Part shown: one piece after another, positions 1 to 64,000 of the stretch
Position numbering within the stretch: position 1 is the first letter of the stretch
Layout of the letters: every line of letters begins with the position of its first letter
Assembly (NCBI GenBank): GCA_030803735.1
Contig: JAURUC010000001.1
Location: 4,092,001-4,156,000 of the forward strand
Length of the DNA: 64,000 bases
DNA from: Actinopolyspora lacussalsi
GTDB lineage: Bacteria; Actinomycetota; Actinomycetes; Mycobacteriales; Pseudonocardiaceae
Direction of reading: 5' to 3'
Notes under the pieces: model-generated
What the model was told of the DNA's origin: nothing
The model's input: only the letters and a program-made list of their open reading frames with translations
The model's database searches: none
Made by a program: the position numbers and the translations under genes

Positions 1-17
1 TGCGGACCTCGGCGAGT

Positions 18-1019
18 GTGCTCCCCGCAGGCGCGGGGATGATCCCTCCATCTCGGAGTCCGGGGGCGCTGTGCGTCGTGCTCCCCGCAGGCGCGGGGAT
101 GATCCGCAGGGGTGGACCGGTCCTGTGCTCGACACAGGGTGCTCCCCGCAGGCGCGGGGATGATCCGTTGCTGAGTATCGACCGGACACGGCCCGGCACG
201 TGCTCCCCGCAGGCGCGGGGATGATCCCTCCATCTCGGAGTCCGGGGGCGCTGTGCGTCGTGCTCCCCGCAGGCGCGGGGATGATCCGCAGGGGTGGACC
301 GGTCCTGTGCTCGACACAGGGTGCTCCCCGCAGGCGCGGGGATGATCCGTTGCTGAGTATCGACCGGACACGGCCCGGCACGTGCTCCCCGCAGGCGCGG
401 GGGTGATCCCGCGAGCCCCGTGGTGGGGTGGTTCATGGCGGCGTGCTCCCCGCAGGCGCGGGGATGATCCGTTGCTGAGTATCGACCGGACACGGCCCGG
501 CACGTGCTCCCCGCAGGCGCGGGGGTGATCCCGCGAGCCCCGTGGTGGGGTGGTTCATGGCGGCGTGCTCCCCGCAGGCGCGGGGATGATCCGTTGCTGA
601 GTATCGACCGGACACGGCCCGGCACGTGCTCCCCGCAGGCGCGGGGGTGATCCCGCGAGCCCCGTGGTGGGGTGGTTCATGGCGGCGTGCTCCCCGCAGG
701 CGCGGGGATGATCCGCCGTACAGCAGCCGGGCGCTGGGTTTGAGTGTGTGCTCCCCGCAGGCGCGGGGATGATCCTGGACGGATCGCTCGCCGCGGTCTG
801 CACCGTGAGTGCTCCCCGCAGGCGCGGGGATGATCCTGGACGGATCGCTCGCCGCGGTCTGCACCGTGAGTGCTCCCCGCAGGCGCGGGGATGATCCCGG
901 AACTCGAAGCCGGAGTCCACGGTGGCCGGAGTGCTCCCCGCAGGCGCGGGGATGATCCTCCGAACCCCCCACGCGGGTGCGCGGGTGTGATGTGCTCCCC
1001 GCAGGAACGGGGATACCCC
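18..1019 (+). CRISPR. CRISPR array 1 (type I-E), partial at window start
   Basis: Seventeen 28-nt repeats are visible, starting at 18, 78, 139, 200, 260, 321, 382, 443, 504, 565, 626, 687, 748, 809, 870, 931 and 992, with 32-33-nt spacers. Each repeat begins GTGCTCCCCGC and ends GCGGGGATGATCC, a hairpin-forming I-E repeat whose plus-strand reading matches the transcribed E. coli repeat, so crRNAs should carry a 5' handle like ATGATCC. The last repeat (992) is degenerate in its 3' half, marking the leader-distal end. The leader must lie left of the window; bases 1-17 are the end of an earlier spacer. Only eight different spacers occur among 16: in order A B C A B C D C D C D F E E G H. The repeats at 382, 504 and 626 share a G for A at the eighth base from the end and travel with the duplicated block. 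Confidence 0.97.
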
Positions 1020-1297
1020 CGCTTGGTACTGGACCGAGGATTCCGCTGAACCCGGTTTTCCAGCTCGGATGGCTGGAGCGCAGTCGGGGTCGGCTGGTGG
1101 TGGCTTCGTGGGATGGTCCTTGATTCGGTGTTTTCCGTTGTTCGGCGCGGACACCGACATTCACAGATTTTTGTGATTTGAGACACGATTTGCTCGATGG
1201 TTGGCTCGAAGCCCCATATCGCTGTCAGTGGTCTGTGCTTGACTCCCCGTGAATGTTGAGGTTCCGCCTCCGGGCGGTTCGCGATCGGATGGGGTAG
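1020..1297 (+). promoter_or_regulatory. Array 1-cas3 intergenic region, probable cas operon promoter
   Basis: This 278-bp gap separates the degenerate last repeat of array 1 from cas3. The whole cas operon runs rightward from here with no internal gaps, so its promoter should lie here or be read-through from array 1. TTGACT at 1239-1244 resembles a -35 box, but I see no convincing -10 partner. No gene is supported. Confidence 0.4.
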
Positions 1298-4150
1298 TTG
1301 GAAGAGCTGGAACTGAGCGAGTCGGCTCGTGCGGTGTGGGCGAAGTCGACCAACGCAGAAGGGGACTGGTTGCCGCTGTGGCGGCACATGGACGATGCTG
1401 CCGATGTCGCAGGCTGGTTGTTCGACCACTGGCTGGCGTCCAGTGTGGTCCGATTGCTGGCGGCGGAGTTCGGTGGCGATGCGGCAGCTGCCCGTGGTGC
1501 GGTGATGTTTCTGGCCGGTGCGCACGATGTCGGCAAGGCGACACCGGCCTTCGCGGTCCAGGACACGGGGCTCGCGCAGCGGATGCGCGAGTTGGGGCTG
1601 TACATGCCGACGACGAAGCGGGATCTTCCCGATCGGCAGCTCGCGCACCACACCGTAACCGGCCATCATTTGCTGATCGGATGGCTCCTCGAAAAGGGGT
1701 GGGGCAAGAGCTCCGCGAGGGCGTGGGGCATCGTGCTGGGAAGCCACCACGGTGTTCCGCTCGATTCCGATTCCGAGAACACTCCGGCGAACTTTCCGGG
1801 GCTCTACGGCACCGGAGTCTGGAACACGGTCCAGCGGGAACTGCTCGAGCGCGTGGCGGTTCGCTCGGGCGCGGCGGAACGGCTCGACCAGTGGCGGGAG
1901 CTGAAGCTCTCGGCGGCGTTCCAGGTGCTGGCCACGGCTCTGGTGATCGTCTCGGACTGGATTGCCAGCAACGAGGATCTGCTGCCGTTCTTGAGGGGCC
2001 AGCTGCCGGAGGTCTCCGAGGACGCCGAGCGCATCGAGCGGGCGCTCGGCGAGTTGCGCCTACCGGAACCGTGGCGATCGTCCGGTGGGCCGGACAGCGT
2101 GGCGGAGCTGTTCCGCACGCGGTTCCAGCTCCCGGAGGATGCCCAGCCTCGCCCGGTGCAGCACGCTGCCTGCGAGCTCGCCCGAACCGCGTCCGAACCC
2201 GGGCTGATCATCGTCGAAGCCCCGATGGGGGAGGGCAAGACCGAGGCGGCGTTCGGGGTCTCCGAGATCATGGCGGCGCGCTGGGGGCTGGGTGGAGTGC
2301 TCGTCGCGTTGCCCACCCAGGCCACCAGCGACGCCATGTTCGACCGCGTGGTCGGCTGGCTGGACGCGATGGGGGCCGAGGACCAGCAGGTCGGCGGTGC
2401 TGTCACCCTCAGCCACGGCAAGGCCCGGTTCAACCGGCTGTTCCAGGGTCTGGTTCGACAGGGCCGACGCCCCTCCCAGATCGGCTGTGACGAGGAGCGT
2501 CACCGCACCTCACACGCGGTCGTGGCGCACTCCTGGCTGTCGGGCCGCAAGAAGTCCCAACTGGCCAACTTCATGGTCGGCACCATCGACCAGTTGTTGT
2601 TCGCGGGTCTGAAGTCGCGGCATCTGATGCTTCGCCACCTGGGACTGGCGGGCAAGGTGGTCGTGCTCGACGAGGTACACGCCTACGACGTCTACATGAA
2701 CTCTTACCTGACCAAGGTGTTGACCTGGCTGGGGGCCTACCGGGTTCCGGTGGTCGCGTTGTCGGCGACCCTGCCCGCCGAGCGGCGTCGTGCCCTGCTG
2801 GAGGCCTACCAGCAAGGGCGTGAGTACGGGCCTGGCGGTGCGAACGGTCAGGAACCGGCGGCTTTTCCGGCCGAAGTGGACGGCGATCCCGGATATCCGC
2901 TGCTCAGCTGGAGTGACGGGAACCGGGTTGATACCAGGGTGGTCGAACCGTCGGGGCGGCGTACCGAGGTGTCGCTCCACGCCCTCGGCGGCAGTGTCGA
3001 CGACGATCTCGACGAGCTGACCTCGCTGCTGCGGGACTCGCTGTCCGAGGGCGGCTGCGTCGTGGTCGTCCGGAACACGGTTCGCCGGGTGCTGGAGACG
3101 GCCAGACGACTGGAGCGGGAGTTCCCCGGCGAGGTCACGGTGGCTCACTCCCGGTTCGTCACGGCCGACCGGATGCGCAAGGACAGTGAGCTGCTCGACG
3201 AGTTCGGCGCTCCGGACAGGGCCGTGCGACGGCCGGGTCGACGCATCGTGGTCTCCTCGCAGGTGATCGAGCAGTCCCTCGATGTCGATTTCGACCTGCT
3301 GGTCACCGATCTCGCCCCGGTCGATCTCGTGCTGCAGCGGATGGGGCGGCTGCATCGGCATCAGCGCGGTGTCGAGCAGGGCGATCGCCCGGCGAAGCTG
3401 CGTTCGGCGCACGCCTATCTCGCGGGTGTGGATCTCACGCAGGGACCGCCTGTGCTCGAGGAAGCGGCCGCTCGCCACATCTACGGCACGTACTGGCTGC
3501 TCCGCTCGGCAGCGGTGCTCCAACCTCGCCTCGGTTGTGGAATCGCGCTTCCGGAGGACATCGCCACGCTCGTGCAACGTGCCTACGGTCACGAGCAGGT
3601 CGAACCCGACGACTGGCAGGAAGCCGTCTCCGAGGCGTGGAAGAAGTGGCAAGAGCACTCGGAAGAACGCGAGTCCAAGGCGAGTGATTTCCAGATCGCG
3701 GCGCCGACCAAGGCGGGCAAGGCCATCGTCGGGTGGATCTCGGCCAACGTGGGCGAATCCGACGACGGTTCGCAGGGGCAGGGACAGGTCCGCGACGGTG
3801 CTCCCAGTCTCGAGGTGATCCTGCTCCAGCACGATGCGGCGGGGAACTGGTTCACCCCCGACTGGCTGCCGCGGGGCACCGGGAAACTCCCGGTGCCCCG
3901 CGAGGAGACCCCCGCCGACGACCTCGCCCAGGTCATGGCCTCGTGCTCGCTGCGGCTGCCGCTGGTGTTCAGCAACGCCGAGGCCGAGGAGGAACTCTGG
4001 CAGACCACACCTGAGGCCTGGGAACAGTCCCCACTCATCTACCAGCTGCCCGTCCTGCTGGTCGACCAGCACGGCTGGGCACGAATCGCCGACCGACAGA
4101 TCCGCTACACCCCCGACACGGGGCTGGAGGTCTACGACAGTGCCGACTGA
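1298..4150 (+). CDS. cas3: Type I-E Cas3 helicase-nuclease
   Basis: Cas3 is recruited by Cascade to R-loops on invading DNA, where its HD domain nicks and its SF2 helicase degrades the strand 3' to 5'. The 950-residue protein has the HD motif GAHDVGK near residues 74-80, with further histidines around 117-124 and 150-151; Walker A GEGKT at 311-315; a DEVH box at 458-461; SAT at 489-491; and the motif VI stretch QRMGRLHRH in the second RecA domain. Length is normal for actinobacterial Cas3. The start is TTG at 1298: an in-frame TAG at 1295 excludes any upstream start, and GGATGGGG gives a weak ribosome-binding site. The stop overlaps the cas8e start. All catalytic motifs are intact, so it should be functional. 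Confidence 0.97.
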   Translation: MEELELSESARAVWAKSTNAEGDWLPLWRHMDDAADVAGWLFDHWLASSVVRLLAAEFGGDAAAARGAVMFLAGAHDVGKATPAFAVQDTGLAQRMRELGLYMPTTKRDLPDRQLAHHTVTGHHLLIGWLLEKGWGKSSARAWGIVLGSHHGVPLDSDSENTPANFPGLYGTGVWNTVQRELLERVAVRSGAAERLDQWRELKLSAAFQVLATALVIVSDWIASNEDLLPFLRGQLPEVSEDAERIERALGELRLPEPWRSSGGPDSVAELFRTRFQLPEDAQPRPVQHAACELARTASEPGLIIVEAPMGEGKTEAAFGVSEIMAARWGLGGVLVALPTQATSDAMFDRVVGWLDAMGAEDQQVGGAVTLSHGKARFNRLFQGLVRQGRRPSQIGCDEERHRTSHAVVAHSWLSGRKKSQLANFMVGTIDQLLFAGLKSRHLMLRHLGLAGKVVVLDEVHAYDVYMNSYLTKVLTWLGAYRVPVVALSATLPAERRRALLEAYQQGREYGPGGANGQEPAAFPAEVDGDPGYPLLSWSDGNRVDTRVVEPSGRRTEVSLHALGGSVDDDLDELTSLLRDSLSEGGCVVVVRNTVRRVLETARRLEREFPGEVTVAHSRFVTADRMRKDSELLDEFGAPDRAVRRPGRRIVVSSQVIEQSLDVDFDLLVTDLAPVDLVLQRMGRLHRHQRGVEQGDRPAKLRSAHAYLAGVDLTQGPPVLEEAAARHIYGTYWLLRSAAVLQPRLGCGIALPEDIATLVQRAYGHEQVEPDDWQEAVSEAWKKWQEHSEERESKASDFQIAAPTKAGKAIVGWISANVGESDDGSQGQGQVRDGAPSLEVILLQHDAAGNWFTPDWLPRGTGKLPVPREETPADDLAQVMASCSLRLPLVFSNAEAEEELWQTTPEAWEQSPLIYQLPVLLVDQHGWARIADRQIRYTPDTGLEVYDSAD

Positions 4151-5786
4151 CACAGTATTCAACCTGCTCGACGAGCCGTGGATCACAGTCCTCGATTCGA
4201 GTGGTAGTCAACAGCGGGTTTCGATCCTCGACGCCTTCGAGCGGGCCCCGTGGCTCGGCATGATCGACGGGGAGGTTCCCACCCAGGGCTTCGCGATCAA
4301 GCGGTTGCTGCTGGCCTTCCTGCACCGCGCGATCGACGGGCCGCGGGACCAGGACGAGTGGGAACAGCTCTGGAAAGCCGACGAGCTGCCGCTGGAGCGA
4401 ATCCACGACTACGCCCGGCAGGTGCGGCCCCGCTTCGACCTGTTCGACACCGAAGCCCCGTTCTTCCAGGTCGCGTCGCTGCACACCGCGAAGAACGAGA
4501 TCTCGGGCCTGGAGAAGATCGTGGCGGACGTGCCCAACGGTGAGCCGTACTTCACCAGCCGGTCGGCGGCCAGTCTGCGACGCATCGACGCGGCCGAGGC
4601 CGCCCGCTGGCTCGTGCACGCCCACGCCTTCGATCCTTCCGGGATCAAGTCCGGTGCGGTGGGGGACCCGAAGGTCAAGGGTGGCCGGGGTTATCCGATC
4701 GGCACCGGTTGGGCGGGACAGCTCGGAGGCGTGCTGCCGCAGGGCGCGAACCTGCGGGAGACGCTGCTGCTTAATCTCGTCTCCCGGGACGTCGAGACCT
4801 TCGTCCGCATCGGAGGTAAGGATGACGTGCCGCCGTGGGAACGCGAACCGGACGGTCCGGAACACCAGGACGACCGACCACCTCGCGGGGCGATCGACCT
4901 GTACACGTGGCAGACCCGCCGGGTTCGACTGGCCGGTGACCGTGACGGGGTTACCGGGGTGTTGCTGGCCAACGGCGACAAGATCCAGCCGCAGAACCGC
5001 CAAAGCCTCGATCCGCACACCGCCTGGCGCTACAGCGATCCGCAGTCCAAGAAGTTCAAGAAAACCGTCTACATGCCGCAGACGCACGACCCCAACCGGT
5101 CGGTGTGGCGCGGAATCGCGGCCATGCTGCCCTCGATCTCCGGACGCCGGATCGGTAGTGGCGATTCGCAGCGGTATCTGGCACCCGGTGTGCTGCAGTG
5201 GCTCGGTGACCTGACCTCCGAGGGCAAGCTTTCCGAGACGTACGTACCTCGTGTTCGTGTGCTGGGTGCGGAGTACGGCTCCCAGAGCGCCACCTACAAC
5301 GAGATCATCGACGACGTGCTGCCGCTGTCGGTGGTGCTGCTGCGCCAGGACAGCCCCGCCGCGGGGCAGACAGCCAAGGAGGCGGTGGCCGACGCGGAGA
5401 ACGTCGGGAAGGCGATCTGGGGTTTCGCCGAGAACATCGCCCAGGCGGCGGGTGCGGAACCCAAGTCAGGTGCGGGTGACCGGGCACGGGAACAGCTCTA
5501 CGCGGCTCTCGAATCCCCCTACCGCGCATGGTTGGCCGAACTCGGCCCGAGCACGGACCTTGCCGGGGCCCGTGCCGAGTGGCAGCGGATCGTCGATTCC
5601 GCCACCACCCCCATCACCGACGAACTGATCGAAGAAGCCGCACCGGCGGCGTGGAACGGGCGAACCATCCAGAACCACCTGGTGAACGTCGCGATCGCGG
5701 AAGTGTGGTTCAAGGCGGCGCTGCGCAGAGCGCTTCCCATGACACGCACGAGTTCGGAGAACACAGCACTGGAGAAAGCTGTATGA
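4140..5786 (+). CDS. cas8e: Cascade large subunit Cas8e (Cse1/CasA)
   Basis: Cas8e recognises the PAM, helps open target DNA and recruits Cas3. The chosen start is GTG at 4140, which overlaps the cas3 stop by 11 nt and places the family hallmark FNLLDEPWI at the N-terminus (residues 6-14); the reading frame stays open further upstream, but that part lies inside cas3 in a shadow frame. The product is 548 residues, typical for Cse1. It ends in an ATGA overlap with cas11, consistent with translational coupling. Identification rests on the N-terminal signature, length and position between cas3 and cse2. Confidence 0.95.
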   Translation: MPTDTVFNLLDEPWITVLDSSGSQQRVSILDAFERAPWLGMIDGEVPTQGFAIKRLLLAFLHRAIDGPRDQDEWEQLWKADELPLERIHDYARQVRPRFDLFDTEAPFFQVASLHTAKNEISGLEKIVADVPNGEPYFTSRSAASLRRIDAAEAARWLVHAHAFDPSGIKSGAVGDPKVKGGRGYPIGTGWAGQLGGVLPQGANLRETLLLNLVSRDVETFVRIGGKDDVPPWEREPDGPEHQDDRPPRGAIDLYTWQTRRVRLAGDRDGVTGVLLANGDKIQPQNRQSLDPHTAWRYSDPQSKKFKKTVYMPQTHDPNRSVWRGIAAMLPSISGRRIGSGDSQRYLAPGVLQWLGDLTSEGKLSETYVPRVRVLGAEYGSQSATYNEIIDDVLPLSVVLLRQDSPAAGQTAKEAVADAENVGKAIWGFAENIAQAAGAEPKSGAGDRAREQLYAALESPYRAWLAELGPSTDLAGARAEWQRIVDSATTPITDELIEEAAPAAWNGRTIQNHLVNVAIAEVWFKAALRRALPMTRTSSENTALEKAV

Positions 5787-6442
5787 CCTCGACAGAGACC
5801 GCCTCGAAGATCAACTCGGAGCGGAGGCTGGGCAAGCTCGGCTATGCCCTGGACAAGCGATTTACCCGGCTGCAGCAGGAGTACTTGCGGGACGAAGCGG
5901 CGGCGAAAGCCGATCTCGCCCGGTTGCGTCGCGGACTGGGGAAACCCGCGGGCAGCGTCCCGGAGATCTGGGAGCTGACCATCGGTTCCGTCCCCGAAAC
6001 GCTGAGCTGGGACCGGGACGAACCGAGCAGGGCCGAGCAGGCGTCCCACGCCGCCTTCACCCTGTTCGCGCTGCACCAGCAGTCCCTGACCGTGGCGGTA
6101 CACGAGCCAGGAACCTCGTTCGGACGTGCTGTGGGAAAACTGCGCTCCAAAGCCACCCGCAGCCCGGAAGCCGTGACCAACAGATTCATGGCGGTCTCCA
6201 CGGCCGAGTCCGTCGACGAAGTGCTCGTCCACATTCGGGGGCTCATCACGCAGCTCCGTTCGGAGCGCGAGGCCTTCGACTACGCGCGGCTGGCCGATGA
6301 CCTAACCGGTCTGCTGACTCCCGCCCGTGCCAAGCGAGTACGGCTCGCCTGGGGCCGGGACTTCTACCGCACGAGCGCCGAGAGCGCCACCGGCGGTGAC
6401 AGCGATAAAAACGATTCCACCGACGAGAACACCGAGGAGTGA
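5783..6442 (+). CDS. cas11: Cascade small subunit Cas11 (Cse2/CasB)
   Basis: Cse2 forms the dimer along the belly of type I-E Cascade and stabilises the displaced strand. ATG at 5783 overlaps the cas8e stop (ATGA). The 219-residue product is largely alpha-helical and charged, with a conserved helical core such as WELTIGSVPE and AFTLFALHQQS, and an acidic, low-complexity C-terminal tail (D/E/S/T/N rich, last ~20 residues). Identification follows from the gene order cas8e-cse2-cas7 and the family's length. The stop overlaps or abuts cas7. Confidence 0.93.
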   Translation: MTSTETASKINSERRLGKLGYALDKRFTRLQQEYLRDEAAAKADLARLRRGLGKPAGSVPEIWELTIGSVPETLSWDRDEPSRAEQASHAAFTLFALHQQSLTVAVHEPGTSFGRAVGKLRSKATRSPEAVTNRFMAVSTAESVDEVLVHIRGLITQLRSEREAFDYARLADDLTGLLTPARAKRVRLAWGRDFYRTSAESATGGDSDKNDSTDENTEE

Positions 6443-6447
6443 TTCCC

Positions 6448-7569
6448 ATGAGTCGAACCATGATCGACATCCACGTGCTGCAGACCGTCCCACCGAGCAA
6501 TCTCAACCGTGACGACACGGGCAGCCCGAAGACGGCGACCTACGGAGGGGTGCGTCGTTCCCGGGTTTCCAGTCAGGCGTGGAAGCGCTCCACCAGAGTT
6601 GACTTCGACTCCCGCCTCGATCGTTCCGAGCTGGGCACGCGCACCAAGCGCGTCGTGGAGCTGCTTGCCGAGGAGATAACCACCCGTGCTCCGGAACTCG
6701 GAAGCAGGGCGACGGAGCTGGCGACCGAGACCATCAAGGCCGTCGGTATCGAGGTCAAAGCACCCGAGAAGGAAGCGACCCCGCAGTCCGGCTACCTTCT
6801 CTTCCTCAGCAGGCGGCAGATCCAGAACCTCGCCGGCGCCGCGATCGAGGCCGCCGAGGCCGACGACGTGAAGAAGGCTCTCAAGGAAGCCAAGGTCAAG
6901 GACCTGGCCGACCGGGAGCACTCCGTGGACATCGCGTTGTTCGGCCGCATGGTGGCCGACCAGGCCGACATCAACGTCGACGCGGCGGCCCAGGTGGCGC
7001 ACGCGATCAGCGTGCACCCCGTGGAAACCGAGTTCGACTACTACACCGCGGTGGACGACCGGAACGAGGACCACGAGACCGGCGCCGGCATGATCGGAAC
7101 CGTCGAGTTCAACTCCTCCACCCTCTACCGCTACGCCACGATCGACGTGAACCGGCTCGCCGACAACCTCGGGGACACCACGGCCGTTCGCCGGGCGGTG
7201 GAGGCGTTCCTGGAGTCCTTCGTCCGCTCGATGCCCTCCGGGAAGCAGAACACCTTCGCCAACCGGACGTTGCCGGAGGCGGTGGTGGTGCTGGCACGGG
7301 ACAGCCAGCCCATCAACCTCGTGGGAGCATTCGAGAACCCGGTGCGGGAGTCTGAGCACTCCGGGCGGGTCAAGCGAGCGGCCGACGCGTTGCGCGAGGA
7401 AGCGCTCGAAGTCCAGCGTGCCTACGGGGAACAGCCACTCGACGGCTGGGTCACCCGCGTTGGAGACGACACGGCGAACCTCGAAGAGCTGGGATCGAAC
7501 GTGTCGCTGACCGAGATGGTGACGCAGCTCGGCGAACTGGTCGGCACGCGCGTGGAGGAGCGCTCATGA
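6448..7569 (+). CDS. cas7e: Cascade backbone subunit Cas7e (Cse4/CasC)
   Basis: Cas7e forms the six-copy helical backbone that holds the crRNA spacer. The 373-residue product opens with MSRTMIDIHVLQTVPPSNLN and GSPKTATYGGVRRSRVSSQ at about 26-44, the RAMP N-terminal signature of the Cse4 family. The ATG at 6448 is preferred over a GTG at 6439 because GAGGAG (6434-6439) sits eight bases upstream of it; the GTG would overlap the cse2 stop and add three residues. It ends in an ATGA overlap with cas5e. Confidence 0.96.
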   Translation: MSRTMIDIHVLQTVPPSNLNRDDTGSPKTATYGGVRRSRVSSQAWKRSTRVDFDSRLDRSELGTRTKRVVELLAEEITTRAPELGSRATELATETIKAVGIEVKAPEKEATPQSGYLLFLSRRQIQNLAGAAIEAAEADDVKKALKEAKVKDLADREHSVDIALFGRMVADQADINVDAAAQVAHAISVHPVETEFDYYTAVDDRNEDHETGAGMIGTVEFNSSTLYRYATIDVNRLADNLGDTTAVRRAVEAFLESFVRSMPSGKQNTFANRTLPEAVVVLARDSQPINLVGAFENPVRESEHSGRVKRAADALREEALEVQRAYGEQPLDGWVTRVGDDTANLEELGSNVSLTEMVTQLGELVGTRVEERS

Positions 7570-8291
7570 CCGTGGTCGCTCTCAGACTGGCCGGACCACT
7601 GCAGGCGTGGGGATCCCGCAGCCGATTCGTGCGGCGCGAGACGGAGAAAGCACCCACCAAGAGTGGTGTGATCGGCATGGTCGCGGCCGCGAAAGGGTTG
7701 CGGCGCACCGACTCGCTGGGGGAGCTGCCGGACCTGAGGTTCGGTGTCCGCATCGACCAGCCCGGGCAGCTGCTCCGGGACTTCCAGACGGCGCAACGCC
7801 CGAAGAAGGAGAAGGACGGCACCACCAGCTGGTCGTCCCTGCCGCTGTCGCAGCGCTACTACGTCTCCGACGCCGTGTTTCTCGCCGTTCTCGAAGGGGA
7901 GCGCGGCCTCGTCGAGGGCATCGACGAGGCCGTCCGCGGTCCGGAGTTCCCGCTCTACCTCGGTCGGCGCTCCTGCCCACCCGCAGGGCCGGTGGCGTTG
8001 GGAGTTTACGACCGCGGGCTGGAAGAGGCCCTCGCGAGCCTGCCGTGGGTGGCGAGCACGCGCAGTCAGCGGAGACATCGCGCCAACACGGTGCGCCTGG
8101 CCACTGTTCGCGACGCACACCCCGACGAAGCCGAAGGGGAACTGGTGCAGGACATACCGGTCAGCTTCGACCCGAACCGGCGACAGCACGCCTGGCGCAC
8201 CATCACGCGTGGAACCGTCGAGATCGACAACCCGCACGGCACTGCCGAGAAAGGTGAGGAGCACGACCCCATGGCGAGTCTGGGAGGTTGA
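7566..8291 (+). CDS. cas5e: Cascade subunit Cas5e (CasD)
   Basis: Cas5e caps the 5' end of the crRNA in Cascade, gripping the repeat-derived handle. The 241-residue product starts at an ATG overlapping the cas7e stop. It shows the RAMP N-terminus ALRLAGPLQAWGSRSRF (residues 5-21) and the Cas5 signature PTKSGVIGMVAAA (30-42), as in E. coli CasD. The length is normal and no residue loss is evident. One base separates its stop from the cas6e start. Confidence 0.96.
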   Translation: MTVVALRLAGPLQAWGSRSRFVRRETEKAPTKSGVIGMVAAAKGLRRTDSLGELPDLRFGVRIDQPGQLLRDFQTAQRPKKEKDGTTSWSSLPLSQRYYVSDAVFLAVLEGERGLVEGIDEAVRGPEFPLYLGRRSCPPAGPVALGVYDRGLEEALASLPWVASTRSQRRHRANTVRLATVRDAHPDEAEGELVQDIPVSFDPNRRQHAWRTITRGTVEIDNPHGTAEKGEEHDPMASLGG

Positions 8292-8292
8292 A

Positions 8293-8976
8293 GTGTTTCT
8301 GACGAAGATGCCGCTCAACCCGAGACGGCGAGCAGCGCGGAAGCTGCTGGGATCGCCGCAGGCACTGCACGCCGCCGTGCAGGCGGGATTCGCCGACCCG
8401 AGCCCGACCGAGGAAGGGCGGGTGCTGTGGCGGTTGGACACCTACGGCCAGCATCGGGTCCTGCTCTACACCGCCAGTCCGGAGAAACCCGACTTCACCC
8501 ATATCGTCGAACAAGTGGGCTGGCCTACCACCGAGGCGTGGCAGACCCGCGAGTACGACGGCCTGCTGGAGTCACTGCGCCCGGGCCAGCACTGGCAGTT
8601 CCGCCTAACGGCGAACCCGGTGCACTCCGCCAGGCGCGAGGACTGGTCAGATACGAAACCCCTCGCGCACGTCACCGTCAAACAGCAGGAGCAGTGGCTG
8701 CTCGACCGAATCCCGCGACTGGGATTCCAACTCGTCACCACTGGTTCCGACGGCGAGGCCGCCCCTGATCTCGCCGTCGTCGAGCGCAACAACCGACGGT
8801 TCAATCGGCGAGGCAGCGATCCGGTCACCATCGCCACGGCGACCTTCGAGGGACAGCTCGAGGTCACCGAGCCCGCGGCGCTGCGTCATGCCCTCACGTT
8901 CGGTATCGGGCGGGCGAAAGCATACGGCTGCGGCATGCTCACCCTGGCACCGCCACCGCGGAAGGGTTCGGCATGA
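8293..8976 (+). CDS. cas6e: crRNA-processing endoribonuclease Cas6e (Cse3/CasE)
   Basis: Cas6e cuts the pre-crRNA at the base of each repeat hairpin and stays bound to the 3' hairpin in Cascade. The start is GTG at 8293, giving 227 residues. Tandem RAMP folds are indicated by an N-terminal LTKMPLNP-type strand and the C-terminal glycine-rich loop GIGRAKAYGCGML. His26, in the context SPQALH, aligns by position with the catalytic His of T. thermophilus Cse3 (H26) and E. coli CasE (H20). It overlaps cas1 by ATGA. A second, diverged Cas6e lies at 58420-59262. Confidence 0.95.
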   Translation: MFLTKMPLNPRRRAARKLLGSPQALHAAVQAGFADPSPTEEGRVLWRLDTYGQHRVLLYTASPEKPDFTHIVEQVGWPTTEAWQTREYDGLLESLRPGQHWQFRLTANPVHSARREDWSDTKPLAHVTVKQQEQWLLDRIPRLGFQLVTTGSDGEAAPDLAVVERNNRRFNRRGSDPVTIATATFEGQLEVTEPAALRHALTFGIGRAKAYGCGMLTLAPPPRKGSA

Positions 8977-9923
8977 CCTCGATCGGGAAGCGGCCCACTC
9001 AGCCCCGGGAACTCGCCCGCGCGGTCGACAGGATCTCGTTCCTCTACCTGGAACGGTGTGTCGTCAACCGCGACAGCAACGCGATCACCGCGACCGATGA
9101 GCGTGGCACCGTCCACATCCCGGCCTCCTCCGTGGGAGTGCTGCTGTTGGGGCCGGGCACCACGGTCACGCATCAGGCGATCGCACTCATGTCGGACAGC
9201 GGTTCGACCGTGGTGTGGGTCGGTGAGCAAGGCGTGCGCTACTACGCGCACGGCGTCTCACCGGCCCGCTCCTCCCGCCTCGCCGAGTCGCAGGCCGAAG
9301 CGGTCACGAACCGCAGATCGCGACTGCGGGTGGCACGTGCGATGTACGAGATGCGTTTCCCAGAGGAGGACGTCTCCGGCCTCACCATGCAGCAGCTCCG
9401 GGGCAGGGAAGGAGCACGCATCCGTCGCGTCTACCGGCGGCAGTCCGAGCGCACCGGGGTGCCCTGGTCGAAACGCAACTACGACACGGAGGACTGGGAG
9501 GCGGGTGACCCGGTCAACCAGGCCCTTTCCGCGGCGAACTCCGCGCTGTACGGCGTGGTGCACTCGGTGATCGTGGCGCTCGGCTGCTCACCGGCGTTGG
9601 GGTTCGTCCACACCGGTCACCACCGATCGTTCGTCTACGATATCGCCGACCTGTACAAGGCGGAGCTGACGATCCCGATCGCTTTCGACGTGGCGGCCGA
9701 GACGGCGATGGACGTGGGAGGTGAAACCCGCCGACTGCTGCGGGACGCCTTCTACGGCGGCAAACTGCTGGCACGTTGTGCCGCCGACATCCAACGACTG
9801 CTGCTCAGCTCAGCTGAGAGGGACGAGTTGCCCGAGGACTACCTCGAGTTCGACGTCATCTCGCTGTGGGACGAACGCGGGGACGACGTGCAGGGCGGAA
9901 CTTCTTACGGAGGTGCGTCATGA
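8973..9923 (+). CDS. cas1: CRISPR integrase Cas1 (type I-E)
   Basis: Cas1 is the integrase that, with Cas2, inserts new spacers at the leader end. The 316-residue protein carries the expected metal-binding residues: Glu146 in GREGARIR, His213 in PALGFVHTG and Asp226 in FVYDIADLYK, matching E. coli E141, H208 and D221. The start is an ATG overlapping the cas6e stop; the end overlaps cas2 by ATGA. All catalytic residues are present, and array 2 directly downstream has diverse spacers, so adaptation is probably active. Confidence 0.97.
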   Translation: MTSIGKRPTQPRELARAVDRISFLYLERCVVNRDSNAITATDERGTVHIPASSVGVLLLGPGTTVTHQAIALMSDSGSTVVWVGEQGVRYYAHGVSPARSSRLAESQAEAVTNRRSRLRVARAMYEMRFPEEDVSGLTMQQLRGREGARIRRVYRRQSERTGVPWSKRNYDTEDWEAGDPVNQALSAANSALYGVVHSVIVALGCSPALGFVHTGHHRSFVYDIADLYKAELTIPIAFDVAAETAMDVGGETRRLLRDAFYGGKLLARCAADIQRLLLSSAERDELPEDYLEFDVISLWDERGDDVQGGTSYGGAS

Positions 9924-10339
9924 CCGTCGTCGTACTGACCGCTGTCCCACCCGGGCTGCGTGGACATCTGACTCGTTGGCTGTTGGAGATCAGTCCCGGC
10001 GTGTTCGTCGGGAACGTCTCCGCCCGTGTCCGTGAGGAGCTGTGGGAACGAATCCGCGAGTTCGCGGCCGACGGGCGAGCGATCATGGTCCACTCGACGC
10101 AGGGCGAACAGCGACTGTCCTTCGAAGTTCACGGGCACGACTGGACTCCCGTCGACTACGACGGGGTAAAGCTGATGCGTCGGCAGACTGTGCCCGACTA
10201 CGTGCCCGCTGACGAGGTCCCCGCGCACAAACCGCTGTCCCAACAGAAGAAGTCCGCCCCCACCGACGCCGCACCGACGATCAACTCCGAAACCGTGTGG
10301 AAGCGTCGGGAGGGGCGCAGGAAGTTCAAACGGAAGTAG
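9920..10339 (+). CDS. cas2e: Cas2e with a basic C-terminal extension
   Basis: Cas2e dimers bridge two Cas1 dimers in the spacer-acquisition complex. Residues 1 to about 92 form the Cas2e ferredoxin-like domain (MTVVVLTAVPPGLRGHLTRW at the N-terminus, GNVSARVREELWERI following). The product is 139 residues, against 94 in E. coli: residues ~93-139 are a tail rich in P, K and R that ends KRREGRRKFKRK. The tail is too short to be a DnaQ exonuclease, as in Cas2-DnaQ fusions, but could bind DNA. The gene is the last of the operon; the leader of array 2 begins directly after its stop. Confidence 0.93.
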   Translation: MTVVVLTAVPPGLRGHLTRWLLEISPGVFVGNVSARVREELWERIREFAADGRAIMVHSTQGEQRLSFEVHGHDWTPVDYDGVKLMRRQTVPDYVPADEVPAHKPLSQQKKSAPTDAAPTINSETVWKRREGRRKFKRK

Positions 10340-10413
10340 CCTGTGATGACAGAATCGTCCGACAAAACTGAAGCAAAAATGACTGAGGGCGCTGTGTAGT
10401 GCCTGGTCATCAA
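10340..10413 (+). promoter_or_regulatory. Leader of CRISPR array 2
   Basis: These 74 bases lie between the cas2e stop and the first repeat of array 2. They are noticeably A-rich for this genome (for example CAAAACTGAAGCAAAAATG around 10362-10380), as leaders usually are, and lie at the leader-proximal end judged from repeat orientation. They should hold the array promoter and the Cas1-Cas2 integration signals. The leader is short for type I-E, so part of the promoter may lie inside cas2e. Confidence 0.75.
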
Positions 10414-11296
10414 GTGCTCCCCGCAGGCGCGGGGATGATCCCGACCACAGCGACATCTACCGCAGGGTCGCCGCCGTGCTCCCCGCAGGCGCGGGGATGA
10501 TCCCGCCATGCCAGGCATGGTCACCTCGGTGCAGCGGTGCTCCCCGCAGGCGCGGGGATGATCCCTCACCATCGACCAGAGAGAACACGACGCTCTCGTG
10601 CTCCCCGCAGGCGCGGGGGTGATCCCCACCTCTGGCCGGTGAACACCACCAGTTGGCAGTGCTCCCCGCAGGCGCGGGGATGATCCGAACACCCGGAAAG
10701 AACTCGGGTGCGACGGCTAGTGCTCCCCGCAGGCGCGGGGATGATCCCTGGTCGGTGATCGCCGCACCGGTGGCAGCCTCGTGCTCCCCGCAGGCGCGGG
10801 GATGATCCCGCGTCACCCTGACGTATCGCCCGTACCCGCCGGTGCTCCCCGCAGGCGCGGGGATGATCCGCTAGGGGACTGGCGTGGTGGGAGAGCGCGC
10901 GGGTGCTCCCCGCAGGCGCGTGGATGATCCGTCCATGCTGGTGTCCCAGCTCGCGGCCACGCTGTGCTCCCCGCAGGCGCGGGGATGATCCGATCCCGTG
11001 CGGGTTGCCGGGCGCGGTGAAATCGTGCTCCCCGCAGGCGCGGGGATGATCCCGGCACGACAACACGGTTCATCCCCTCGAAGCCGTGCTCCCCGCAGGC
11101 GCGGGGATGATCCGAAGCTTCTCCACATGTCTTCCGAGGATGGAGCGTGCTCCCCGCAGGCGCGGGGATGATCCGCACCGGGCATTACCCCGGAAGATCC
11201 CGGTTCGGTGCTCCCCGCAGGCGCGGGGATGATCCGGTTGCGCTGTTCACGGGCCGCGTCCCGCTGCTGTGCTCCCCGCAGGCGCGGGGGTTAATC
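10414..11296 (+). CRISPR. CRISPR array 2 (type I-E)
   Basis: Fifteen repeats start at 10414, 10476, 10537, 10598, 10659, 10720, 10781, 10842, 10903, 10964, 11025, 11086, 11147, 11208 and 11269; all share the array 1 consensus and plus-strand direction. Spacers are about 33 nt and all different, unlike array 1. Point variants occur at 10598 (G for A in the 3' part), 10903 (T for G in the stem) and in the last clear repeat at 11269, whose 3' end reads GGTTAATC. About 34 nt further on, 11331-11356 looks like a much-decayed further repeat, so the ancestral array was at least one unit longer. The leader is adjacent to cas2e. Confidence 0.97.
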
Positions 11297-11330
11297 TCTC
11301 CGCCGGAACGAGCTTGGCGGGAGTGAGATC

Positions 11331-11356
11331 TTGTTCCTGTAGGTGCGGGATAAGCC
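11331..11356 (+). repeat. Decayed terminal CRISPR repeat
   Basis: TTGTTCCTGTAGGTGCGGG followed by ATAAGCC can be aligned to the array repeat with several C-to-T-like changes and two single-base deletions. It lies 34 nt after the last clear repeat, exactly a spacer length away, so I read it as a relic of the leader-distal end of array 2. Confidence 0.6.
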
Positions 11357-11842
11357 GCATCACGCTCGTTGTCATGACCCACTCAGTGACCCGAATGAAC
11401 GTTGATCAGTGTGGTCACAGTCGGCCGGTGAGGAGGGGTGTGTGGTCGTTGTCGCAGCTCGTGGCGGTTGTTATCGCTGGTAAGGCGCCTTGTAAGCGGA
11501 AGGTCAGGGGTTCGAGTCCCCTCAGCGGCTCCATCTCTCACCTGGGGTTTCCACGTCAGGTCTCCCGCTTCGGCGGTTCTTGTGACTCGCTCCGTGACCC
11601 CAGTCGTGGTGCGAGCTCGCGTGTACTTGATCCCACGATGAAGGCCGGGAACCGGCGTAAGCGATCTCGTGGCGGCGTCGCCAAGCTTCCGGGCTGCTCC
11701 CTTCTGGTGAAGCTCTGCGCGGGCTTCGATCCGGTGGCGGTCATTCGCGGCGCATCGCGCCGATTGTGCGAAAGCTGGGACTGGGGAGGCTCGGTTCGGT
11801 TGGAGTCCGTGCGGCATAGCCCGTACTGAGCCGGAGCCGGTG
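11357..11842. other. Gene-poor junction between array 2 and the type VII cluster
   Basis: Apart from the tRNA-Thr 3' fragment at 11489-11533, I see no supported gene in this stretch. Reading frames here are antisense to the tRNA fragment or short and of poor composition. It looks like an integration junction. Confidence 0.5.
11489..11533 (+). tRNA. 3' fragment of tRNA-Thr(TGT), probable attachment site
   Basis: An anticodon loop CTTGTAA (11489-11495), a perfect five-pair T arm (AGGGG-TTCGAGT-CCCCT) and a 3' end CAGCGGCTCCA with encoded CCA form the 3' half of a threonine tRNA with anticodon TGT. The sequence upstream does not pair with the acceptor strand (GCCGCTG is missing), and only the inner three pairs of the anticodon stem form, so the 5' half is absent. 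Such 3' tRNA fragments are typical footprints of tyrosine-integrase elements. No integrase is in the window. The antisense frame gives the peptide GTRTPDLPLTRRL, a well-known false ORF over tRNA genes, which supports the tRNA reading. Confidence 0.6.
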
Positions 11843-12391
11843 ATGGTCGAACTCGCCGAGAAACCCCGGGTGTATGACCCGGACGAGACCGACTCGTTGC
11901 CCGCACAGCTCTACCTCGCCTGTCGGCCGGACGAGGTGAACGGTGGGCTGATGCTGGAGACCAGGGAGTTGTCCGGGCAGCTGGTGGTTCTGGGGTATTC
12001 GACGTTGGACACGTTCCTCGCCGGGTGCGGAGCGGATCAGCCGTGGATTCTGCTGCCTGCGGGCAAGGTTCGTGAGATCGCCTGCGTTCAGGAGGGTTCG
12101 GTGATGGCACCGCCGACTTTCCGGTTCAGCGTGGCGGTGGATGTGCCGGTGCCGTCCGAGCTGCGCGGCACCGCCGGTGATTGGGCGGATGACGAGGCGG
12201 AGTGGAACGAGTCGGAGTCGCCGGACTGGACGACGATCTATCTCGCCTCGCGGCCGTTCGACGGCCGACCCGAGAACGTCGAACTCGAACTGCAACCGAT
12301 GCTCGGCGACATCCGACGCCAGTGCGGGGCGCACACGATTTGTCTGGATACGCCGTTGCCGGAGCGATTACGGCACGGCGGGGAGGAATGA
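11843..12391 (+). CDS. SAV_915/SseB-like hypothetical protein
   Basis: A 182-residue acidic, soluble protein of unknown function. It contains two similar halves: LPAQLYLACRP with a following ..LGYSTLDTFLAGCG.. segment near the N-terminus, and TTIYLASRPFDGRPENVELE in the C-terminal half, suggesting an internal duplication. The LGYSTLD..LAGCG..QPW pattern resembles small SAV_915/SseB-like proteins that accompany WXG100 genes in actinomycetes (family resemblance from memory, not tested). The start ATG at 11843 follows a GTG at 11840. It is the first gene of a plus-strand cluster with the WXG100/EspC-like fragments that follow. Confidence 0.65.
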   Translation: MVELAEKPRVYDPDETDSLPAQLYLACRPDEVNGGLMLETRELSGQLVVLGYSTLDTFLAGCGADQPWILLPAGKVREIACVQEGSVMAPPTFRFSVAVDVPVPSELRGTAGDWADDEAEWNESESPDWTTIYLASRPFDGRPENVELELQPMLGDIRRQCGAHTICLDTPLPERLRHGGEE

Positions 12392-12394
12392 GAC

Positions 12395-12514
12395 ATGTCC
12401 GGCGATGAAGTCCATGTCGGTCACGAGCAGCTGCGCCGGATGGCGGATGCCTTGCGCGGTAGTACCGACGAACTCGACCGCGTGGCGAAGAGTGTCCCGG
12501 TATGCCGGAGGTGA
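12395..12514 (+). CDS. N-terminal part of an EspC/WXG100-like protein (frameshifted)
   Basis: A 39-residue frame, MSGDEVHVGHEQLRRMADAL and onward, reads like the first helix of an EspC-type/WXG100 type VII secretion target. It stops at 12514 inside the start of the next frame (12502), which continues as the second helix of the same kind of protein. One indel near 12500 would join them as ..RVAKSVP-MPEVSTSAEKV.. A weak GGAGG lies upstream at 12382-12386. Either this is a recent frameshift or two tiny peptides are made. Confidence 0.5.
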   Translation: MSGDEVHVGHEQLRRMADALRGSTDELDRVAKSVPVCRR

Positions 12515-12705
12515 GCACCTCTGCCGAGAAGGTGAGTTACACGCTGGGGGAGCTCTCGCAAGCCGCTGCCGGATTGATCGCCACGATCGACGAAGTCGCG
12601 GCCAAGATCGATGCCAGCGACGGTAGCTACGGCGAGGTGGACAACCGTAATGCCGAGCAGCTTCGGAAAGAGTACTACGACGAGTACGCCGGTCGGCCGG
12701 ACTGA
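12502..12705 (+). CDS. C-terminal part of an EspC/WXG100-like protein
   Basis: The 67-residue frame starts MPEVSTSAEKVSYTLGELSQ and continues as amphipathic helix (LIATIDEVAAKID), ending with NAEQLRKEYYDEY. This fits the second helix and C-terminal tail of an EspC-like secretion target. With the 39-residue frame before it, the total of ~103 residues is the usual family length. The overlap of 13 nt in a different frame makes a frameshift the simplest reading. Confidence 0.55.
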   Translation: MPEVSTSAEKVSYTLGELSQAAAGLIATIDEVAAKIDASDGSYGEVDNRNAEQLRKEYYDEYAGRPD

Positions 12706-12719
12706 ACGTGGAGTAGGAC

Positions 12720-13160
12720 ATGGCTGGGGAACTCGACACCGAGGTCTTGGACAGCCCCGACACGTGCCGAGGCACTGCCGAGTGGCTGGGCGAACTGGTC
12801 GGCGGGATCGTCGAGGTCGCTGACACCGTGGCTCAGCAGCGCAGCGCATCCGAGAGTTTCTGGCGGGGAACCGCGGCGGATGCGGCCCGCGGTGAGCTCG
12901 GCGGGCACGGCAAGAACGCGGACGACTTGGAAAGCGCGATCAACAAGGTCAAGTCGGCCTTGGAGGTCTTCGCCGACGATATCGACACCGTGAACAAGCG
13001 CATGACCGACGCGCGCGACATCGCCCGCGGTGCCGGCTTGGTGATCAACGGCACGAAGATCCTGCCGCCGAAACCGAGTCCGAACGGTCCTGCCGGCAGG
13101 CCCGACGGCCCGAGCGGAGCGGAAGAGCGGCAGCAGAGGGCCTTCGAGGAAGCCGGTTGA
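12720..13160 (+). CDS. N-terminal WXG100-like domain of a type VII effector-like protein
   Basis: The 146-residue product has a WXG100-like helical hairpin: ..ESFWRGTAADAARGELGG.. near residues 44-60 with a WxG motif, and a long second helix (SAINKVKSALEVFADDID). It ends at a TGA (13158) in a proline-rich linker. The frame after this TGA stays open and coding through 13844 (same frame), so this and the next entry look like one ~374-codon gene broken by an in-frame stop. The architecture, a WXG-type N-terminus, a linker and a membrane-active-looking C-terminus, is common in polymorphic type VII effectors. Confidence 0.65.
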   Translation: MAGELDTEVLDSPDTCRGTAEWLGELVGGIVEVADTVAQQRSASESFWRGTAADAARGELGGHGKNADDLESAINKVKSALEVFADDIDTVNKRMTDARDIARGAGLVINGTKILPPKPSPNGPAGRPDGPSGAEERQQRAFEEAG

Positions 13161-13844
13161 ACGGTCGAGGACGCTCGGACGAAGCAGGAGGACGCGCACC
13201 GCGAACTCGAGGGGCGGTTGGAGGATCCGATCGGGACCTTCAACACGGTCAAGACACACGTGATGCGCGCGGTGACCGGGGGTCTGACCGCGGTCAAGAC
13301 GTCCAGTGACAGTGCGGCCACCCTCCTGCAGAACGCCCGCACCCTGGAGGGGCAGGCGAAAGAGATGGACAGGCTGGCCAAAACCGCCGATCACAGCAGT
13401 GAGGCTGCCCGGACCAAGGTAGCCGCGATGCAGAACCGGGCCAAGGGCAAGGTCGCGAATGCGCGGGGTGAGCGGACCGGGCGACTTGCCCAGAAGTTCG
13501 GTCGTGGTGGTGACATCATCGCCGCGGACGCGAGCAAGTACGTGAAGGGCGGATCCAAGCTCGCCGACGGAGCCGGTTCCGTGCTTCGGGGCGTGCCGTA
13601 TCTGGGGACAGCGGCGACGATCGGCTCAGAACTGACCGACTACGCGACCGGAACCGACACTGCGGGAGAGGCCGCGATGGATGCCGGGGCCAGCCTGAGC
13701 GGAGCGGCGGTCGGGGGCGCTGCCGGTGCCGCGCTCGGATCGGCGATCTTTCCGGGTGTTGGCACCGTGGTCGGTGGAGCTCTCGGGAGTATGGCCGGGG
13801 ATTTTCTCGCGACCGAGGCGGAAAGCCTGCTGACGGTTGAGTAG
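13161..13844 (+). pseudogene. C-terminal half of the interrupted type VII effector-like gene
   Basis: Directly after the TGA at 13158 the same frame continues for 227 codons with normal composition. If translated independently, the first usable start would be TTG at 13218 (208 residues). The C-terminal ~70 residues form a glycine-zipper stretch (GAAVGGAAGAALGSAIFP, then GVGTVVGGALGSMAG), a pattern found in membrane-inserting domains; upstream is charged helix with AKEMDRLAKTADHSS. It may be a nonfunctional remnant or a re-initiated protein. No SECIS-like structure was sought successfully, so stop recoding is not claimed. Confidence 0.55.
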
Positions 13845-13856
13845 GCGGGACGAGGG

Positions 13857-14501
13857 ATGTCTGAGGAGAATCCAGTGGTGTCGGAGCAGCTGCCGCCCCG
13901 TCCGGATCCGTGGACGGGTGAGCCGCGCCCGCCGCGGGCACCGGGGTTTTTCAAGTGGGACAAGCCACCGAAGGATCAGGATTCGGAACGGGACCGCAGT
14001 CAGCGACGCAAACCCACGCCGCCCGAGGGGCAGGGACCGGTGCTGGAGTGGTATCGGCACAGCCAGCGCTACTCGATCGGCATGGGCCTCGCCGGATTCG
14101 TGCTGATCGGGATTCTGATCGGCTTCCGGCAGGGGCTCGACTACAGCTGGCTCAGCATTCCTTGGATGTGGCTCTTTCTCGCCGTGGCCGGCCTGGGCAT
14201 GTACGGGATCTTCCGCTTGGTCGATCCGGCGGTGGGTGCCGACTGGTTGAAAGTGGGCCGCACCTGGGTGTTGTTGTACGAGCTCACCGACATCAAAGTC
14301 CGCCACCGGGGAATGTCGATGCACCTCGACCTCAAGGACAGCGGGGGGCGCAAGGTGCAGGTGAAGGTGGACGAGCTGCAGGAGGACCGCGACATGTGGG
14401 ATCTCGTCTACAACGGCCTGCTGCACTCGGTGGTCACCAATGGTGCGACGACGAACTGGGCCGCGCACTCGCTACTGGAAGTCCCCGACCAGCCGGAGTG
14501 A
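13857..14501 (+). CDS. Two-helix membrane protein of the type VII cluster
   Basis: A 214-residue protein with a proline-rich cytoplasmic N-terminus (residues 1-60), two transmembrane segments (about 74-92, FVLIGILIGF, and 103-121, WMWLFLAVAGLGMYGIF), and a ~95-residue C-terminal domain with alternating beta strands (WVLLYELTDIKVRHRG) that looks PH-like. The start ATG at 13857 has GAGGG just upstream. It lies 12 nt after the interrupted effector-like gene, so it could be an immunity or secretion-partner protein for it; this is inference from position only. Confidence 0.65.
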   Translation: MSEENPVVSEQLPPRPDPWTGEPRPPRAPGFFKWDKPPKDQDSERDRSQRRKPTPPEGQGPVLEWYRHSQRYSIGMGLAGFVLIGILIGFRQGLDYSWLSIPWMWLFLAVAGLGMYGIFRLVDPAVGADWLKVGRTWVLLYELTDIKVRHRGMSMHLDLKDSGGRKVQVKVDELQEDRDMWDLVYNGLLHSVVTNGATTNWAAHSLLEVPDQPE

Positions 14502-14713
14502 ACGGTTGCCGCCGACCACGCTCGAACGGGTGCGGTGACGTCACTGGACAATGCTGCGACTCGGCCGTTCTCCCACGAATCATTGCATCGCCCGCAGGGC
14601 GAAACGGCAACGACGAGTGTGTTCAGCGGCGAGCACGGTGGCAGGCTGTACGGCCGTTGCCGTTGATCCTTGCCATTTCTGTGCGGACCAAGCACATCGA
14701 GAGGATGTTGGAG

Positions 14714-15232
14714 ATGGCGAGCTGTCTGTTGTGCAGCGGGACGCAAGGCGACCCCGAGCTCATGCGTGTGCAGGTCTGGGAGGATCCGCTCTGGCGGATG
14801 ACCACCGCGTTGCTGGGTGAGGTGCCGGGCTTTTCGTTTCTGGAGCCGAAGCGGCACATCCGCTACCTCCACGAACTGGACGGTGCGGAGGCGACCACCT
14901 TCGGCGCTGTTCTCGCCGAGTGCATGCGCGCCGTGAAGCTGGCGACCGACGCCGAGCTGGTCTACGTCTACGTTTTCGGCGGCTCGTTCGATCATCTGCA
15001 CGTTCACCTGGCACCGCATCACGAGGGTGGTGCGCTCAACGACAGCATGATCAAGGGCGAGGTGGTGGAAACCGAGCTGTACAGCGGTGCGATCGTGCAG
15101 ACCAGCGAGGACTTCCCGCTGCGGCCGGAAGCGGAGATGCGGAAGGTCGCCGATCTCATCCGTGGCTCCTGGGATTCTCAGCCGGCGGGGAGTTCTCCTG
15201 AACATCCCGAATCACCCTCCGGGGGAAGTTGA
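14714..15232 (+). CDS. HIT-family protein
   Basis: The 172-residue product has the histidine-triad motif DHLHVHLAPH (His94, 96, 98) near the centre of the protein, as in HIT nucleotide hydrolases/transferases. An N-terminal CxxC pair (SCLLCSG, residues 3-9) suggests a zinc site, as in several HIT proteins. The ATG at 14714 is preferred over 14705 because GAGAGG then lies nine bases upstream. The substrate is not predictable. It stands alone in a 860-bp interval between the type VII cluster and the nuclease-helicase pair. Confidence 0.85.
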   Translation: MASCLLCSGTQGDPELMRVQVWEDPLWRMTTALLGEVPGFSFLEPKRHIRYLHELDGAEATTFGAVLAECMRAVKLATDAELVYVYVFGGSFDHLHVHLAPHHEGGALNDSMIKGEVVETELYSGAIVQTSEDFPLRPEAEMRKVADLIRGSWDSQPAGSSPEHPESPSGGS

Positions 15233-15364
15233 GAGCAGGAACGCGGCGATCGGCTCCGCTGGGCACACGCGCCTCCGCCGGATCACGGTCTCCTACACTC
15301 GTGGGCCGTGACCTGTCACCTCGTGCCCGGCTGAGCGTTCCGGCTCGCCACTGGGGGTTCCGTT

Positions 15365-18223
15365 ATGGCGGAGAACTCGCTCGCGGCGGCGGCGAGCGAC
15401 GTCGCCGCGTCCGCGCACGTCGCCTGCGCCCGGTTCCGCGGCACCGACCCGCTGCTGGTCGGGCGCACGCGGCGCCGGCTCGCGGCCGAGATCGGTTACC
15501 CCGACGACTCGGGCCGCATCCCGGCCGCCCGCTGGATGCGCGCCGTCACCTTCGAACATCTGGTCCGCACGGACCGCTTCGCGAGCGAGCTGGCGACCAC
15601 CACGGTCGGCAGGCTCAGCCTGAACCGCCCCACCGACATCGTCACGGCCGACGCGCACGGCGACGCCGAGAAGACCTCGGGCCTGCTGGCGGACGCGCAC
15701 GCCAGAGCCGTTTCCGACGGCTCGGTGACGCTGCTGCATTCGGTCGCGCTGCCGTTCGCCGCACCCGTGGACAACACCGATGAGAGCGCGGCACCCCCGG
15801 ACAGCGCGGCACTCCCGGACAGCGCGGCGCCCCCGGAAAACCGGGCCGCGGCAGCCGAATCCGACGTGGAGTCGGACCTCGCCGTGATCGCCCCCCAACT
15901 CGACGCCGACGGCGGTTCCTGGCTGGTCCTCGGCGCCACCAAGGACTACGAACGGGTGAGATCCCGGATCGAGGACGCCCGACTGCTGAAGGGCTTCCTG
16001 CGGGTGGCCCTCGCGGCTGAGTCCGCCCGCGCCTCTCCGTCGCTGCCCACCGGCATGTCGGTTCACTCGCACGGCGTGCTCGCCGTCCCGCGCAACGCCT
16101 TCCTGCAGCCCGAGGCCCTGGTCGAAGCGCTCGACGACCACCGCGCCGAGGTGCGGATGCGGCTGGCGGAGCGGCAGCGCGAGTTCGAGCGGTCGTCCCC
16201 CGAGGAAACCGCGAACCTCGCGGACTACGTCGCGCACCTGCGGGCGACGTTCGACCCCGCCTCCTGTACTACCTGCACCCTGTTCTCCTACTGCCGCGAC
16301 GAGCTCCGCACCTCCGACGATCCGACCGACCTGCTGGTCGAGCTGGGAATACCGCCCGACACGCGGCCCCAACTCGTCGGTCTGGTGGACGGCACGAACG
16401 GGACCGGCGACGCGCCCGCCTCGGTGGTCGCCAACGTGTCCGCGACGCTGGACGGGGTCGCGCGCCACACCGGCCAGCGACGCGTCGACCAGGCGGGCCG
16501 CCCGGGCACCATCGACCTCGTACTGGCCAAATCGGACTCCGCTGTGCTGGGCATACACGGGATCGCGCTGCGGCGCGTCACCACCCACGGCCCCGAGCCG
16601 TGGCGGACCACCGTGTTCGACGACCCGCAGTCCGCGTGGACCCGGCGCGAGGTGATGCACCTGCTGGGCCGGGAACTGTCCGAAGCGATGGCCGAGCAGT
16701 GCCGTCTCGACGAGGAGAACCCCGGCCCGGTTCACCTCGTCGTCCCGGACCAGCCGACGGCCGACGTGCTCGTCTCGATCGCCGACAACCTGGCGGGCAT
16801 CGAGCTCAGCGGGCTGCGCTGGCGACGCGACGAGCTGATGGGCCGCACTCCGCTGACCTTCGACGGCGAGCCCGCCGAGATCCCGCACTCGTTGCCGGAG
16901 ACGGCGCGCACCGCGGTTTCGTTCCTGCTGGAGGAGGACCGCGCCAGGGCGCTCACCCTCCGGTCCCCGATCATCGAGCTGCGGGAGTCACTGGCGCGGC
17001 ACGTGGTGGCGGGCGGACCACCGGTCGCCTCCCACCGGCTGGACTACCTGGTGCGCTGGGCCGAAACCGCGACCGAGGGGGCGGTGGAGCCGCGCGAGCT
17101 GGAGGACGAGATCGAGGCCGCGCCGCACACCCCGGGCGCCCGGCTGACGAGCGGGAGTTCGGACGCCATCCACGAGGCGCTGACCCGAGTGGATGCCGAG
17201 CGGGCCGATCCGAAGCAGGCCGATCCGGAACAGTCCGCCCCGGAACAGACCGGTACCGGGCGGACGGACTCGGCGGCGAGCGAGTACACCGCGCTGGTGA
17301 CCGAGGAACTCGACTACAAGCGCGGCATCCTCGACCGCGCCCTGGCCGTGCTGCACACCGTTCCCGACTCGCGGCTGCGCCGGGTGCACCGCGAGATCGA
17401 GGCCGACGCCCAGGCGGTCTGGCGGCGACGGCTCTCGTTGCGCGCCTCCGACTTGGTCCGGTTCGGACGTACGCACCGTTTCTGGCGCAACGCGCTCGTG
17501 GACGTCATCGAGAGCGACGGCAGGTGCCGGAGTCAGCTCCTGGCGCTGTCGAACCCGCAGGTCGCCGAGGAGCTGGCAACCGACGTCGGCACGCGCGAGG
17601 TCGCCGTGGCCACGGTGGTCTCGGTCCGACCGCTGGTGCTCGACGTGACTTCCCGCAGGATCCGCGCCGGGAGCAGGATCGTGCTGCTGCACGTCAACGG
17701 GGAATCCTGCGTGGAACATCCGGACGTCGAACTCACGGTCCAGAAGAGCAACTTCAAGTTCGCGGGGTTGTCGATCGGCCCGCTGTCCGATGCGGATGAC
17801 CCTGAGACGCCGCGCCGGTTCGGCTGGGAACCGGAGAACGTCCCCGAACTGGCCGTGGGCGACCGGCTGGTCGTCGCCGATTTCGCGTGGTTCTCGGCGA
17901 ACAGGACCAACGCGTTCCTCAGCGTCGACAGGCCCCGGGTGGACAACCTCGCGGCGCCGGAGCCGACGTGCGAGGCGGAATCCTACGCCGAGGATCCCGA
18001 GACGCACGAGCGCTGCTGCCGTCCGCACGAGGACGTCGAGGCGGAGCGGTCCGACCAGCTCGCCGAGCGCCGCGCTCGTGGCGAGCTCAACCCGGAGGTG
18101 TGGCCGCCGATCGTGGACTCCGACGCGTTCGAGGTGGCCCCGTCCGGCGCGCCGGTCGGGGACGCCACCACACGGCCGGTGATGGTTCCCCCGGACGGCG
18201 TGACCCTCGACGAGCTGGAGTGA
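15365..18223 (+). CDS. Large Fe-S nuclease-like protein, partner of a SF1 helicase
   Basis: The 952-residue protein is not a family I can name securely. The region around residues 180-240 (SWLVLGATKDYERVRSRIED) and the cluster CTTCTLFSYCRDEL near residues 300-313, together with an N-terminal Cys (VACARFRG), resemble a PD-(D/E)XK nuclease whose Fe-S cluster is held by one N-terminal and three C-terminal cysteines, as in Cas4 and AddB. A linker of variable, low-complexity A/P/D/S repeats lies at ~135-160 and another with repeated DPKQ/DPEQ-type units at ~615-640. The C-terminal third is beta-rich. The downstream helicase starts 25 nt away. A nuclease-helicase defence or repair function is inferred, not shown. 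Confidence 0.6.
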   Translation: MAENSLAAAASDVAASAHVACARFRGTDPLLVGRTRRRLAAEIGYPDDSGRIPAARWMRAVTFEHLVRTDRFASELATTTVGRLSLNRPTDIVTADAHGDAEKTSGLLADAHARAVSDGSVTLLHSVALPFAAPVDNTDESAAPPDSAALPDSAAPPENRAAAAESDVESDLAVIAPQLDADGGSWLVLGATKDYERVRSRIEDARLLKGFLRVALAAESARASPSLPTGMSVHSHGVLAVPRNAFLQPEALVEALDDHRAEVRMRLAERQREFERSSPEETANLADYVAHLRATFDPASCTTCTLFSYCRDELRTSDDPTDLLVELGIPPDTRPQLVGLVDGTNGTGDAPASVVANVSATLDGVARHTGQRRVDQAGRPGTIDLVLAKSDSAVLGIHGIALRRVTTHGPEPWRTTVFDDPQSAWTRREVMHLLGRELSEAMAEQCRLDEENPGPVHLVVPDQPTADVLVSIADNLAGIELSGLRWRRDELMGRTPLTFDGEPAEIPHSLPETARTAVSFLLEEDRARALTLRSPIIELRESLARHVVAGGPPVASHRLDYLVRWAETATEGAVEPRELEDEIEAAPHTPGARLTSGSSDAIHEALTRVDAERADPKQADPEQSAPEQTGTGRTDSAASEYTALVTEELDYKRGILDRALAVLHTVPDSRLRRVHREIEADAQAVWRRRLSLRASDLVRFGRTHRFWRNALVDVIESDGRCRSQLLALSNPQVAEELATDVGTREVAVATVVSVRPLVLDVTSRRIRAGSRIVLLHVNGESCVEHPDVELTVQKSNFKFAGLSIGPLSDADDPETPRRFGWEPENVPELAVGDRLVVADFAWFSANRTNAFLSVDRPRVDNLAAPEPTCEAESYAEDPETHERCCRPHEDVEAERSDQLAERRARGELNPEVWPPIVDSDAFEVAPSGAPVGDATTRPVMVPPDGVTLDELE

Positions 18224-18247
18224 CCACGTGCGAACTGGAGTGACGAA

Positions 18248-19753
18248 GTGACCGTCGAGTTCCGCCAACCGGAGGAGCGCGTTGTCGATCGCGTGCACCA
18301 CGACCGGGCGGCGGCGGGCAACGCCGCCGTGGCGGACGAGGCGATCCGGGTGCTGCGCGAGACGCTGTCCGGCACCGCCCCACTGGATCGGCTGCTGCTC
18401 AAGGCCGCGGCGGGTGCGGGAAAGTCCTTCATCCTGCGGAAGCTGGTGGCCGATGCCGTAGAGCGGCCCGAATGCGACCGCGTGGTCATCACCGCCTTCA
18501 CGAACAAGCAGATCCACCCGCTCGCGGCAGCGCTGGGACGGCTCCTCGGGGCGGATCGGGTCTGCCTGTTCGTCGGCAAGGACCGTTACCAGGAGGTTCC
18601 CGAGGAGGCGAGTTCCCACTCGACCGTGGTCAGCAAGGCTTCGGACATCCCTGCCGAGTGCGAGGTGGTGATCTCGACCGCGCACCGGCTCGGTACGCCC
18701 CGGGAGCTGGACCGGCTGGCCGAACATCTCGGCCCCGGGCACAACGGCGAGACCGTGTTCGACGTGCTGTTCGTCGACGAGGCGTGGCAGCTGCCGCACC
18801 ACCGGTTCGACAGGGTGGCGAAGGCGGCCCCGATCACGGTCGGGGTCGGTGACGTGGGGCAGCTCCCGCCGCTGGAGGTGGGCGCGAACCCGTGGCGGGG
18901 CGACCCGGGGTTCAACCCCTACCGCGCATGGCCCACCGACTACGACGGAGACGAACGCACCTGGTCCGTCGAACTACCGGCGGTCTGGCGGCCCGCCGCC
19001 GGTCACCTCGAACTGTGGCGGGCGTTCTACCCCGAGTGGAAGGAGCTCGACTGCGTTGCGGCGCCGGGGGACAGGGCGCTGGTCGCCGAGGAGCTCTCCG
19101 GCGAGTCGGCCGCGATCTGGCGGCAGGTCGGTACCGGCGTGCCGACGCTGCTCGAGGTCGACGGGCTGCCCGAGCCGGAGGCGGCCGATGTGGACCCGCC
19201 GCTGCTGGCTACCGTCGAGTCGCTGCTCGACGAACTGTTCGCCGCCGGGTTCGTGCTCGAACACGCCGAGTACGACGGCGAGGGTGCTCCGACTGGGAAC
19301 ACGCTCACGGCACGTCCGGGGGAGGGATCCGGTGACCCGCTGGTCGCGATCCTGGCTACGCGCAACCAGGCGGTGGACGACGCCACCGATGTCGCCGAGC
19401 GGCTGCGGAGGAAGTACTCGCTGCGCGAGAGCGAGGTCGTGGCCTCGACGGTCGACTCGTGGCAGGGACAGACCAACCGCCTCACGGTCGCGATTCACCC
19501 GTTGAGCGGGGCCTCGCGGCTGGACGAGTTCAACTCGGCCTTCGGCAGGTTGGCCGTGACCTGCACGCGCGCCACCCACGGGCTGCTGATGCTCACCCGG
19601 CCCGGCATCGACGGGCTGCTCGGCGAGGCCCCGGTCCGGCCCGGAACCCCGTTCGGGGAGCCGGGCAACCGGCACCTGCCGCGCCAGACCCACCAGCGCA
19701 TCCTCGGCACCTTCGCGCGCGGCACGCTCACCACGGGCTCCGACCAGGAGTAG
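18248..19753 (+). CDS. SF1 (UPF1-like) helicase
   Basis: A 501-residue superfamily 1 helicase: Walker A KAAAGAGKS at 52-60, motif Ia ITAFTNKQ at 81-88, Walker B FVDEAW at 175-180, motif III VGDVGQLPP, motif V VDSWQGQT near 400-410, and motif VI VTCTRATHG. Motif order and the DEAW box fit UPF1/DUF2075-type SF1 enzymes. The start is GTG at 18248, 25 nt after the nuclease-like gene; a CTGGAGTGAC sequence occurs twice between them (18215 and 18235 areas). The pair looks like a co-translated two-component machine; substrate and partner are unknown. Confidence 0.8.
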   Translation: MTVEFRQPEERVVDRVHHDRAAAGNAAVADEAIRVLRETLSGTAPLDRLLLKAAAGAGKSFILRKLVADAVERPECDRVVITAFTNKQIHPLAAALGRLLGADRVCLFVGKDRYQEVPEEASSHSTVVSKASDIPAECEVVISTAHRLGTPRELDRLAEHLGPGHNGETVFDVLFVDEAWQLPHHRFDRVAKAAPITVGVGDVGQLPPLEVGANPWRGDPGFNPYRAWPTDYDGDERTWSVELPAVWRPAAGHLELWRAFYPEWKELDCVAAPGDRALVAEELSGESAAIWRQVGTGVPTLLEVDGLPEPEAADVDPPLLATVESLLDELFAAGFVLEHAEYDGEGAPTGNTLTARPGEGSGDPLVAILATRNQAVDDATDVAERLRRKYSLRESEVVASTVDSWQGQTNRLTVAIHPLSGASRLDEFNSAFGRLAVTCTRATHGLLMLTRPGIDGLLGEAPVRPGTPFGEPGNRHLPRQTHQRILGTFARGTLTTGSDQE

Positions 19754-19842
19754 GGGAGGCGCTGTTCGTGCGACTCCCAGTAGTGTTCTTCCGCCCGTTC
19801 CGCCTGCCGAACAACCGAACCATCCACAGTGGCCTTACCACG

Positions 19843-20205
19843 TCACGCGGCTGACGTAGTCGGTTTTCCGCGCCCCCAGTAGAACGGCCCAGAGGTGGGG
19901 CGCACCTCGACGTCCCAGCCGAGTCGGACCAGGCGGTCCTGCAGCTCGGCGGGTTCGTGCGGCACCTTCACCGCCCGGTGCTGGGTACCGTCGCTCAGTC
20001 TGCGGCGGATGGTCGACGACTCCTCGCCCTCGATCAGCTCGTCGGCGGTACAGTCCGCTCCCGCGCCACGCGCAGCATCTCGGGGGAGGAGTCGACGGCG
20101 GTCAGCGTGCTCGCGTGCCGCGCCAGCTCCGGGGTCCACGTGCCCGGCCCGCACGCCAGTTCCAGCACGTCACCGCTGGGCGCGAAAACTCGGCAATCAC
20201 CGCTA
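19843..20205 (-). pseudogene. Decayed SAM-dependent methyltransferase
   Basis: On the minus strand, 20158-20169 encodes motif I context VLELACGPGTWTPELARHA and continues to ..EMLRVARER; then the frame breaks and resumes in another frame as ELIEGEESSTIRRRLSDG to KVPHEPAELQDRLVRLGW and a C-terminal FYWGRG. These are the first and last parts of a class I methyltransferase; the ~80 residues in between and the start are missing. It is therefore a pseudogene with an internal deletion and frameshift, probably without function. Confidence 0.7.
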
Positions 20206-20301
20206 CTCGCGCGACTGTCGCGGCTCGGCGCCTCGGCGCGGCCGACTCGTGGCAGGCCCGACCATCGGGCGATTGTCGGTTCCGCGCGCTAGATTCGCCG
20301 C

Positions 20302-20736
20302 ATGGAACAGCGGATCAGCCTGGTCACCCTTGGCGTCACAGACCTGCGGCGCGCCAAGGAGTTCTACGAGCGATTGGGGTGGCGGGGACAGGAACTCGAA
20401 CGGACCGTCTTCTTCCGCACCCCCGGAGGCGCCTTCGTGCTCTGGGGCAGGGACGAGCTCGCGGCCGACACCGGCCTCACCGGTGAGCGCGACGGCGGGT
20501 TCGGCGGTGTCTGCCTCGCGCACAACGTTCGTACCGAAGCGGAGGTCGACGAGGTACTGGAAACCGCGCGGCAGGCGGGTGCCACGGTGACCCGGCCCGC
20601 CGCCGAGACGTTCTACGGCGGCTACGCCGGGGTGTTCACCGACCTCGACGGGCACGCCTGGGAGATCGCGTACAACCCGGGCTTCCCGATCGCCGAGGAC
20701 GGCACGATCACCATTCCCGATCTCGGCTCCCAGTAG
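20302..20736 (+). CDS. VOC-family (glyoxalase/bleomycin-resistance-like) protein
   Basis: A 144-residue single-chain VOC fold: ISLVTLGVTDLRRAKEFYER (residues 5-24) is the first beta-alpha unit, and a second repeat follows at ~72-130, ending TDLDGHAWEIAYNPGF, which contains the typical metal-binding Glu near the last strand. Function within VOC (isomerase, dioxygenase-like or resistance binding protein) cannot be read from sequence. TAGATT at 20291-20296 just upstream of ATG 20302 resembles a -10 box, suggesting a very short or absent 5' UTR. Confidence 0.85.
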   Translation: MEQRISLVTLGVTDLRRAKEFYERLGWRGQELERTVFFRTPGGAFVLWGRDELAADTGLTGERDGGFGGVCLAHNVRTEAEVDEVLETARQAGATVTRPAAETFYGGYAGVFTDLDGHAWEIAYNPGFPIAEDGTITIPDLGSQ

Positions 20737-20812
20737 TCCCGCGGCCCCAGCAGTCCTGCGCCACGAGTGGTTCACCGGAAGTGATCACCACGTACGACCG
20801 GAACCGAACCGC

Positions 20813-21832
20813 TCACTCGCGGGGTTTGAGCCGCGCGTTGGGAAGCTCCGGAGCGGGCAGGGTCTCCTCCCACTGCGTCGGAAATCGGCCGTACTGCCCC
20901 GACTCCCCGTACTGTCCCGACTCCACGGAATCCCGGTATTCCCCGGAATCCGGTTGCTCGCGTTCGTGCTGCCACCGCTCGCGGAACGCCGCGATCTCCT
21001 CGTGACTGCGCCCGATGAAGTTCCACCACATCACGATTCGTTCGCCGAGCGGTTGCCCGCCGAGCAGCAGCACCCGTGCCCGCTCAGCCGCTCCCGCACG
21101 CAACGTGAGCCGTTCCGGCCCGGTGTCCTGGCAGACCAGCTCGCCCGCGCTCGCGGCCGCACCGGCCACGGTCACCTCGCCGGTGTCGACGAGCACGCCG
21201 TGCTCGAAACCCGACTCGATCGCCAGGTCCAGGCTCCCGCCGGGCGGTAGCGTGATCTCGGCACCGAGCAGCGGGGTGTAGGTCGACACCGGCGAGGTCT
21301 GCCCGAGCAGGCTGCCCAGGAAGACCGACACGCGCGCGCCGTCCCGCTCCAGGGCCGGCGGTGCGTAGTTGTCGAACGCCGCGTCGGTGAACCGGTGCCG
21401 TTCGGGCAGCGCCACCCAGAGCTGCGCCCCGTGCAGCACGCTCGTGTCCGATGTGGAGTACTCCGAGTGGGCGATGCCCGAGCCCGCAGTCATCAGGTTG
21501 AGCTCACCCGGCCGGACGAGGGCGTGCGTTCCGAGCGTGTCGCGGTGCTCGACCTCGCCGCTGAACAACCACGAGACGGTCTGCAGCCCGGTGTGCGGGT
21601 GGCCGGGAACCCGCATGCCACCTGTCCCGGACACGTCGTCGGGGCCGTAGTGGTCGACGAAGCACCACGCTCCGATCAACGACCGCGCCCGTTGCGGCAG
21701 CGTGCGGCGCACCGTCATCGCCCTCGGCCCGCCCAGCGGGACCTCGCGGGGCCGCAGCAGCCACGCCCGCCCTGCCTGGTCGTCGGCGTTGGTGCAGGTC
21801 AGCTCGGTCGGCGCTGTTTCGAGGTTGCTCAT
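20813..21832 (-). CDS. Pirin-family cupin protein
   Basis: The 339-residue protein has two cupin domains. The N-terminal pirin signature FVDHYGPDDV and PGHPHTGLQTVSWLFSGEVE supply the conserved metal-binding histidines and glutamate; further histidines follow in GSGIAHSEYS. The C-terminal domain (from about residue 190) is the pirin C-cupin with GERIVMWWNFIGRS. The tail contains irregular SGQYG/ESGQYG units (~residues 305-325). Known pirins act as quercetinase-like dioxygenases or transcription cofactors; the role here is unknown. ATG at 21832 is chosen as the conserved-length start. Confidence 0.88.
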   Translation of the reverse strand: MSNLETAPTELTCTNADDQAGRAWLLRPREVPLGGPRAMTVRRTLPQRARSLIGAWCFVDHYGPDDVSGTGGMRVPGHPHTGLQTVSWLFSGEVEHRDTLGTHALVRPGELNLMTAGSGIAHSEYSTSDTSVLHGAQLWVALPERHRFTDAAFDNYAPPALERDGARVSVFLGSLLGQTSPVSTYTPLLGAEITLPPGGSLDLAIESGFEHGVLVDTGEVTVAGAAASAGELVCQDTGPERLTLRAGAAERARVLLLGGQPLGERIVMWWNFIGRSHEEIAAFRERWQHEREQPDSGEYRDSVESGQYGESGQYGRFPTQWEETLPAPELPNARLKPRE

Positions 21833-21897
21833 CTTCTTCTCATGTCCCCTGTTGGATTCCGCTCGTGTTCCACCCGAGTGTGCGGCATAGTGGCGGA

Positions 21898-22260
21898 ATG
21901 TCCGAGGAACAGCGTGGCAGCACACCGGCCGAGAACCCTCCGTCCGAGGTTTCGGTGCTCGACGTGCCGTCCCGGCACCGCTACGAGATCAGCGTCGACG
22001 GCGTGCGAGCGGGGCTCACGCGGTATCTCGATCGCGGGAACCAGCGGGTCTTCGTGCACACCGAGATCGACGGCGACTTCGCCGGTCGTGGCCTGGGCAG
22101 CGAGCTGATCTCGGGCGCGCTGCGGCGGACGCGTGCGGCCGGGATGCGGATCACCGCCGTCTGCCCGTTCGTGGCCAGGTACCTCGACAACCACCACGAC
22201 TTCGACGACATCCGGGATCCGGTCACCCCGGACGTGCTGGCCGCCGTGCGGTCGGAGTAA
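21898..22260 (+). CDS. GNAT-like N-acetyltransferase, YidJ type
   Basis: The 120-residue product has the small GNAT-like fold of the YidJ/Gcn5-related group: RYEISVDGVRAGLTRY beta hairpin, then TEIDGDFAGRGLGSELISGA, where GRGLGS is the acetyl-CoA pyrophosphate-binding loop, and a conserved CPFVARYL segment. It is diverged from and divergently oriented to the pirin gene, with 65 nt between. ATG at 21898 is the first good start; CATAGTGG just upstream could be a -10 region. Confidence 0.8.
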   Translation: MSEEQRGSTPAENPPSEVSVLDVPSRHRYEISVDGVRAGLTRYLDRGNQRVFVHTEIDGDFAGRGLGSELISGALRRTRAAGMRITAVCPFVARYLDNHHDFDDIRDPVTPDVLAAVRSE

Positions 22261-22445
22261 TATCGAGATCGTTCGCCGCTGCGTAGCTCGCGTACGTGCG
22301 GCCGCTCCGTGAATCCCGGAGAGTCTCCTCGCAGCACGGTTCAGAAGCGGACATCTCGTAGTCCGCCCACCGTGATCCCGATCGGCAGCATCCTGCTTAC
22401 ACCCCGTTCTTCACGCACGTCCCGGAACGGCAAGGGAGGGTTTCG

Positions 22446-23021
22446 GTGATCGAGGACGACACCGGCCGGTTCTTCGTGGTGACCGGCGGGCCCGGCTCGG
22501 GCAAGACCACGTTGCTGGACGAGCTCGCGCGCAGCGGCCTTGCCACCACGCCCGAGGCCGGTCGCGCCGTGATCCGTGACCAGACGACTGTCGGTGGAGC
22601 AGCACTGCCCTGGGGCGATCGTGCGCTGTTCGCCGAGTTGATGCTCTCGTGGGAGATGCGCTCCCACCACTGGGCAAGGCAGCGTCAGGGGGTCGTGCTC
22701 TTCGATCGTGGTGTTCCCGATGTGCTCGGGTACCTACGGCTCACCGGAACGGCGGTCCCGGAACACGTTCACGCCGCGGCTGAGAAGTTTCGTTACAACC
22801 ACCGGGTTTTCGTGGCTCCGCCCTGGCCGGAGATCTTCGATCGGGACGAGCAACGTCGGCAGGATCCCGCCGAAGCAGAGCGCACCCACGAGATGATGGT
22901 CGAAACCTACACCGAGCTCGGATACGAACTAGTCACGCTTCCCCGCGTCGATCCGCAGGCCCGCGCCGATTTCGTCCTCCAAGAGCTAGACACGGCCGCT
23001 TACGCGGAGCGAAATCCCTGA
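22446..23021 (+). CDS. AAA-family ATPase, nucleotide kinase-like
   Basis: The 191-residue protein has Walker A GGPGSGKTT at 14-22, a Walker B-like VVLFDRGVPD (~78-87), and an arginine-rich lid region (DRDEQRRQDPAE). This is the AAA_28 group of small P-loop proteins resembling nucleoside or cofactor kinases. GTG at 22446 has GGGAGGG seven bases upstream. Neighbours give no substrate clue. The gap 22261-22445 before it holds nothing recognisable. Confidence 0.8.
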   Translation: MIEDDTGRFFVVTGGPGSGKTTLLDELARSGLATTPEAGRAVIRDQTTVGGAALPWGDRALFAELMLSWEMRSHHWARQRQGVVLFDRGVPDVLGYLRLTGTAVPEHVHAAAEKFRYNHRVFVAPPWPEIFDRDEQRRQDPAEAERTHEMMVETYTELGYELVTLPRVDPQARADFVLQELDTAAYAERNP

Positions 23022-23157
23022 ACTGCCATCACCTCGACACTAGCGGAGTTCGGCCCTGATCGTTCTCCGCCCAGTTGGGAAGACGAGCTTCGTTCCCCTG
23101 TGTCTCCTCCGAGCCGTTTCGGCCACCGCAATCGTATAGACCTGTCCAAAATCAGAG

Positions 23158-23364
23158 GTGCAAGACGCGCTGTTGCTGCTCACGGGCCACGGCGAGCCCG
23201 CCGCCTTCCGGGAGGACTTGGTCGCTGTGCGACCGGACGCACGCGGCGATGGCGACTTGCTCATCGAGGCTTCGGCCGGAACGGGCCGGGGCTCGGCGAC
23301 GGCCGGTGAAATCCCTGACCCCGAGAACATCAAAGCGCCGATCCGGGGCATGCTGTCCTCGTGA
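23158..23364 (+). CDS. Small hypothetical protein upstream of phzF-like gene
   Basis: A 68-codon frame starting at GTG 23158 ends in a stop that overlaps the GTG start of the PhzF-like gene by one base (GTGA), consistent with translational coupling. The sequence (QDALLLLTGHGEPAAF...) matches no family I know. It may be a real leader peptide or small protein, or chance. Confidence 0.25.
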   Translation: MQDALLLLTGHGEPAAFREDLVAVRPDARGDGDLLIEASAGTGRGSATAGEIPDPENIKAPIRGMLSS

Positions 23365-24227
23365 CGGACGTGCTGCGCATCAGCGCCTTCCCCGCGCCTT
23401 CCGCGCGGAACGGTGGAAATCCCGCCGGAGTCGTTCTCGACGCGGCCGGGCTCGACGAGACCGCGATGCTCGCGATCGCCGCCGAGACCGGCTACTCGGA
23501 AACGGCGTTCGTGCTCGACATCCAGGAGCCCGCGGAGGCCAACGGTCCCGGGAGGGTCCGCATCCGCTATTTCTCGCCCACCGCGGAAGTGCCGTTCTGC
23601 GGCCATGCGACGGTCGCCACCGCCGTGGCACTCGCCGACCGCCACGGCACCGGGCTGTTGCTGTTCGACACAGCGGTCGGCGAGGTCGCCATCGAAACCG
23701 CCGAGACGGCGAATGGTGAGACCACCGCCTCCTTCACCAGCGTCGAACCCTCGGTGACGCCGATGGACGACGACGTCGTCGACCGGTTGCTGTCGTTGCT
23801 CGGTCTCGCTCGGGCCGATCTCGATCCGGCCTACCCGCCCCGGCTGTCGTTCGCCGGAAACGTCCATCCGGTCATCGTCCTGGGCAGCCGCGAGACCTTC
23901 GACTCGTTCGACTTCGATCCGTCGCGGCTGCGAGAACTGATGGACGAACACGGCTGGGCGGCTACGGTGACCGTGCTGTCCCCCTTGGGGGAGAGCGAGT
24001 TCGCCGCACGCAACCTTTTCCCGGTCGGCGACATCACGGAAGATCCGGCAACCGGCGCCGCAGCGGCGGCGACAGGGGCGTACCTGAGAGCTATCGGTGC
24101 GGTAAAGCCGCCGGCACAGCTCCGGATCCAGCAGGGCGATCACGTCGGGCGTCCGAGCCTGCTGCGAGTGACGGTGCCCGGGTCGGGAGGCATCGTCGTT
24201 ACGGGTGGTGCGGCGCGGATCGAATGA
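23361..24227 (+). CDS. PhzF-family isomerase
   Basis: The 288-residue product has the PhzF fold: N-terminal FPAPSARNGGNPAGVVL with the conserved NPAGV, ETGYSETAFV near 45-54 containing the catalytic Glu position of PhzF, and SPTAEVPFCGHATVA, the family signature, near 77-91; the second half repeats the fold with GDITEDPATGAAAAATGAYL. PhzF relatives are diaminopimelate-epimerase-like isomerases; most, like this one, lie outside phenazine clusters and have unknown substrates. Start GTG at 23361. Confidence 0.88.
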   Translation: MTDVLRISAFPAPSARNGGNPAGVVLDAAGLDETAMLAIAAETGYSETAFVLDIQEPAEANGPGRVRIRYFSPTAEVPFCGHATVATAVALADRHGTGLLLFDTAVGEVAIETAETANGETTASFTSVEPSVTPMDDDVVDRLLSLLGLARADLDPAYPPRLSFAGNVHPVIVLGSRETFDSFDFDPSRLRELMDEHGWAATVTVLSPLGESEFAARNLFPVGDITEDPATGAAAAATGAYLRAIGAVKPPAQLRIQQGDHVGRPSLLRVTVPGSGGIVVTGGAARIE

Positions 24228-24304
24228 TCCCCGAGCGGCGCTGACCACGACTGGAGGCGTGCGCTGCGCAGACGTCTCCACGGCCCACGGTAGGCCCCCA
24301 GGGT

Positions 24305-24335
24305 AGGCCGGGCACCCGCACGGTGCCCCTGGCCT
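24305..24335. terminator. Bidirectional terminator between convergent genes
   Basis: A strong inverted repeat (AGGCC-GGGCACC, loop CGCAC, GGTGCCC-CT-GGCCT) lies between the PhzF-like gene and the convergent RidA gene and is followed by TTTCCC on the plus strand. Its position and stem fit a shared terminator. Confidence 0.7.
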
Positions 24336-24356
24336 TTCCCTCGTTCGGAGTCGGAG

Positions 24357-24827
24357 CTACTCGATGGACAAGATCAACTCGACCTCGACGGGTGAGTCGA
24401 ACGGCAGTACGGCCATTCCCACCGCTGAACGCGCGTGAACTCCCGCATCGCCGAAGATCTCCCCGAGAACCTCGGAGGCACCGTTGATAACGGCCGCTTG
24501 CCCGGTGAAGGACGGGTCCGAGGCCACGAATCCCACGACCTTGACGACGCGGGTGATCCGGTCGAGCGATCCGATGACGCTCTTCGCCGCGGCCAACGCG
24601 TTGAGGGCGCACCTGCGGGCGTACTCCTTGGCGTCCTCGGCCGTCACGAGGTCGGCGCCCTCGCCTACTTTGCCGGTCTCCGGCAGTGCCCCGTCGACCA
24701 TGGGCAGCTGGCCGGAGACGTGGACGTGGTTACCGTCGACTACCGCGGGTGTGTAGGCGGCGAGCGGTGGGACGACGACGGGGAGCTCGATCCCGAGTTC
24801 GGCAAGGCGAGCGTCGATCCTCGACAA
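24357..24827 (-). CDS. RidA-family protein
   Basis: The 156-residue protein matches the RidA/YjgF family: GNHVHVSGQLPMVDG near 30-45, a central CALNALAAAKS helix, and VVKVVGFVASDPSFTG and PVEVELILSIE, which supply the ligand pocket. Family members hydrolyse reactive enamine/imine intermediates of PLP enzymes. The variant with ~155 residues belongs to the longer RidA-like subgroup, so substrate is uncertain. Start is TTG at 24827, supported by GAAGGAG eight bases upstream. Confidence 0.87.
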   Translation of the reverse strand: MSRIDARLAELGIELPVVVPPLAAYTPAVVDGNHVHVSGQLPMVDGALPETGKVGEGADLVTAEDAKEYARRCALNALAAAKSVIGSLDRITRVVKVVGFVASDPSFTGQAAVINGASEVLGEIFGDAGVHARSAVGMAVLPFDSPVEVELILSIE

Positions 24828-25141
24828 CAGTCGATCTCCTTCGGCTTTTCGGATGTCACCTGAGCGGTGCTCGCAGGGTACTCCGGGCGTTTCGTCGGAT
24901 GGATCGGCGCTGTCGGCCTCCGAGTCGGCCGAGTATCGCGCGGCGAGTGTTCACGGTGCCCGGGCACTGGTCACACGTGGCAGTGACGTTCGGAGTCCGG
25001 TACGAGTCGCAAGCGGCTCCTGCCAGCTCGCCCGTTGGCCGGAGTTCGGCCCCGCGCGGAACGCTCTCGCGGAACGGCGCCGTGCAGGACTTGGCTCCGG
25101 TCTTCGTTCGGAAGTCCCGCGTGTCGCGTGTTAGGCTGTTA

Positions 25142-25157
25142 TAGACAGACCGGTCTA
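25142..25157. promoter_or_regulatory. Palindromic operator upstream of oxidoreductase gene
   Basis: TAGAC-N6-GTCTA contains the perfect palindrome AGACCGGTCT (25147-25156) and lies 18 bases before the ATG of the oxidoreductase gene. The shape resembles operators of TetR-type regulators, such as the TAGAC/GTCTA NemR box that controls electrophile and quinone reductases. No such regulator gene lies within 10 kb, so a trans-acting TetR protein elsewhere is inferred. Confidence 0.6.
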
Positions 25158-25174
25158 ATCATTAAGGGTGCACG

Positions 25175-26212
25175 ATGCGCGCTGTGCTGCTCACGGGCCA
25201 CGGTGGTCCCGAGAAGCTCGAACACCGCGACGAGGTGGTGACCCCGGAACCCGGACCAGGGCAGCTGCTCGTCCGGGTCGGTGCCGGTGCCCTGAACAAC
25301 ACCGACATCTGGACCAGGGAGGGCGCCTACGGCCTCCCCGGCGACCCCACCGCGCTCGCCGGGTGGCGCGGGCCGATCTCGTTCCCCCGCATCCAGGGTG
25401 GGGACGTGGCTGGAGTGGTCGAATCGGTCGGTTCCGGAGTGCCGAGTGAGTGCGTCGGGCGCCGTGTGCTGGTCGATCCGGCCGAATACCGCGATGAAGG
25501 CCCTCATGCCCCGCCGGTCGGTCTGCTGGGCAGTGAGTACGACGGTGGATTCGCCGAGTACGTGCTCGTCGCCGACCGGCAGGCCCACGACGTGACCGAC
25601 TCGCCGCTGTCGGACGAGGAGCTGGCCGCGCTACCGATCGCCTACGGCACCGCGATGGGCATGTTGGAACGCGCCGGAGTGGCTTCGGGCGAGAGGATCC
25701 TGGTCACCGGGGCGTCCGGCGGGGTGGGGCTGGCCGTGGTCCAGCTGGCCGCCGCTCGCGGAGCGGAAGTGCTGGCGATCACCAGCGGCGGCAAGGAGGC
25801 CGAGGTCCGTGCTGCCGGGGCTAACCGGGTGGCGCTGCGGGACGCCGCCGATCTCACCGACCGGGTGTGGGAGTTCGCTCCCGAGGGGCTCGACGCGGTG
25901 GCCGACGTCGTCGGCGGCCCGCAGCTGGCACGCCTGCTGCCGCTGCTGCGGGACGACGGCCGCTGCGTCGTCGCCGGGGCCATCGCCCAGGCGGTGATCG
26001 AATTCGACCTGCGCCGGTTGTACCTGCACAACCTCAGCCTGATCGGCTCATCGATGCACACCCGCACGCACTTCGCCGAGCTCGTGGCTGCCGCACGCTC
26101 CGGCCGACCGCGCCCGCGCGTCGCGGAGCGCTACTCGCTCGACGAGATCCATTCGGCACAGCGGCGGTTCCGCGAGGGCGATTACGTCGGCAAGATCGTG
26201 GTGGTGCCGTAG
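25175..26212 (+). CDS. MDR-family NADPH:quinone-type oxidoreductase
   Basis: A 345-residue medium-chain dehydrogenase/reductase lacking zinc-ligand cysteines of classical alcohol dehydrogenases. The N-terminal GroES-like domain (residues 1-~150) contains GALNNTDIWTREG and RIQGGDVAGVVESVG; the Rossmann part has LVTGASGGVGLAVVQLAAARG (residues ~171-191), where GASGGVG binds the NADPH pyrophosphate, and the C-terminal RVAERYSLDEIHSAQRRF. Members reduce quinones or enones. A TetR-type palindrome directly upstream suggests inducible expression. Start ATG 25175, with AAGGG upstream. Confidence 0.88.
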   Translation: MRAVLLTGHGGPEKLEHRDEVVTPEPGPGQLLVRVGAGALNNTDIWTREGAYGLPGDPTALAGWRGPISFPRIQGGDVAGVVESVGSGVPSECVGRRVLVDPAEYRDEGPHAPPVGLLGSEYDGGFAEYVLVADRQAHDVTDSPLSDEELAALPIAYGTAMGMLERAGVASGERILVTGASGGVGLAVVQLAAARGAEVLAITSGGKEAEVRAAGANRVALRDAADLTDRVWEFAPEGLDAVADVVGGPQLARLLPLLRDDGRCVVAGAIAQAVIEFDLRRLYLHNLSLIGSSMHTRTHFAELVAAARSGRPRPRVAERYSLDEIHSAQRRFREGDYVGKIVVVP

Positions 26213-26270
26213 CCGACGTTCCCGCTTCGGTTTTCGCGGGCGATCGGGTGTCCCGTACGACCGAGGGTGC

Positions 26271-26783
26271 TCATTCCCCGACCTCGCCGTCGATCAGTTC
26301 GCGGACTATGTCTAGGTGCCCGAGGTGGCGGGCGTACTCCTGCACCAGGTGGAACAGGATCCGTTCCAGGCTCGCCGGTTCCTCGCCGTCCCATGCGTCA
26401 CCGGCGCTTCCTGTATCGGAGAGCTCGTGGGCTCGTATGATCGCGTCGCTGCGCCCGGCCTGCTCGTGTAGCGAGCTCACGAGCTCGTCCAACGTCTCGT
26501 CGTCCGGGACGTACCAGCGTCCTTCCGACCACTCCGGCCACGGTGGTCCGACGTGCTCACCGCCGAATCGCCACACCAACCACCTGCGTTCGACGTTGGT
26601 GAGGTGCTTCAGCAGCGCGATCGGGCTCCAACCGGACGGCAGCCTGCTGGAGCGCAGCTCCTCCTCCGGAATCCCGCGCAGCTTGTCCACCAGCGCCGCG
26701 CGGAAGTAGTCGAGATACCCGACGAACACCTCGGTTCGGGATTCGCGGGAATCGGTTGGTTCCGGGAACGGCGGTCTCGTCAT
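26271..26783 (-). CDS. DinB-superfamily (DUF664) protein
   Basis: The 170-residue protein has the DinB/DUF664 four-helix bundle: SGWSPIALLKHLTNVERRWLV with the first metal-binding His (H62 region), and ILFHLVQEYARHLGHLDIVRE near the end, with two histidines that complete the site. Actinobacterial DUF664 proteins are often mycothiol-dependent, which is an inference here. It is convergent with the oxidoreductase gene; the 58-bp gap has only a weak CCCGC/GCGGG hairpin. Confidence 0.87.
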   Translation of the reverse strand: MTRPPFPEPTDSRESRTEVFVGYLDYFRAALVDKLRGIPEEELRSSRLPSGWSPIALLKHLTNVERRWLVWRFGGEHVGPPWPEWSEGRWYVPDDETLDELVSSLHEQAGRSDAIIRAHELSDTGSAGDAWDGEEPASLERILFHLVQEYARHLGHLDIVRELIDGEVGE

Positions 26784-26929
26784 GGTCGGCAGTCTTCCAC
26801 CACGCCGACGTGCGATCCACTGTGTACTCGAAACTGCTCGTGGAACCGCCCCGGCTACCGGGACTGGGGTCGCGCCTCGCGGGGCCTCGGGTCCGAGTAG
26901 AACCGAGAACCGGAACTATCCTCACCCGC

Positions 26930-27433
26930 GTGACCGAGACGCGACAGTGGCAGCTCGAAACCGCCGCCCCGGAGGACGCCCCTCCGATACACGGCCTTCG
27001 CAGGCAGCTGGAGGACTGGCTTTACGACCGGGGGATCGAGCAGTGGCCGCGCGGTGAGGTCTCGTTCGACAGGATCGCGAGCGAGGTCGAGCGCGCGGAG
27101 TGGCGCCGCGTGCGGCTGCCGGATCTCGGTGTCGTCGCGGCGATGCGGGTGCTGTGGTCCGATCCCGACTTCTGGGGTGCGGACCCCACGCCCGCGATCT
27201 ACGTCCACGGGCTCATGGTCGACCGGTCGATGGCCCGAACCGGGATGGGCACCTTCCTGTTGGAAAGCGCCGCCGACATCGGCCGCGCCGCTGGGCTGCA
27301 CACCTTCCGGCTCGACTGCGCCGAGGCCAACGCCACGCTGCGTTCCTACTACGCGGCGCGGGGATTCCACGAGGTGGGCAGACACGTCATCCGTGGCCTG
27401 TTTCCCGTGGTCCTGTTCGAGAAGCGGATCTGA
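26930..27433 (+). CDS. GNAT-family N-acetyltransferase
   Basis: The 167-residue product carries the GNAT core: AIYVHGLMVDRSMARTGMG, in which the RTGMG segment is the acetyl-CoA loop (Q/RxxGxG/A), then LESAADIGRAAGLHTFRLDC and NATLRSYYAARGFHEVGRH, the C-terminal cofactor wall. GTG at 26930 is the start that gives a normal length; there is no clear ribosome-binding site and a leaderless mRNA is possible. It is divergent from the DinB gene. Substrate unknown. Confidence 0.82.
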   Translation: MTETRQWQLETAAPEDAPPIHGLRRQLEDWLYDRGIEQWPRGEVSFDRIASEVERAEWRRVRLPDLGVVAAMRVLWSDPDFWGADPTPAIYVHGLMVDRSMARTGMGTFLLESAADIGRAAGLHTFRLDCAEANATLRSYYAARGFHEVGRHVIRGLFPVVLFEKRI

Positions 27434-27544
27434 CGACAGCTCCTGAGGTCCGTCTCGGTAGGCAATGCTCGGCAGCGGAGCAGCAGGGGATCGAAGCACC
27501 GCGTCGAGGCTCCTAGACCTTCGAGACCGCGGCGGGGTTTTCCA

Positions 27545-28039
27545 CTACCGGCTCTCCCGCGCGGGGACCGGTACTGCTCGGTCCCGATGTCCGGAGGCGA
27601 GTCCTTCGACGTCGGCGCCGTGGCCGTACTCGGTCACCAGCTCCACGGCCGCTCGCCGGAACTTCCCGGCCCGGCGGAATCCGCTGATCCGGATGTTCCA
27701 GGAGTCCGGGATCGAGATCCGCTGGAAGAATCTGTATATCCGACCCTCCGTCGCGAGGTTCTTGTCGAGGCAGCGGATCCGGACGGGAGTGGCCATCACG
27801 CTCATCGCCCGCAGTGGCAGCACGAACGGCAGCAGCACGAGCTCCACCACCAGCTCCAGCAGGACCGGGATCACGATCAGCACCCCGAAGGCCAGGGCGA
27901 CGACGAGGTCGGGGAGTTCACTTATCCCCTCCACGAACCCCATGCGTCCCCAGCTGTCCCGGAAACGGAGCCTGCGTCGCCACGGCAGCCACTGCCGTTT
28001 CGCCTCCCAGGTTGATCCGACGGTGTCCACGAAACGCAT
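27545..28039 (-). CDS. Small membrane protein, unknown function
   Basis: A 164-residue frame beginning MRFVDTVGSTWEAKRQWLPW, with a long hydrophobic region (LVVALAFGVLIVIPVLLELV and onwards, about residues 44-85) that probably forms two closely spaced transmembrane helices, followed by a basic soluble domain. The reading frame continues far upstream (to 29449) but overlaps the plus-strand dehydratase there, so the ATG at 28039 is chosen. No family recognised. Confidence 0.6.
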   Translation of the reverse strand: MRFVDTVGSTWEAKRQWLPWRRRLRFRDSWGRMGFVEGISELPDLVVALAFGVLIVIPVLLELVVELVLLPFVLPLRAMSVMATPVRIRCLDKNLATEGRIYRFFQRISIPDSWNIRISGFRRAGKFRRAAVELVTEYGHGADVEGLASGHRDRAVPVPARESR

Positions 28040-28279
28040 CGATCCATTTTCGGGCTCGGTTACCGATTGCTCAGCCCCGGCGAGTTGTCCCCTTCCGGCA
28101 GGTTGTGCCTCGGAAGGAGCGGAGCTCGCGGAGCAGCATAGGAGTCGGCGATGGTGCCGCACGGGTGTTTCGTTCTGCTGTGATCGAGGACATGCGGGAA
28201 TCCCGTGGTTTCCGTATCCCGTTGGCCCAGCTCCCCGGGCCCTGCTCCGCTCCACCGGAACGCAGGGCAGGCTGGAACC

Positions 28280-29221
28280 GTGACAACTCATTCGGATGTC
28301 GAGAAGGCAAGGCAACGAATCTCGGCCAGCGTCCGGCGCACCCCGATCGTCGACCTGGATCCCGAGCTGGTCCCCGGCGCGGCGAGCGTCCGGCTCAAGC
28401 TCGAACAGTTGCAGCACACCGGCTCGTTCAAGGCGCGTGGCGCTTACAACCGGGTGGTTTCGGCCCTTGCCGAGGACAGGATCGGCGAGGCGGGAGTGGT
28501 CGCGGCTTCCGGCGGCAACGCGGGCATGGCCGTGGCGCACGCCGCTTCCCGGCACGGTGTTCCCGCCCGGGTCTACGTCCCGGCCAACGCGCCGGCCTTC
28601 AAGCAGGCGAAGCTGCGGGAACTGGGTGCGGAGGTCGTGGCGGTCGGTGAGGTCTACGCCGATGCCTACCGGGCTGCCGTCAAGGACATCGAGGAGAACG
28701 GCGCGGTGTTCTGCCACGCCTACGACCAGCCCGAGATGTGTGCCGGTAACGGCACGCTGGGCGCGGAACTGCTCGAACAGACCGAGGGCGAGCTGGACAC
28801 CGTGCTGCTGGCCGTCGGCGGGGGTGGGCTGATGGCCGGTGTCGCCGCCGCGCTCGAATCCCGTGCGCGCGTGGTGGGGGTGGAACCGACCGGCATCCCG
28901 ACGCTGCACACCGCGCTGGCCGAGGGCGGCCCCACCGACGTGGCGGTCTCCGGTGTCGCCAAGGACTCGCTCGGCGCCACCCGCCTCGGCGAGATCGCCT
29001 ACGAGGTGGCGACGCGAACGGGAGTGCGTTCGGTGCTGGTCGACGACGAGCACATCGTCGCGGCGCGGAAGTACCTGTGGCAGCGCTATCGGCTGGTCGT
29101 GGAACACGGCACGGCAGCGGCGCTCGGGGCGCTGTTCGCCGGGGCTTACCGCCCCACCGAGGGGGAGCGCCTCGCCGTGGTGCTCTGCGGTGCCAACACC
29201 GATCTCACCGACCTCGGTTGA
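28280..29221 (+). CDS. PLP-dependent threonine/serine dehydratase-like enzyme
   Basis: A 313-residue fold-type II PLP enzyme. GSFKARGAYNRVV (~residues 48-60) holds the Schiff-base lysine; ASGGNAGMAVAHAA is the substrate-binding loop (ASGGN); and VGGGGLMAG is the phosphate-binding glycine loop. The size and lack of a regulatory ACT domain fit catabolic or biosynthetic threonine/serine ammonia-lyases. Start GTG at 28280, divergent from the small membrane protein with about 240 bp between them. Confidence 0.85.
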   Translation: MTTHSDVEKARQRISASVRRTPIVDLDPELVPGAASVRLKLEQLQHTGSFKARGAYNRVVSALAEDRIGEAGVVAASGGNAGMAVAHAASRHGVPARVYVPANAPAFKQAKLRELGAEVVAVGEVYADAYRAAVKDIEENGAVFCHAYDQPEMCAGNGTLGAELLEQTEGELDTVLLAVGGGGLMAGVAAALESRARVVGVEPTGIPTLHTALAEGGPTDVAVSGVAKDSLGATRLGEIAYEVATRTGVRSVLVDDEHIVAARKYLWQRYRLVVEHGTAAALGALFAGAYRPTEGERLAVVLCGANTDLTDLG

Positions 29222-29243
29222 AACCCCGCCATCCGAACACCGT

Positions 29244-29261
29244 CGATTTCTCGCGAAATCG
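29244..29261. repeat. Dispersed palindrome, copy 1
   Basis: CGATTTC-TCGC-GAAATCG lies 22 bp after the dehydratase stop. The same element with conserved flanks (T before, CCGGGC after) occurs at 58207-58224 in inverted orientation and with one change at 63010-63027. The 29222-29452 gap holds nothing else recognisable. Confidence 0.65.
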
Positions 29262-29452
29262 CCGGGCGTCTTCGACGTGGGCCGAACTCCCACCATCCTC
29301 GCAGCAGTACCGACCGCGGGTTCTCCCGTGCGGCTCTCACGAGGAAGGCCCGACGTTGCGTAGTGACTACCCGATGTCGGGACTCCCGCGGCGAGAGCCG
29401 TGCGAGAGGTTCCACCAAGCGACCACCCACGCAACCCACTCCGGAACATCCG

Positions 29453-31138
29453 CTAGCGAAGTGAGAAACCCGAATACCCGTTGTCGGCCACTTGCTCGCA
29501 CCACTGCCGATAAGCTGCGACCCCGCCCACGTAGGCCAGCAGCACGCGGGGTTTGCCCGGCACGTTGGCCCCGGTGTACCAGGAGTCGGCCGTGGGATAG
29601 AGCGTGGCGTTCCCGGCCTCGGCGGCGTGGTCGAGCCACTCCCGCTCGGCACGCTCGGTCGCCTCGACCTCGGTGAGCCCGTTGGCCGCCAGGTACGAGA
29701 CGCAGTCGGTGATCCAGTCCACGTGCTGCTCGATGGACACGATTATGTTGCTCAGCACCGAGGGGCTGGTCGGTCCGGTCACGGTGAACAGGTTGGGAAA
29801 GCCCGACACGGCCAGCCCCAGGTAGGTCCGTGGTCCGGCGGACCAGTACTCCCGCAGCGTGCGTCCGTCCCTGCCCCGGATGTCGACCGCCTGCAGCGCG
29901 CCGGTCATGGCGTCGAACCCGGTGGCGAACACCAGCGTGTCCAGCTCGTACTCCCGCCGCGAGGTGCGCACCCCGGTTTCGACGATCTCGGCCAGCGGGG
30001 TGGACCGCAGGTCGACCAGGCGCACGTGCTCCCGGTTGAACGTCTCGTAGTAGCCGGTGTCCAGGCAGGGCCGCTTGGTTCCTATCGGAAAGTCGCGCGG
30101 CGAGAGCGTCTCGGCGATCTCCGGGTCGTGCACCTTGTCGCGGATCCTGGCTCGCACGAACTCGGCGGCGGTCTCGTTGGCGGCCGGGTCGACGAGAATG
30201 TCGGCGTAGCTGCCCGGTATTCCGAACAGGCTGCCCTCCCGCCAGCTCTGCCGGTAGGTTTCCTCGCGTTGCTCCGGCGAATCCTCGAACGCCGAGCGCT
30301 CGGCGGGTTGCCGCGGAACTCCCGCGTACGAATCGCGCTGCGCCGCGCGCCACCGCCGGTAGTTGGCCTTGCGCTCGGTGATCTCCTCGTCGCGCAGCGG
30401 CCGGTTGAAGGCGGGCATGCTGAAGTTCGGGGTCCGCTGGAACACCGTCAGTTCGGCGGCCTGTTCGGCCAGTTCCGGGATCACCTGGATACCGGAGGAT
30501 CCGGTGCCGATCACCCCGACCCGTTGCCCGGTGAGGTCCACGCCCTCGTGCGGCCAGCGGCCGGTGTGGTGCACCGCGCCGCCGAACCGTTCGATTCCCG
30601 GTAGTTCCGGCGGTTTGCTCGCGGACAGGCAGCCGGTCGCCATGATCAGGAATCGTGTCGACACCGACTCACCGGTGTCGGTCCGCACCAGCCAGCGGTG
30701 CGCGTTCTCGTCGTAGTGCGCCTCGGTGACCCGGGTGTCGAACGTGATGCCGCGCCGCAGGTCGAAACGCTCGGCGACATACCGGATGTAGCGCAGGATC
30801 TCGGGCTGTGCCGCGTACTTCTCCGTCCAGGTCCACTCCTGCTCCAGTTCCGGCGAGAACGAGTAGGAGTAGGACATGCTCTCCACGTCGCACCGCGCGC
30901 CGGGGTAGCGGTTCCAGTACCAGGTGCCGCCCACGTCGGAGCCGTTCTCGAACACCCGCACCCGTAGTCCGAGCTCACGCAGCCGGTGAAGCTGGTAGAG
31001 CCCGGCCAGACCCGCTCCCACCACCACCGCGTCCGGTTCGGTGGAGTCCGATTCCGGAAAGTCCGTTGCCAATGAGTCCGATTCGGACATTTTCGCCTCC
31101 GGCGCGAGCGTGGTCCTCGACGTCAGCTTCGTTTCCAT
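29453..31138 (-). CDS. Flavin-containing (Baeyer-Villiger-type) monooxygenase
   Basis: The 561-residue protein has an N-terminal FAD motif VVVGAGLAGLYQLHRLRELG (~residues 38-57), the NADPH-binding Rossmann motif GVIGTGSSGIQVIPEL (~200-215), and FQRTPNFSMP just after, a typical BVMO-neighbourhood sequence. It oxygenates ketones or related carbonyls. The start is ATG at 31138, overlapping the upstream esterase by 16 nt; an internal ATG (residue 17) is an alternative. Coupling to an esterase suggests a pathway where Baeyer-Villiger ester products are hydrolysed. Confidence 0.87.
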   Translation of the reverse strand: METKLTSRTTLAPEAKMSESDSLATDFPESDSTEPDAVVVGAGLAGLYQLHRLRELGLRVRVFENGSDVGGTWYWNRYPGARCDVESMSYSYSFSPELEQEWTWTEKYAAQPEILRYIRYVAERFDLRRGITFDTRVTEAHYDENAHRWLVRTDTGESVSTRFLIMATGCLSASKPPELPGIERFGGAVHHTGRWPHEGVDLTGQRVGVIGTGSSGIQVIPELAEQAAELTVFQRTPNFSMPAFNRPLRDEEITERKANYRRWRAAQRDSYAGVPRQPAERSAFEDSPEQREETYRQSWREGSLFGIPGSYADILVDPAANETAAEFVRARIRDKVHDPEIAETLSPRDFPIGTKRPCLDTGYYETFNREHVRLVDLRSTPLAEIVETGVRTSRREYELDTLVFATGFDAMTGALQAVDIRGRDGRTLREYWSAGPRTYLGLAVSGFPNLFTVTGPTSPSVLSNIIVSIEQHVDWITDCVSYLAANGLTEVEATERAEREWLDHAAEAGNATLYPTADSWYTGANVPGKPRVLLAYVGGVAAYRQWCEQVADNGYSGFSLR

Positions 31139-31905
31139 CGTTGTGGGAGGTACTCCTCGACCGCTCCGACGATGTAGTCCACCCCGGCCGCGCTGCCGGG
31201 AAGCACGTCGATCTGGGTGAGGAAGCCGTGCGTCTGTCCGGTGAAGCAGTGGTGCCGCATCGGCACGCCCGCTCGGCGCAACCGTTCGGCGTAGGCGTCG
31301 CCCTCGTCGCGCAGCATGTCGTGCTCCGCGGTCAGCACCACGGCGGGCGGTAGTCCGGACAGCTCGGTCGCACGCAGCGGGGAGGCATCGAACTCGCCGC
31401 GCCGCGCGACCACCGCCGCGAGATTCCCGCCCGCGCTGTCGCCCGCCACCAGCAGCGGCATCTCCGCGTCACCCAGCGCGGCACGCTGCTTGTCGGCCCA
31501 CCGCAGCGCCGTCAGCGCGTCCTCGACGGCGGTGGGGTAGCGGTGTTCCGGCGCGAGCCGGTAGTCCACCAACGCGACGGCGCAGCCGGTGCGGGCGGCA
31601 AGGGTGCGTCCGAGCTGTTCGAAAAGGGCCGCGTCACCGAGCACCCAGCCGCCGCCGTGGTAGTAGACCAGTGTCCCGCGCGGTGAGTCGTTCGGTGTGA
31701 GCAGTCGGATCGGGATCGACTCGTCGCCGTCGACCGGTATCTCGACCAGCTCCACGTGGCGCATCTCCGGAGTGGGTGGCCCGTTCTCGGGTTGTTGGGC
31801 GCCCATGAACTCGCGTGCCTCGGCCGGGGTCATCTCCTGCAGCGGTTTCGAACCCTGTTCCGCCATCCGGTCCAGCAGCGCGCTGGTCGCGTCGTCGAGC
31901 GCCAA
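31123..31905 (-). CDS. HSL-type alpha/beta hydrolase with an internal deletion
   Basis: The protein has the hormone-sensitive-lipase oxyanion motif VYYHGGGWVLGD (~residues 80-91), the nucleophile elbow GDSAGGNLAA (~154-163), Asp in LTAEHDMLRDEG and catalytic His in GQTHGF. At 260 residues it is about 50 shorter than the family norm: after VVARRGEFD the sequence jumps directly to SPLRATELSGLPP, omitting the usual segment. The triad is intact, so it may still work. Start is TTG at 31905 with CGGAG upstream. It overlaps the monooxygenase, forming a two-gene operon. Confidence 0.85.
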   Translation of the reverse strand: MALDDATSALLDRMAEQGSKPLQEMTPAEAREFMGAQQPENGPPTPEMRHVELVEIPVDGDESIPIRLLTPNDSPRGTLVYYHGGGWVLGDAALFEQLGRTLAARTGCAVALVDYRLAPEHRYPTAVEDALTALRWADKQRAALGDAEMPLLVAGDSAGGNLAAVVARRGEFDASPLRATELSGLPPAVVLTAEHDMLRDEGDAYAERLRRAGVPMRHHCFTGQTHGFLTQIDVLPGSAAGVDYIVGAVEEYLPQRWKRS

Positions 31906-32075
31906 TTCGGCTCCGTGCTCGTGTCCGTTCTCGGTCCACGATGAATATGCGACGCGCTTGGCCGTTGTGTAAATACAACTTCCCTGTGAGCGAGCTCGAC
32001 CCTTCGAATGGCGTAATCATCGTCGTGTCGCGGAGTCCGGACAGGCCGCGACGGAGGAGGGCCTCGGGTTTCGGC

Positions 32076-32645
32076 TCAGCGCCAGGTGGTGGTCTTCTCG
32101 GCGGCCAGCCGGATCTCGGCCGCCAGCTGCGAGATCGGCATCGCGACCATGTTCTGCGAGATGTTGACCGGTGTTCCCATCATCCTGGCGTTGCCGCGCA
32201 CCAGGAAGCCACGCCAGCCCGTGGTGCGGTCGAGCACCGCGCTCGGGTCGAACAGCGTAACGCTGAGCACGCGCTGCGTGCCGTCGTTGTCGGCCATGGC
32301 CCCGGAGACCTCCCGCCATGCCACGAATCCCACGCCGGTGAACGAGGCGTGGTCGTACAGTCCCTCGTTGTCCAGCACCACCACCGGTTTCGGCTTGGCC
32401 AGCCGCACGGCGCCGTAGATCAGGCAGCCGCCGAAGAACACGATCGCCAGCGCGCTCAGCGCGAGGAAGACCCCCGCGAGCGGGGCCGAGCTCATGGCGG
32501 TGACGGCCTGGTAGCACATGAACACCCCGAAAAGCACGAAGACCAGCGCGCCCAGGATCACCAGCCCCAGCCGGATCCGGTTCGGGTAGATCGCTAATCG
32601 GTAGTCCCGTTGACCGGGCTGTCCGTTGCGCTGGACCCCTCTCAT
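32076..32645 (-). CDS. STM3941-like membrane protein
   Basis: A 189-residue protein with two transmembrane helices (~residues 23-46, LGLVILGALVFVLFGVFMCY, and ~58-78, LALSALAIVFFGGCLIYG) followed by a beta-rich C-terminal domain (VVLDNEGLYDHASFTGVGFV, WREVSG), the layout of the STM3941 family of unknown function. ATG at 32645 has AGGAGGA nine bases upstream. Gaps on either side (31906-32075 and 32646-32812) carry nothing I recognise. Confidence 0.7.
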   Translation of the reverse strand: MRGVQRNGQPGQRDYRLAIYPNRIRLGLVILGALVFVLFGVFMCYQAVTAMSSAPLAGVFLALSALAIVFFGGCLIYGAVRLAKPKPVVVLDNEGLYDHASFTGVGFVAWREVSGAMADNDGTQRVLSVTLFDPSAVLDRTTGWRGFLVRGNARMMGTPVNISQNMVAMPISQLAAEIRLAAEKTTTWR

Positions 32646-32812
32646 CCGTTCCGCTCCTCCTGTAAGGCTGCGCGCCCCGCCGCGGGACCAGGCTCGTCGG
32701 CGGAGCCATTCCGAGAAGTAGAGCCTGCCATGTCGGCCGGGCGGGTCGAGCATCGCGGTTGAGGATCACGCTTCGGTCGAGGTCGGAAGCGTCACGGCGC
32801 GGTGTTTCGGTT

Positions 32813-33322
32813 TCAGCCCCGGGACTCGCGTCGCCGTGGACGGTAGCTGTCGATCACCTCGTCCAGCGGATACCGGTGGTGCTCGGTCAGGTAGCTGTCG
32901 AGCAGTCCCGCGTCCCGTTCGGAGAGCCCGACCAGCGGTCGGCGTAGTCGGATGCTCCAGCTTTTCGCCATCCCGTCGAACAGCTCCAGCTCACCCACGA
33001 TCGGGGAAAGCTCCACGCCACCGGGCCAGAGCGGGAGTTCGGCGATACGCAGCTCGCAGCCCACCGGGTAGCTGCGACCCCCGATCTCGACCGGTTCGTC
33101 CAGTTCGGCCACGGTGGAGCGAACCTCGCCGGTGGTGACCACCCTGCCCCGGTCCCGCGTGGGGTTTCCGAAGCAGCCGCGCGTGGTGTACAGGTAAAGC
33201 CGGTCGCCCGGGGCGAGTGCGCGCACTTCGGCGCGGTCGAAGTCCGGAAACGCCATCCGCTGTTGCCGCAGCACCCAGTCGAGCGCTCGCCGGTCGCCGA
33301 TGACGAGCAGATAGTTCGCCAT
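32813..33322 (-). CDS. EVE/PUA-like domain protein
   Basis: A 169-residue protein beginning MANYLLVIGDRRALDWVLRQ, followed by ALAPGDRLYLYTTRGCFGNP and a beta-rich core. The pattern of short strands around GDRLYLY and RGRVVTTGEV resembles EVE/PUA-like nucleic-acid-binding folds; this is a weak structural guess. EVE domains often occur next to defence genes and bind modified bases, which fits the next operon, but the link is inference. Confidence 0.5.
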   Translation of the reverse strand: MANYLLVIGDRRALDWVLRQQRMAFPDFDRAEVRALAPGDRLYLYTTRGCFGNPTRDRGRVVTTGEVRSTVAELDEPVEIGGRSYPVGCELRIAELPLWPGGVELSPIVGELELFDGMAKSWSIRLRRPLVGLSERDAGLLDSYLTEHHRYPLDEVIDSYRPRRRESRG

Positions 33323-33380
33323 GCGGGCAGCGTAGAACTCTGTACGGAACGAGCCGGTGCCCGCCCATTGGTGGGCGAGC

Positions 33381-33412
33381 GGGCGGTTCGGCACGGCAGT
33401 GTCGAACCGCCC
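33381..33412. terminator. Strong hairpin after the defence operon
   Basis: GGGCGGTTCG, a 12-nt loop region and CGAACCGCCC form a perfect ten-pair stem, extended by a CAC/GTG pair inside. It lies between the stop of the UvrD-like gene (33486) and the next minus-strand gene (start 33322), where a terminator of the large defence operon is expected. There is no T tract, common in actinobacteria. Confidence 0.6.
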
Positions 33413-33485
33413 AGCGGAGAACCACCACGCACGTGGTCGGCATTGTCGAGTGGGCCCGTACTAAAAGCGAGTCGACGAACTCCCG

Positions 33486-35660
33486 CTAGTTCTCCGGAAC
33501 GAGTTCGGAACGCTTGCCGTGCCACGACACGTAGAGTTCCTCCCGCGCGCGGGAGCCCGACACGTACAGCAGGTTGCGCTCCCTTGCCCACGCGGCGGGC
33601 AGTTCGTCCTCGGCGACTTCCCTGATGAACGACGGTGGGAAGTCCTTATCGCTGAGACCGACAATGGCCACGGCCCGGAACTCCAGTCCTTTCGCGCGGT
33701 GCATCGTCATCACGCGGACTTGGTTTCCCAGCTTGCTCTCGTCGGTGCTGGCCGCGATTTTCGCCATCGGGACGGCCGCCTCTTCCAGGGCCTCGCCGAT
33801 GTTGCCGGTCTGCATGTGTTCCCGCGCGATGACGGCCATCTCCGACCAGGGGATGCCGGATTCGTACCAGGACCGCAGCCGGCGGATCAGCCCGGTCTTC
33901 TCCTCCGCCCAGTTGTCGTAGCCCCGCGGCACCGGGTCGGGACCGACGAACTCGGAGCGCGCTCCGGTCAGGGACTCCTCGTCCCCGTCGAGGTCGTCGA
34001 CCGTCGGACCGTAGGCCACCTGGATCGACCAGTTCAGTATCTGCTTGGAGGTGCGGTAGTTGACCGTGAGCCGCCGCGAACGACCTCGGGTCTCGATGCC
34101 CAGGCGGGAGAGCACCACCTGCCTGCCGTAGATGCGCTGGTGCGCGTCGCCGACGATGAACAGGTCGTCGTTGCCCTTGCTGATCAGTGATCGGATGAGC
34201 GACCAGTGCACCGGATGTAGGTCCTGCGCCTCGTCGACGATCGCGTGCCGATAGTGCGACAACGCCGATTCGGCCGAACGCTGCGACTCGCCCGATCGCC
34301 CGTCGGACAGCTGCGCCGCGATCGCCGCCGCACGCGCGGAGGCCTGCGTGAACGTGGTCAGGTTCTGGGCGTTGAGGGTCTGGGTGAACCTTTCGAAGAT
34401 CGCCCATAGCTCTGCCCGCTGCGGACGCGAGATCCGTTTGCCGCGTCCACTGCGGGAGGTCTTCAGGTACTCGGAGCGTTCCGTGAGCCCCTGCGCGAGT
34501 ACCACCTCGGACCACTCGCTGCGCAGGAAGTCGATGTCCCAGTTCTCCTCGGCCTGGTCACGCGCCTGCCGCCATACCTGTTTGATCGTCTCCTCGTTCT
34601 CGCCGAGCATCCTGGGCTTCGCGCCGTTGTCCTCGCCCGTGGCGAGCACGCGCTGCGCGAGCGCGTCGATGTGGAGCACTTCGACCCGGTTCAGGATGTC
34701 GGAACCGGCGAGTTCGACGAGCTGGGACTTGATGTCGCGCGCGAGGTTCTTGGTGAAGGTGGTGAACAGTATCTTGGATTCGGAACCCTCGGACTCCAGC
34801 CGCTGTGCCAGGTGCCGTGCCCGGTGGATGGCGGTGACGGTCTTGCCGGTGCCCGCCCCGCCCGTCACGCGGTAGGGGCCCCGCCAGCCGTCGTGATAGG
34901 CCAGTTTGCGCTGCAGCGGGTGCAGCCACACCCGCCAGGCCTTGAAGTCGTCCTCCAGGATCGCGCGCAGTTCGTCGATGTCGCGTCCGTCGGTGAAGTC
35001 GACCCTGGACAGCGGTCGTTCCAGCGCCGTCAGCACGTCGTCGGTGTCGATCTCGTTCTCCTGCTCGATCACCAGGTCCTTCCAGGCGTCCTCGGGGGTG
35101 CGTCCGGCCGCGAGGTCGATCACGGCCTTGCCCTGGACTCCCGGGAGTTCCTCGGCGATGCTCAGCAGTTCGTTCTCGTCGGTGATCGCGACCAGCCGGG
35201 TGGCGATCTCCTCGTCGACGCCGAACTCGCGCAGTTCTCCCGCTTTGACGTGCCGCAGGATCGGCATTGGCCGCGCTTGTCGGGAGCCGCTGCTGCTCGC
35301 GTGGCTGACCGCCTCGTTCAGGGCCGCTTCGTTGACCACTTCCAGGGCACCGGTGACCTCGTTGACTCCGAAGCGGAGCTTGCCCGCATAGGTGTAGGCG
35401 TCGTCGTGCGGTTTGACCGCGACCATCACGTACCCGCACGATTCCGGCAGTTCGATGAGCACCGCCCGCCAGAAGTCCGACACCTTGCCGGTCTTGATGC
35501 GCTTGTCCGTGACCCCCTGCGGCGTTTTGATGTTCAGCCCGGGCAGGTCGGGGTTGGTCTGGAGCTTGACGATGAAGTCCAGCACCTTGTTCTTGATCGA
35601 GTTCTCCAGCTCCTTGTAGGAGCCCTCGAACAGGTCGGATATGACGACTCGTGTGCTCAT
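33486..35660 (-). CDS. UvrD-type helicase with RelE-like N-terminal domain
   Basis: A 724-residue protein. Residues 1-~110 (YKELENSIKNKVLDFIVKLQ, then RIKTGKVSDFWRAVLIELPE) match the beta-alpha layout and key basic residues of RelE/ParE-type folds. From ~240 on it is SF1A helicase: Q motif-like region, Walker A GGAGTGKT (~269), Walker B VDEAQDLHP (~473), motif III VGDAHQRIYG, NYRTS, and TMHRAKGLEF. The start ATG overlaps the stop of the 2,073-residue gene (ATGA), so they are translationally coupled. In context it is likely the processive helicase arm of the defence system. The RelE-like call is weaker than the helicase call. Confidence 0.8.
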   Translation of the reverse strand: MSTRVVISDLFEGSYKELENSIKNKVLDFIVKLQTNPDLPGLNIKTPQGVTDKRIKTGKVSDFWRAVLIELPESCGYVMVAVKPHDDAYTYAGKLRFGVNEVTGALEVVNEAALNEAVSHASSSGSRQARPMPILRHVKAGELREFGVDEEIATRLVAITDENELLSIAEELPGVQGKAVIDLAAGRTPEDAWKDLVIEQENEIDTDDVLTALERPLSRVDFTDGRDIDELRAILEDDFKAWRVWLHPLQRKLAYHDGWRGPYRVTGGAGTGKTVTAIHRARHLAQRLESEGSESKILFTTFTKNLARDIKSQLVELAGSDILNRVEVLHIDALAQRVLATGEDNGAKPRMLGENEETIKQVWRQARDQAEENWDIDFLRSEWSEVVLAQGLTERSEYLKTSRSGRGKRISRPQRAELWAIFERFTQTLNAQNLTTFTQASARAAAIAAQLSDGRSGESQRSAESALSHYRHAIVDEAQDLHPVHWSLIRSLISKGNDDLFIVGDAHQRIYGRQVVLSRLGIETRGRSRRLTVNYRTSKQILNWSIQVAYGPTVDDLDGDEESLTGARSEFVGPDPVPRGYDNWAEEKTGLIRRLRSWYESGIPWSEMAVIAREHMQTGNIGEALEEAAVPMAKIAASTDESKLGNQVRVMTMHRAKGLEFRAVAIVGLSDKDFPPSFIREVAEDELPAAWARERNLLYVSGSRAREELYVSWHGKRSELVPEN

Positions 35661-38600
35661 GCTCGTTTTCCTTCGAAGGCCGCGACGATCTCGTCCACCA
35701 GTTCCTCCTCGGTTGCCACGTCTCGATGGTTGAACACTCGCCAGCCGTGCCGGACCAGCCATTCGTCGCGCGACGCCACGGTGTCGACCACCACGGCGAT
35801 CCGGCTGTCGGGCCAGCAGTACTCGACCTGCCAGAGTTCGCTGTCGCCGACCTCGCCGCCTGCTTCCGGCTCGGGAACGCCGCGTTCCGCGAGTGTCCTG
35901 CCGAGGTTCGTCAGGCTTTCGTCGGTGTACTCGATCACCGTCTTCCAGCCGGGGTGGCTGACCTCGATCCGTGGCATGGACTCGGTCGGGCCGCCCAGCG
36001 CCAGCGGCGGGGTGCGTCCCGTGAACAGTTCCAGGCAGCCGTGGGTCCATATCTCGGCCATCCGCAGCGGCATCGTGTGGCCGTGGCGGGGCAGCGGCAG
36101 GAACTGCAGCAGATTGGACCAGCGGAGCCAGTCGCGCCAGCGCTCGTCGTGGGTGGCGCCGCCCACCTCGCTCGGGCTGTCGTCGAGCACCGCCAGGGCC
36201 CCGACGGTGTCGGCCTCCTGCCCCCCGCCGAGGGATGCCACGAGCGCGATGGGCAGTCCGGACAACCCCACGCAGGGAACCGCCGCCAACTTGCCCTTGC
36301 CGTTGTGGGCGAAGTCCTCTTCCCTCGCCCACGCTTCGAGGGTCGGGCCGAGGGTTTCCCGGGAGCACTTCGTCGGCTGCCCGTTCAGGTGCTCCCGCGA
36401 TTCCAGCATTCCGAAGCAGGTCCGCACCGCGGTCTCGCCCCAGACGTCGTGCTCCGGGTCGCGCAGGTAGTCCAGCAGTGCCCGCATCGGGTTTCCCCAG
36501 AGCAGCGGTGCCCTGTTGTCACCCACTTTCGAACGGGCCTTCCTGGTCACGGTGTCGGCCACCAGACCTCGCAGCTTGCTCTGGTAGCCGTCCGTGAGGC
36601 GGGCGAAGTCCTCGACGTCCTCCCAGGTGAGTGACCAAACCCGGTAGCCCCGCGTGCGGAGCGCGTCGCGCTTGCGCGCGTCGTCGGCGGTCCGGTCGCC
36701 CCGCGGTGAGGCGTGGAAGGCCTTGCCGTCGAGGTAGACCGCGACCGGTGCGTCCTGGGCGTCCTGCCGGTTGAGCAGGAAATCGGGTTCGGTGGGGACC
36801 TCGCCGCCCAGTTGGACCAGCGGTCGCATCGTCCAGCGGCGCGGTTCGCCGTCCGGGCTGAGCAGTCGGATGTCGAGTTCCTCGCCCCTGCTGCCCATGG
36901 CGGAGCTCCAGGACTGGCCCCGCTGCGTGTCCACCCACCGCTTGAGCTGTTCGCGGAACCGCAGTTCCAGTTCGGACAGTTGCACCGAGGAGATGTCGAT
37001 CCCGGTGACGCTGTCGATGTCCTCCACGTGCCACGCGTCCAGCAGGTCGGCGAGCAGCTCCCTGGCGAGGCGCCGGTTGGCGTGCTCCACCTCGTTCGGC
37101 GCGGCCACTCCCAGCAGGCAGCGGTGGCAGGCGGCGTGTCCATCGTGCTGGCACCGGCAGTTGCTCAGGATGTCGTGGGCCTGCAGCAGGATGCGTCGCA
37201 TCCGCTCGGGTTCGCCGAGCCGGTCGAGGTAGCCGGTGCCGCCGGGCACGGTGTCGTGCAGCACCAGGAACTGACGGGTGCGCCCGTACTCGTCCGGCAT
37301 GCGCGCGGTCACCACGTCCAGGTGCTGCGGGTCGCCGCCGAAGTCGGCCCGCAGCCCCAGCAGCAGCGCCGTCTTGAACGAGGTCAGGCGCAGCTCGATC
37401 TGGAAGGTCGACACCGGCAGCAGCAGCCGCACCGCCTGTGTGGTCAGCTCGTGGCTGAGCAGCAGCTCTTCCCAGCTGTTCGCGGTGCCGCGCCGGGTGG
37501 AGCACCAGCCCCGATGGCGGACGTTGTCCTCCTTGCCCTGCTGCCAGACCACGCCGCAGTAGGTGCAGGTGGTGAACCGGGTGGCGGGTTGGCGTTCGCC
37601 CGCGATGGAGACGTCGGGTGCCGGGCGGTCGGCGCGGCCCATGTTGACGGTGCGGATGGTGGCCTGCCGCGCGTACTCCGCGCCGAACGCGCGTTCGGGG
37701 AGCCGCCAGGCGTTCGCCACGTGCTCGGGCGGGATGTCCACTCCGGTCGCGGTGTGGAACCGGGTGCGCACCCGGTCCTCGGTCTCGTCCTCGATGAGGG
37801 CGTCGTCCCTGCGGTGCACGGCCGAGACCCTCCGCAGTTCCAGCACCTTGTGCACCGCTCCGGTGTCGGAGACCGCGGTGCCGCCGCACCGGGGGCAGTG
37901 ACCGGGAGCGGGGGTGGTGCGCTCGGTGCCCCAGCCGCAGTCCGGGCACAACCGGTGATGCCGCCAGTGCGGCTGCCCGGCGGGGCCGATCTCCAGCGCG
38001 TCGACGCTGACCCGGTAGCCCTGCGCGTAGAACACGGCGCCGGGTGCGAACTCGGTCAGCGCGGCGCGGCTGCCCCTGCCGTAGGTGTGCTTGAGGGTTC
38101 GCGGGCTCTTGCCGTCGCCGTCGTCGGTGGTCCACCACAGCGAGACATCCAGTTCGGTGTGGTCGTCCCGCAGGTTGTAGTTCGGCAGCAGCGACAGCTG
38201 CCCCAGGCCGAGGAGAGCGTTCTCCTCCCGGTTGTCCTTGACCATCCTGGACAGTGCGTTCCACTCGCCCGACCAGCGGCGGCGGTCGTCCCGCTGCGTG
38301 TCGTCCAGGTGGCCCTGCCGGTCCAGCCGCGCGATGGCCTCGGCGAGTTCGCCCTGCCGCCGCGTCAGTTCCCGCTGGTGCTCCGACCACTCCGACACCG
38401 TCCGCGCCACGGCCTTCGGCAGCCCGTCCGAGGCGAACTCGCGCACGCCGTCCGCCGCGACCCGGTCCAGCTTGTCGCCGTACAGCGCCAGGAACCGTTC
38501 CGCCAGTTCGGCCGCGCGGGCGGTGACGGTGTCCACGAACTTCCGCAGCCAGCTGCCCTCGGCCAGCCCGTCCTCCAGCAGCGCGCCGAGCCTGCCCGGC

Positions 38601-41600
38601 ATGTTCCCGCCGGGATCCAGTTCGCCCGCGGCCACCCGGTCCAGGCAGAACGCGAAGTACTGCCTGCACAACAGCTCGCTGGCCCGCAGGTAGGCGGCGG
38701 GCGGCGTGATCTCGCCGTTGATGAGGTTCGTGGGATCGGACAGGTAGTACAGGTCGCGGGGCTGGCTGGGCACGGTGGCCAGCACCAGCGCGTTCCCGGT
38801 GGCGCGCCCGGCGCGTCCCACGCGCTGCAGGTAGTTGGCCGGGCCGCGCGGCAGCGAGGCCAGCCCCACGGTGGAGAGGTCGCCGATGTCGATACCTAGT
38901 TCCAGCGTGGGGGTGCAGGCCAGCACGTTCGGGTCGATCGGCGAGTCCCCGGCCGCGAAGCGGCGTTCCACCCGCTGCCGTTCGCTACCGTCCAGCAGCG
39001 CGGTGTGCTCGTGCGAGACCAGGTGCCGCAGCCGCCCGGCGTGGTAGAGGCGACGGTAAAAGTCGTCGCCGCGAACCGGGTGGGCCACCAACCGTCCGGT
39101 GCAGCGCATCCGGGGGCACACCGTCCCCAGCCACAACTCGAACCGGTTCGGCGTGCTCGGCTGGATGTGGTGGCACTTCGGGCAGCGCAACTGGGCCGCC
39201 GCCAGCTCGTCCGCCCCGAGCGGTCGCAGTTCCACCCGTTCCGGGGCCAGCCCGAACACGTACGCGTCGGTGCGGGAGCTGGCGGCGACCAGCGGCGCGT
39301 GCTCGTGCTCGCCGAGCAGCCGCACCACCGGCTCCACCAGCGCGCGGGCCTCCGCCTGGCTGGTTCCCAGGCAGCGCACGGTCCAGTCGGTCAGCCACGA
39401 GTCGCCGCGCGGCCGGAGACTGTCGAACTCGCTCTTGGCGGCGGTGGAGAAGAACACGGGCGCGGCCCGGTTCTTCGGGAACTTCTGCATCCCCTGTGGA
39501 CTGCCGCCCCAGATGGGATAGCGTTTGCCGTCCTGGTTGATGTAGTTCGCCAGCCACGGGTGGGTGATCCCGCCCCGGCGGCGCAGCCGGTCGAGCAGGC
39601 CGAGCAGCCAGCGTTGGTAGGCGGGTTCCTCCGGCAGGAAACCGCGCTCCGGCAGGTTCTCGTGGATGTCGCGGGCCAGCCCGGCGTAGTGCGCCAGGTC
39701 CACCCGGTAGTCCACGCCCAGCGCCCCGGTGAGTTCGAGCGTGCGGCCCAGCCGGGAGCGCAGCCCCACTTCGAGGTGGGTTTGGAACCGCAGCCGGTTG
39801 GCGAGCAGTTCGCGTCGTTTCCCGCTCCGGTCGTGGTCCAGCCATTCCCCCTCGTAACCCAGCCGTCGCGCGAAGTCCGGCGGCGCGATGGTGTAGAGAT
39901 CGCGGGTGGGGCTGTCGGCGAGTTCCTCGGTGGCCTCGGCGAGGCTGCGCGGTTGGCCGTCCAGCGCGCGCAGGATGGCCGAGCGCAGGTTGAACTGGAA
40001 GGAACGTCCCTCGACGAACGCCGCCCGGTGCGCCGCGTCCTGCACCGAGTCGGTGAACACCAGGGTTTTCTTCTCGCCGTCGGCGACCAGGTTGGATCCG
40101 AACAGCTGGGTCAGCGCCACGCTGATCAGTGTCGCCACCGAGGACCCGAGAAAGCGGATCGCGTCGTCGGTCTCGCAGGAGGGGCAGCGCTGTGCTTCGG
40201 CGGCATCCGCGTCCGGCGTGATCAGCACCGGGATTCCGGGTTCGTCGTCGGCGCCCGGGTAGGCGAGCGTGAGCTTGTCGATGTGGCGCGCGCCCGGTTC
40301 GTCCTCGTTAGCCAGCAGCACGGTGCGCAGGTTCTTGGGGTCGCGGACGCTGGCCCGCCAGATCTTCTCCGGACTGCCCTCCAGCTCCTCGCCCAGCTCG
40401 GTGGCCAGCGCCTGCCAGCCCGAACGCCCGCAGACCCGGCAGTAGGCAGCCGGGAGGTAGCGGTACTCGTTGTCCGGCGGCCCGTCGTGCCACCAGGCGA
40501 AACCCGGCTCGGTGGAGACGGCGCGCAGCATCCTGGTGACCTCGCGCACCCACAGCTGCACCTCCAGGTTCAGCAGCGGTCGTTCACCCGAGTCGGTCGC
40601 GATTCGTGCGGTCGAGATCAGCGCGAGGAATCGCCGCAGCGCCCGCCGCACGTCGTGCGGGGAGTGCTGCTTGGCCACGCCCCACTGCAGCACCCCGGAG
40701 TTGCTGACCGCGTCCACCGCTTCGGCCTGGGTCAGCGGGCCGCCGGAAAGCGCCTGCACCACCGCGCGGGTGAGGAAGCTGTGGCTGAGCCGCTCGCCGA
40801 GCGTCCGCCGGTCCGGGACGCGCTCGCCCAGGAAGGCCTCCGCCAGCGGTTGCCACGAGCCCTCGGCGGCCACATCCGGCTCCGGTGGCGCGTTGACGGT
40901 CTCGACGTCGGGCACGTCGAGCCCGAAGTCGATGTCGGAGACCACTTCGGCCGCGTCCAGCCGTTCCTCGGTGACCACCGCTTCCGGCGGGAACGGGGTG
41001 CCGAACACCGTTTCGGCGAACTCGCGCAGCTCGGCCGAGCGCGTGGTCCCGCCGAGGGTGGCCGAGGTCGCCACCGGGGTTATCCGGCCGAGCGGGCGGC
41101 CCGGCTCGGCCACCCGCAGGGTCGTTCCGAGCCTGCGCAGCAGCATCGCCACGTCGGTGCCCTGCGCGCCGTCGTAGGTGTGGAACTCGTCGAGCACCAG
41201 GTAGCGCAGGCTCGTGGTCGACTCCGACCACAGCGGCGCGTCGTCGGAGCGCAGCAGCAGCAGGTCGAGCATCTTGTAGTTGGTCAGCAGGATGTCCGGC
41301 GGGTGGTCCCGCAGCGCCCGGCGCGAGTCGATGAGGTGCCCGCGGCCGAGCGTGCTGTGCTGCTCCCCGTCGCCGGTGTAGACCCCGGCGTTGACCTGGT
41401 GCAGCCTCGGGTCGTCGTGCAGCTGCTCGGCCAGCCGCCGCGCCTGGTCGCCGACCAGCGCGTTCATGGGGTAGAGCAGGATCGCCTTGATGCCCGTTTC
41501 CCCGCGAGCCCTGGCGCGGGCGGCGTGGTCCAGGATCGGCACCAGGAAGGACTCGGTCTTGCCGGAGCCGGTGCCGGTGGTGATGATCGTCGGCTCGGCC

Positions 41601-41878
41601 GGATCGTCGCGGGTGGACAGCCGCTCGAAGGCACGCGCCTGGTGCCGGAACGGCCGGAAACCGGTGGGCTGCCAGTCCAGCGGGCTGCGCCAGTCGGCGT
41701 CCACCGAGCGGAACGGGGTGCGCAGCCGCAGGTAAGGACCCCGGAAGATCCCGTGCTTCGAACCGAGCAGGAAATCCTCCAGCGCCGCCCGCGCCTCGTC
41801 GTCGGCCAACGCGAAGGTGGTGGACAGGTACTCGGTGACGGCCCGCTTGGTCTCTTCCGCCAGTAACGAGGGATACAT
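35657..41878 (-). CDS. YprA-family helicase with DUF1998 and C-terminal nuclease-like domains (DruE-like)
   Basis: A 2,073-residue SF2 helicase. Walker A TGTGSGKTES at 101-110, DEFH at 230-233, SAT ~250 later motifs, and TLELGIDIGDLSTVGL plus YLQRVGRAGRATGN (motifs V-VI) give a YprA/Lhr-like core. Further on are a CPxC zinc pair region (CPDCGWGTERTTPAPGHCPR), the DUF1998/MZB zinc motif CRCQHDGHAACHRCLLG, and a PD-(D/E)XK/Vsr-like segment EPDFLLNRQD...VYLDGKAFH...RGYRVWSLTWEDV. A second, degenerate copy of that layout ends the protein (DSRIAVVVDT..HGWRVFNHRDV). Length and domain order resemble DruE of Druantia; DISARM splits the same parts into DrmA and DrmB. The start ATG has AAGGAAAG upstream. 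Confidence 0.85.
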   Translation of the reverse strand: MYPSLLAEETKRAVTEYLSTTFALADDEARAALEDFLLGSKHGIFRGPYLRLRTPFRSVDADWRSPLDWQPTGFRPFRHQARAFERLSTRDDPAEPTIITTGTGSGKTESFLVPILDHAARARARGETGIKAILLYPMNALVGDQARRLAEQLHDDPRLHQVNAGVYTGDGEQHSTLGRGHLIDSRRALRDHPPDILLTNYKMLDLLLLRSDDAPLWSESTTSLRYLVLDEFHTYDGAQGTDVAMLLRRLGTTLRVAEPGRPLGRITPVATSATLGGTTRSAELREFAETVFGTPFPPEAVVTEERLDAAEVVSDIDFGLDVPDVETVNAPPEPDVAAEGSWQPLAEAFLGERVPDRRTLGERLSHSFLTRAVVQALSGGPLTQAEAVDAVSNSGVLQWGVAKQHSPHDVRRALRRFLALISTARIATDSGERPLLNLEVQLWVREVTRMLRAVSTEPGFAWWHDGPPDNEYRYLPAAYCRVCGRSGWQALATELGEELEGSPEKIWRASVRDPKNLRTVLLANEDEPGARHIDKLTLAYPGADDEPGIPVLITPDADAAEAQRCPSCETDDAIRFLGSSVATLISVALTQLFGSNLVADGEKKTLVFTDSVQDAAHRAAFVEGRSFQFNLRSAILRALDGQPRSLAEATEELADSPTRDLYTIAPPDFARRLGYEGEWLDHDRSGKRRELLANRLRFQTHLEVGLRSRLGRTLELTGALGVDYRVDLAHYAGLARDIHENLPERGFLPEEPAYQRWLLGLLDRLRRRGGITHPWLANYINQDGKRYPIWGGSPQGMQKFPKNRAAPVFFSTAAKSEFDSLRPRGDSWLTDWTVRCLGTSQAEARALVEPVVRLLGEHEHAPLVAASSRTDAYVFGLAPERVELRPLGADELAAAQLRCPKCHHIQPSTPNRFELWLGTVCPRMRCTGRLVAHPVRGDDFYRRLYHAGRLRHLVSHEHTALLDGSERQRVERRFAAGDSPIDPNVLACTPTLELGIDIGDLSTVGLASLPRGPANYLQRVGRAGRATGNALVLATVPSQPRDLYYLSDPTNLINGEITPPAAYLRASELLCRQYFAFCLDRVAAGELDPGGNMPGRLGALLEDGLAEGSWLRKFVDTVTARAAELAERFLALYGDKLDRVAADGVREFASDGLPKAVARTVSEWSEHQRELTRRQGELAEAIARLDRQGHLDDTQRDDRRRWSGEWNALSRMVKDNREENALLGLGQLSLLPNYNLRDDHTELDVSLWWTTDDGDGKSPRTLKHTYGRGSRAALTEFAPGAVFYAQGYRVSVDALEIGPAGQPHWRHHRLCPDCGWGTERTTPAPGHCPRCGGTAVSDTGAVHKVLELRRVSAVHRRDDALIEDETEDRVRTRFHTATGVDIPPEHVANAWRLPERAFGAEYARQATIRTVNMGRADRPAPDVSIAGERQPATRFTTCTYCGVVWQQGKEDNVRHRGWCSTRRGTANSWEELLLSHELTTQAVRLLLPVSTFQIELRLTSFKTALLLGLRADFGGDPQHLDVVTARMPDEYGRTRQFLVLHDTVPGGTGYLDRLGEPERMRRILLQAHDILSNCRCQHDGHAACHRCLLGVAAPNEVEHANRRLARELLADLLDAWHVEDIDSVTGIDISSVQLSELELRFREQLKRWVDTQRGQSWSSAMGSRGEELDIRLLSPDGEPRRWTMRPLVQLGGEVPTEPDFLLNRQDAQDAPVAVYLDGKAFHASPRGDRTADDARKRDALRTRGYRVWSLTWEDVEDFARLTDGYQSKLRGLVADTVTRKARSKVGDNRAPLLWGNPMRALLDYLRDPEHDVWGETAVRTCFGMLESREHLNGQPTKCSRETLGPTLEAWAREEDFAHNGKGKLAAVPCVGLSGLPIALVASLGGGQEADTVGALAVLDDSPSEVGGATHDERWRDWLRWSNLLQFLPLPRHGHTMPLRMAEIWTHGCLELFTGRTPPLALGGPTESMPRIEVSHPGWKTVIEYTDESLTNLGRTLAERGVPEPEAGGEVGDSELWQVEYCWPDSRIAVVVDTVASRDEWLVRHGWRVFNHRDVATEEELVDEIVAAFEGKRA

Positions 41879-42001
41879 CGGGATTCTTTCCTTCCCCAGC
41901 GGCTGTGCTGCGCCCCGCGTTGATCATCGCTTATCGGGCCGGGCGCGTCGCGTACGGTTACCGAGTCGTCACTTCATGCGGAACATTCTTCCGGTGCGGA
42001 G

Positions 42002-42427
42002 TCACCGACCTTCGGTCCAGTAACGCTGGAGCCGTGCTATCGCCTCGTCCTTGTCCATCATGGCGACTTCGGAGTCCGCCAACCCCACGCGATTGATCAG
42101 CAGGTGGACCAGGTCGGCAGGCAGTGTCTCGGCCTGCGGTTCGGGAACACCGCGTGTCGGGGGGTTCCCGTCGTGCACGCACGACCAGAACTGGGGTTCG
42201 TCGACTTCGAGCTGATCGCGGAGGACGTGTTGCCACAGGCCGGCCCCGTAGGCGCTTCGGTCGACCGGGTGGGAAATCCGCGTGCGCAGAATCCGGCCGT
42301 CGGGGAGCGCGAGTTCATAGGTGATGTGGTGGGTGCCGGAGCGGCCCCGAGCGTCCCGAACCCGATCCCAGCCTTCTGTCCGACAGAACCGTTCGTGGTC
42401 CTGCCGGGTCGCGCGGGGGTGGTTCAC
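42002..42427 (-). CDS. HicA/RelE-like toxin of a toxin-antitoxin pair
   Basis: A 141-residue protein whose first ~80 residues (ATRQDHERFCRTEGWDRVRD then SGTHHITYELALPDGRIL) resemble toxin folds that act on translating mRNA: a GW..VR core followed by SGTHH with the histidines characteristic of HicA-like and 'cytotoxic translational repressor' proteins. The ATG overlaps the stop of the upstream antitoxin-like gene. The C-terminal ~60 residues are acidic/helical. It is embedded between defence genes on the same strand. Confidence 0.65.
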   Translation of the reverse strand: MNHPRATRQDHERFCRTEGWDRVRDARGRSGTHHITYELALPDGRILRTRISHPVDRSAYGAGLWQHVLRDQLEVDEPQFWSCVHDGNPPTRGVPEPQAETLPADLVHLLINRVGLADSEVAMMDKDEAIARLQRYWTEGR

Positions 42428-42840
42428 TGCTTGCTACCAATCAGCCAGTCGCGAAGTTGTTCGTCGTCGCTGAAGCTCACGAGCTGGACCAGGCCCCAGT
42501 TCTCGCGGTGGTTGGGCGCGTTCAGCAGTCGTTCCTGCCAGTCCTCGGCGTACTCGCGCAGCGCCGCGATCATCTCGGTGATCGCCTCATCGAATGTGGC
42601 GCCGTCCGCGGCCACCGGTAGGCCGGGGATGAACACCGACCAGCCCTCTCCTTCGGGGATCACTTGTGCCTGGGACGGGGTGACCGACGCGAGGTAAGAG
42701 CGCAACCGTTCGGCATCGACCACCGCTGTGGTGGCCGAGTCTCGACGTAGTGACGCTACGTGTCCACGATCGGCCGCGTCGAGTAGATCCTTCAGATGAG
42801 CCCGCGCTTCGGTGTAGCTGTCGTAGTGCACAGCGGACAT
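42424..42840 (-). CDS. Phd/YefM-HicB-like antitoxin
   Basis: A 138-residue protein: residues 1-~45 (YDSYTEARAHLKDLLDAADR) match the Phd/YefM DNA-binding fold, and ~55-95 (VIPEGEGWSVFIPGLPVAAD..GATFDEAITEM) match the HicB partial-RNase-H-like fold (W-x-V..P-x-L-P..A-D-G..T-x-x-E-A). Fusion of the two is seen in some antitoxins. ATG at 42840 has GAGGAGG five bases upstream; several longer in-frame starts exist. The stop overlaps the toxin start by ATGA. A large inverted repeat lies just upstream. Confidence 0.7.
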   Translation of the reverse strand: MSAVHYDSYTEARAHLKDLLDAADRGHVASLRRDSATTAVVDAERLRSYLASVTPSQAQVIPEGEGWSVFIPGLPVAADGATFDEAITEMIAALREYAEDWQERLLNAPNHRENWGLVQLVSFSDDEQLRDWLIGSKQ

Positions 42841-42896
42841 GGTGACCTCCTCGGTGGTTACCGTCATTCTTCCGCCGAAGCTTAAGTACGTCAAGT

Positions 42897-42931
42897 ACGT
42901 GGCGTACGGACTGGCTGTACGTACGCCACGT
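42897..42931. promoter_or_regulatory. Twelve-base inverted repeat upstream of the toxin-antitoxin pair
   Basis: ACGTGGCGTACG (42897-42908) and CGTACGCCACGT (42920-42931) are perfectly complementary with 11 bases between; AAGTACGT also occurs twice just to the left (42884 and 42893 regions). It fits an autoregulatory operator for the antitoxin or a transcription terminator for the helicase gene ending at 42936; the repeated CGTAC half-sites favour an operator. Confidence 0.6.
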
Positions 42932-42935
42932 TCCG

Positions 42936-45900
42936 TCACTCACGAGCGGGGGCGCGTTTCTTGCCGCCGCCGCGCTCGGGACGCCGGGGACCGTCACCGA
43001 GCAGTGATTCGGCGAGCTCCTTCCATTCGCGGGCGTTCACACCGTCGCGGTCCTCGGTGGAGATCAGGGTTCCGCGCGGTCCGCCGCCCGCTTCCCGGGG
43101 CAGGACTCCCTGCTCGGCGTACCAGGCCTTCTTGCGTTCCCAGGCTGCCGCGTAGTCCGGCTCGTCGAGCATGCCCAGGTGCTCCCAGTAGAACTTGTCG
43201 CCGTTGGCGGATTCGATGGTGAAGTCCGGCAACCGAACCGTGTCGTCGTCGCCCACCAGCGGGGACTCGTATTGCCAGCGACCGGGATGCAACTCTTCCA
43301 GGATCTCGGCGATGATCACTTCGTTCTTGCTGCGCACGGCGATGTTGCTGCTGGTGATGTGCAGCAGCCCGCTGTCCACGGTGGCTTTCTCGCCCTTGCC
43401 ACCCGCTGTGATCTCCCGCAGATCGGGGCTGCGGTTCAGGTCGGTGAACCTGCGTGCCGCGTCCGATCGGGTCGAGTCGCTGAGCCGCATCAGGTCTTCC
43501 AGCGGCCCCTCGTGGCAGATCACGATCTTCTCGCTCTGCCTGGTCAGCGCGGTGTAGAGCATTTCCCGGGATAGGTTCCACGCCCCCGCGGGCAGCATCA
43601 AAAACACCGTGCCGAACTCGCTGCCCTGCGATTTGTGCACGGTCAGCGCCCAAGCCAGTTCGATGCTGGGGTCCTCCCCGGAAAGCGCGCCGTTGACGGT
43701 CATCCGCTTCTCGGGCTGGGAGGAGAACCGCGCCTGGGTTTCCCACGGAGCCTTCTGGCCCTTTCTGGCGATCCGGCCGGTGACGACACCGATGTCGCCG
43801 TTGGCCACGTACTCGCGGGTCTGGCCCGTTTCCCGCGACCACGACCGCAGCATCTGGTTGCGCAGGTTCACCACTTTGTCGCCGAGCACGATGCGCTCAC
43901 TGCCCAACGGTTTGGGCACGTTCCGATACTTCGGCCACTTGGTGGCCTTCTTGAGCTCGAACTCCCGGTGCGTTCGTTTCAGATGCCGATTGAGCTCGAC
44001 GGTGCCGTGCCCGCGACCGCGCACAGGGGAGAGCAACTGCCACTGTTCACACGCTTCCGGTGCCTCGTTGTAGCTGACGAAGTCGTCCACGGTGGCGCCG
44101 TAGGAGGCCGCGAAGCTGCGTCCGCCGTCCGCGGGGTCGACGTGCAACTCCTCGGCCAGCACCTCGTCGATGACCTGCTCCGGCGTACGTCCCCGCCACG
44201 GCACGGCACGCAGCGTGGGCATCGACTCCTCGTTCCGGAGGCGCTGCCAGGTCTCGTCGAACCCTTCGGGTAGCTCGTCGCCGCCGAACCAGCGCGCCAG
44301 CATCAGGTCGTCGCGCGTACGCCCGGACTCCCGTTGGCGGCGCAGCACGGTCAGTTCGGCCCACCCGTCGGAAACCCGTGGCCAACTCCCGTCGTGCCCT
44401 TGCCTGGCCGTGTGCTCCAGATCGACGAAGGGGCGCCCCGCCCCGATCGGGGGAAGCTGCCTCGGGTCCCCGACCAGCACCAGTCGGTCCGGGGGAACCA
44501 GCGCGTCCAGTAGCGCGTCCAGCATGTCCTCGGTGAGCATGGACGCCTCGTCGACCACCACGGTGCCGTAGCGCTGTCTGCTGCTGGGATCGCCGGTGGC
44601 GCGGTAACGGGCGCTCTCCCCGTCGTATCGTCCGGCCGGCCCGAGGAAAGCCGCGAGGGTCTTGGCGGTCCCGCCGACCTTGTTGGACAGCTGCACCTGT
44701 GCTTTGCCGGTGGGGGCGAGCAGCAGCACGCCGCGTTCGGAAACCTCGTCACGTTGCGCCAGCGCGCGGATCAGCGTGGTTTTACCGGTGCCCGCTGGAC
44801 CGTTCAGCACGGTGCACCGGGAGCGGTACAGCTCCCGCAGCGCCTGCTGCTTCTCGGTACGCGCCCGCTGTTCGGCCGGGTCCTCCTCGTCGGCGTTTTC
44901 GTCGGAATCCTCGGGTGACAGTATCGCCGCCAACTCGCTGCCCAGGTCGTCCGGGACTGGGTGTGGCTCAGCGGCGCGCAGGTTCGCCAGGAACGAGTTG
45001 ATCGTGTTCACCCTGGTGATGGCCGAACGCAGCTTATAGGCGCACTCCCCGTCGGCCAGCTCTGTGTGCGCCAGCGGTGGCCAGTTGTACTCGGGATCGG
45101 CGTCGAGATCCTCGGGCAGCAGATCCAACCCGGACAGCGTGGTGTCGGTCAGCTTCATCGGCCGGGTGGGGGTCAGCCGCTGGGCGCGTTCGACCGCTTC
45201 GGCTCGTGGAAGCAGGGTGTGGCCCTCCTGCTGGGCCTCGGCCACGGTTTCGGTGAGGGCGGCTTCCACCCGGCGCTGGTCCACCGGATCCTCGAACGGC
45301 TCGGAAACCGGTAGCGGATGCCGTTCCGAGATCGCGGGATCGGGGTAGCACCCCCGGTCGATCACGGTGAACGAGATCGGTTCGTCGTCATCGACCGTGG
45401 AGGTGACCAGGTCGTACGGGTTTTCCAGCAGCTCCTCCGGCGTTATCTCGAAGGAGGTGGTCCCGTCGAGGATCCGGTCGATCTCCTCCGCACTCAGGTC
45501 GAAGCGCGCCAACAGCCGCAGTGCGGCGCGCCACTGCTCATCCAGTTTGGACCAAATTTTCCTGCGTGGTTTGGTCGCCAGCGTTCCCAACGGTTCGGGA
45601 ACCTCGCGCCCCTCCAGTGCGTCCGTCAGCAGCGGCCACGGGTCTTCCCCGTCCCCGGCCGCCTCGCCGAGGGCGTGCGCCGCGAAAGCGGGTTGTTCCC
45701 AGCCGAGCCGGGAGAGCACCCCGGGCAGGCCGGGGGAGGGCCCGCGACGCCGCCAGGTCTGGGCGAGCTGCTCGTCCAGCCATTCCAGCGAGCGATTGGG
45801 CAACTCGCAGCCGAGCTCGTGGGCCGCGTGGGCCGCGCGGCTGAGTTCGAGTAGCGTGGCGACCGCGGTGTCCTGCGGGACGTGCTCGGTGACGTAGGAG

Positions 45901-46703
45901 AACTCCCGCTCGCGTTCGGGCGCGTTCGCCAGCGCTTCGGAGACGTCCACGCCCTTGGCGTCCAGTTCGGACAGCCGTTGCAGCGGCAGCAGGATGCCGC
46001 CGGTGCCGTCCGGGCGCAGCGTGTGGCCCAGGGTGACTTCCCACATCTGGTTGGGGAACTCGGTGGGGCCGTTGGTGGGCCACCTGCCGGGCATGGTGAT
46101 CCTGTCGACCAACCCGGCTCCCACCAACAGCCGCCGCCCGGCCTGCTCGAAGGGCGAGTGCTTGAGGTAGAAGAACACCAGCGACTGTTCCGCCCGCACG
46201 TCCCGGAAGAACGTTTCCAGCATCGCCCGCTGGTTGTCGGCGTGCAGCAGCCAGGGGGAGTTGTCCCACCCCAGCGCGTCCAGCGCCAGCTGTTCCTTGT
46301 CCGGGGAGTACTCCGGAACGTGGTGTTGGCGCAGCACCTCGTCGGTGTGTTCGGTGTTGAGCCAGTAGTACGGCGTGACGTGCGTCGAGTAGGCGGGCAG
46401 TTCCAGCGTGGTTTCGGAGATGTTCTGCAGCGCGGAGTGCCACGAATAGGGGTGTTTCTTCGGGACCGGCTGCTCTCGTGAGCTGAGGAAGCCCGCGCGT
46501 TCGGAGACGCACGGTAGTTTCTTCGGGTTCAGCTCGGCGAAGGGTCTGCCCGCGTTCTCGGTCTCGTAGTCGTCCTCGCGGTTCTCCCCGATGTTCTTCA
46601 ACAGCACGCAGGAACTGTTGGAACTCGGGTCGTGGCACACCGAGCCGTTCCAGCCCGCGTCGTGCCAGGGCACCCTTACCGACAGATGGCGCACGTTGTT
46701 CAC
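42936..46703 (-). CDS. RecD-like helicase with C-terminal nuclease-like domain
   Basis: The 1,255-residue protein starts GTG 46703, whose GTGA overlaps the methyltransferase stop. The N-terminal ~600 residues are unassigned. Walker A GPAGTGKTT (~634), Walker B VVDEASML (~716), VGDPRQLPP, and the C-terminal RecA motif ALTVHKSQGSEFG with MLYTALTRQSEKIVI give a RecD2/TraI-like SF1B helicase. The C-terminal ~130 residues (EVIIAEILEELHPGRW..., PDFTI at ~1160, YWEHLGM at ~1177) match a PD-(D/E)XK-like nuclease layout with EHL in place of ExK. It is unusual to find this between a defence methyltransferase and a toxin-antitoxin pair. Confidence 0.85.
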   Translation of the reverse strand: MNNVRHLSVRVPWHDAGWNGSVCHDPSSNSSCVLLKNIGENREDDYETENAGRPFAELNPKKLPCVSERAGFLSSREQPVPKKHPYSWHSALQNISETTLELPAYSTHVTPYYWLNTEHTDEVLRQHHVPEYSPDKEQLALDALGWDNSPWLLHADNQRAMLETFFRDVRAEQSLVFFYLKHSPFEQAGRRLLVGAGLVDRITMPGRWPTNGPTEFPNQMWEVTLGHTLRPDGTGGILLPLQRLSELDAKGVDVSEALANAPEREREFSYVTEHVPQDTAVATLLELSRAAHAAHELGCELPNRSLEWLDEQLAQTWRRRGPSPGLPGVLSRLGWEQPAFAAHALGEAAGDGEDPWPLLTDALEGREVPEPLGTLATKPRRKIWSKLDEQWRAALRLLARFDLSAEEIDRILDGTTSFEITPEELLENPYDLVTSTVDDDEPISFTVIDRGCYPDPAISERHPLPVSEPFEDPVDQRRVEAALTETVAEAQQEGHTLLPRAEAVERAQRLTPTRPMKLTDTTLSGLDLLPEDLDADPEYNWPPLAHTELADGECAYKLRSAITRVNTINSFLANLRAAEPHPVPDDLGSELAAILSPEDSDENADEEDPAEQRARTEKQQALRELYRSRCTVLNGPAGTGKTTLIRALAQRDEVSERGVLLLAPTGKAQVQLSNKVGGTAKTLAAFLGPAGRYDGESARYRATGDPSSRQRYGTVVVDEASMLTEDMLDALLDALVPPDRLVLVGDPRQLPPIGAGRPFVDLEHTARQGHDGSWPRVSDGWAELTVLRRQRESGRTRDDLMLARWFGGDELPEGFDETWQRLRNEESMPTLRAVPWRGRTPEQVIDEVLAEELHVDPADGGRSFAASYGATVDDFVSYNEAPEACEQWQLLSPVRGRGHGTVELNRHLKRTHREFELKKATKWPKYRNVPKPLGSERIVLGDKVVNLRNQMLRSWSRETGQTREYVANGDIGVVTGRIARKGQKAPWETQARFSSQPEKRMTVNGALSGEDPSIELAWALTVHKSQGSEFGTVFLMLPAGAWNLSREMLYTALTRQSEKIVICHEGPLEDLMRLSDSTRSDAARRFTDLNRSPDLREITAGGKGEKATVDSGLLHITSSNIAVRSKNEVIIAEILEELHPGRWQYESPLVGDDDTVRLPDFTIESANGDKFYWEHLGMLDEPDYAAAWERKKAWYAEQGVLPREAGGGPRGTLISTEDRDGVNAREWKELAESLLGDGPRRPERGGGKKRAPARE

Positions 46704-49700
46704 TGGTCGTTCTCCTGAGATCCGAGACGTCGGGCGAAGTCCTGGTAGGCGGCGGTCATCTCCCGCTCGCGGTCCACCGGGGTGATCGGTGGTTCGTAGC
46801 GGTCGAGCAGGTCGCCGCTGTCCTGCTCGTTGAGGTACGCCTGCAGCAGCTTGAAGTCGTCCTTGTGCTGCTTGACGCCGTGCGCGTGGTGGTCCTTGGC
46901 GATCTTGCGGCCCAGGTTGTCGAACCACATGTTGTACTCGTACTTGCGCAGCACCGCGAACTGCCCGCGATACATCAGGCACAGCTGCTCGGCGGTCAGC
47001 CCCAGCAGCAGCGCGGCGAGCGCGTCGAGCTCCACCAGCGCGGCCCGGCGCTCGAACTCCGAACGCAGCGGGGTCTCCCAGTCCCACTCCTGGTTGGACA
47101 CCCCCAGCTCGGGCCAGTCGGAGAACGGGGTGGTCCAGCTGTCCGCGGCGAAGCCCCGCTCGTAGAGCTCCTCCCACAACGGCGCGTAGTCCCGCGTGAG
47201 GCAGTTCAACCGCAGCGCGCGCAGCAGCAGCATCGGCGCGGCCGGGTGGTCGAGCGGGGCGGGGAAGCGTCTGATCAGCTCATCGGAAATATTCGCTTTC
47301 CCGCTGATCTTTACGAAATAATCAAACGGGATCGATGTCCAAAGCCCACCCATGAACAGAGTTTGGTAATTTGTCTCGGTGGATAGACTCATCACTGAGT
47401 GGATATGAGCCGGTCCCGGTGGAATTATTGATGCGATTAGCGATCGCTCGGACCCTGGCTGTGTCATAGCGCGCCAGGCGAGGCGGTAGAAGTCGGTGTA
47501 GGGCCGCCCGTTCCAGTGGGTGAGTCCGGCCTCGTAATTCTCCCGATCGGTGGCGCGCTGGTAGTTGGTGCGCGGGAGCACCGTTTCCGGCAGTTCCTCC
47601 GGATCCCAGTCGGAGTAGTCGAGGTTGCTCTTGCAGTTCTCGTTGGGTTCCTTGCCGAACGGGGTGGCCACGGAGAACTGCGGCCCCTGCAGGATTACCT
47701 CGTCCCAGCTCGACGGGTATTCCGTCCGCCACTCGATGAAGCCGTCCTCCTTGGCGCCCTTCTCGTGCCAGCCGCTGGACCACTGGTAGTCGAGGCCGGC
47801 CATCCGCCTGGTCTGTTCCGAGACGGCGCCGAGCGCGTCGAGCTGTTCGCGGGTCACCGGCCGCAGCAGCCGGGCCTGCGGTGCCGGGGTACCCGGCTCG
47901 TCGAACAGCGCCGCCCACTGGGCCAGAGTGCGTTCGGTGATCTCCACGACGCGCGAGGCGTGCGGCCGCAGGTCCCAACCGCCCGAGGGATACTGGATTC
48001 CGGGGATCTCGGTCGAACCGTCGTGCTGCAGCGAGCCCTCCAGGGTCTCCGGCACCAGTAGGTTGGCGACCTGCCGAAAGCTGATCTCTCCCGGATAGCC
48101 GTATACCTGGACGCCGTAGATGGTCTGGTGATGCACATCGTCGAAGAGCTGGGCTTCGTTGATGAACTGCCAGTGCCTACGCAGCCGCCGATAGGTCGCC
48201 TCACGCAGTTTCCCGGCCTTGGGGTCGGTGAAGTGACTCTCCGGATGCAGCAGCCCGACGACGCCGGAGTCGTGCATGGAGCGCCAGGAACGCTCCATGA
48301 AGTTGGTGTAGAGGTTGGTCTGCACCCCGTGCAGCACGGGATGCTCCACCGCTGATCCGAGGTGCTCGTTGAGTCCGGCCCAGGAGCTCAGCTCCCCCAG
48401 GTACCGCTCGGTGGCGCCGGGATCCGCGAGGATTTCCGAGCGCAGTCGCTGGAAAGTCTCCGGCGGAATCTTCTCGCGCAGCACGAAGTACGGGTCGAAC
48501 TCGGCCAGCGTCTGGTCGTCGTTCCACGTGGGCCGCACCCACGGCGGGTTCCCGAGCTGCAGGTCGAATCCGCCGCCCGCGAAGACCTGCGCGAAGTCCA
48601 GCTCCCAGTGGAAGAAGCCCTCCCGCTGCGAGATCTCGCGGGCGGTGCCCAGCCAGGGGTGCGCCACGTACAGCATGGTCACCGAGCGCATGCCGGAGTA
48701 GCTCTTCTCCAGCTCGTCCATATCGGCCAGTTCGTGGAACCCGGCCACGCTCTCGGCCAGCTCGGCCTGGTTGCCCGGGTCCCGCTTGCCGCCGGAGCCG
48801 AGCAGCCCTTCCAGCATGCTCAGCCACTGCTCCAGGTCCGGCGGCTGCACCTCGGTGGTGACCGGCCAGAAGAACAGCGCGCACCAGGCGTCCATCGCCA
48901 GCCGCAGCCGCTGGTACGGCCCGTCCGGGTCGTTCAGTTCCCGCTCCACCTCCTCGCGGGTGACGGCGGCGGTCTCGGAACCGCTCGTCGCGCCCCACAC
49001 CCCGATCTCGCGGGACACCTCGCGTTCGCTGATCTCCAGCCGCCGTCGGGTCAGCTCCCACAGCCGCTCCACGCGCCGCGCCAGCCCGCGCAGCCGCTGC
49101 ACCTGCTTCTCGGTGGGCTTCTTGGTGACGGACTTGGCCCACTCCCGGAGCGCCTTGGCGCGGTCCGGCGCGAGTTCCTTGGCCTGCTTCACCCCGGCGA
49201 CCGAGCCCCAACCGGCCGCTGGCAGCAGGAAGTGGTGGATCTCGCCGTCCGGGAGCGCGCCCTGGCTCAGCGGGCGCTCGGTGGGCGGGGTGCCGGTCCA
49301 GCTGCGCTTGGCCTTGCCCAGCGAGGTGAGGTCGTAGGTGGCACGGCGCGCGCCCACCAGCGAGTTGCCGCGCTTGAGATGCAGCCCGAACCAGGGTGCC
49401 CGCAGGCCGGGGTGCATCACGTTCAGCCACAGCGAGATCTCGGCCAGCTCGCGGGCCGTGTCGTTGAGGTCCACCCCGTAGCAGCGGTGCAGCGCCAAGT
49501 GGGCCTTCACCTTCTGCAGCTCGTCGCGGTAGCGCTCCGGGTCGATGGTCTCGTCCAGCTCCAGCTGCCGCCGCCGCAGGTACTCCTCGGCCAGCTGGTT
49601 GATCGCCTCGTTCAGGAAGGCGCCGCTGCCCATCGCGGGCTCGCACACCCGGTAGTCCAGGATGGCTTCGGCCGGGGTGTGCTCGCTCAGCAGCTCCCGC

Positions 49701-51310
49701 AGCGAATGCCGCACCACGCACCTGGTCAGCACCTCCGGGGTGTAGAACGAGGCGCTGCGCTGCCGATCCCGCCCGGAGAGCCGGTAGACGAAGGTGCCCG
49801 CCGGGTGCGTCACGTTGCTGCGTTCCTCGGTGAACGGGTCCTCCCGGCGTACCACGTGCCGTTCCTCGTACTGCCCGAGGTTCTCCTCCGGCACCAGCCA
49901 GGTGCCCTTGCTCGGGTCGCCGTCCTTGGCCAGCTCCACCAGCCTGCGGTCGGCGATGAACCCGCTGTATGCCATCAGTCCCTCGTAAACCGCGCCGAGC
50001 TGGTTGATGCCCAGCTGCGCGTACGAGACGTAACCGGCTCGGCCGCCGCTGCCCTTGGACGGTTTGGACAGCAGCAGCATCGACAGCACCCGCTGCAGCA
50101 CCGCGTTGCTCAGGTCCACATCGTCGATGTGGTGTGCGTGCCCGCTGTCGAACAGGTCCGCGCGCAGCGGCTCGAACACCAGCCCGTCGCTCTCCGGGTG
50201 CTCGGTGCCGTGGCCGGTGTTGACCAGCCGGAACAGCAGCCGCAGCGAGTCGTGCAGGTGGTGGCCCTCGCGGGACTTGCCGGTCAGCGGCTTGTGGATC
50301 AGCTCGCGCAGCCGGTCCAGCCCGTAGCCAGCGTCGTACTCCGGCGCCCCCACCGGCAGGATGCCCAGCTCGGGGCGGGCCTCGGCGTAGAGCAGGAACA
50401 GGATGCGGTAGAGGAACCGCAGCGACTGGGTGGTCAGTTCCCTGGGCAGCTCGGGCATGTCCGCCACGGCCTCGCCGCGCTGCCTGCGCTTGTCGATCAC
50501 CTCGTTGGCGATCAGCTCCACCGAGACCCGCAGGCCCTCGCGCAGCTCCTCGCTGACGCCGACCGCGTGCTTGATCGACTCGTCGGTGAATTCCGCGAGC
50601 AGGCTGGTGCTCTCCGCCGAGGGCAGCAGCACGTCGGCCGAGGCGAGCCCGGCGTGCCAGGCCAGCTCGCCGGTGGCCTTGTCGTCCTTCCTGGCCAGCG
50701 CGGTGTGCACGTCGAAGGCCAGGTAGCGGCCCTCGGCCCAGCGGTGCACATCGGACAGCACCAGCCAGCCGCCGGAGACCACCAGCACGAACCGGGGCGC
50801 CTCCTCGGTCAGCAGCAGCCGCTGCACCGCCTGGGTGACCGCGGGGATCTCCTCGACCTTCTCCTTGCCGGTGCGCAGCCGAACCGGCTCCAGCAGCCCG
50901 CCGTCCGCGCCGAACAGGTCGTCCACATCGTCCACCGGGGCCGCCTGCAGCACGTGCAGCGCCTCACCGGAGGCGGACTGGCAGCGCGCCAGCAGCGGCA
51001 CCTCCACCGGTGTCTCGGACTGCCTCGTGTGCAGCACCGTGGGGTCGGGCGTGATCCCGAGAGCCTCCAGCAGGATGCCGTGCAGCTCGGTCACCGCCCG
51101 GCCGAAGTCCGCTTCCCGAGGCGCGGGCAGCGCGGCCTTGGCGTTGACGAAGCGCCCGCTGATCCCGGACAGCCCCCGCAGCGGGCTGTGCTTGCCGTGG
51201 CTCGCGCGCTCCCGCCACTCCTTGGTCAGCGTCTTGAGCTTGCCGGGGAAGGCTTCGGAGAGCCAGTGCGGGGACAGGAAGTCGCCGACGTTGTGGATCG
51301 AGTCGTACAT
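46700..51310 (-). CDS. Eco57I/PglX-type adenine methyltransferase (DrmMI-like)
   Basis: A 1,536-residue class I N6-adenine methyltransferase: motif I CEPAMGSGAFLNEA near residue 555 (AdoMet) and the catalytic NPPW motif near 920 (LGNPPWVRPTW), spaced as in Eco57I/PglX enzymes, with a long N-terminal helical region and a C-terminal target-recognition region. Related very large methyltransferases mark host DNA in DISARM (DrmMI) and BREX. ATG at 51310 follows the 198-bp gap after the SNF2 gene; the stop overlaps the RecD-like start by GTGA. Confidence 0.9.
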   Translation of the reverse strand: MYDSIHNVGDFLSPHWLSEAFPGKLKTLTKEWRERASHGKHSPLRGLSGISGRFVNAKAALPAPREADFGRAVTELHGILLEALGITPDPTVLHTRQSETPVEVPLLARCQSASGEALHVLQAAPVDDVDDLFGADGGLLEPVRLRTGKEKVEEIPAVTQAVQRLLLTEEAPRFVLVVSGGWLVLSDVHRWAEGRYLAFDVHTALARKDDKATGELAWHAGLASADVLLPSAESTSLLAEFTDESIKHAVGVSEELREGLRVSVELIANEVIDKRRQRGEAVADMPELPRELTTQSLRFLYRILFLLYAEARPELGILPVGAPEYDAGYGLDRLRELIHKPLTGKSREGHHLHDSLRLLFRLVNTGHGTEHPESDGLVFEPLRADLFDSGHAHHIDDVDLSNAVLQRVLSMLLLSKPSKGSGGRAGYVSYAQLGINQLGAVYEGLMAYSGFIADRRLVELAKDGDPSKGTWLVPEENLGQYEERHVVRREDPFTEERSNVTHPAGTFVYRLSGRDRQRSASFYTPEVLTRCVVRHSLRELLSEHTPAEAILDYRVCEPAMGSGAFLNEAINQLAEEYLRRRQLELDETIDPERYRDELQKVKAHLALHRCYGVDLNDTARELAEISLWLNVMHPGLRAPWFGLHLKRGNSLVGARRATYDLTSLGKAKRSWTGTPPTERPLSQGALPDGEIHHFLLPAAGWGSVAGVKQAKELAPDRAKALREWAKSVTKKPTEKQVQRLRGLARRVERLWELTRRRLEISEREVSREIGVWGATSGSETAAVTREEVERELNDPDGPYQRLRLAMDAWCALFFWPVTTEVQPPDLEQWLSMLEGLLGSGGKRDPGNQAELAESVAGFHELADMDELEKSYSGMRSVTMLYVAHPWLGTAREISQREGFFHWELDFAQVFAGGGFDLQLGNPPWVRPTWNDDQTLAEFDPYFVLREKIPPETFQRLRSEILADPGATERYLGELSSWAGLNEHLGSAVEHPVLHGVQTNLYTNFMERSWRSMHDSGVVGLLHPESHFTDPKAGKLREATYRRLRRHWQFINEAQLFDDVHHQTIYGVQVYGYPGEISFRQVANLLVPETLEGSLQHDGSTEIPGIQYPSGGWDLRPHASRVVEITERTLAQWAALFDEPGTPAPQARLLRPVTREQLDALGAVSEQTRRMAGLDYQWSSGWHEKGAKEDGFIEWRTEYPSSWDEVILQGPQFSVATPFGKEPNENCKSNLDYSDWDPEELPETVLPRTNYQRATDRENYEAGLTHWNGRPYTDFYRLAWRAMTQPGSERSLIASIIPPGPAHIHSVMSLSTETNYQTLFMGGLWTSIPFDYFVKISGKANISDELIRRFPAPLDHPAAPMLLLRALRLNCLTRDYAPLWEELYERGFAADSWTTPFSDWPELGVSNQEWDWETPLRSEFERRAALVELDALAALLLGLTAEQLCLMYRGQFAVLRKYEYNMWFDNLGRKIAKDHHAHGVKQHKDDFKLLQAYLNEQDSGDLLDRYEPPITPVDREREMTAAYQDFARRLGSQENDQ

Positions 51311-51508
51311 CCTCGTTGCCTTCGTCGTTTCGGGTGGCGCAGTGCTGGTTGGCGTGGTGCCGGTTGGCGCGGTGTCGGTGGCGGGGCGACGCCGACGGGC
51401 TGGTCGCTGCCGGTGGTGCGGTGGCCGCTGCGGCGCCGCCGCGCGGCGGGTCGGGTTCGGACGGCGGGCTCGGGTTCGGACGGTCGAGCGGCCGAGCCCG
51501 GCGAGGTC
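51311..51508. other. Repetitive gap between SNF2-like and methyltransferase genes
   Basis: This 198-bp stretch is low-complexity: units like GGTTGGCGYGGTG and GGGTTCGGACGG recur with small changes (51346-51370 and 51446-51482). No gene is supported in it. It breaks the otherwise tightly packed defence gene set and may reflect repeat-mediated instability. Confidence 0.5.
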
Positions 51509-54343
51509 CTATTCCCCCGACCGGTCGGCAGGCACGATCAGCCCCACCACCCGCACGAACGGCTCGCCCGAGACGGCCAGTGAGTCGATCAGCCGCGAGG
51601 TCTCGTCGTGGGTGCTGCGCAGACCCTGCTTGCGGTCGTTCGAGGCGTTGTTGTCCTCGGCGATCGACAGCGCCAGCTGCCGCCATTCGCTCAGTCGCTC
51701 GCGCTGCCGGTCCAGCCGCGCGAGCAGATCGCTCTCCATCTCCTCGCGCCTGCGGCGCAGGTCCCGCTCGGCCGCGTCCACCGCCTCCGGCACCAGCGGC
51801 TGTGCCTTGTCCAGCCACTCCCGCACGCCGCCGGGGTTGCGGACCCGCTCCCGCAGCCCCGCCCGCTCCAGGGTCTCGTGCAGCTCGCCCACCACGGGCT
51901 CGTCGGGCAGGCCACTGACCGCGCCCCAGTGGTTGAGCACCGCCTGACCCAGTGAGTTGGACCAGCTGGCCTGGGTGAGGAACACCGGCTCGGCCACCGC
52001 CGCTGCCATCACCGGCGCCTCGTCCCGTTCGAACCGGGCCAGCGCGCGGGTGGCCGCCCACTCCAGCACCGGGTGGATCGGGGCGAGGTAGCTGACGTCC
52101 GGCCAGGTGGTGTTCTCGTCCGCGCGGGCCCTGGCGAGCCGCTGCTCGGCGAAAGCGGGCTGGGCGGAAACCCTGATCCTGGTTCCGATGCCGCGTTCCG
52201 AGCGGTAGCTCTCCGGCAGGTCGTTCAACCGCTGCGCCAGGTCCTGGGGCGTGTTGAACGCCAGCAGGTCGGTCTCCTCGTCGCGGTGGATCTCCAGTTT
52301 CTCGCCGTCGGGCGAGATCTCCTCCAGCGCCTCGGCGAGGAAGTTGTCGTCGTCGTCGAACAGGGTGCGCTTGGGCGCGGTCGGGACCGCGGTGTCCTCG
52401 GCGTGCTCCCCGCCGTTGGCCAGCAGCGCCGCGAACGGGTCGAGCTCATCCGAATCGGCGTCGGGAATCTCCGCCGCGATGTCGCCGCCGTCGCGGAGCA
52501 GCTTCATGACCTCTTCCTCCTCCAGCTGCTCGTCCCGCAGGTTCAGCAGCGCGCCCGCGTCGCCCAGCGCCTGGTTGGCGGCCTGCTCCTTGGCGAGCAG
52601 CTTGGTCACCACCCGCAGCTCGCTGTCGGTGGCGGTGTCCTCGTCGCCCAGCGCCAGCGCGGTGATCTCCGGCGGGTTCTCCTGCAGGTAGCGGTCGATG
52701 CGGCCGTTGCGCTGCTGGATGCGGATGAAGCTCCACGGCAGGTCGTAGTGCACCACCCGGTGGCACTGGCGGTGCAGGTTGATGCCCTCCGAGGCCATGT
52801 CGCTGGCCAGCAGCACCCGCACGCTGCTGGAGGCCAGCTCGAAGTCCTGCACGATCCGTTGCACCTCGGCGTCCGGCAGCTGGGCGTGCAGCATCGCCAG
52901 CGCTCGTTCGGGAAGCCCCAGCCGCTGTCGAAGCGTGTCGCGCAGCCAGCTCAGCGTGTCGATGCGTTCGGAGAACACCACCACGCGGGCCTCGCCATCG
53001 GCGGAGACGCCGACCTCGCGGAGGTAGTCCAGCAGCGCGTCGAACTTGGCGGGACCCCGCTCGCGCACCTTGTCGGTCAGCTCGTCCAGCCGGTGCAGCG
53101 CGGAGGTCTCGGTCGCGACGTCGGTGGCCTCGGTGCGTTCGCCCAGGGTTCGCAGCCGCCGCTGGATGCTGCTGTGCAGGGCCTGCGGCGAGGACAGGAA
53201 CGCCTTGAACAGCGTCCACGGGAACAGCGTGCCGCCCTTGCCGCTGACCGGGGACTTACCGGCCGAGGGGCGCAGCCACACGTCGCGGAGCTCGTCCAGC
53301 ACGGCCCGTTCCGCCGCGCTGGGGGTGACCGGGCGGATGTCGGGTTCCTCGCGCGCGGCCCAGCGGTGCCCGACCTCCAGCTGCACGTCCTCGGAGTTGC
53401 GGTGCCTGCGCACGTAGAGGTGCTCGATGTCGGCGGCCCGGTAGTCGCTCGGGTCGGCGATCGCGGTCGGCTCCAGCAGGTTCACCAGCTCGGCGAACGA
53501 CTCGGGCTTGCCGTTGTGCGGTGTGGCGCTGGCCAGGATCAGCGCGTCGGTCTGCCGGGCCAGCAGCCGCGCCAGCTCGTTGTTCTGGGTGCCCCGGTTG
53601 ATGAGGTTGTGGCACTCGTCGATGACCACCGCGTCCCAGTGCTGGTCCTTGAGGTGGTGCTTGTAGCGCGCCGGGTTCTTGAGCGTGTCGATCGAGACGA
53701 TCGCGCGGCGGTAGTAGCTGAACGGGTTCCGCGAGGCGGGCAGCCGCTGGCGCACCTGCTGGATGCCGTCCGAGTCCAGCCGCACCAGCGGGATGGCGTA
53801 GCGCGTCCACATCTCGTGCTGGAACTGCTCCAGCACCGCGCGGGGCGTGACCACCAGGATGCGCTCGCCCCGACCGCGCTCGATCAGCTCGGTCAGCGTG
53901 ATGCCGATCTCCAGGGTTTTGCCCAGCCCCACGGCGTCGCCGATCAGCACCCGCGGCCGGAGGTTGGACAGCGCCTGGTGCGCCGGGCGCAGCTGGTACT
54001 CCATGTCGTCGGCCAGACCCCGGTGGCCGGTGACGATGTCGGTGCTGCTCACCGGGGTGGAACTCTGCCGCAGCAGCGATTCCAGCCACAGCCGGGACCG
54101 GCGGAAACCCGGACTGTCGTCGGCGGTCAGGCGCGTCTTGCGCGGATCCAGCACCTCGATCTCGTCGAGCGCGGTGTAGAACACCGCGTCCTGGTCGCGA
54201 ACGAGTTCCGAGGCCCCCGTGGCCTCGACCCGCATGCCGTCCCGGCCCGCGTTCCGAACCGCGCGAACCAGCCACTCCTCGTCACGTACGACGATCTGCG
54301 CCCCCACCGGAATATCCGGTGCCTCCGTTAGCCCTGCTGACAC
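51509..54343 (-). CDS. SNF2-family helicase (DrmD-like)
   Basis: The 944-residue protein is an SNF2/SWI2-type SF2 ATPase: Walker A DAVGLGKT at 136-143, DECH 242-245, SATP 272-275, and C-terminal SDMASEGINLHRQ with IQQRNGRIDRY (motifs V-VI). Long acidic and helical C-terminal part. Same arrangement and size as DrmD, the SNF2 protein of class 1 DISARM, and like drmD it precedes the methyltransferase gene in transcription order. GTG at 54343 chosen; a longer frame to 54385 is open. It is the promoter-proximal gene of the defence array. Confidence 0.88.
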   Translation of the reverse strand: MSAGLTEAPDIPVGAQIVVRDEEWLVRAVRNAGRDGMRVEATGASELVRDQDAVFYTALDEIEVLDPRKTRLTADDSPGFRRSRLWLESLLRQSSTPVSSTDIVTGHRGLADDMEYQLRPAHQALSNLRPRVLIGDAVGLGKTLEIGITLTELIERGRGERILVVTPRAVLEQFQHEMWTRYAIPLVRLDSDGIQQVRQRLPASRNPFSYYRRAIVSIDTLKNPARYKHHLKDQHWDAVVIDECHNLINRGTQNNELARLLARQTDALILASATPHNGKPESFAELVNLLEPTAIADPSDYRAADIEHLYVRRHRNSEDVQLEVGHRWAAREEPDIRPVTPSAAERAVLDELRDVWLRPSAGKSPVSGKGGTLFPWTLFKAFLSSPQALHSSIQRRLRTLGERTEATDVATETSALHRLDELTDKVRERGPAKFDALLDYLREVGVSADGEARVVVFSERIDTLSWLRDTLRQRLGLPERALAMLHAQLPDAEVQRIVQDFELASSSVRVLLASDMASEGINLHRQCHRVVHYDLPWSFIRIQQRNGRIDRYLQENPPEITALALGDEDTATDSELRVVTKLLAKEQAANQALGDAGALLNLRDEQLEEEEVMKLLRDGGDIAAEIPDADSDELDPFAALLANGGEHAEDTAVPTAPKRTLFDDDDNFLAEALEEISPDGEKLEIHRDEETDLLAFNTPQDLAQRLNDLPESYRSERGIGTRIRVSAQPAFAEQRLARARADENTTWPDVSYLAPIHPVLEWAATRALARFERDEAPVMAAAVAEPVFLTQASWSNSLGQAVLNHWGAVSGLPDEPVVGELHETLERAGLRERVRNPGGVREWLDKAQPLVPEAVDAAERDLRRRREEMESDLLARLDRQRERLSEWRQLALSIAEDNNASNDRKQGLRSTHDETSRLIDSLAVSGEPFVRVVGLIVPADRSGE

Positions 54344-54563
54344 GTCCCCGAGCCTATCCAGTGACCCACGGGGCCGTGGGGTCACATCACGAATCGTAAG
54401 AGGCTCGTTTCAGCGGAGTGATCATCACCTGGTGAGCGGGTCGAGATGTGCGGTTCTCGCCCGGAATCGGTGGTTTCGACGTGCTCGCGTCGCTCGCTCG
54501 GCGGTATCCGGCGGTGATCGTTTCTTAGTAGAGGTGGGGTGGCCGTGCGTTGTGGGAGGTCAC
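54344..54563. promoter_or_regulatory. Divergent promoter region of the defence array
   Basis: This 220-bp gap separates the first gene of the minus-strand defence array (SNF2-like) from a plus-strand hypothetical gene, so it should hold promoters for both. I see no clear -35/-10 pair or operator. GGGAGG at 54554-54559 serves the plus-strand gene. Confidence 0.5.
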
Positions 54564-55247
54564 ATGTCGGAGACCATCGTTCGGAGCGGCGAGGACGCGC
54601 AACGTCGGTTGCGTGAGCTGGGGCTGCGTGCCTCGTACATGGACGAGGCCGTGCACGCGGGAGTCGAGGCGAGACGCCTCAGGGGCGAGTTCGAACCGCG
54701 CTCCGCGGCCGGGCTCCGGGACTGGATCGCACGGGTGGGGAAGCTGCGTTCGCTGATCGTGGCGGAAATGAACTGGCGGTTCGCCGATCCGCAGAACGTG
54801 CCGGTGGTCTTCGACCCGGACAGCAAAACAGCGCTGGGAGTTCTACTGGGGGACAACAGAACCGGTAACCAGTACGGAAAGGACGGGCCGCGCAGCAAAT
54901 ACCCCAAGGGCAAAGCGGTTTCGGAAGGTACCGCCGTGCGAGGGGGCGATTCGGTACTCACGTTCGACGTGGCCCAGCCCAACGGACGAACCCAGCTGAC
55001 TTCCGACGAGCTCGGCGAGATGGATCTCTGGTTTCTGGTGACGTACTCGCTCACGGTGCCGACCGATGACGGGAAGAGGTTCGAGGTTCACCGGGAGGTC
55101 TCGTTCGCCGAGCCCATCAAAACCGGCTCCTACATCACTCGGTGGCGGGAACGTCTGCTGCTGCCGAAACAGACCTTCGATCCGGTGGCGCAGCCGTACG
55201 GGCCGGAAAAACCGAAGGACATCGACGTCTACGTCGCGGCAAAGTAA
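54564..55247 (+). CDS. Hypothetical protein next to ImmA/IrrE-type regulator
   Basis: A 227-residue soluble protein of no recognised family. The first ~65 residues are helical and charged (HAGVEARRLRGEFEPRS..RDWIARVGKLRSL). The rest is beta-rich (FDVAQPNGRTQL, LWFLVTYSLTVPTDDGKRFE) and ends in a lysine-rich tail. The ATG at 54564 follows GGGAGGTCAC. The XRE-ImmA/IrrE gene starts 50 nt downstream, so the two are probably co-transcribed and may act as a module. Confidence 0.6.
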   Translation: MSETIVRSGEDAQRRLRELGLRASYMDEAVHAGVEARRLRGEFEPRSAAGLRDWIARVGKLRSLIVAEMNWRFADPQNVPVVFDPDSKTALGVLLGDNRTGNQYGKDGPRSKYPKGKAVSEGTAVRGGDSVLTFDVAQPNGRTQLTSDELGEMDLWFLVTYSLTVPTDDGKRFEVHREVSFAEPIKTGSYITRWRERLLLPKQTFDPVAQPYGPEKPKDIDVYVAAK

Positions 55248-55297
55248 CCGTCCGACCTGTTGGGTGCTCAACGGGGTTGCGCGACAATGGTTCGGTG

Positions 55298-56419
55298 ATG
55301 TTCTCGCCCGGTCGTCTCACGCTCGCTCGTGCACGCCGTCGGCTGCCGCAGGCCGAGCTGGCGGGATACGTGGGTGTGCCCGCGAGGCGGATCAGCGATT
55401 TCGAGCGGGGCCGCGCCGAGCCCGGCGAGGACACGCTGCGGCTGCTGGCCGAACGGCTGCGGTTCCCCGTGGAGTTCTTCGCGAGGGAGGAACCTGCGGA
55501 GATCGCCACCGATGCGGTCTCGTTCCGCGCACGCCGCAAGACGGCCAAACGCAAGGTCGGCGCCGCTGTCAGCGCCTCCACTCTCGCGGTGGAGTTCAAC
55601 GACTGGCTGGAACGCAATTTCGAACTGCCCGCTCCGGACGTGCCGGATCTCGGCGGCTTCGACCCGCACACGGCCGCAGAGATGCTGCGGGTCCGCTGGA
55701 GCGTGGACTGCAAACCCGTGCCGAACCTGGTGCATCTGCTGGAGTCACGAGGGGTCCGGGTTTTCGCCCACGCTGCCGACTACTCGGATGTCGACGCGTT
55801 CTCGTTCCGGCACTCGGCGCGCCCCTTCGTCTTTCTGAACACCTTCACCTCGGGTGAGCGTGGCCGATTCGACGCGGCACACGAGCTGGGGCATCTCGTG
55901 CTGCACTCCGGAAGTGTCGAGTTGACCGGCAGCGCGGTCGAGCGGGAGGCCGACGCCTTCGCGGGGGCCTTCCTGATGCCGCGCGACAGCGTGTTCGCGA
56001 GTATGCCGCGCTCGCCGTTGACCGGGCAGTTGCTGGAGGGCAAGTCCATCTGGCGCGTTTCGGCGATGGCGCTGGCCCACCGGGTGCACGAGCTCGGTCT
56101 GCTCGGCGAGGAGCGTTACCGGGACGCCTGCGTCGAGCTCAGCGCCAGGGGGTACCGAGATGGGGAACCGGACGGGGTCCGCAGGGAGGGTTCGCAGCTG
56201 CTTGAGAAGGTACTGCGTTCGCTGCGTGCGCGGGGAATCTCGGTCGGGCGGATCGCCGAGGAGTTGGCCCTGCCGGTCGAGGACGTCGCCGGTTTCCTGC
56301 GCGGCTTGGCGATCGTTCCGGTCCACGAGACCGTCGACTCGGTGGAGCGGATGCGGGTGCACCGTGAATCCGAGCAGACGCGAGGCTATCCCGCGCTCAA
56401 ACCGGTTCCCTCCGGTTGA
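55298..56419 (+). CDS. XRE regulator with ImmA/IrrE metalloprotease domain
   Basis: A 373-residue protein: HTH of XRE type at residues ~6-55 (LARARRRLPQAELAGYVGVP then RRISDFERG) followed by a zinc peptidase domain with HELGH (195-199) and EREADAFAGAFLMP supplying the third ligand. ImmA/IrrE proteases cleave repressors in phage, ICE and stress circuits (ICEBs1, DdrO). A further C-terminal ~80 residues include a possible second HTH (ISVGRIAEELALPVEDVAG). ATG at 55298 overlaps a GTG at 55295. It lies next to and divergent from the defence array, so it could control it by repressor cleavage. Confidence 0.85.
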   Translation: MFSPGRLTLARARRRLPQAELAGYVGVPARRISDFERGRAEPGEDTLRLLAERLRFPVEFFAREEPAEIATDAVSFRARRKTAKRKVGAAVSASTLAVEFNDWLERNFELPAPDVPDLGGFDPHTAAEMLRVRWSVDCKPVPNLVHLLESRGVRVFAHAADYSDVDAFSFRHSARPFVFLNTFTSGERGRFDAAHELGHLVLHSGSVELTGSAVEREADAFAGAFLMPRDSVFASMPRSPLTGQLLEGKSIWRVSAMALAHRVHELGLLGEERYRDACVELSARGYRDGEPDGVRREGSQLLEKVLRSLRARGISVGRIAEELALPVEDVAGFLRGLAIVPVHETVDSVERMRVHRESEQTRGYPALKPVPSG

Positions 56420-56574
56420 GGCGACAAGTGTCCGCAGTGGATTCTTGGAGCTTCGTGAGGGTGAGCATCCATCCTCGTATAGACGGTTGTCGGCTTTCGG
56501 AACACCGCCGGATGTTCCGGACTCGGCCATCGTTTCCGAATCGAGGGGAATCACGGCTTGCGTGTTCGCGCGAA

Positions 56575-56694
56575 ATGGCTCGTCGTTCTGGGGGGATGAT
56601 CCTGCTCGGGCTGCTGACGTGGTGGGGGTGGAATGCCTTGCAGGAGTTCGAGTACGACATGCGTCATCCCGAACGGAGCGGCTGGATGGACTGA
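56575..56694 (+). CDS. Possible 39-residue single-helix membrane peptide
   Basis: ATG 56575 gives ARRSGG, a hydrophobic stretch MILLGLLTWWGWNAL and a charged tail EYDMRHPERSGWMD. No ribosome-binding site is apparent. Apart from this, 56420-56743 has nothing recognisable. Confidence 0.25.
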   Translation: MARRSGGMILLGLLTWWGWNALQEFEYDMRHPERSGWMD

Positions 56695-56743
56695 GTTCGC
56701 GCTCGCCGAGCGGCTGAACCGTCGATCCGCCGAGCCGTGCCGC

Positions 56744-57373
56744 TCAGAGCGCGGTGTTCCCGCCGAGCAGCAGCGCGAACGATCCGCCGCCGATCACCGC
56801 CCCGGTCAGCGCGCCGACGGTGACCTGGGCCGGGGTGTGGTCGTCGACGGCCACCCGGGACCACGCCACGGCCAGTGTCACCAGCGCGCCCCACCACAGC
56901 GCGGGTCCGTAGAGCAGTGCCAGCACGGTCACCGCACCCGCTGCCACGGCGGTGTGCATCGAGATCTTCCAGAAGACCGTGATCGTGCCGGTGACCAGCA
57001 GGCTGATGATCATGCTGATGTCCAGCGCGATCAGTTTCTCCGGAGCACGGCCCGCGATCAGCAGCGCGAGCCCGAGCAGGCTGAGCACGATCAGCGCGGT
57101 GAACGGAATCAGCCTGCCCTGGCGGTCGCGGACGTGGTGCCCGTCCCACCTGCCGGTGCGGCTGCCCCACACCACCACGCCCATCGGCAGCACGCTGCTG
57201 GTCAGCGCCACGACCATTCCCCACAGCAGGGTGGAGCCGAACTCCGCCGTGGCCTGACCGGCCACCACCAGTGGCAGCACCAGCACGATCACCCAGGGGG
57301 CTAGAACCTCGGTGACGACGCGGGCGAGCAGGTGCTTGCGCTCGGTCTGGGAACTGGTCTCGCGGGTCGACAT
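56744..57373 (-). CDS. PAP2-family membrane phosphatase-like protein
   Basis: A 209-residue polytopic membrane protein with about five transmembrane helices and the PAP2 SxHx region KISMHTAVAAGAV plus the later AVAWSRVAVDDHTPAQVTVG, which supplies the second catalytic Arg/His motif. The first PAP2 motif is not clear, so it may be an inactive PgpB-like or transporter-like relative. ATG at 57373 is preferred over GTG at 57379. Confidence 0.7.
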   Translation of the reverse strand: MSTRETSSQTERKHLLARVVTEVLAPWVIVLVLPLVVAGQATAEFGSTLLWGMVVALTSSVLPMGVVVWGSRTGRWDGHHVRDRQGRLIPFTALIVLSLLGLALLIAGRAPEKLIALDISMIISLLVTGTITVFWKISMHTAVAAGAVTVLALLYGPALWWGALVTLAVAWSRVAVDDHTPAQVTVGALTGAVIGGGSFALLLGGNTAL

Positions 57374-57389
57374 CGGCACATCTTACGTC

Positions 57390-57851
57390 TTACGCCGTGT
57401 TGTCGCGGTCGGTTTTGCGACGGGTGCGTTGGTGGCGGGGGCGTGCGTTGTAGGCGTCGAGGCTGTCGATGAGGTTGGAGACGGTGTTGCGGTCCCGTCG
57501 GTCCAGTCCGGCGAAGCGCTGGGCGATGTCGCGTGCCTCGGTGTCGCGCCAGGTTTTCAGGTCGGCGATCTGCGCGTCGATGCGCTCGGTGACCTCGTCG
57601 TCGAAGAAGTATCCCGCGGGCACGCCGAAGAACTCCGCCAGCGCCTCCACGTAGTGGATCTTGGGATTGGTTCGTGTCCCGGTTTTGAGCTGGCTGATGT
57701 ACTGCGCCGACATCGCCCCTGGAAGGTGCCGGATTCCCGCCTCGATCTCGCGGTAGCTGTAGGTGCCGCGGTCCGGTGGATGCACCGTGGCGATGAGATG
57801 GGCGAGCTTGCCCGCGAAAGTGTTTTCGCGTCCGGCTTCGTTGGCACTCAT
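57390..57851 (-). CDS. XRE-family transcriptional regulator
   Basis: A 153-residue regulator with an XRE HTH at residues ~10-60 (SYREIEAGIRHLPGAMSAQY, then ISQLKTGTRTNPK) and a C-terminal ~80-residue helical domain, resembling the HTH-only regulators of actinomycete stress and development loci. ATG at 57851 chosen over an upstream TTG (57899). Its upstream region carries matched inverted repeats that overlap two -35 boxes, consistent with autoregulation. Confidence 0.8.
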   Translation of the reverse strand: MSANEAGRENTFAGKLAHLIATVHPPDRGTYSYREIEAGIRHLPGAMSAQYISQLKTGTRTNPKIHYVEALAEFFGVPAGYFFDDEVTERIDAQIADLKTWRDTEARDIAQRFAGLDRRDRNTVSNLIDSLDAYNARPRHQRTRRKTDRDNTA

Positions 57852-57912
57852 AGCGTTCTTCTCGTCCGCCAGTTTGTTGGTGAGTTTCCCCAGGTCCAAG
57901 CACCGTAAACGG

Positions 57913-57970
57913 CTGTTGACAGTGTTTCACCGTGATGGTTTACAGTGATGATGCTACTGTCAACAGTAGC
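57913..57970. promoter_or_regulatory. Bidirectional operator-promoter of the XRE gene
   Basis: CTGTTGACAGT (57913-57923) and ACTGTCAACAG (57956-57966) are an exact inverted repeat, and GCTACTG-TCAA-CAGTAGC (57953-57970) is a palindrome on its own. TTGACA lies in the left arm (57916-57921, plus strand) followed 17 nt later by TTTACA; the right arm holds TTGACA on the minus strand. A repressor binding here would block both directions. Confidence 0.65.
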
Positions 57971-58419
57971 AAACGCCGATCCGGGATCATAGCTTCCGGA
58001 GCCCAGCGCCCCGTGGAAACGCGAAATATTTCCGGGGAGTTGACCAGCGGCAGCGTGCTCGCCCCGTTCTGGGGGTATGGGGCGAGCACCTCCGTGGCCA
58101 CTAGCTTCTCTTGCCCGGTATTCCCGTGCGCTCCGGTGTCCCCGCTCGGCACCCAGCGCCCCGTGCTCGACGCCCGGCTCTCCGCTGTCCGGCGTCCGGT
58201 GCCCGGCGATTTCGCGAGAAATCGAGGCCCGCAGAGCTTGGACGGGGATCGGACTCCCAGTTGTCCACAGTGCACAACAGTGCGAACGGTCACCGTGTGA
58301 GCGATCGATCTCCGCGGATGACCCCACGTCGTCGTTGATCGCGGATACCGTGTGGCTGTCCGTGACGCGACGAGCACCTGGTGTGCGCGATCCGTTCGCG
58401 CGGCTGGGGTGGTGAACCG
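57971..58419. other. Intergenic region without supported gene
   Basis: Between the XRE operator and the orphan cas6e I find no credible gene; the short open frames lack family signals and cover the palindrome at 58207. The region holds that palindrome and possibly the cas6e promoter. Confidence 0.45.
58207..58224. repeat. Dispersed palindrome, copy 2
   Basis: CGATTTC-GCGA-GAAATCG, the reverse orientation of the 29244 copy, with matching flanks when reverse-complemented (GCCCGG side). It lies in the gap before the orphan cas6e. Confidence 0.65.
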
Positions 58420-59262
58420 ATGAACTACCTGTCCCGCATCCGACTCAACCCGCTGCGCTCGGGCAGCCGTGACCTGCTCGGCAATCCCCGCAGGCTGCAC
58501 GGGGCGGTCATGGGCGGCCTGGCCGACGATCCCGAGCGGCAGCGCCCGTTGTGGCGGCTGGACAGCGACAACCCGCACCGGCCGAAGCTGCTGGTGCTCT
58601 CCGAGTCCAAACCGGACTGGACGCACCTGGTCGAGCAGGCCGGTTGGCCGCACGCCGACGGTGAGCACTACGAACTGCGCGAGTACGAGCCACTGCTGAC
58701 TCAGCTGGCGGTGGGTGAGGAGTTCGCCTTCCGCGTGACCGCGAATCCGGTGCAGAACACCAGCGAGCCGGAACACCCCACCGAGCGACAGCGGCAGCGT
58801 GCCGGGGAAGGGCAGCGGCGGCGTTCGCAGCGGATAGGTCACCGTACCGCCGGAGCGCAGCTCGGTTGGTTCCTGCAACGCACCGAGAAGTGGGGGTTCT
58901 CGGTGCCGGGAGCTTCGTCCGGAACGGGCGCGACCGAACACCCCAGTGTCGCGGCAACCGCTGATTCCACCGACGCGACCGGCGGCGCCCTGACGCCCGA
59001 GGCTGCGCGTGGGGATACCGCCGATGCGTCGGAGTTCGCGGGAGACGTGCGGATCACCGCACGTGAAAGGCACTCCTTCGCCAAGAAGCGGGGTTCGAAA
59101 CCAGTGGTGCTGCACACCGCGACGTTCGAGGGGCGGTTACGAGTGACCTCGGTGGAGCTGCTGCGGCGGGCGCTGCTGCACGGCATCGGTCCCGCCAAGG
59201 CCTACGGTTGCGGATTGCTCACGCTCGCGCCGTTGACCGGAGATTCTGTGTCGGCGGGATGA
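58420..59262 (+). CDS. Orphan Cas6e-like crRNA endoribonuclease
   Basis: A 280-residue Cas6e paralogue with no neighbouring array or cas genes, 49 kb from the CRISPR locus. It begins MNYLSRIRLNPLRSGSRDLL, has His27 in the position of the catalytic His (RRLH; compare His26 in the locus copy), and ends GIGPAKAYGCGLLTLAPL, the conserved glycine loop. Between are two insertions absent from the locus copy: an Arg/Gln-rich stretch ~120-145 and a low-complexity A/T/S-rich stretch ~170-205. Catalytic features seem preserved. A role with an array elsewhere, in trans, or on other RNA hairpins is possible. Confidence 0.85.
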   Translation: MNYLSRIRLNPLRSGSRDLLGNPRRLHGAVMGGLADDPERQRPLWRLDSDNPHRPKLLVLSESKPDWTHLVEQAGWPHADGEHYELREYEPLLTQLAVGEEFAFRVTANPVQNTSEPEHPTERQRQRAGEGQRRRSQRIGHRTAGAQLGWFLQRTEKWGFSVPGASSGTGATEHPSVAATADSTDATGGALTPEAARGDTADASEFAGDVRITARERHSFAKKRGSKPVVLHTATFEGRLRVTSVELLRRALLHGIGPAKAYGCGLLTLAPLTGDSVSAG

Positions 59263-59417
59263 GTGGGTGCTAGTGCGGCATATGGAAACAGGTTTTGTCT
59301 TCCAGACATTCAGCGGAAATCAGGAGGTTGTGAAATCAGTTTAATAGGTAGCAGAGTTGTCTCATGTCAACACGTTGAGAATAGATTGTTTGGGAACATC
59401 GACTGTGAGGATTATTG

Positions 59418-60071
59418 ATGTCTTTAACGCCTGATCAGGTCACGCGTAGTACGATGATCGGCCCCTTTCCGTTGCCAGAAATCAATGAAGAGCTTCGCGA
59501 ACAGGCTCGTAGTAAATCAAATGACTGGGTAGCAATCGTTGACCCAATGGTGCGTCCCGACGTGACAGAGCCTCCCGCGTACGCTGTACAGGGAGGATAT
59601 TATGTCGATAATCAGGGCCAGTTTACCGGGCAGTATCAAGTTAATCCGGGATACTGTCCTCATCCGAATCGTGCTGGTGTGCGCTTTGCTAATGGTCTGG
59701 AGCTGACCCTCTGGCGTGTGTTGAACGGCTTCAATCCGCTGGGTACTCTGGCCGACAGTTTCTACCATGCCGAGCTTGTCAGCTACGCCCGATACCCCGA
59801 TGACAACGGTATCGTACTTATTGACGATCCCGAAAATCCCGGAACCCAACTGTTCTTGGCTTACACTTCGCAACAGTTCTGTCAATGGGAGCAGCACAGC
59901 AAGGTGGAGGGTAGCCAGATTCTGGAATTGATGGGAAAATCGTCGACGCTGCTAGAGATTAACCCCGGGGCCAAGCTGAACCTACGGCTGCCTATGTGGG
60001 TATTGGCCCACCTGATTACCGCAGACACCCCGTATCTACGCGAACGGACTGCCGAGCAGGGGCAGGGGTAG
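59418..60071 (+). CDS. Low-GC orphan protein, possibly type VII-associated
   Basis: A 217-residue soluble protein. MIGPFPLPEINEELREQAR and NDWVAIVDPMVRPDVTEPPA, followed by YYVDNQGQFTGQYQVNPGY, resemble proteins annotated as type VII secretion-associated in streptomycetes, but this is a loose match. The gene and its flanks (59263-60200) are visibly AT-richer than everything around, with many A/T-ending codons, so it was probably acquired separately. ATG at 59418 has GAGG upstream. Confidence 0.55.
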   Translation: MSLTPDQVTRSTMIGPFPLPEINEELREQARSKSNDWVAIVDPMVRPDVTEPPAYAVQGGYYVDNQGQFTGQYQVNPGYCPHPNRAGVRFANGLELTLWRVLNGFNPLGTLADSFYHAELVSYARYPDDNGIVLIDDPENPGTQLFLAYTSQQFCQWEQHSKVEGSQILELMGKSSTLLEINPGAKLNLRLPMWVLAHLITADTPYLRERTAEQGQG

Positions 60072-60210
60072 TACTCAGTGAGGTTGGTGACAGTGCTGGG
60101 GAGTTACATAGTATGAGGAGAACTAGCAGGATTCGCAGTGCGAACCATAAAACTTGTTGGTGGAAGAGGATTACATCTTGCTCGGTGAGGCGTAGCTGTT
60201 CCCCGAATCT

Positions 60211-60456
60211 TTAATCGAAGTGATCAGTCTTCAACGACACCAGGAAGTTCTGCCACTGTTGGTGGGTGGTGGTGAGGTAGCCCGCTGTGCGGTCTTTGCT
60301 GTCGCGGACGGCGGCGCTGCCGATCTCGACGCAGTTCGTCTGTGTGCTGCTGCGGCTGGACTTTCGCCAGTCGTGGGGCTCCGGGGAGTCGAGGTCGCTG
60401 CCGAGCTTGAGTCTCGCGCCGGGAGTGGGGAGTTCGCCACGTCCGAACGGGTGGTG
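60211..60456 (-). pseudogene. Decayed DUF397 duplicate
   Basis: The minus-strand frame ends SPEPHDWRKSSRSSTQTNCVE and AAVRDSKDRTAGYLTTTHQQ, clearly homologous to the intact DUF397 gene at 60520-60717, but the open frame has no ATG, GTG or TTG start before an in-frame stop at 60457. It is a tandem copy about 300 bp away that lost its start. The strong hairpin at 60471-60498 lies between the two copies. Confidence 0.65.
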
Positions 60457-60470
60457 TCAGCTGCCGGAAC

Positions 60471-60498
60471 GGCACCCCTGTCCGATTACAGGGGTGCC
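60471..60498. terminator. Hairpin between the two DUF397 copies
   Basis: GGCACCCCTGT (60471-60481) and ACAGGGGTGCC (60488-60498) form a perfect 11-pair stem with a six-base loop. It follows the stop of the intact DUF397 gene on the minus strand and probably ends that transcript. Confidence 0.7.
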
Positions 60499-60519
60499 GC
60501 GCTCGTGGCTGTGCCTCGC

Positions 60520-60717
60520 TCAGTCGAAGTGGTCGGTCTTCAGTGCTTGCAGGAAGGTCTGCCACTGCCGGTGGGTGGTGGTGAAGTAGCCCGCCGTGCG
60601 GTCTTTGCTGTCGCGGACGGCGGCGCCGTCGGTGGTGCGGCCGACCTCGACGCAGTTCGTCTGTGTGCTGCTCCGACTCGACTTTCGCCAGCTGGCTGGC
60701 TCTTGGGACATGCTCAT
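60520..60717 (-). CDS. DUF397-domain protein
   Basis: A 65-residue protein with the DUF397 pattern WRKSSRSSTQTNCVEV and AVRDSKDRTAG. ATG at 60717 overlaps the stop of the upstream XRE gene (ATGA). XRE-DUF397 pairs of this type are very common in actinomycetes and may form regulator/antitoxin-like modules. Confidence 0.85.
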   Translation of the reverse strand: MSMSQEPASWRKSSRSSTQTNCVEVGRTTDGAAVRDSKDRTAGYFTTTHRQWQTFLQALKTDHFD

Positions 60718-61565
60718 ACCGATTTCTCCAGCTCTGTTATGACGTTTGCGATGAGTGCGGTGGACTCCGCTGCCGTCATCGAAACCTGTTTCACCTTATC
60801 CACCGCAGTACGGTATGCCGCTATATCGTCCGCTTCGTGGAAGAAGAGTGCTGCGCGCCTGTTCTCCAGGTGCACTATCGGTGAGTCGGCGTCGAAGTCG
60901 ATCAGCACGAACGGGCCTTCCAGCGCTGGGGTCCAACCTGCGGAAGCCGGCACGATACGCAGATCGACGTTGGGCATCTCAGTAGCACTCAGTAGGTACT
61001 TGAGCTGGTCGAGAACGACCTCGCTGCCACCTATCTCTTGATGAAGAGCAGCTTCACCGATCAGTGCGAGGAAGCGCGCTGGATTTCGCCTTGTGAGTGC
61101 TTCACGGCGTCCAACACGTACCACCACGCGAGTTTCAACTTCCGACTGTGGGACTTCGCCTGCGATCATGATGGCTCTGGCGTAGTCAGCTGTTTGCAGC
61201 AGACCAGGTATCAGCAGTGGAGCCACATCGGTGATGTGGCTGGCGTTGCGTTCGAAGTCGATCAGCGCCGCCATCTGTCGCTCACGGTCGCCACTTCGTA
61301 CTGAGAGCCACTGTGGGTCGTCGGTTCCACGGGCCATTTCCAGCAGTTCAGAGCGTTCTCTGCCGTTTACGCCCGTAGCGGCGAGTATGGAAGCCACGTC
61401 TTCCGTTTCCGGTGAGCGCGTGCCGGTTTCCCAACGGGAAATAGCGCTGTGGGAGAGCTCGAGTTGGTCCGCCAGTCCTCGAACTGTGTAGCCAGCAGCT
61501 TTCCGTGCCTCTCTGAGCCGGGTGCCCAGTGCTTTGGCCTTTGGCGTGCCATTGGTGCCAGCCAT
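60714..61565 (-). CDS. XRE regulator with DUF5753-type sensor domain
   Basis: A 283-residue regulator: XRE HTH at residues ~14-70 (LGTRLREARKAAGYTVRGLA and LELSHSAISRWETGTRSPE) and a ~200-residue C-terminal domain of DUF5753 type (LIDFERNASHITDVAPLLIP, YARAIMIAGE, FLALIGEAALHQEIGG). With the DUF397 partner it forms a typical actinomycete regulatory pair. ATG at 61565; longer frames upstream cross into the divergent gene. Confidence 0.87.
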   Translation of the reverse strand: MAGTNGTPKAKALGTRLREARKAAGYTVRGLADQLELSHSAISRWETGTRSPETEDVASILAATGVNGRERSELLEMARGTDDPQWLSVRSGDRERQMAALIDFERNASHITDVAPLLIPGLLQTADYARAIMIAGEVPQSEVETRVVVRVGRREALTRRNPARFLALIGEAALHQEIGGSEVVLDQLKYLLSATEMPNVDLRIVPASAGWTPALEGPFVLIDFDADSPIVHLENRRAALFFHEADDIAAYRTAVDKVKQVSMTAAESTALIANVITELEKSV

Positions 61566-61703
61566 GCACCACATCCTAGGTGAACATGCTGTGCCTACAG
61601 GTATCACCTGATCGAGGCATTGATCGTTTGGTGACAAGGTGACAAATTCTGGAACCAGTGGCACCAAAGCGCCGCTTCGCTGATCCTGATTTTGGAGGCA
61701 ACC

Positions 61704-61949
61704 ATGTCCCACCCCTTCACCTGGGTTCCCGCCGAGGAGCAGCGGCACGCGAGCAGGGATCCGGTGCCGCCGCCCGCCCTGGAGTTCCCGCCGGAGCTGA
61801 CCGTGTCCGCGCTGTGCGGCCGGGAGGTGCTCACGGCCACCGGCGACATCCCCTGGTTGTGGCCGACCTGCCCGGACTGCGACCGCACCACCCGCGAACT
61901 GGTCGGCGCCCCGCCTCGCCATGACGCTGACGAAGGTGATGCGCGATGA
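61704..61949 (+). CDS. Small zinc-finger-like protein
   Basis: An 81-residue protein with C..CxxC (LCGREV... PTCPDCDRTT), fitting one zinc site. Such proteins occur next to XRE-DUF397 genes in actinomycetes. ATG at 61704 has GGAGG six bases upstream. It overlaps the next gene by ATGA. Confidence 0.65.
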   Translation: MSHPFTWVPAEEQRHASRDPVPPPALEFPPELTVSALCGREVLTATGDIPWLWPTCPDCDRTTRELVGAPPRHDADEGDAR

Positions 61950-62194
61950 GCAGTGACCACATCCGGTTGGCCGGGTTCCTGCGGCTCTGCCAGTGGCGTT
62001 GTGACGAGGCCGCCTTCGCGATGGGCGGCGGGCGCTTCAGCGCCGACCGCTGCCGCGAACTCGCGGAGGAACTCGCCGAGACGGCGATCGCACTGCGGCA
62101 CTACGCCGACTCGCACGACAGCCCGGCGAAACCCGCGCTTCCCGAGGGGTACGGAACCGAAAACCGCATTGTCGAGGGCGATCCCGATGTCTGA
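61946..62194 (+). CDS. Hypothetical protein, coupled to upstream gene
   Basis: An 82-residue protein (RLAGFLRLCQWRCDEAAFAM, then helices RCRELAEELAETAIALRHYA), mostly helical. It overlaps both neighbours by a few bases, so the three genes at 61704-62813 form an operon. Family unknown. Confidence 0.55.
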   Translation: MSSDHIRLAGFLRLCQWRCDEAAFAMGGGRFSADRCRELAEELAETAIALRHYADSHDSPAKPALPEGYGTENRIVEGDPDV

Positions 62195-62813
62195 CCCGCT
62201 GCTCGTGCCGACCCTGCTGGTAGCGCTGGCGATGCTCCTGGCGCTCTGGCCGCAGCACCCCGAGCCCGCGCCGCGTCCGCACACCAGGCACGGCGGCGCA
62301 GGACCGGGCACGCTGACGGTCCGACAACTGCAAGCCCAACTCGCCGGTGCCGCCGGTGATTCCAGTGGTTCCACTGGCACCGAGCCCCGGGCCGCAGCTA
62401 CCGCGAGCGCGACTACTGGTTCCAGCGGTCTCCCCGAATCCGGTGCTGCCGTACCGACACAGTCGCGATCCGAACCAGAACCGATCCGCTGGCCCGAAAC
62501 CGACCCCGACGAACAGCTCGAATCCCGCGTGAGCGTTCACCACGCGCTCCGGGATCGCGACGACGAATCCCACGGCGCGGTCCCGGCGACATCGAATTCC
62601 CCGGCGACTCCGAACACCGAAGCCCTGGCCGCATGGCAAACGGCCTCTCACCACACCACGCCGCGCGGCACCGCCGTTCGGCGAGCTCCCGGGCCGCACC
62701 ACCGCCACACTTCCCGGTGCCAACCGGCGCCGAGGACCGTGGGTTCCTTACCCGATTCCGATCCGAACCTGGCGCTGCTGGGACGCGTCCTCGAAGGACT
62801 GCGCCGCCTCTGA
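62187..62813 (+). CDS. Membrane-anchored low-complexity protein
   Basis: A 208-residue protein with an N-terminal transmembrane helix (LLVPTLLVALAMLLALWPQ) and a long disordered, Ala/Pro/Ser/Thr/His-rich tail ending NLALLGRVLEGLRRL. It overlaps the previous gene's stop. Function unknown. Confidence 0.55.
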   Translation: MSDPLLVPTLLVALAMLLALWPQHPEPAPRPHTRHGGAGPGTLTVRQLQAQLAGAAGDSSGSTGTEPRAAATASATTGSSGLPESGAAVPTQSRSEPEPIRWPETDPDEQLESRVSVHHALRDRDDESHGAVPATSNSPATPNTEALAAWQTASHHTTPRGTAVRRAPGPHHRHTSRCQPAPRTVGSLPDSDPNLALLGRVLEGLRRL

Positions 62814-63009
62814 AGCTTCGCCCGTCTCCGCGGCGCCGCGCCGCCACTTCCGCACTCGGAACGGCCGCCGACCTCGGGACGGCAACCGAATCGCCCCGTT
62901 GACCACGGGCCACGGCGACGATCCCCGACACTCCGCCGTGGACCCGTCCGCCGTCTCACCTCGCGCGGCTCCCTCCCCACTCGCCGTGCGGGGCGGGGCG
63001 GCTCCCCGT

Positions 63010-63027
63010 CAATTTCTCGCGAAATCG
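63010..63027. repeat. Dispersed palindrome, copy 3 (one change)
   Basis: CAATTTC-TCGC-GAAATCG with flank CCGCGC lies in the 62814-63130 gap before the WXG gene. It differs from copy 1 by one base of the left arm. The gap holds no other feature. Confidence 0.6.
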
Positions 63028-63130
63028 CCGCGCGACCAGCCCCGGTTGAGTCGACCGAACAGCCCCGAACGAGATCATCGGCTTGGTAGCGTTCCGCTTC
63101 GGACAGCGAAGCGATCGAGGGGGAACGCCA

Positions 63131-63496
63131 GTGTCCGACTTCACGGTCGACATCGGCTCGTTGGACGCCATGGAGAAGAACCTCAACCGGGCCGAGGAGA
63201 ACCTGCGGAGCGCACTCAAGGCGATGGACGACATCGGCCCGGACTCCATCGGGCCGGATGAACTGGACGAAGCCTGCGCCGAGTTCCGCGACGACTGGCA
63301 GCACGGCATCGACGAGATCGGCGAGTGCGTCAAGAAGATCACCGAAGCTCTCGGCTCCGCCAAGAAGCAGTACCAGGAGCTGGAGACCGCCATCACCGAG
63401 GGATTCACGGAGATGCGGGAAGCGATCGACTCCGGCGAGGCCGGGCAGAGCGAGCCACCGGTGGCGAGGCCCGCCCAGAGCGGGGGTGCCGGGTGA
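63131..63496 (+). CDS. ESX/WXG100-like small secreted protein
   Basis: A 121-residue helical protein (DFTVDIGSLDAMEKNLNRAE, AEFRDDWQHGIDEIGECVKK) with the size and two-helix shape of WXG100/ESX partners; a DDW-x-x-G replaces the strict WxG. GTG at 63131 has a purine-rich GAGGGGGAAC upstream. The stop overlaps the next gene (GTGA). Confidence 0.7.
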   Translation: MSDFTVDIGSLDAMEKNLNRAEENLRSALKAMDDIGPDSIGPDELDEACAEFRDDWQHGIDEIGECVKKITEALGSAKKQYQELETAITEGFTEMREAIDSGEAGQSEPPVARPAQSGGAG

Positions 63497-64000
63497 GCGG
63501 CAACGGGGACTGGCACGCGCTCGGATTCAACCCGGCCAGGGGAAACCCTTCGTCGGTGGGCACGTTGGCGAAACAGCTGACCGACACCGGCAACTGGCTG
63601 TTCGAGACCTACGAAGTGCTGCGCGACATCAGGCAGCAGAAGGACACCTGGACGGGGGAGGCGTCCAAGGCGTTCGCCGAGAAGTTCGGCGAATTACCCG
63701 GAAAGCTCGACGACGCCCACGAGTCCATGAAAGCCGCGGGCAAGGCGCTTTCCGGGTGGCAGGACACCCTGAAAGGACACCAGACTGAAGCCGCCCGACT
63801 TGAGCGAAAGGCCCGGGACGCGATCGCGGCCGCCGAGAAGGCCGACCAAGTGGTCAGCCAGACCGTCGCGGAGGCCAACAAGCCGATCGCGTACGACTCC
63901 GGCGACCCCGAGGCGCGCGCGGCGGCGAACCGCCGTGCCGAGCAGCAGGCACAAGCGGTAACCAGCGCCAAGAGTGACGCCCGCAGCGCCTGGGACGAAG
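63493..64000 (+). CDS. WXG100-type polymorphic effector, N-terminal part (runs off window)
   Basis: A GTG-started frame open to the last base of the window (169 codons). WTGEASKAFAEKFGELPGKL gives a WxG hairpin, followed by long charged helices (AARLERKARDAIAAAEKADQ). Such N-termini carry toxins secreted by type VII systems; the toxin domain and immunity gene would lie beyond the window. Coupled to the upstream WXG100-like gene by an overlapping GTGA. Confidence 0.7.
   Translation, partial: MSGNGDWHALGFNPARGNPSSVGTLAKQLTDTGNWLFETYEVLRDIRQQKDTWTGEASKAFAEKFGELPGKLDDAHESMKAAGKALSGWQDTLKGHQTEAARLERKARDAIAAAEKADQVVSQTVAEANKPIAYDSGDPEARAAANRRAEQQAQAVTSAKSDARSAWDE

Follow-up and report, generated by a model that had tools for sequence, protein, structure and literature searches.

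ARMADA type II is the described system that the locus studied here most resembles. As set out by Bell et al. (2025; PMC12458937), it consists of ArmA (a BrxHII/RapA-like helicase), ArmB (a PglX-like methyltransferase), ArmC (a YprA helicase with a Vsr-type tail), and ArmD (a GajB-like helicase with a RelE-like head), encoded in a gene order that is termed strict, and ARMADA is proposed there as a link joining DISARM and Druantia. The experiments published in that paper used E. coli systems, in which all four Arm proteins were needed and the outcome was non-abortive. Hma, BREX, and type I R-M loci have also been described as having defence genes lodged within them (PMC11411939, citing Payne et al. 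2024; PMC12839542; PMC12988326), and the families designated HEC are Hma-embedded candidates (PMC12988326).

We analyzed a stretch of 64,000 nucleotides of the Actinopolyspora lacussalsi genome (hereafter, the window), in which an array of seven genes lies on the minus strand. In the direction of transcription, these are armA (51509..54343; a SNF2/RapA helicase of the BrxHII/DrmD-like kind, 944 aa assuming a start at 54343), armB (46700..51310; an Eco57I/PglX-like DNA methyltransferase, 1536 aa), a gene for a RecD-like SF1 helicase of the PDC-S68 family (42936..46703; 1255 aa), genes for a Phd/HicB-type antitoxin (42424..42840; 138 aa) and a HicA-like toxin (42002..42427; 141 aa), armC (35657..41878; a YprA-family helicase with MZB/DUF1998 and a putative Vsr-like C-terminal region, 2073 aa), and armD (33486..35660; a putative RelE-like head fused to a GajB/UvrD-type helicase, 724 aa). 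The order A-B-C-D is thus preserved but not contiguous, with 4.8 kb from armB to armC, and the three genes embedded there are referred to below as guests. The open reading frames claimed in the first-pass annotation are present at their positions on the minus strand, and its domain calls hold in Pfam (SNF2/Helicase_C, Eco57I, AAA_30/UvrD_C_2, PHD_like, DEAD/MZB (DUF1998), and UvrD). Its description of the cluster as coupled fits the 4-nt overlaps at three junctions (ArmB/RecD, antitoxin/toxin, and ArmC/ArmD) but not the gaps of 198 nt between armA and armB, 95 nt between the RecD-like and antitoxin genes, and 123 nt between the toxin gene and armC.

The Arm proteins were compared with those of a reference ARMADA II, the E. 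coli plasmid copy NZ_LT985234.1, in which the residues discussed in the ARMADA paper are found at the paper's numbers. It was found that the identity to the reference was 34% for ArmA (over 960 columns), 36% for ArmB, 29% for ArmC, and 31% for ArmD (over 726 columns), with the alignment spanning most of each protein. All eight residues mutated in PMC12458937 are kept in the window: K142 and D242 of ArmA, G561 (GxG) and N921 (NPPW) of ArmB, K107 and D230 of ArmC, and K273 and D476 of ArmD. ArmA, with the Pfam domains SNF2-rel_dom and Helicase_C and a score of 286 bits on the PADLOC DrmD model, corresponds to the BrxHII/RapA-like first gene of type II. ArmB contains the Pfam Eco57I domain, and its best PADLOC score was to REase_MTase_IIG (1066 bits), with a score on DrmMI as well. 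The Pfam DEAD and MZB (DUF1998) domains are found within the single ArmC protein, which scored best on DruE3 (320 bits), and ArmD, encoded by the last gene, has the Pfam domains UvrD-helicase and UvrD_C and scored best on GajB (105 bits). For the head of ArmD, a profile search of the PDB gave RelE/YoeB-type toxins as the top matches, which were weak (best E 0.014), and the profile of the ArmC tail, compared with PDB sequences, retrieved designed proteins and a few weak rows, with no Vsr among them. The RelE-like head of ArmD and the Vsr-like tail of ArmC are each weakly supported by these tests. With Foldseek alone, neither predicted model (the toxin or the ArmC tail) had a match at E ≤ 0.001, the fold comparison of these two covering the families present in the VIA-align rows.

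The window locus shares with ARMADA type II the gene order, the domain types, and the catalytic residues, may share the RelE-like head of ArmD (a weak match here), and differs in that armB and armC are parted by the PDC-S68 gene and the toxin-antitoxin pair. Judged from its sequence, the locus is very probably an ARMADA type II system (armA-armB and armC-armD) with a PDC-S68 gene and a HicA-like toxin/antitoxin pair lodged at the armB/armC junction, and an anti-phage role is predicted for it from its genes. The first-pass annotation had considered the array unassignable to a named system, and had offered an exact match to a named subtype as grounds for abandoning that view; because 4 of the 7 genes match ARMADA type II, the view has in this part been given up.

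The array lies in a strain-specific island of ~23 kb (33336..56535, the ends being approximate), delimited by comparison of the flanks in congeners. The left flank was present in 9 of 9 congeneric genomes tested, and 8 of the 9 had the right flank at a distance of 0.4–3.2 kb from it; for G006, the remaining genome, the fetched stretch did not contain the right flank. The genome G190, of the same species, had no ArmC match and other genes at this site. The closeness of the flanks in congeners and the lack of ArmC in G190 are the basis for calling the island strain-specific. Also within the island, and divergent from armA, is a RosmerTA-like pair on the plus strand (54543–56419), comprising an RmrT-like gene (54543..55247; PADLOC RmrT, 146 bits) and an RmrA-like gene (55298..56419; PADLOC RmrA, 445 bits), the latter with the Pfam domains HTH_3 and Peptidase_M78 (an HTH plus an M78 peptidase). 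Just to the right of the island, a plus-strand gene at 58381–59262 matched Pfam CRISPR_assoc PF08798 (Cas6e/CasE; E 2.8e-62); no other cas gene was recognized among the proteins scanned, and this gene is possibly an orphan. Imperfect direct repeats of 108 nt and 85 nt, in two copies each, are present at 60215–60708, and related copies recur in congeners. These repeats at 60.2–60.7 kb do not look like a CRISPR array.

The state of each junction was evaluated in 113 ArmC loci, consisting of 30 from the same order, the best 80 of 583 relatives, the window, one from E. coli, and one from a Tsukamurella plasmid. The loci were picked for their resemblance to ArmC of the window, and Actinomycetota account for nearly all of them. 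Removal of 5 duplicates, of L076 (in which ArmC is broken by stops), and of L077 (a doubtful ArmC on a very long branch) left 106 loci, which include those from the best 80 of 583. In this set, no A-B gap exceeded 212 nt (59 of 59 measured cases) and no C-D gap exceeded 108 nt (101 of 101 measured cases), whereas the 76 measured B-C gaps comprised 53 of up to 300 nt, one of 426 nt, and 22 of 1.0–9.6 kb, including that of the window. A junction was called open when B-C exceeded 900 nt. Among the 59 loci with all three junctions measured, B-C was open in 11 and A-B and C-D in none; excluding the window, the comparison was 10 of 58 versus 0 of 58 (Fisher p = 0.0006, on an assumption of independent loci that does not hold). 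Locus L133 was scored as closed, though its ArmB and ArmC look truncated (C-D estimate, −1092), and in 11 of the 106 loci, the upstream DNA was too short for B-C scoring. In a further 19 loci (21 before the two doubtful loci were dropped), armB was missing from 9 kb or more of sequence upstream of armC. Three of these were followed: in 2, armA-armB lay ~14.5 kb upstream with the orientation unchanged, and in the other the contig ended first. Wherever the armB start was visible along with 3.2 kb or more of adjoining sequence, armA was present, and armD was likewise present wherever the armC stop was visible along with 2.5 kb or more. Among the junctions measured in related loci, recurrent opening was confined to armB/armC.

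When the open and closed states were placed on a tree of ArmC, 13 changes were counted over the 94 rows with a state and 10 over the 75 measured rows, at least 7 of the latter forced by supported branches. This was a quick tree with SH-aLRT support only, made of ArmC relatives only (no DISARM, Druantia, or ARMADA I rows; the Tsukamurella plasmid was kept out because ArmC is split there), on which gains and losses are indistinguishable. In Micromonospora, the two states alternate among close relatives: the AB and CD halves are ~6–15 kb apart with varied genes between them in L052, L054, L056, and L058, and are adjacent in the close relatives L050 and L057, while in L053 there was no armB in ~21 kb. 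The junction is closed in L048, whose ArmC is the one most closely related to that of the window (73% identical over the part used). The 426-nt armB-armC gap of L048 was considered as the site of a decayed guest; it had no significant similarity to the guests, and only the armB end was matched. In E. coli, a 5.5-kb query across the junction matched 518 of 5426 genomes, 497 of them with at least 80% of the query covered, and the junction was spanned without insertion (~5.5 kb) in 39 of 40 of the matches listed.

ArmC relatives were also found on E. coli plasmids typed as conjugative (L177, L180, and plasmid matches) and on 2 Klebsiella plasmids; the L177 plasmid, which is of the conjugative type, carries all four arm genes and has a TEM-24 gene nearby. 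On the Tsukamurella plasmid (L178), ARMADA II is directly downstream of a helicase/DUF1998 pair, with UvrD helicase, DUF262, and very-short-patch-repair genes nearby in a dense plasmid-borne defence cluster, and armC is annotated as two genes.

The contents of the open junctions were examined by applying PADLOC to 13 hand-picked loci of the 21 non-window measured open loci, with guest open reading frames called by a simple codon-composition script. A PADLOC match to a guest was obtained in 12 of the 13: HEC-01A/B in L143 and L158, HEC-05 in L097, a GmrSD/Orf5/HEC-06-like guest in L054 and L100, HEC-09 NYN in L104, a ShosA-like guest in L096, RmrA-like and PDC-S70-like guests in L126 (Modestobacter, so that an RmrA-like gene, also present in the window's island, occurs there in the armB/armC slot), a caspase-helicase and a Mko-like helicase in L142, NsnB in L144, PD-Lambda-2_C in L141, and a weak PDC-S69 (2.7e-5) in L135. 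The guest of L116 (DUF3800) had no PADLOC match. Because HEC stands for Hma-embedded candidate, ARMADA has some of its embedded families in common with Hma. As in Hma, BREX, and type I R-M loci, defence genes are found inside a multigene system, and HEC-01, HEC-05, and HEC-09 recur in ARMADA II; the differences are that the host here is ARMADA II and that one junction is used. The window guests are all co-directional with the operon, as were 575 of 575 predicted guest residues in L096, 906 of 1042 in L100, and 1378 of 1674 in L143, whereas the value was 0 in L104, L105, L112, L116, L124, and L126. These opposite-strand guests in several open loci indicate that some of the opening may stem from loose rearrangement of islands.

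A tentative interpretation of these results is that in Actinomycetota the armB/armC junction may be a dedicated cargo slot. On this view, AB and CD would be modules regulated separately and held in cis by selection, and the guests, drawn from many defence families (PDC-S68, HEC-01/05/09, GmrSD, ShosA-like, RosmerA-like, and toxin-antitoxin), would be interchangeable back-up effectors, their expression dependent on the host system, that fire when ARMADA fails. It is rather unlikely, in our view, that the opening reflects only ordinary turnover of a defence island, with AB and CD as separate operons drifting apart and no special slot. Opposite-strand genes, XRE/DUF5753 regulators, and genes annotated without a function do fill several of the openings, as such turnover would have it, but the other measured junctions never open, order and orientation are held across ~14.5 kb in the two loci that were followed, and the open and closed states alternate among the close Micromonospora relatives.

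Regarding the guests of the window, the RecD-like protein is a full-length match to the PADLOC-DB candidate family PDC-S68 (1393 bits, positions 4–1218 of 1221), differing from that family at large in lying here within an ARMADA operon, where it is coupled to armB by a 4-nt overlap with the armB stop. Its Pfam domains are AAA_30 and UvrD_C_2, and the helicase core resembles RecD2, under the model cut-off (186 of 500 bits). The C-terminal pattern E..PD..E (E1128, P1159-D1160, and E1174) is invariant in 30 of 30 aligned sequences, which suggests that the C-terminus is a PD-(D/E)xK-type nuclease. Dissemination of PDC-S68 by viruses or plasmids was considered: a scan of viral_contigs with this single protein, which covers close relatives only, yielded no relative, and a plasmid search gave 6 records, 2 of which covered at least 80% of the query. 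The term 'PDC-S68' was not found in the literature searched.

In a sample of 298 genomes of the order, PDC-S68 was found in 7 (E ≤ 1e-60) and ArmC in 30 (E ≤ 1e-40, still including the doubtful L076 and L077), and both were found only in the window's genome. In a sample of 394 genomes of the class, the numbers were 7 and 41 (both at E ≤ 1e-60), with both present in the window's genome, G425, G553, and G595; excluding the window, ArmC was in 3 of 6 PDC-S68 genomes versus 37 of 387 others (p = 0.016). The co-occurrence in the class sample is weak, and a functional link is possible. ARMADA genes were near PDC-S68 in 2 (G425 and G595) of 13 non-window loci, for which the fetched stretch was mostly 20 kb (12 scored by tblastn and 1 by annotation), and weak ArmA-like matches (66–155 bits) in L079, L081, and L083 were taken as other SNF2 helicases. 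From the ArmC side, PDC-S68 was in the fetched stretch of 1 of 80 loci (L153, a MAG; best 80 of 583 relatives) and of 0 of the 30 others. Its position relative to ARMADA was divergent upstream of armA in L174 (G425), convergent after armD in L176 (G595), and downstream of armD in L153. A constant ARMADA component was rejected, because co-occurrence is rare and the position differs each time, and PDC-S68 is read as a frequent neighbour of ARMADA.

The antitoxin matched Pfam PHD_like, and its relatives, most of those listed being 138 aa long, are labelled in their source records as prevent-host-death or HicB family antitoxin. The toxin had no HicA match in Pfam or NCBIfam. The pair may be of the HicBA type, in that the predicted toxin fold is close to 1whz, the antitoxin relatives are often named HicB family, and the pair has its own upstream region; it differs from such systems in the Phd-like N-terminus of the window antitoxin and the longer C-terminal helical part of the window toxin. 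Neither protein was matched in the 30 plus 80 other ArmC loci (5 duplicates among them, the 80 being the best 80 of 583). The window at 41994–42931 aligned with L193:5112–6049 of the congener G005 over 938 bp at 92%, compared with 72–80% for the nearest flanking matches, and G005 holds the toxin-antitoxin cassette at the same chromosomal site without ARMADA. This difference in identity suggests recent movement independent of ARMADA, and the cassette has probably moved recently into one hot spot.

The possibility that PDC-S68 and the toxin-antitoxin pair are instead true components of an enlarged, undescribed six- or seven-gene ARMADA subtype appears unlikely. The shared orientation and the recD/armB 4-nt overlap would agree with it, as would PDC-S68 beside ARMADA genes in G425, G595, and the MAG and the presence of ArmC in half of the non-window PDC-S68 genomes of the class. 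Against it are the changing position of PDC-S68 in L174, L176, and L153, the lack of a second genome with both among the 297 others of the order, the nearness of ARMADA in just 2 of 13 PDC-S68 loci, and the toxin and antitoxin that are unmatched in the 30 plus 80 ArmC loci (best 80 of 583). Because the place of the guests with respect to ARMADA varies, and almost none of the other ARMADA loci seen contain them, the most fitting description of the array is a single named system to which guests have been added. The composite nature put forward in the first-pass annotation is borne out in this sense.

It is highly improbable that the window locus is a DISARM class 1 or Druantia system with substitutions, for although ArmA, ArmB, and ArmC score on DrmD, DrmMI, and DruE models, respectively, and the locus shares a SNF2 helicase and methyltransferase with DISARM class 1 and a YprA helicase with Druantia, the ArmA score on NCBIfam DrmD is 306.5 bits against a cut-off of 610, a RelE-UvrD gene is present, the helicase and MZB/DUF1998 are in one protein, and neither a separate DrmB (DUF1998) or DrmC (PLD) gene nor any other Druantia gene, including a DruE partner, was recognized in the array. 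The DruE partner genes are DruH in Druantia type III and others in types I and II. The first-pass annotation had noted both the absence of DrmC and the one giant protein in place of DrmA/DrmB, and these observations stand; its DISARM/Druantia hybrid came close, ARMADA being described as a link between the two, but the four genes match ARMADA type II itself.

In the main text of the ARMADA paper (PMC12458937), 'RecD' has 0 occurrences and 'embed' is used of islands and protein folds only. No other paper centred on ARMADA was found in the literature searched, the word occurring, for example, in PMC13192584 and PMC12904381. What is new here is the armB/armC guest site in ARMADA II, the lodging of defence genes inside host systems being already known.

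The domains of the Arm proteins suggest a model in which ArmB would mark self DNA by adenine methylation, and invading DNA would be engaged and cut by the translocase ArmA and by the helicase ArmC with its putative Vsr-like nuclease, with help from ArmD. The targets would be unmarked or replicating phage DNA, which ArmA, ArmC, and ArmD would recognize, unwind, and cut, and the defence may, like that described in E. coli, be direct and non-abortive. As an additional and independent activity, PDC-S68 probably unwinds and degrades phage DNA, and the toxin-antitoxin pair is probably an addiction module or a last-resort shut-off. AB and CD would act as a pair of modules retained in cis, and a guest lodged between the two may profit from being inherited along with a useful system.

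A probable name can now be given to this seemingly unassignable array, and an actinobacterial ARMADA II with embedded guests is described. Guest families known from Hma turn up between armB and armC, and as a working rule, genes found there are good candidate defence genes. The independence of the guests, whether autonomous, synergistic, or back-up, is made directly testable.
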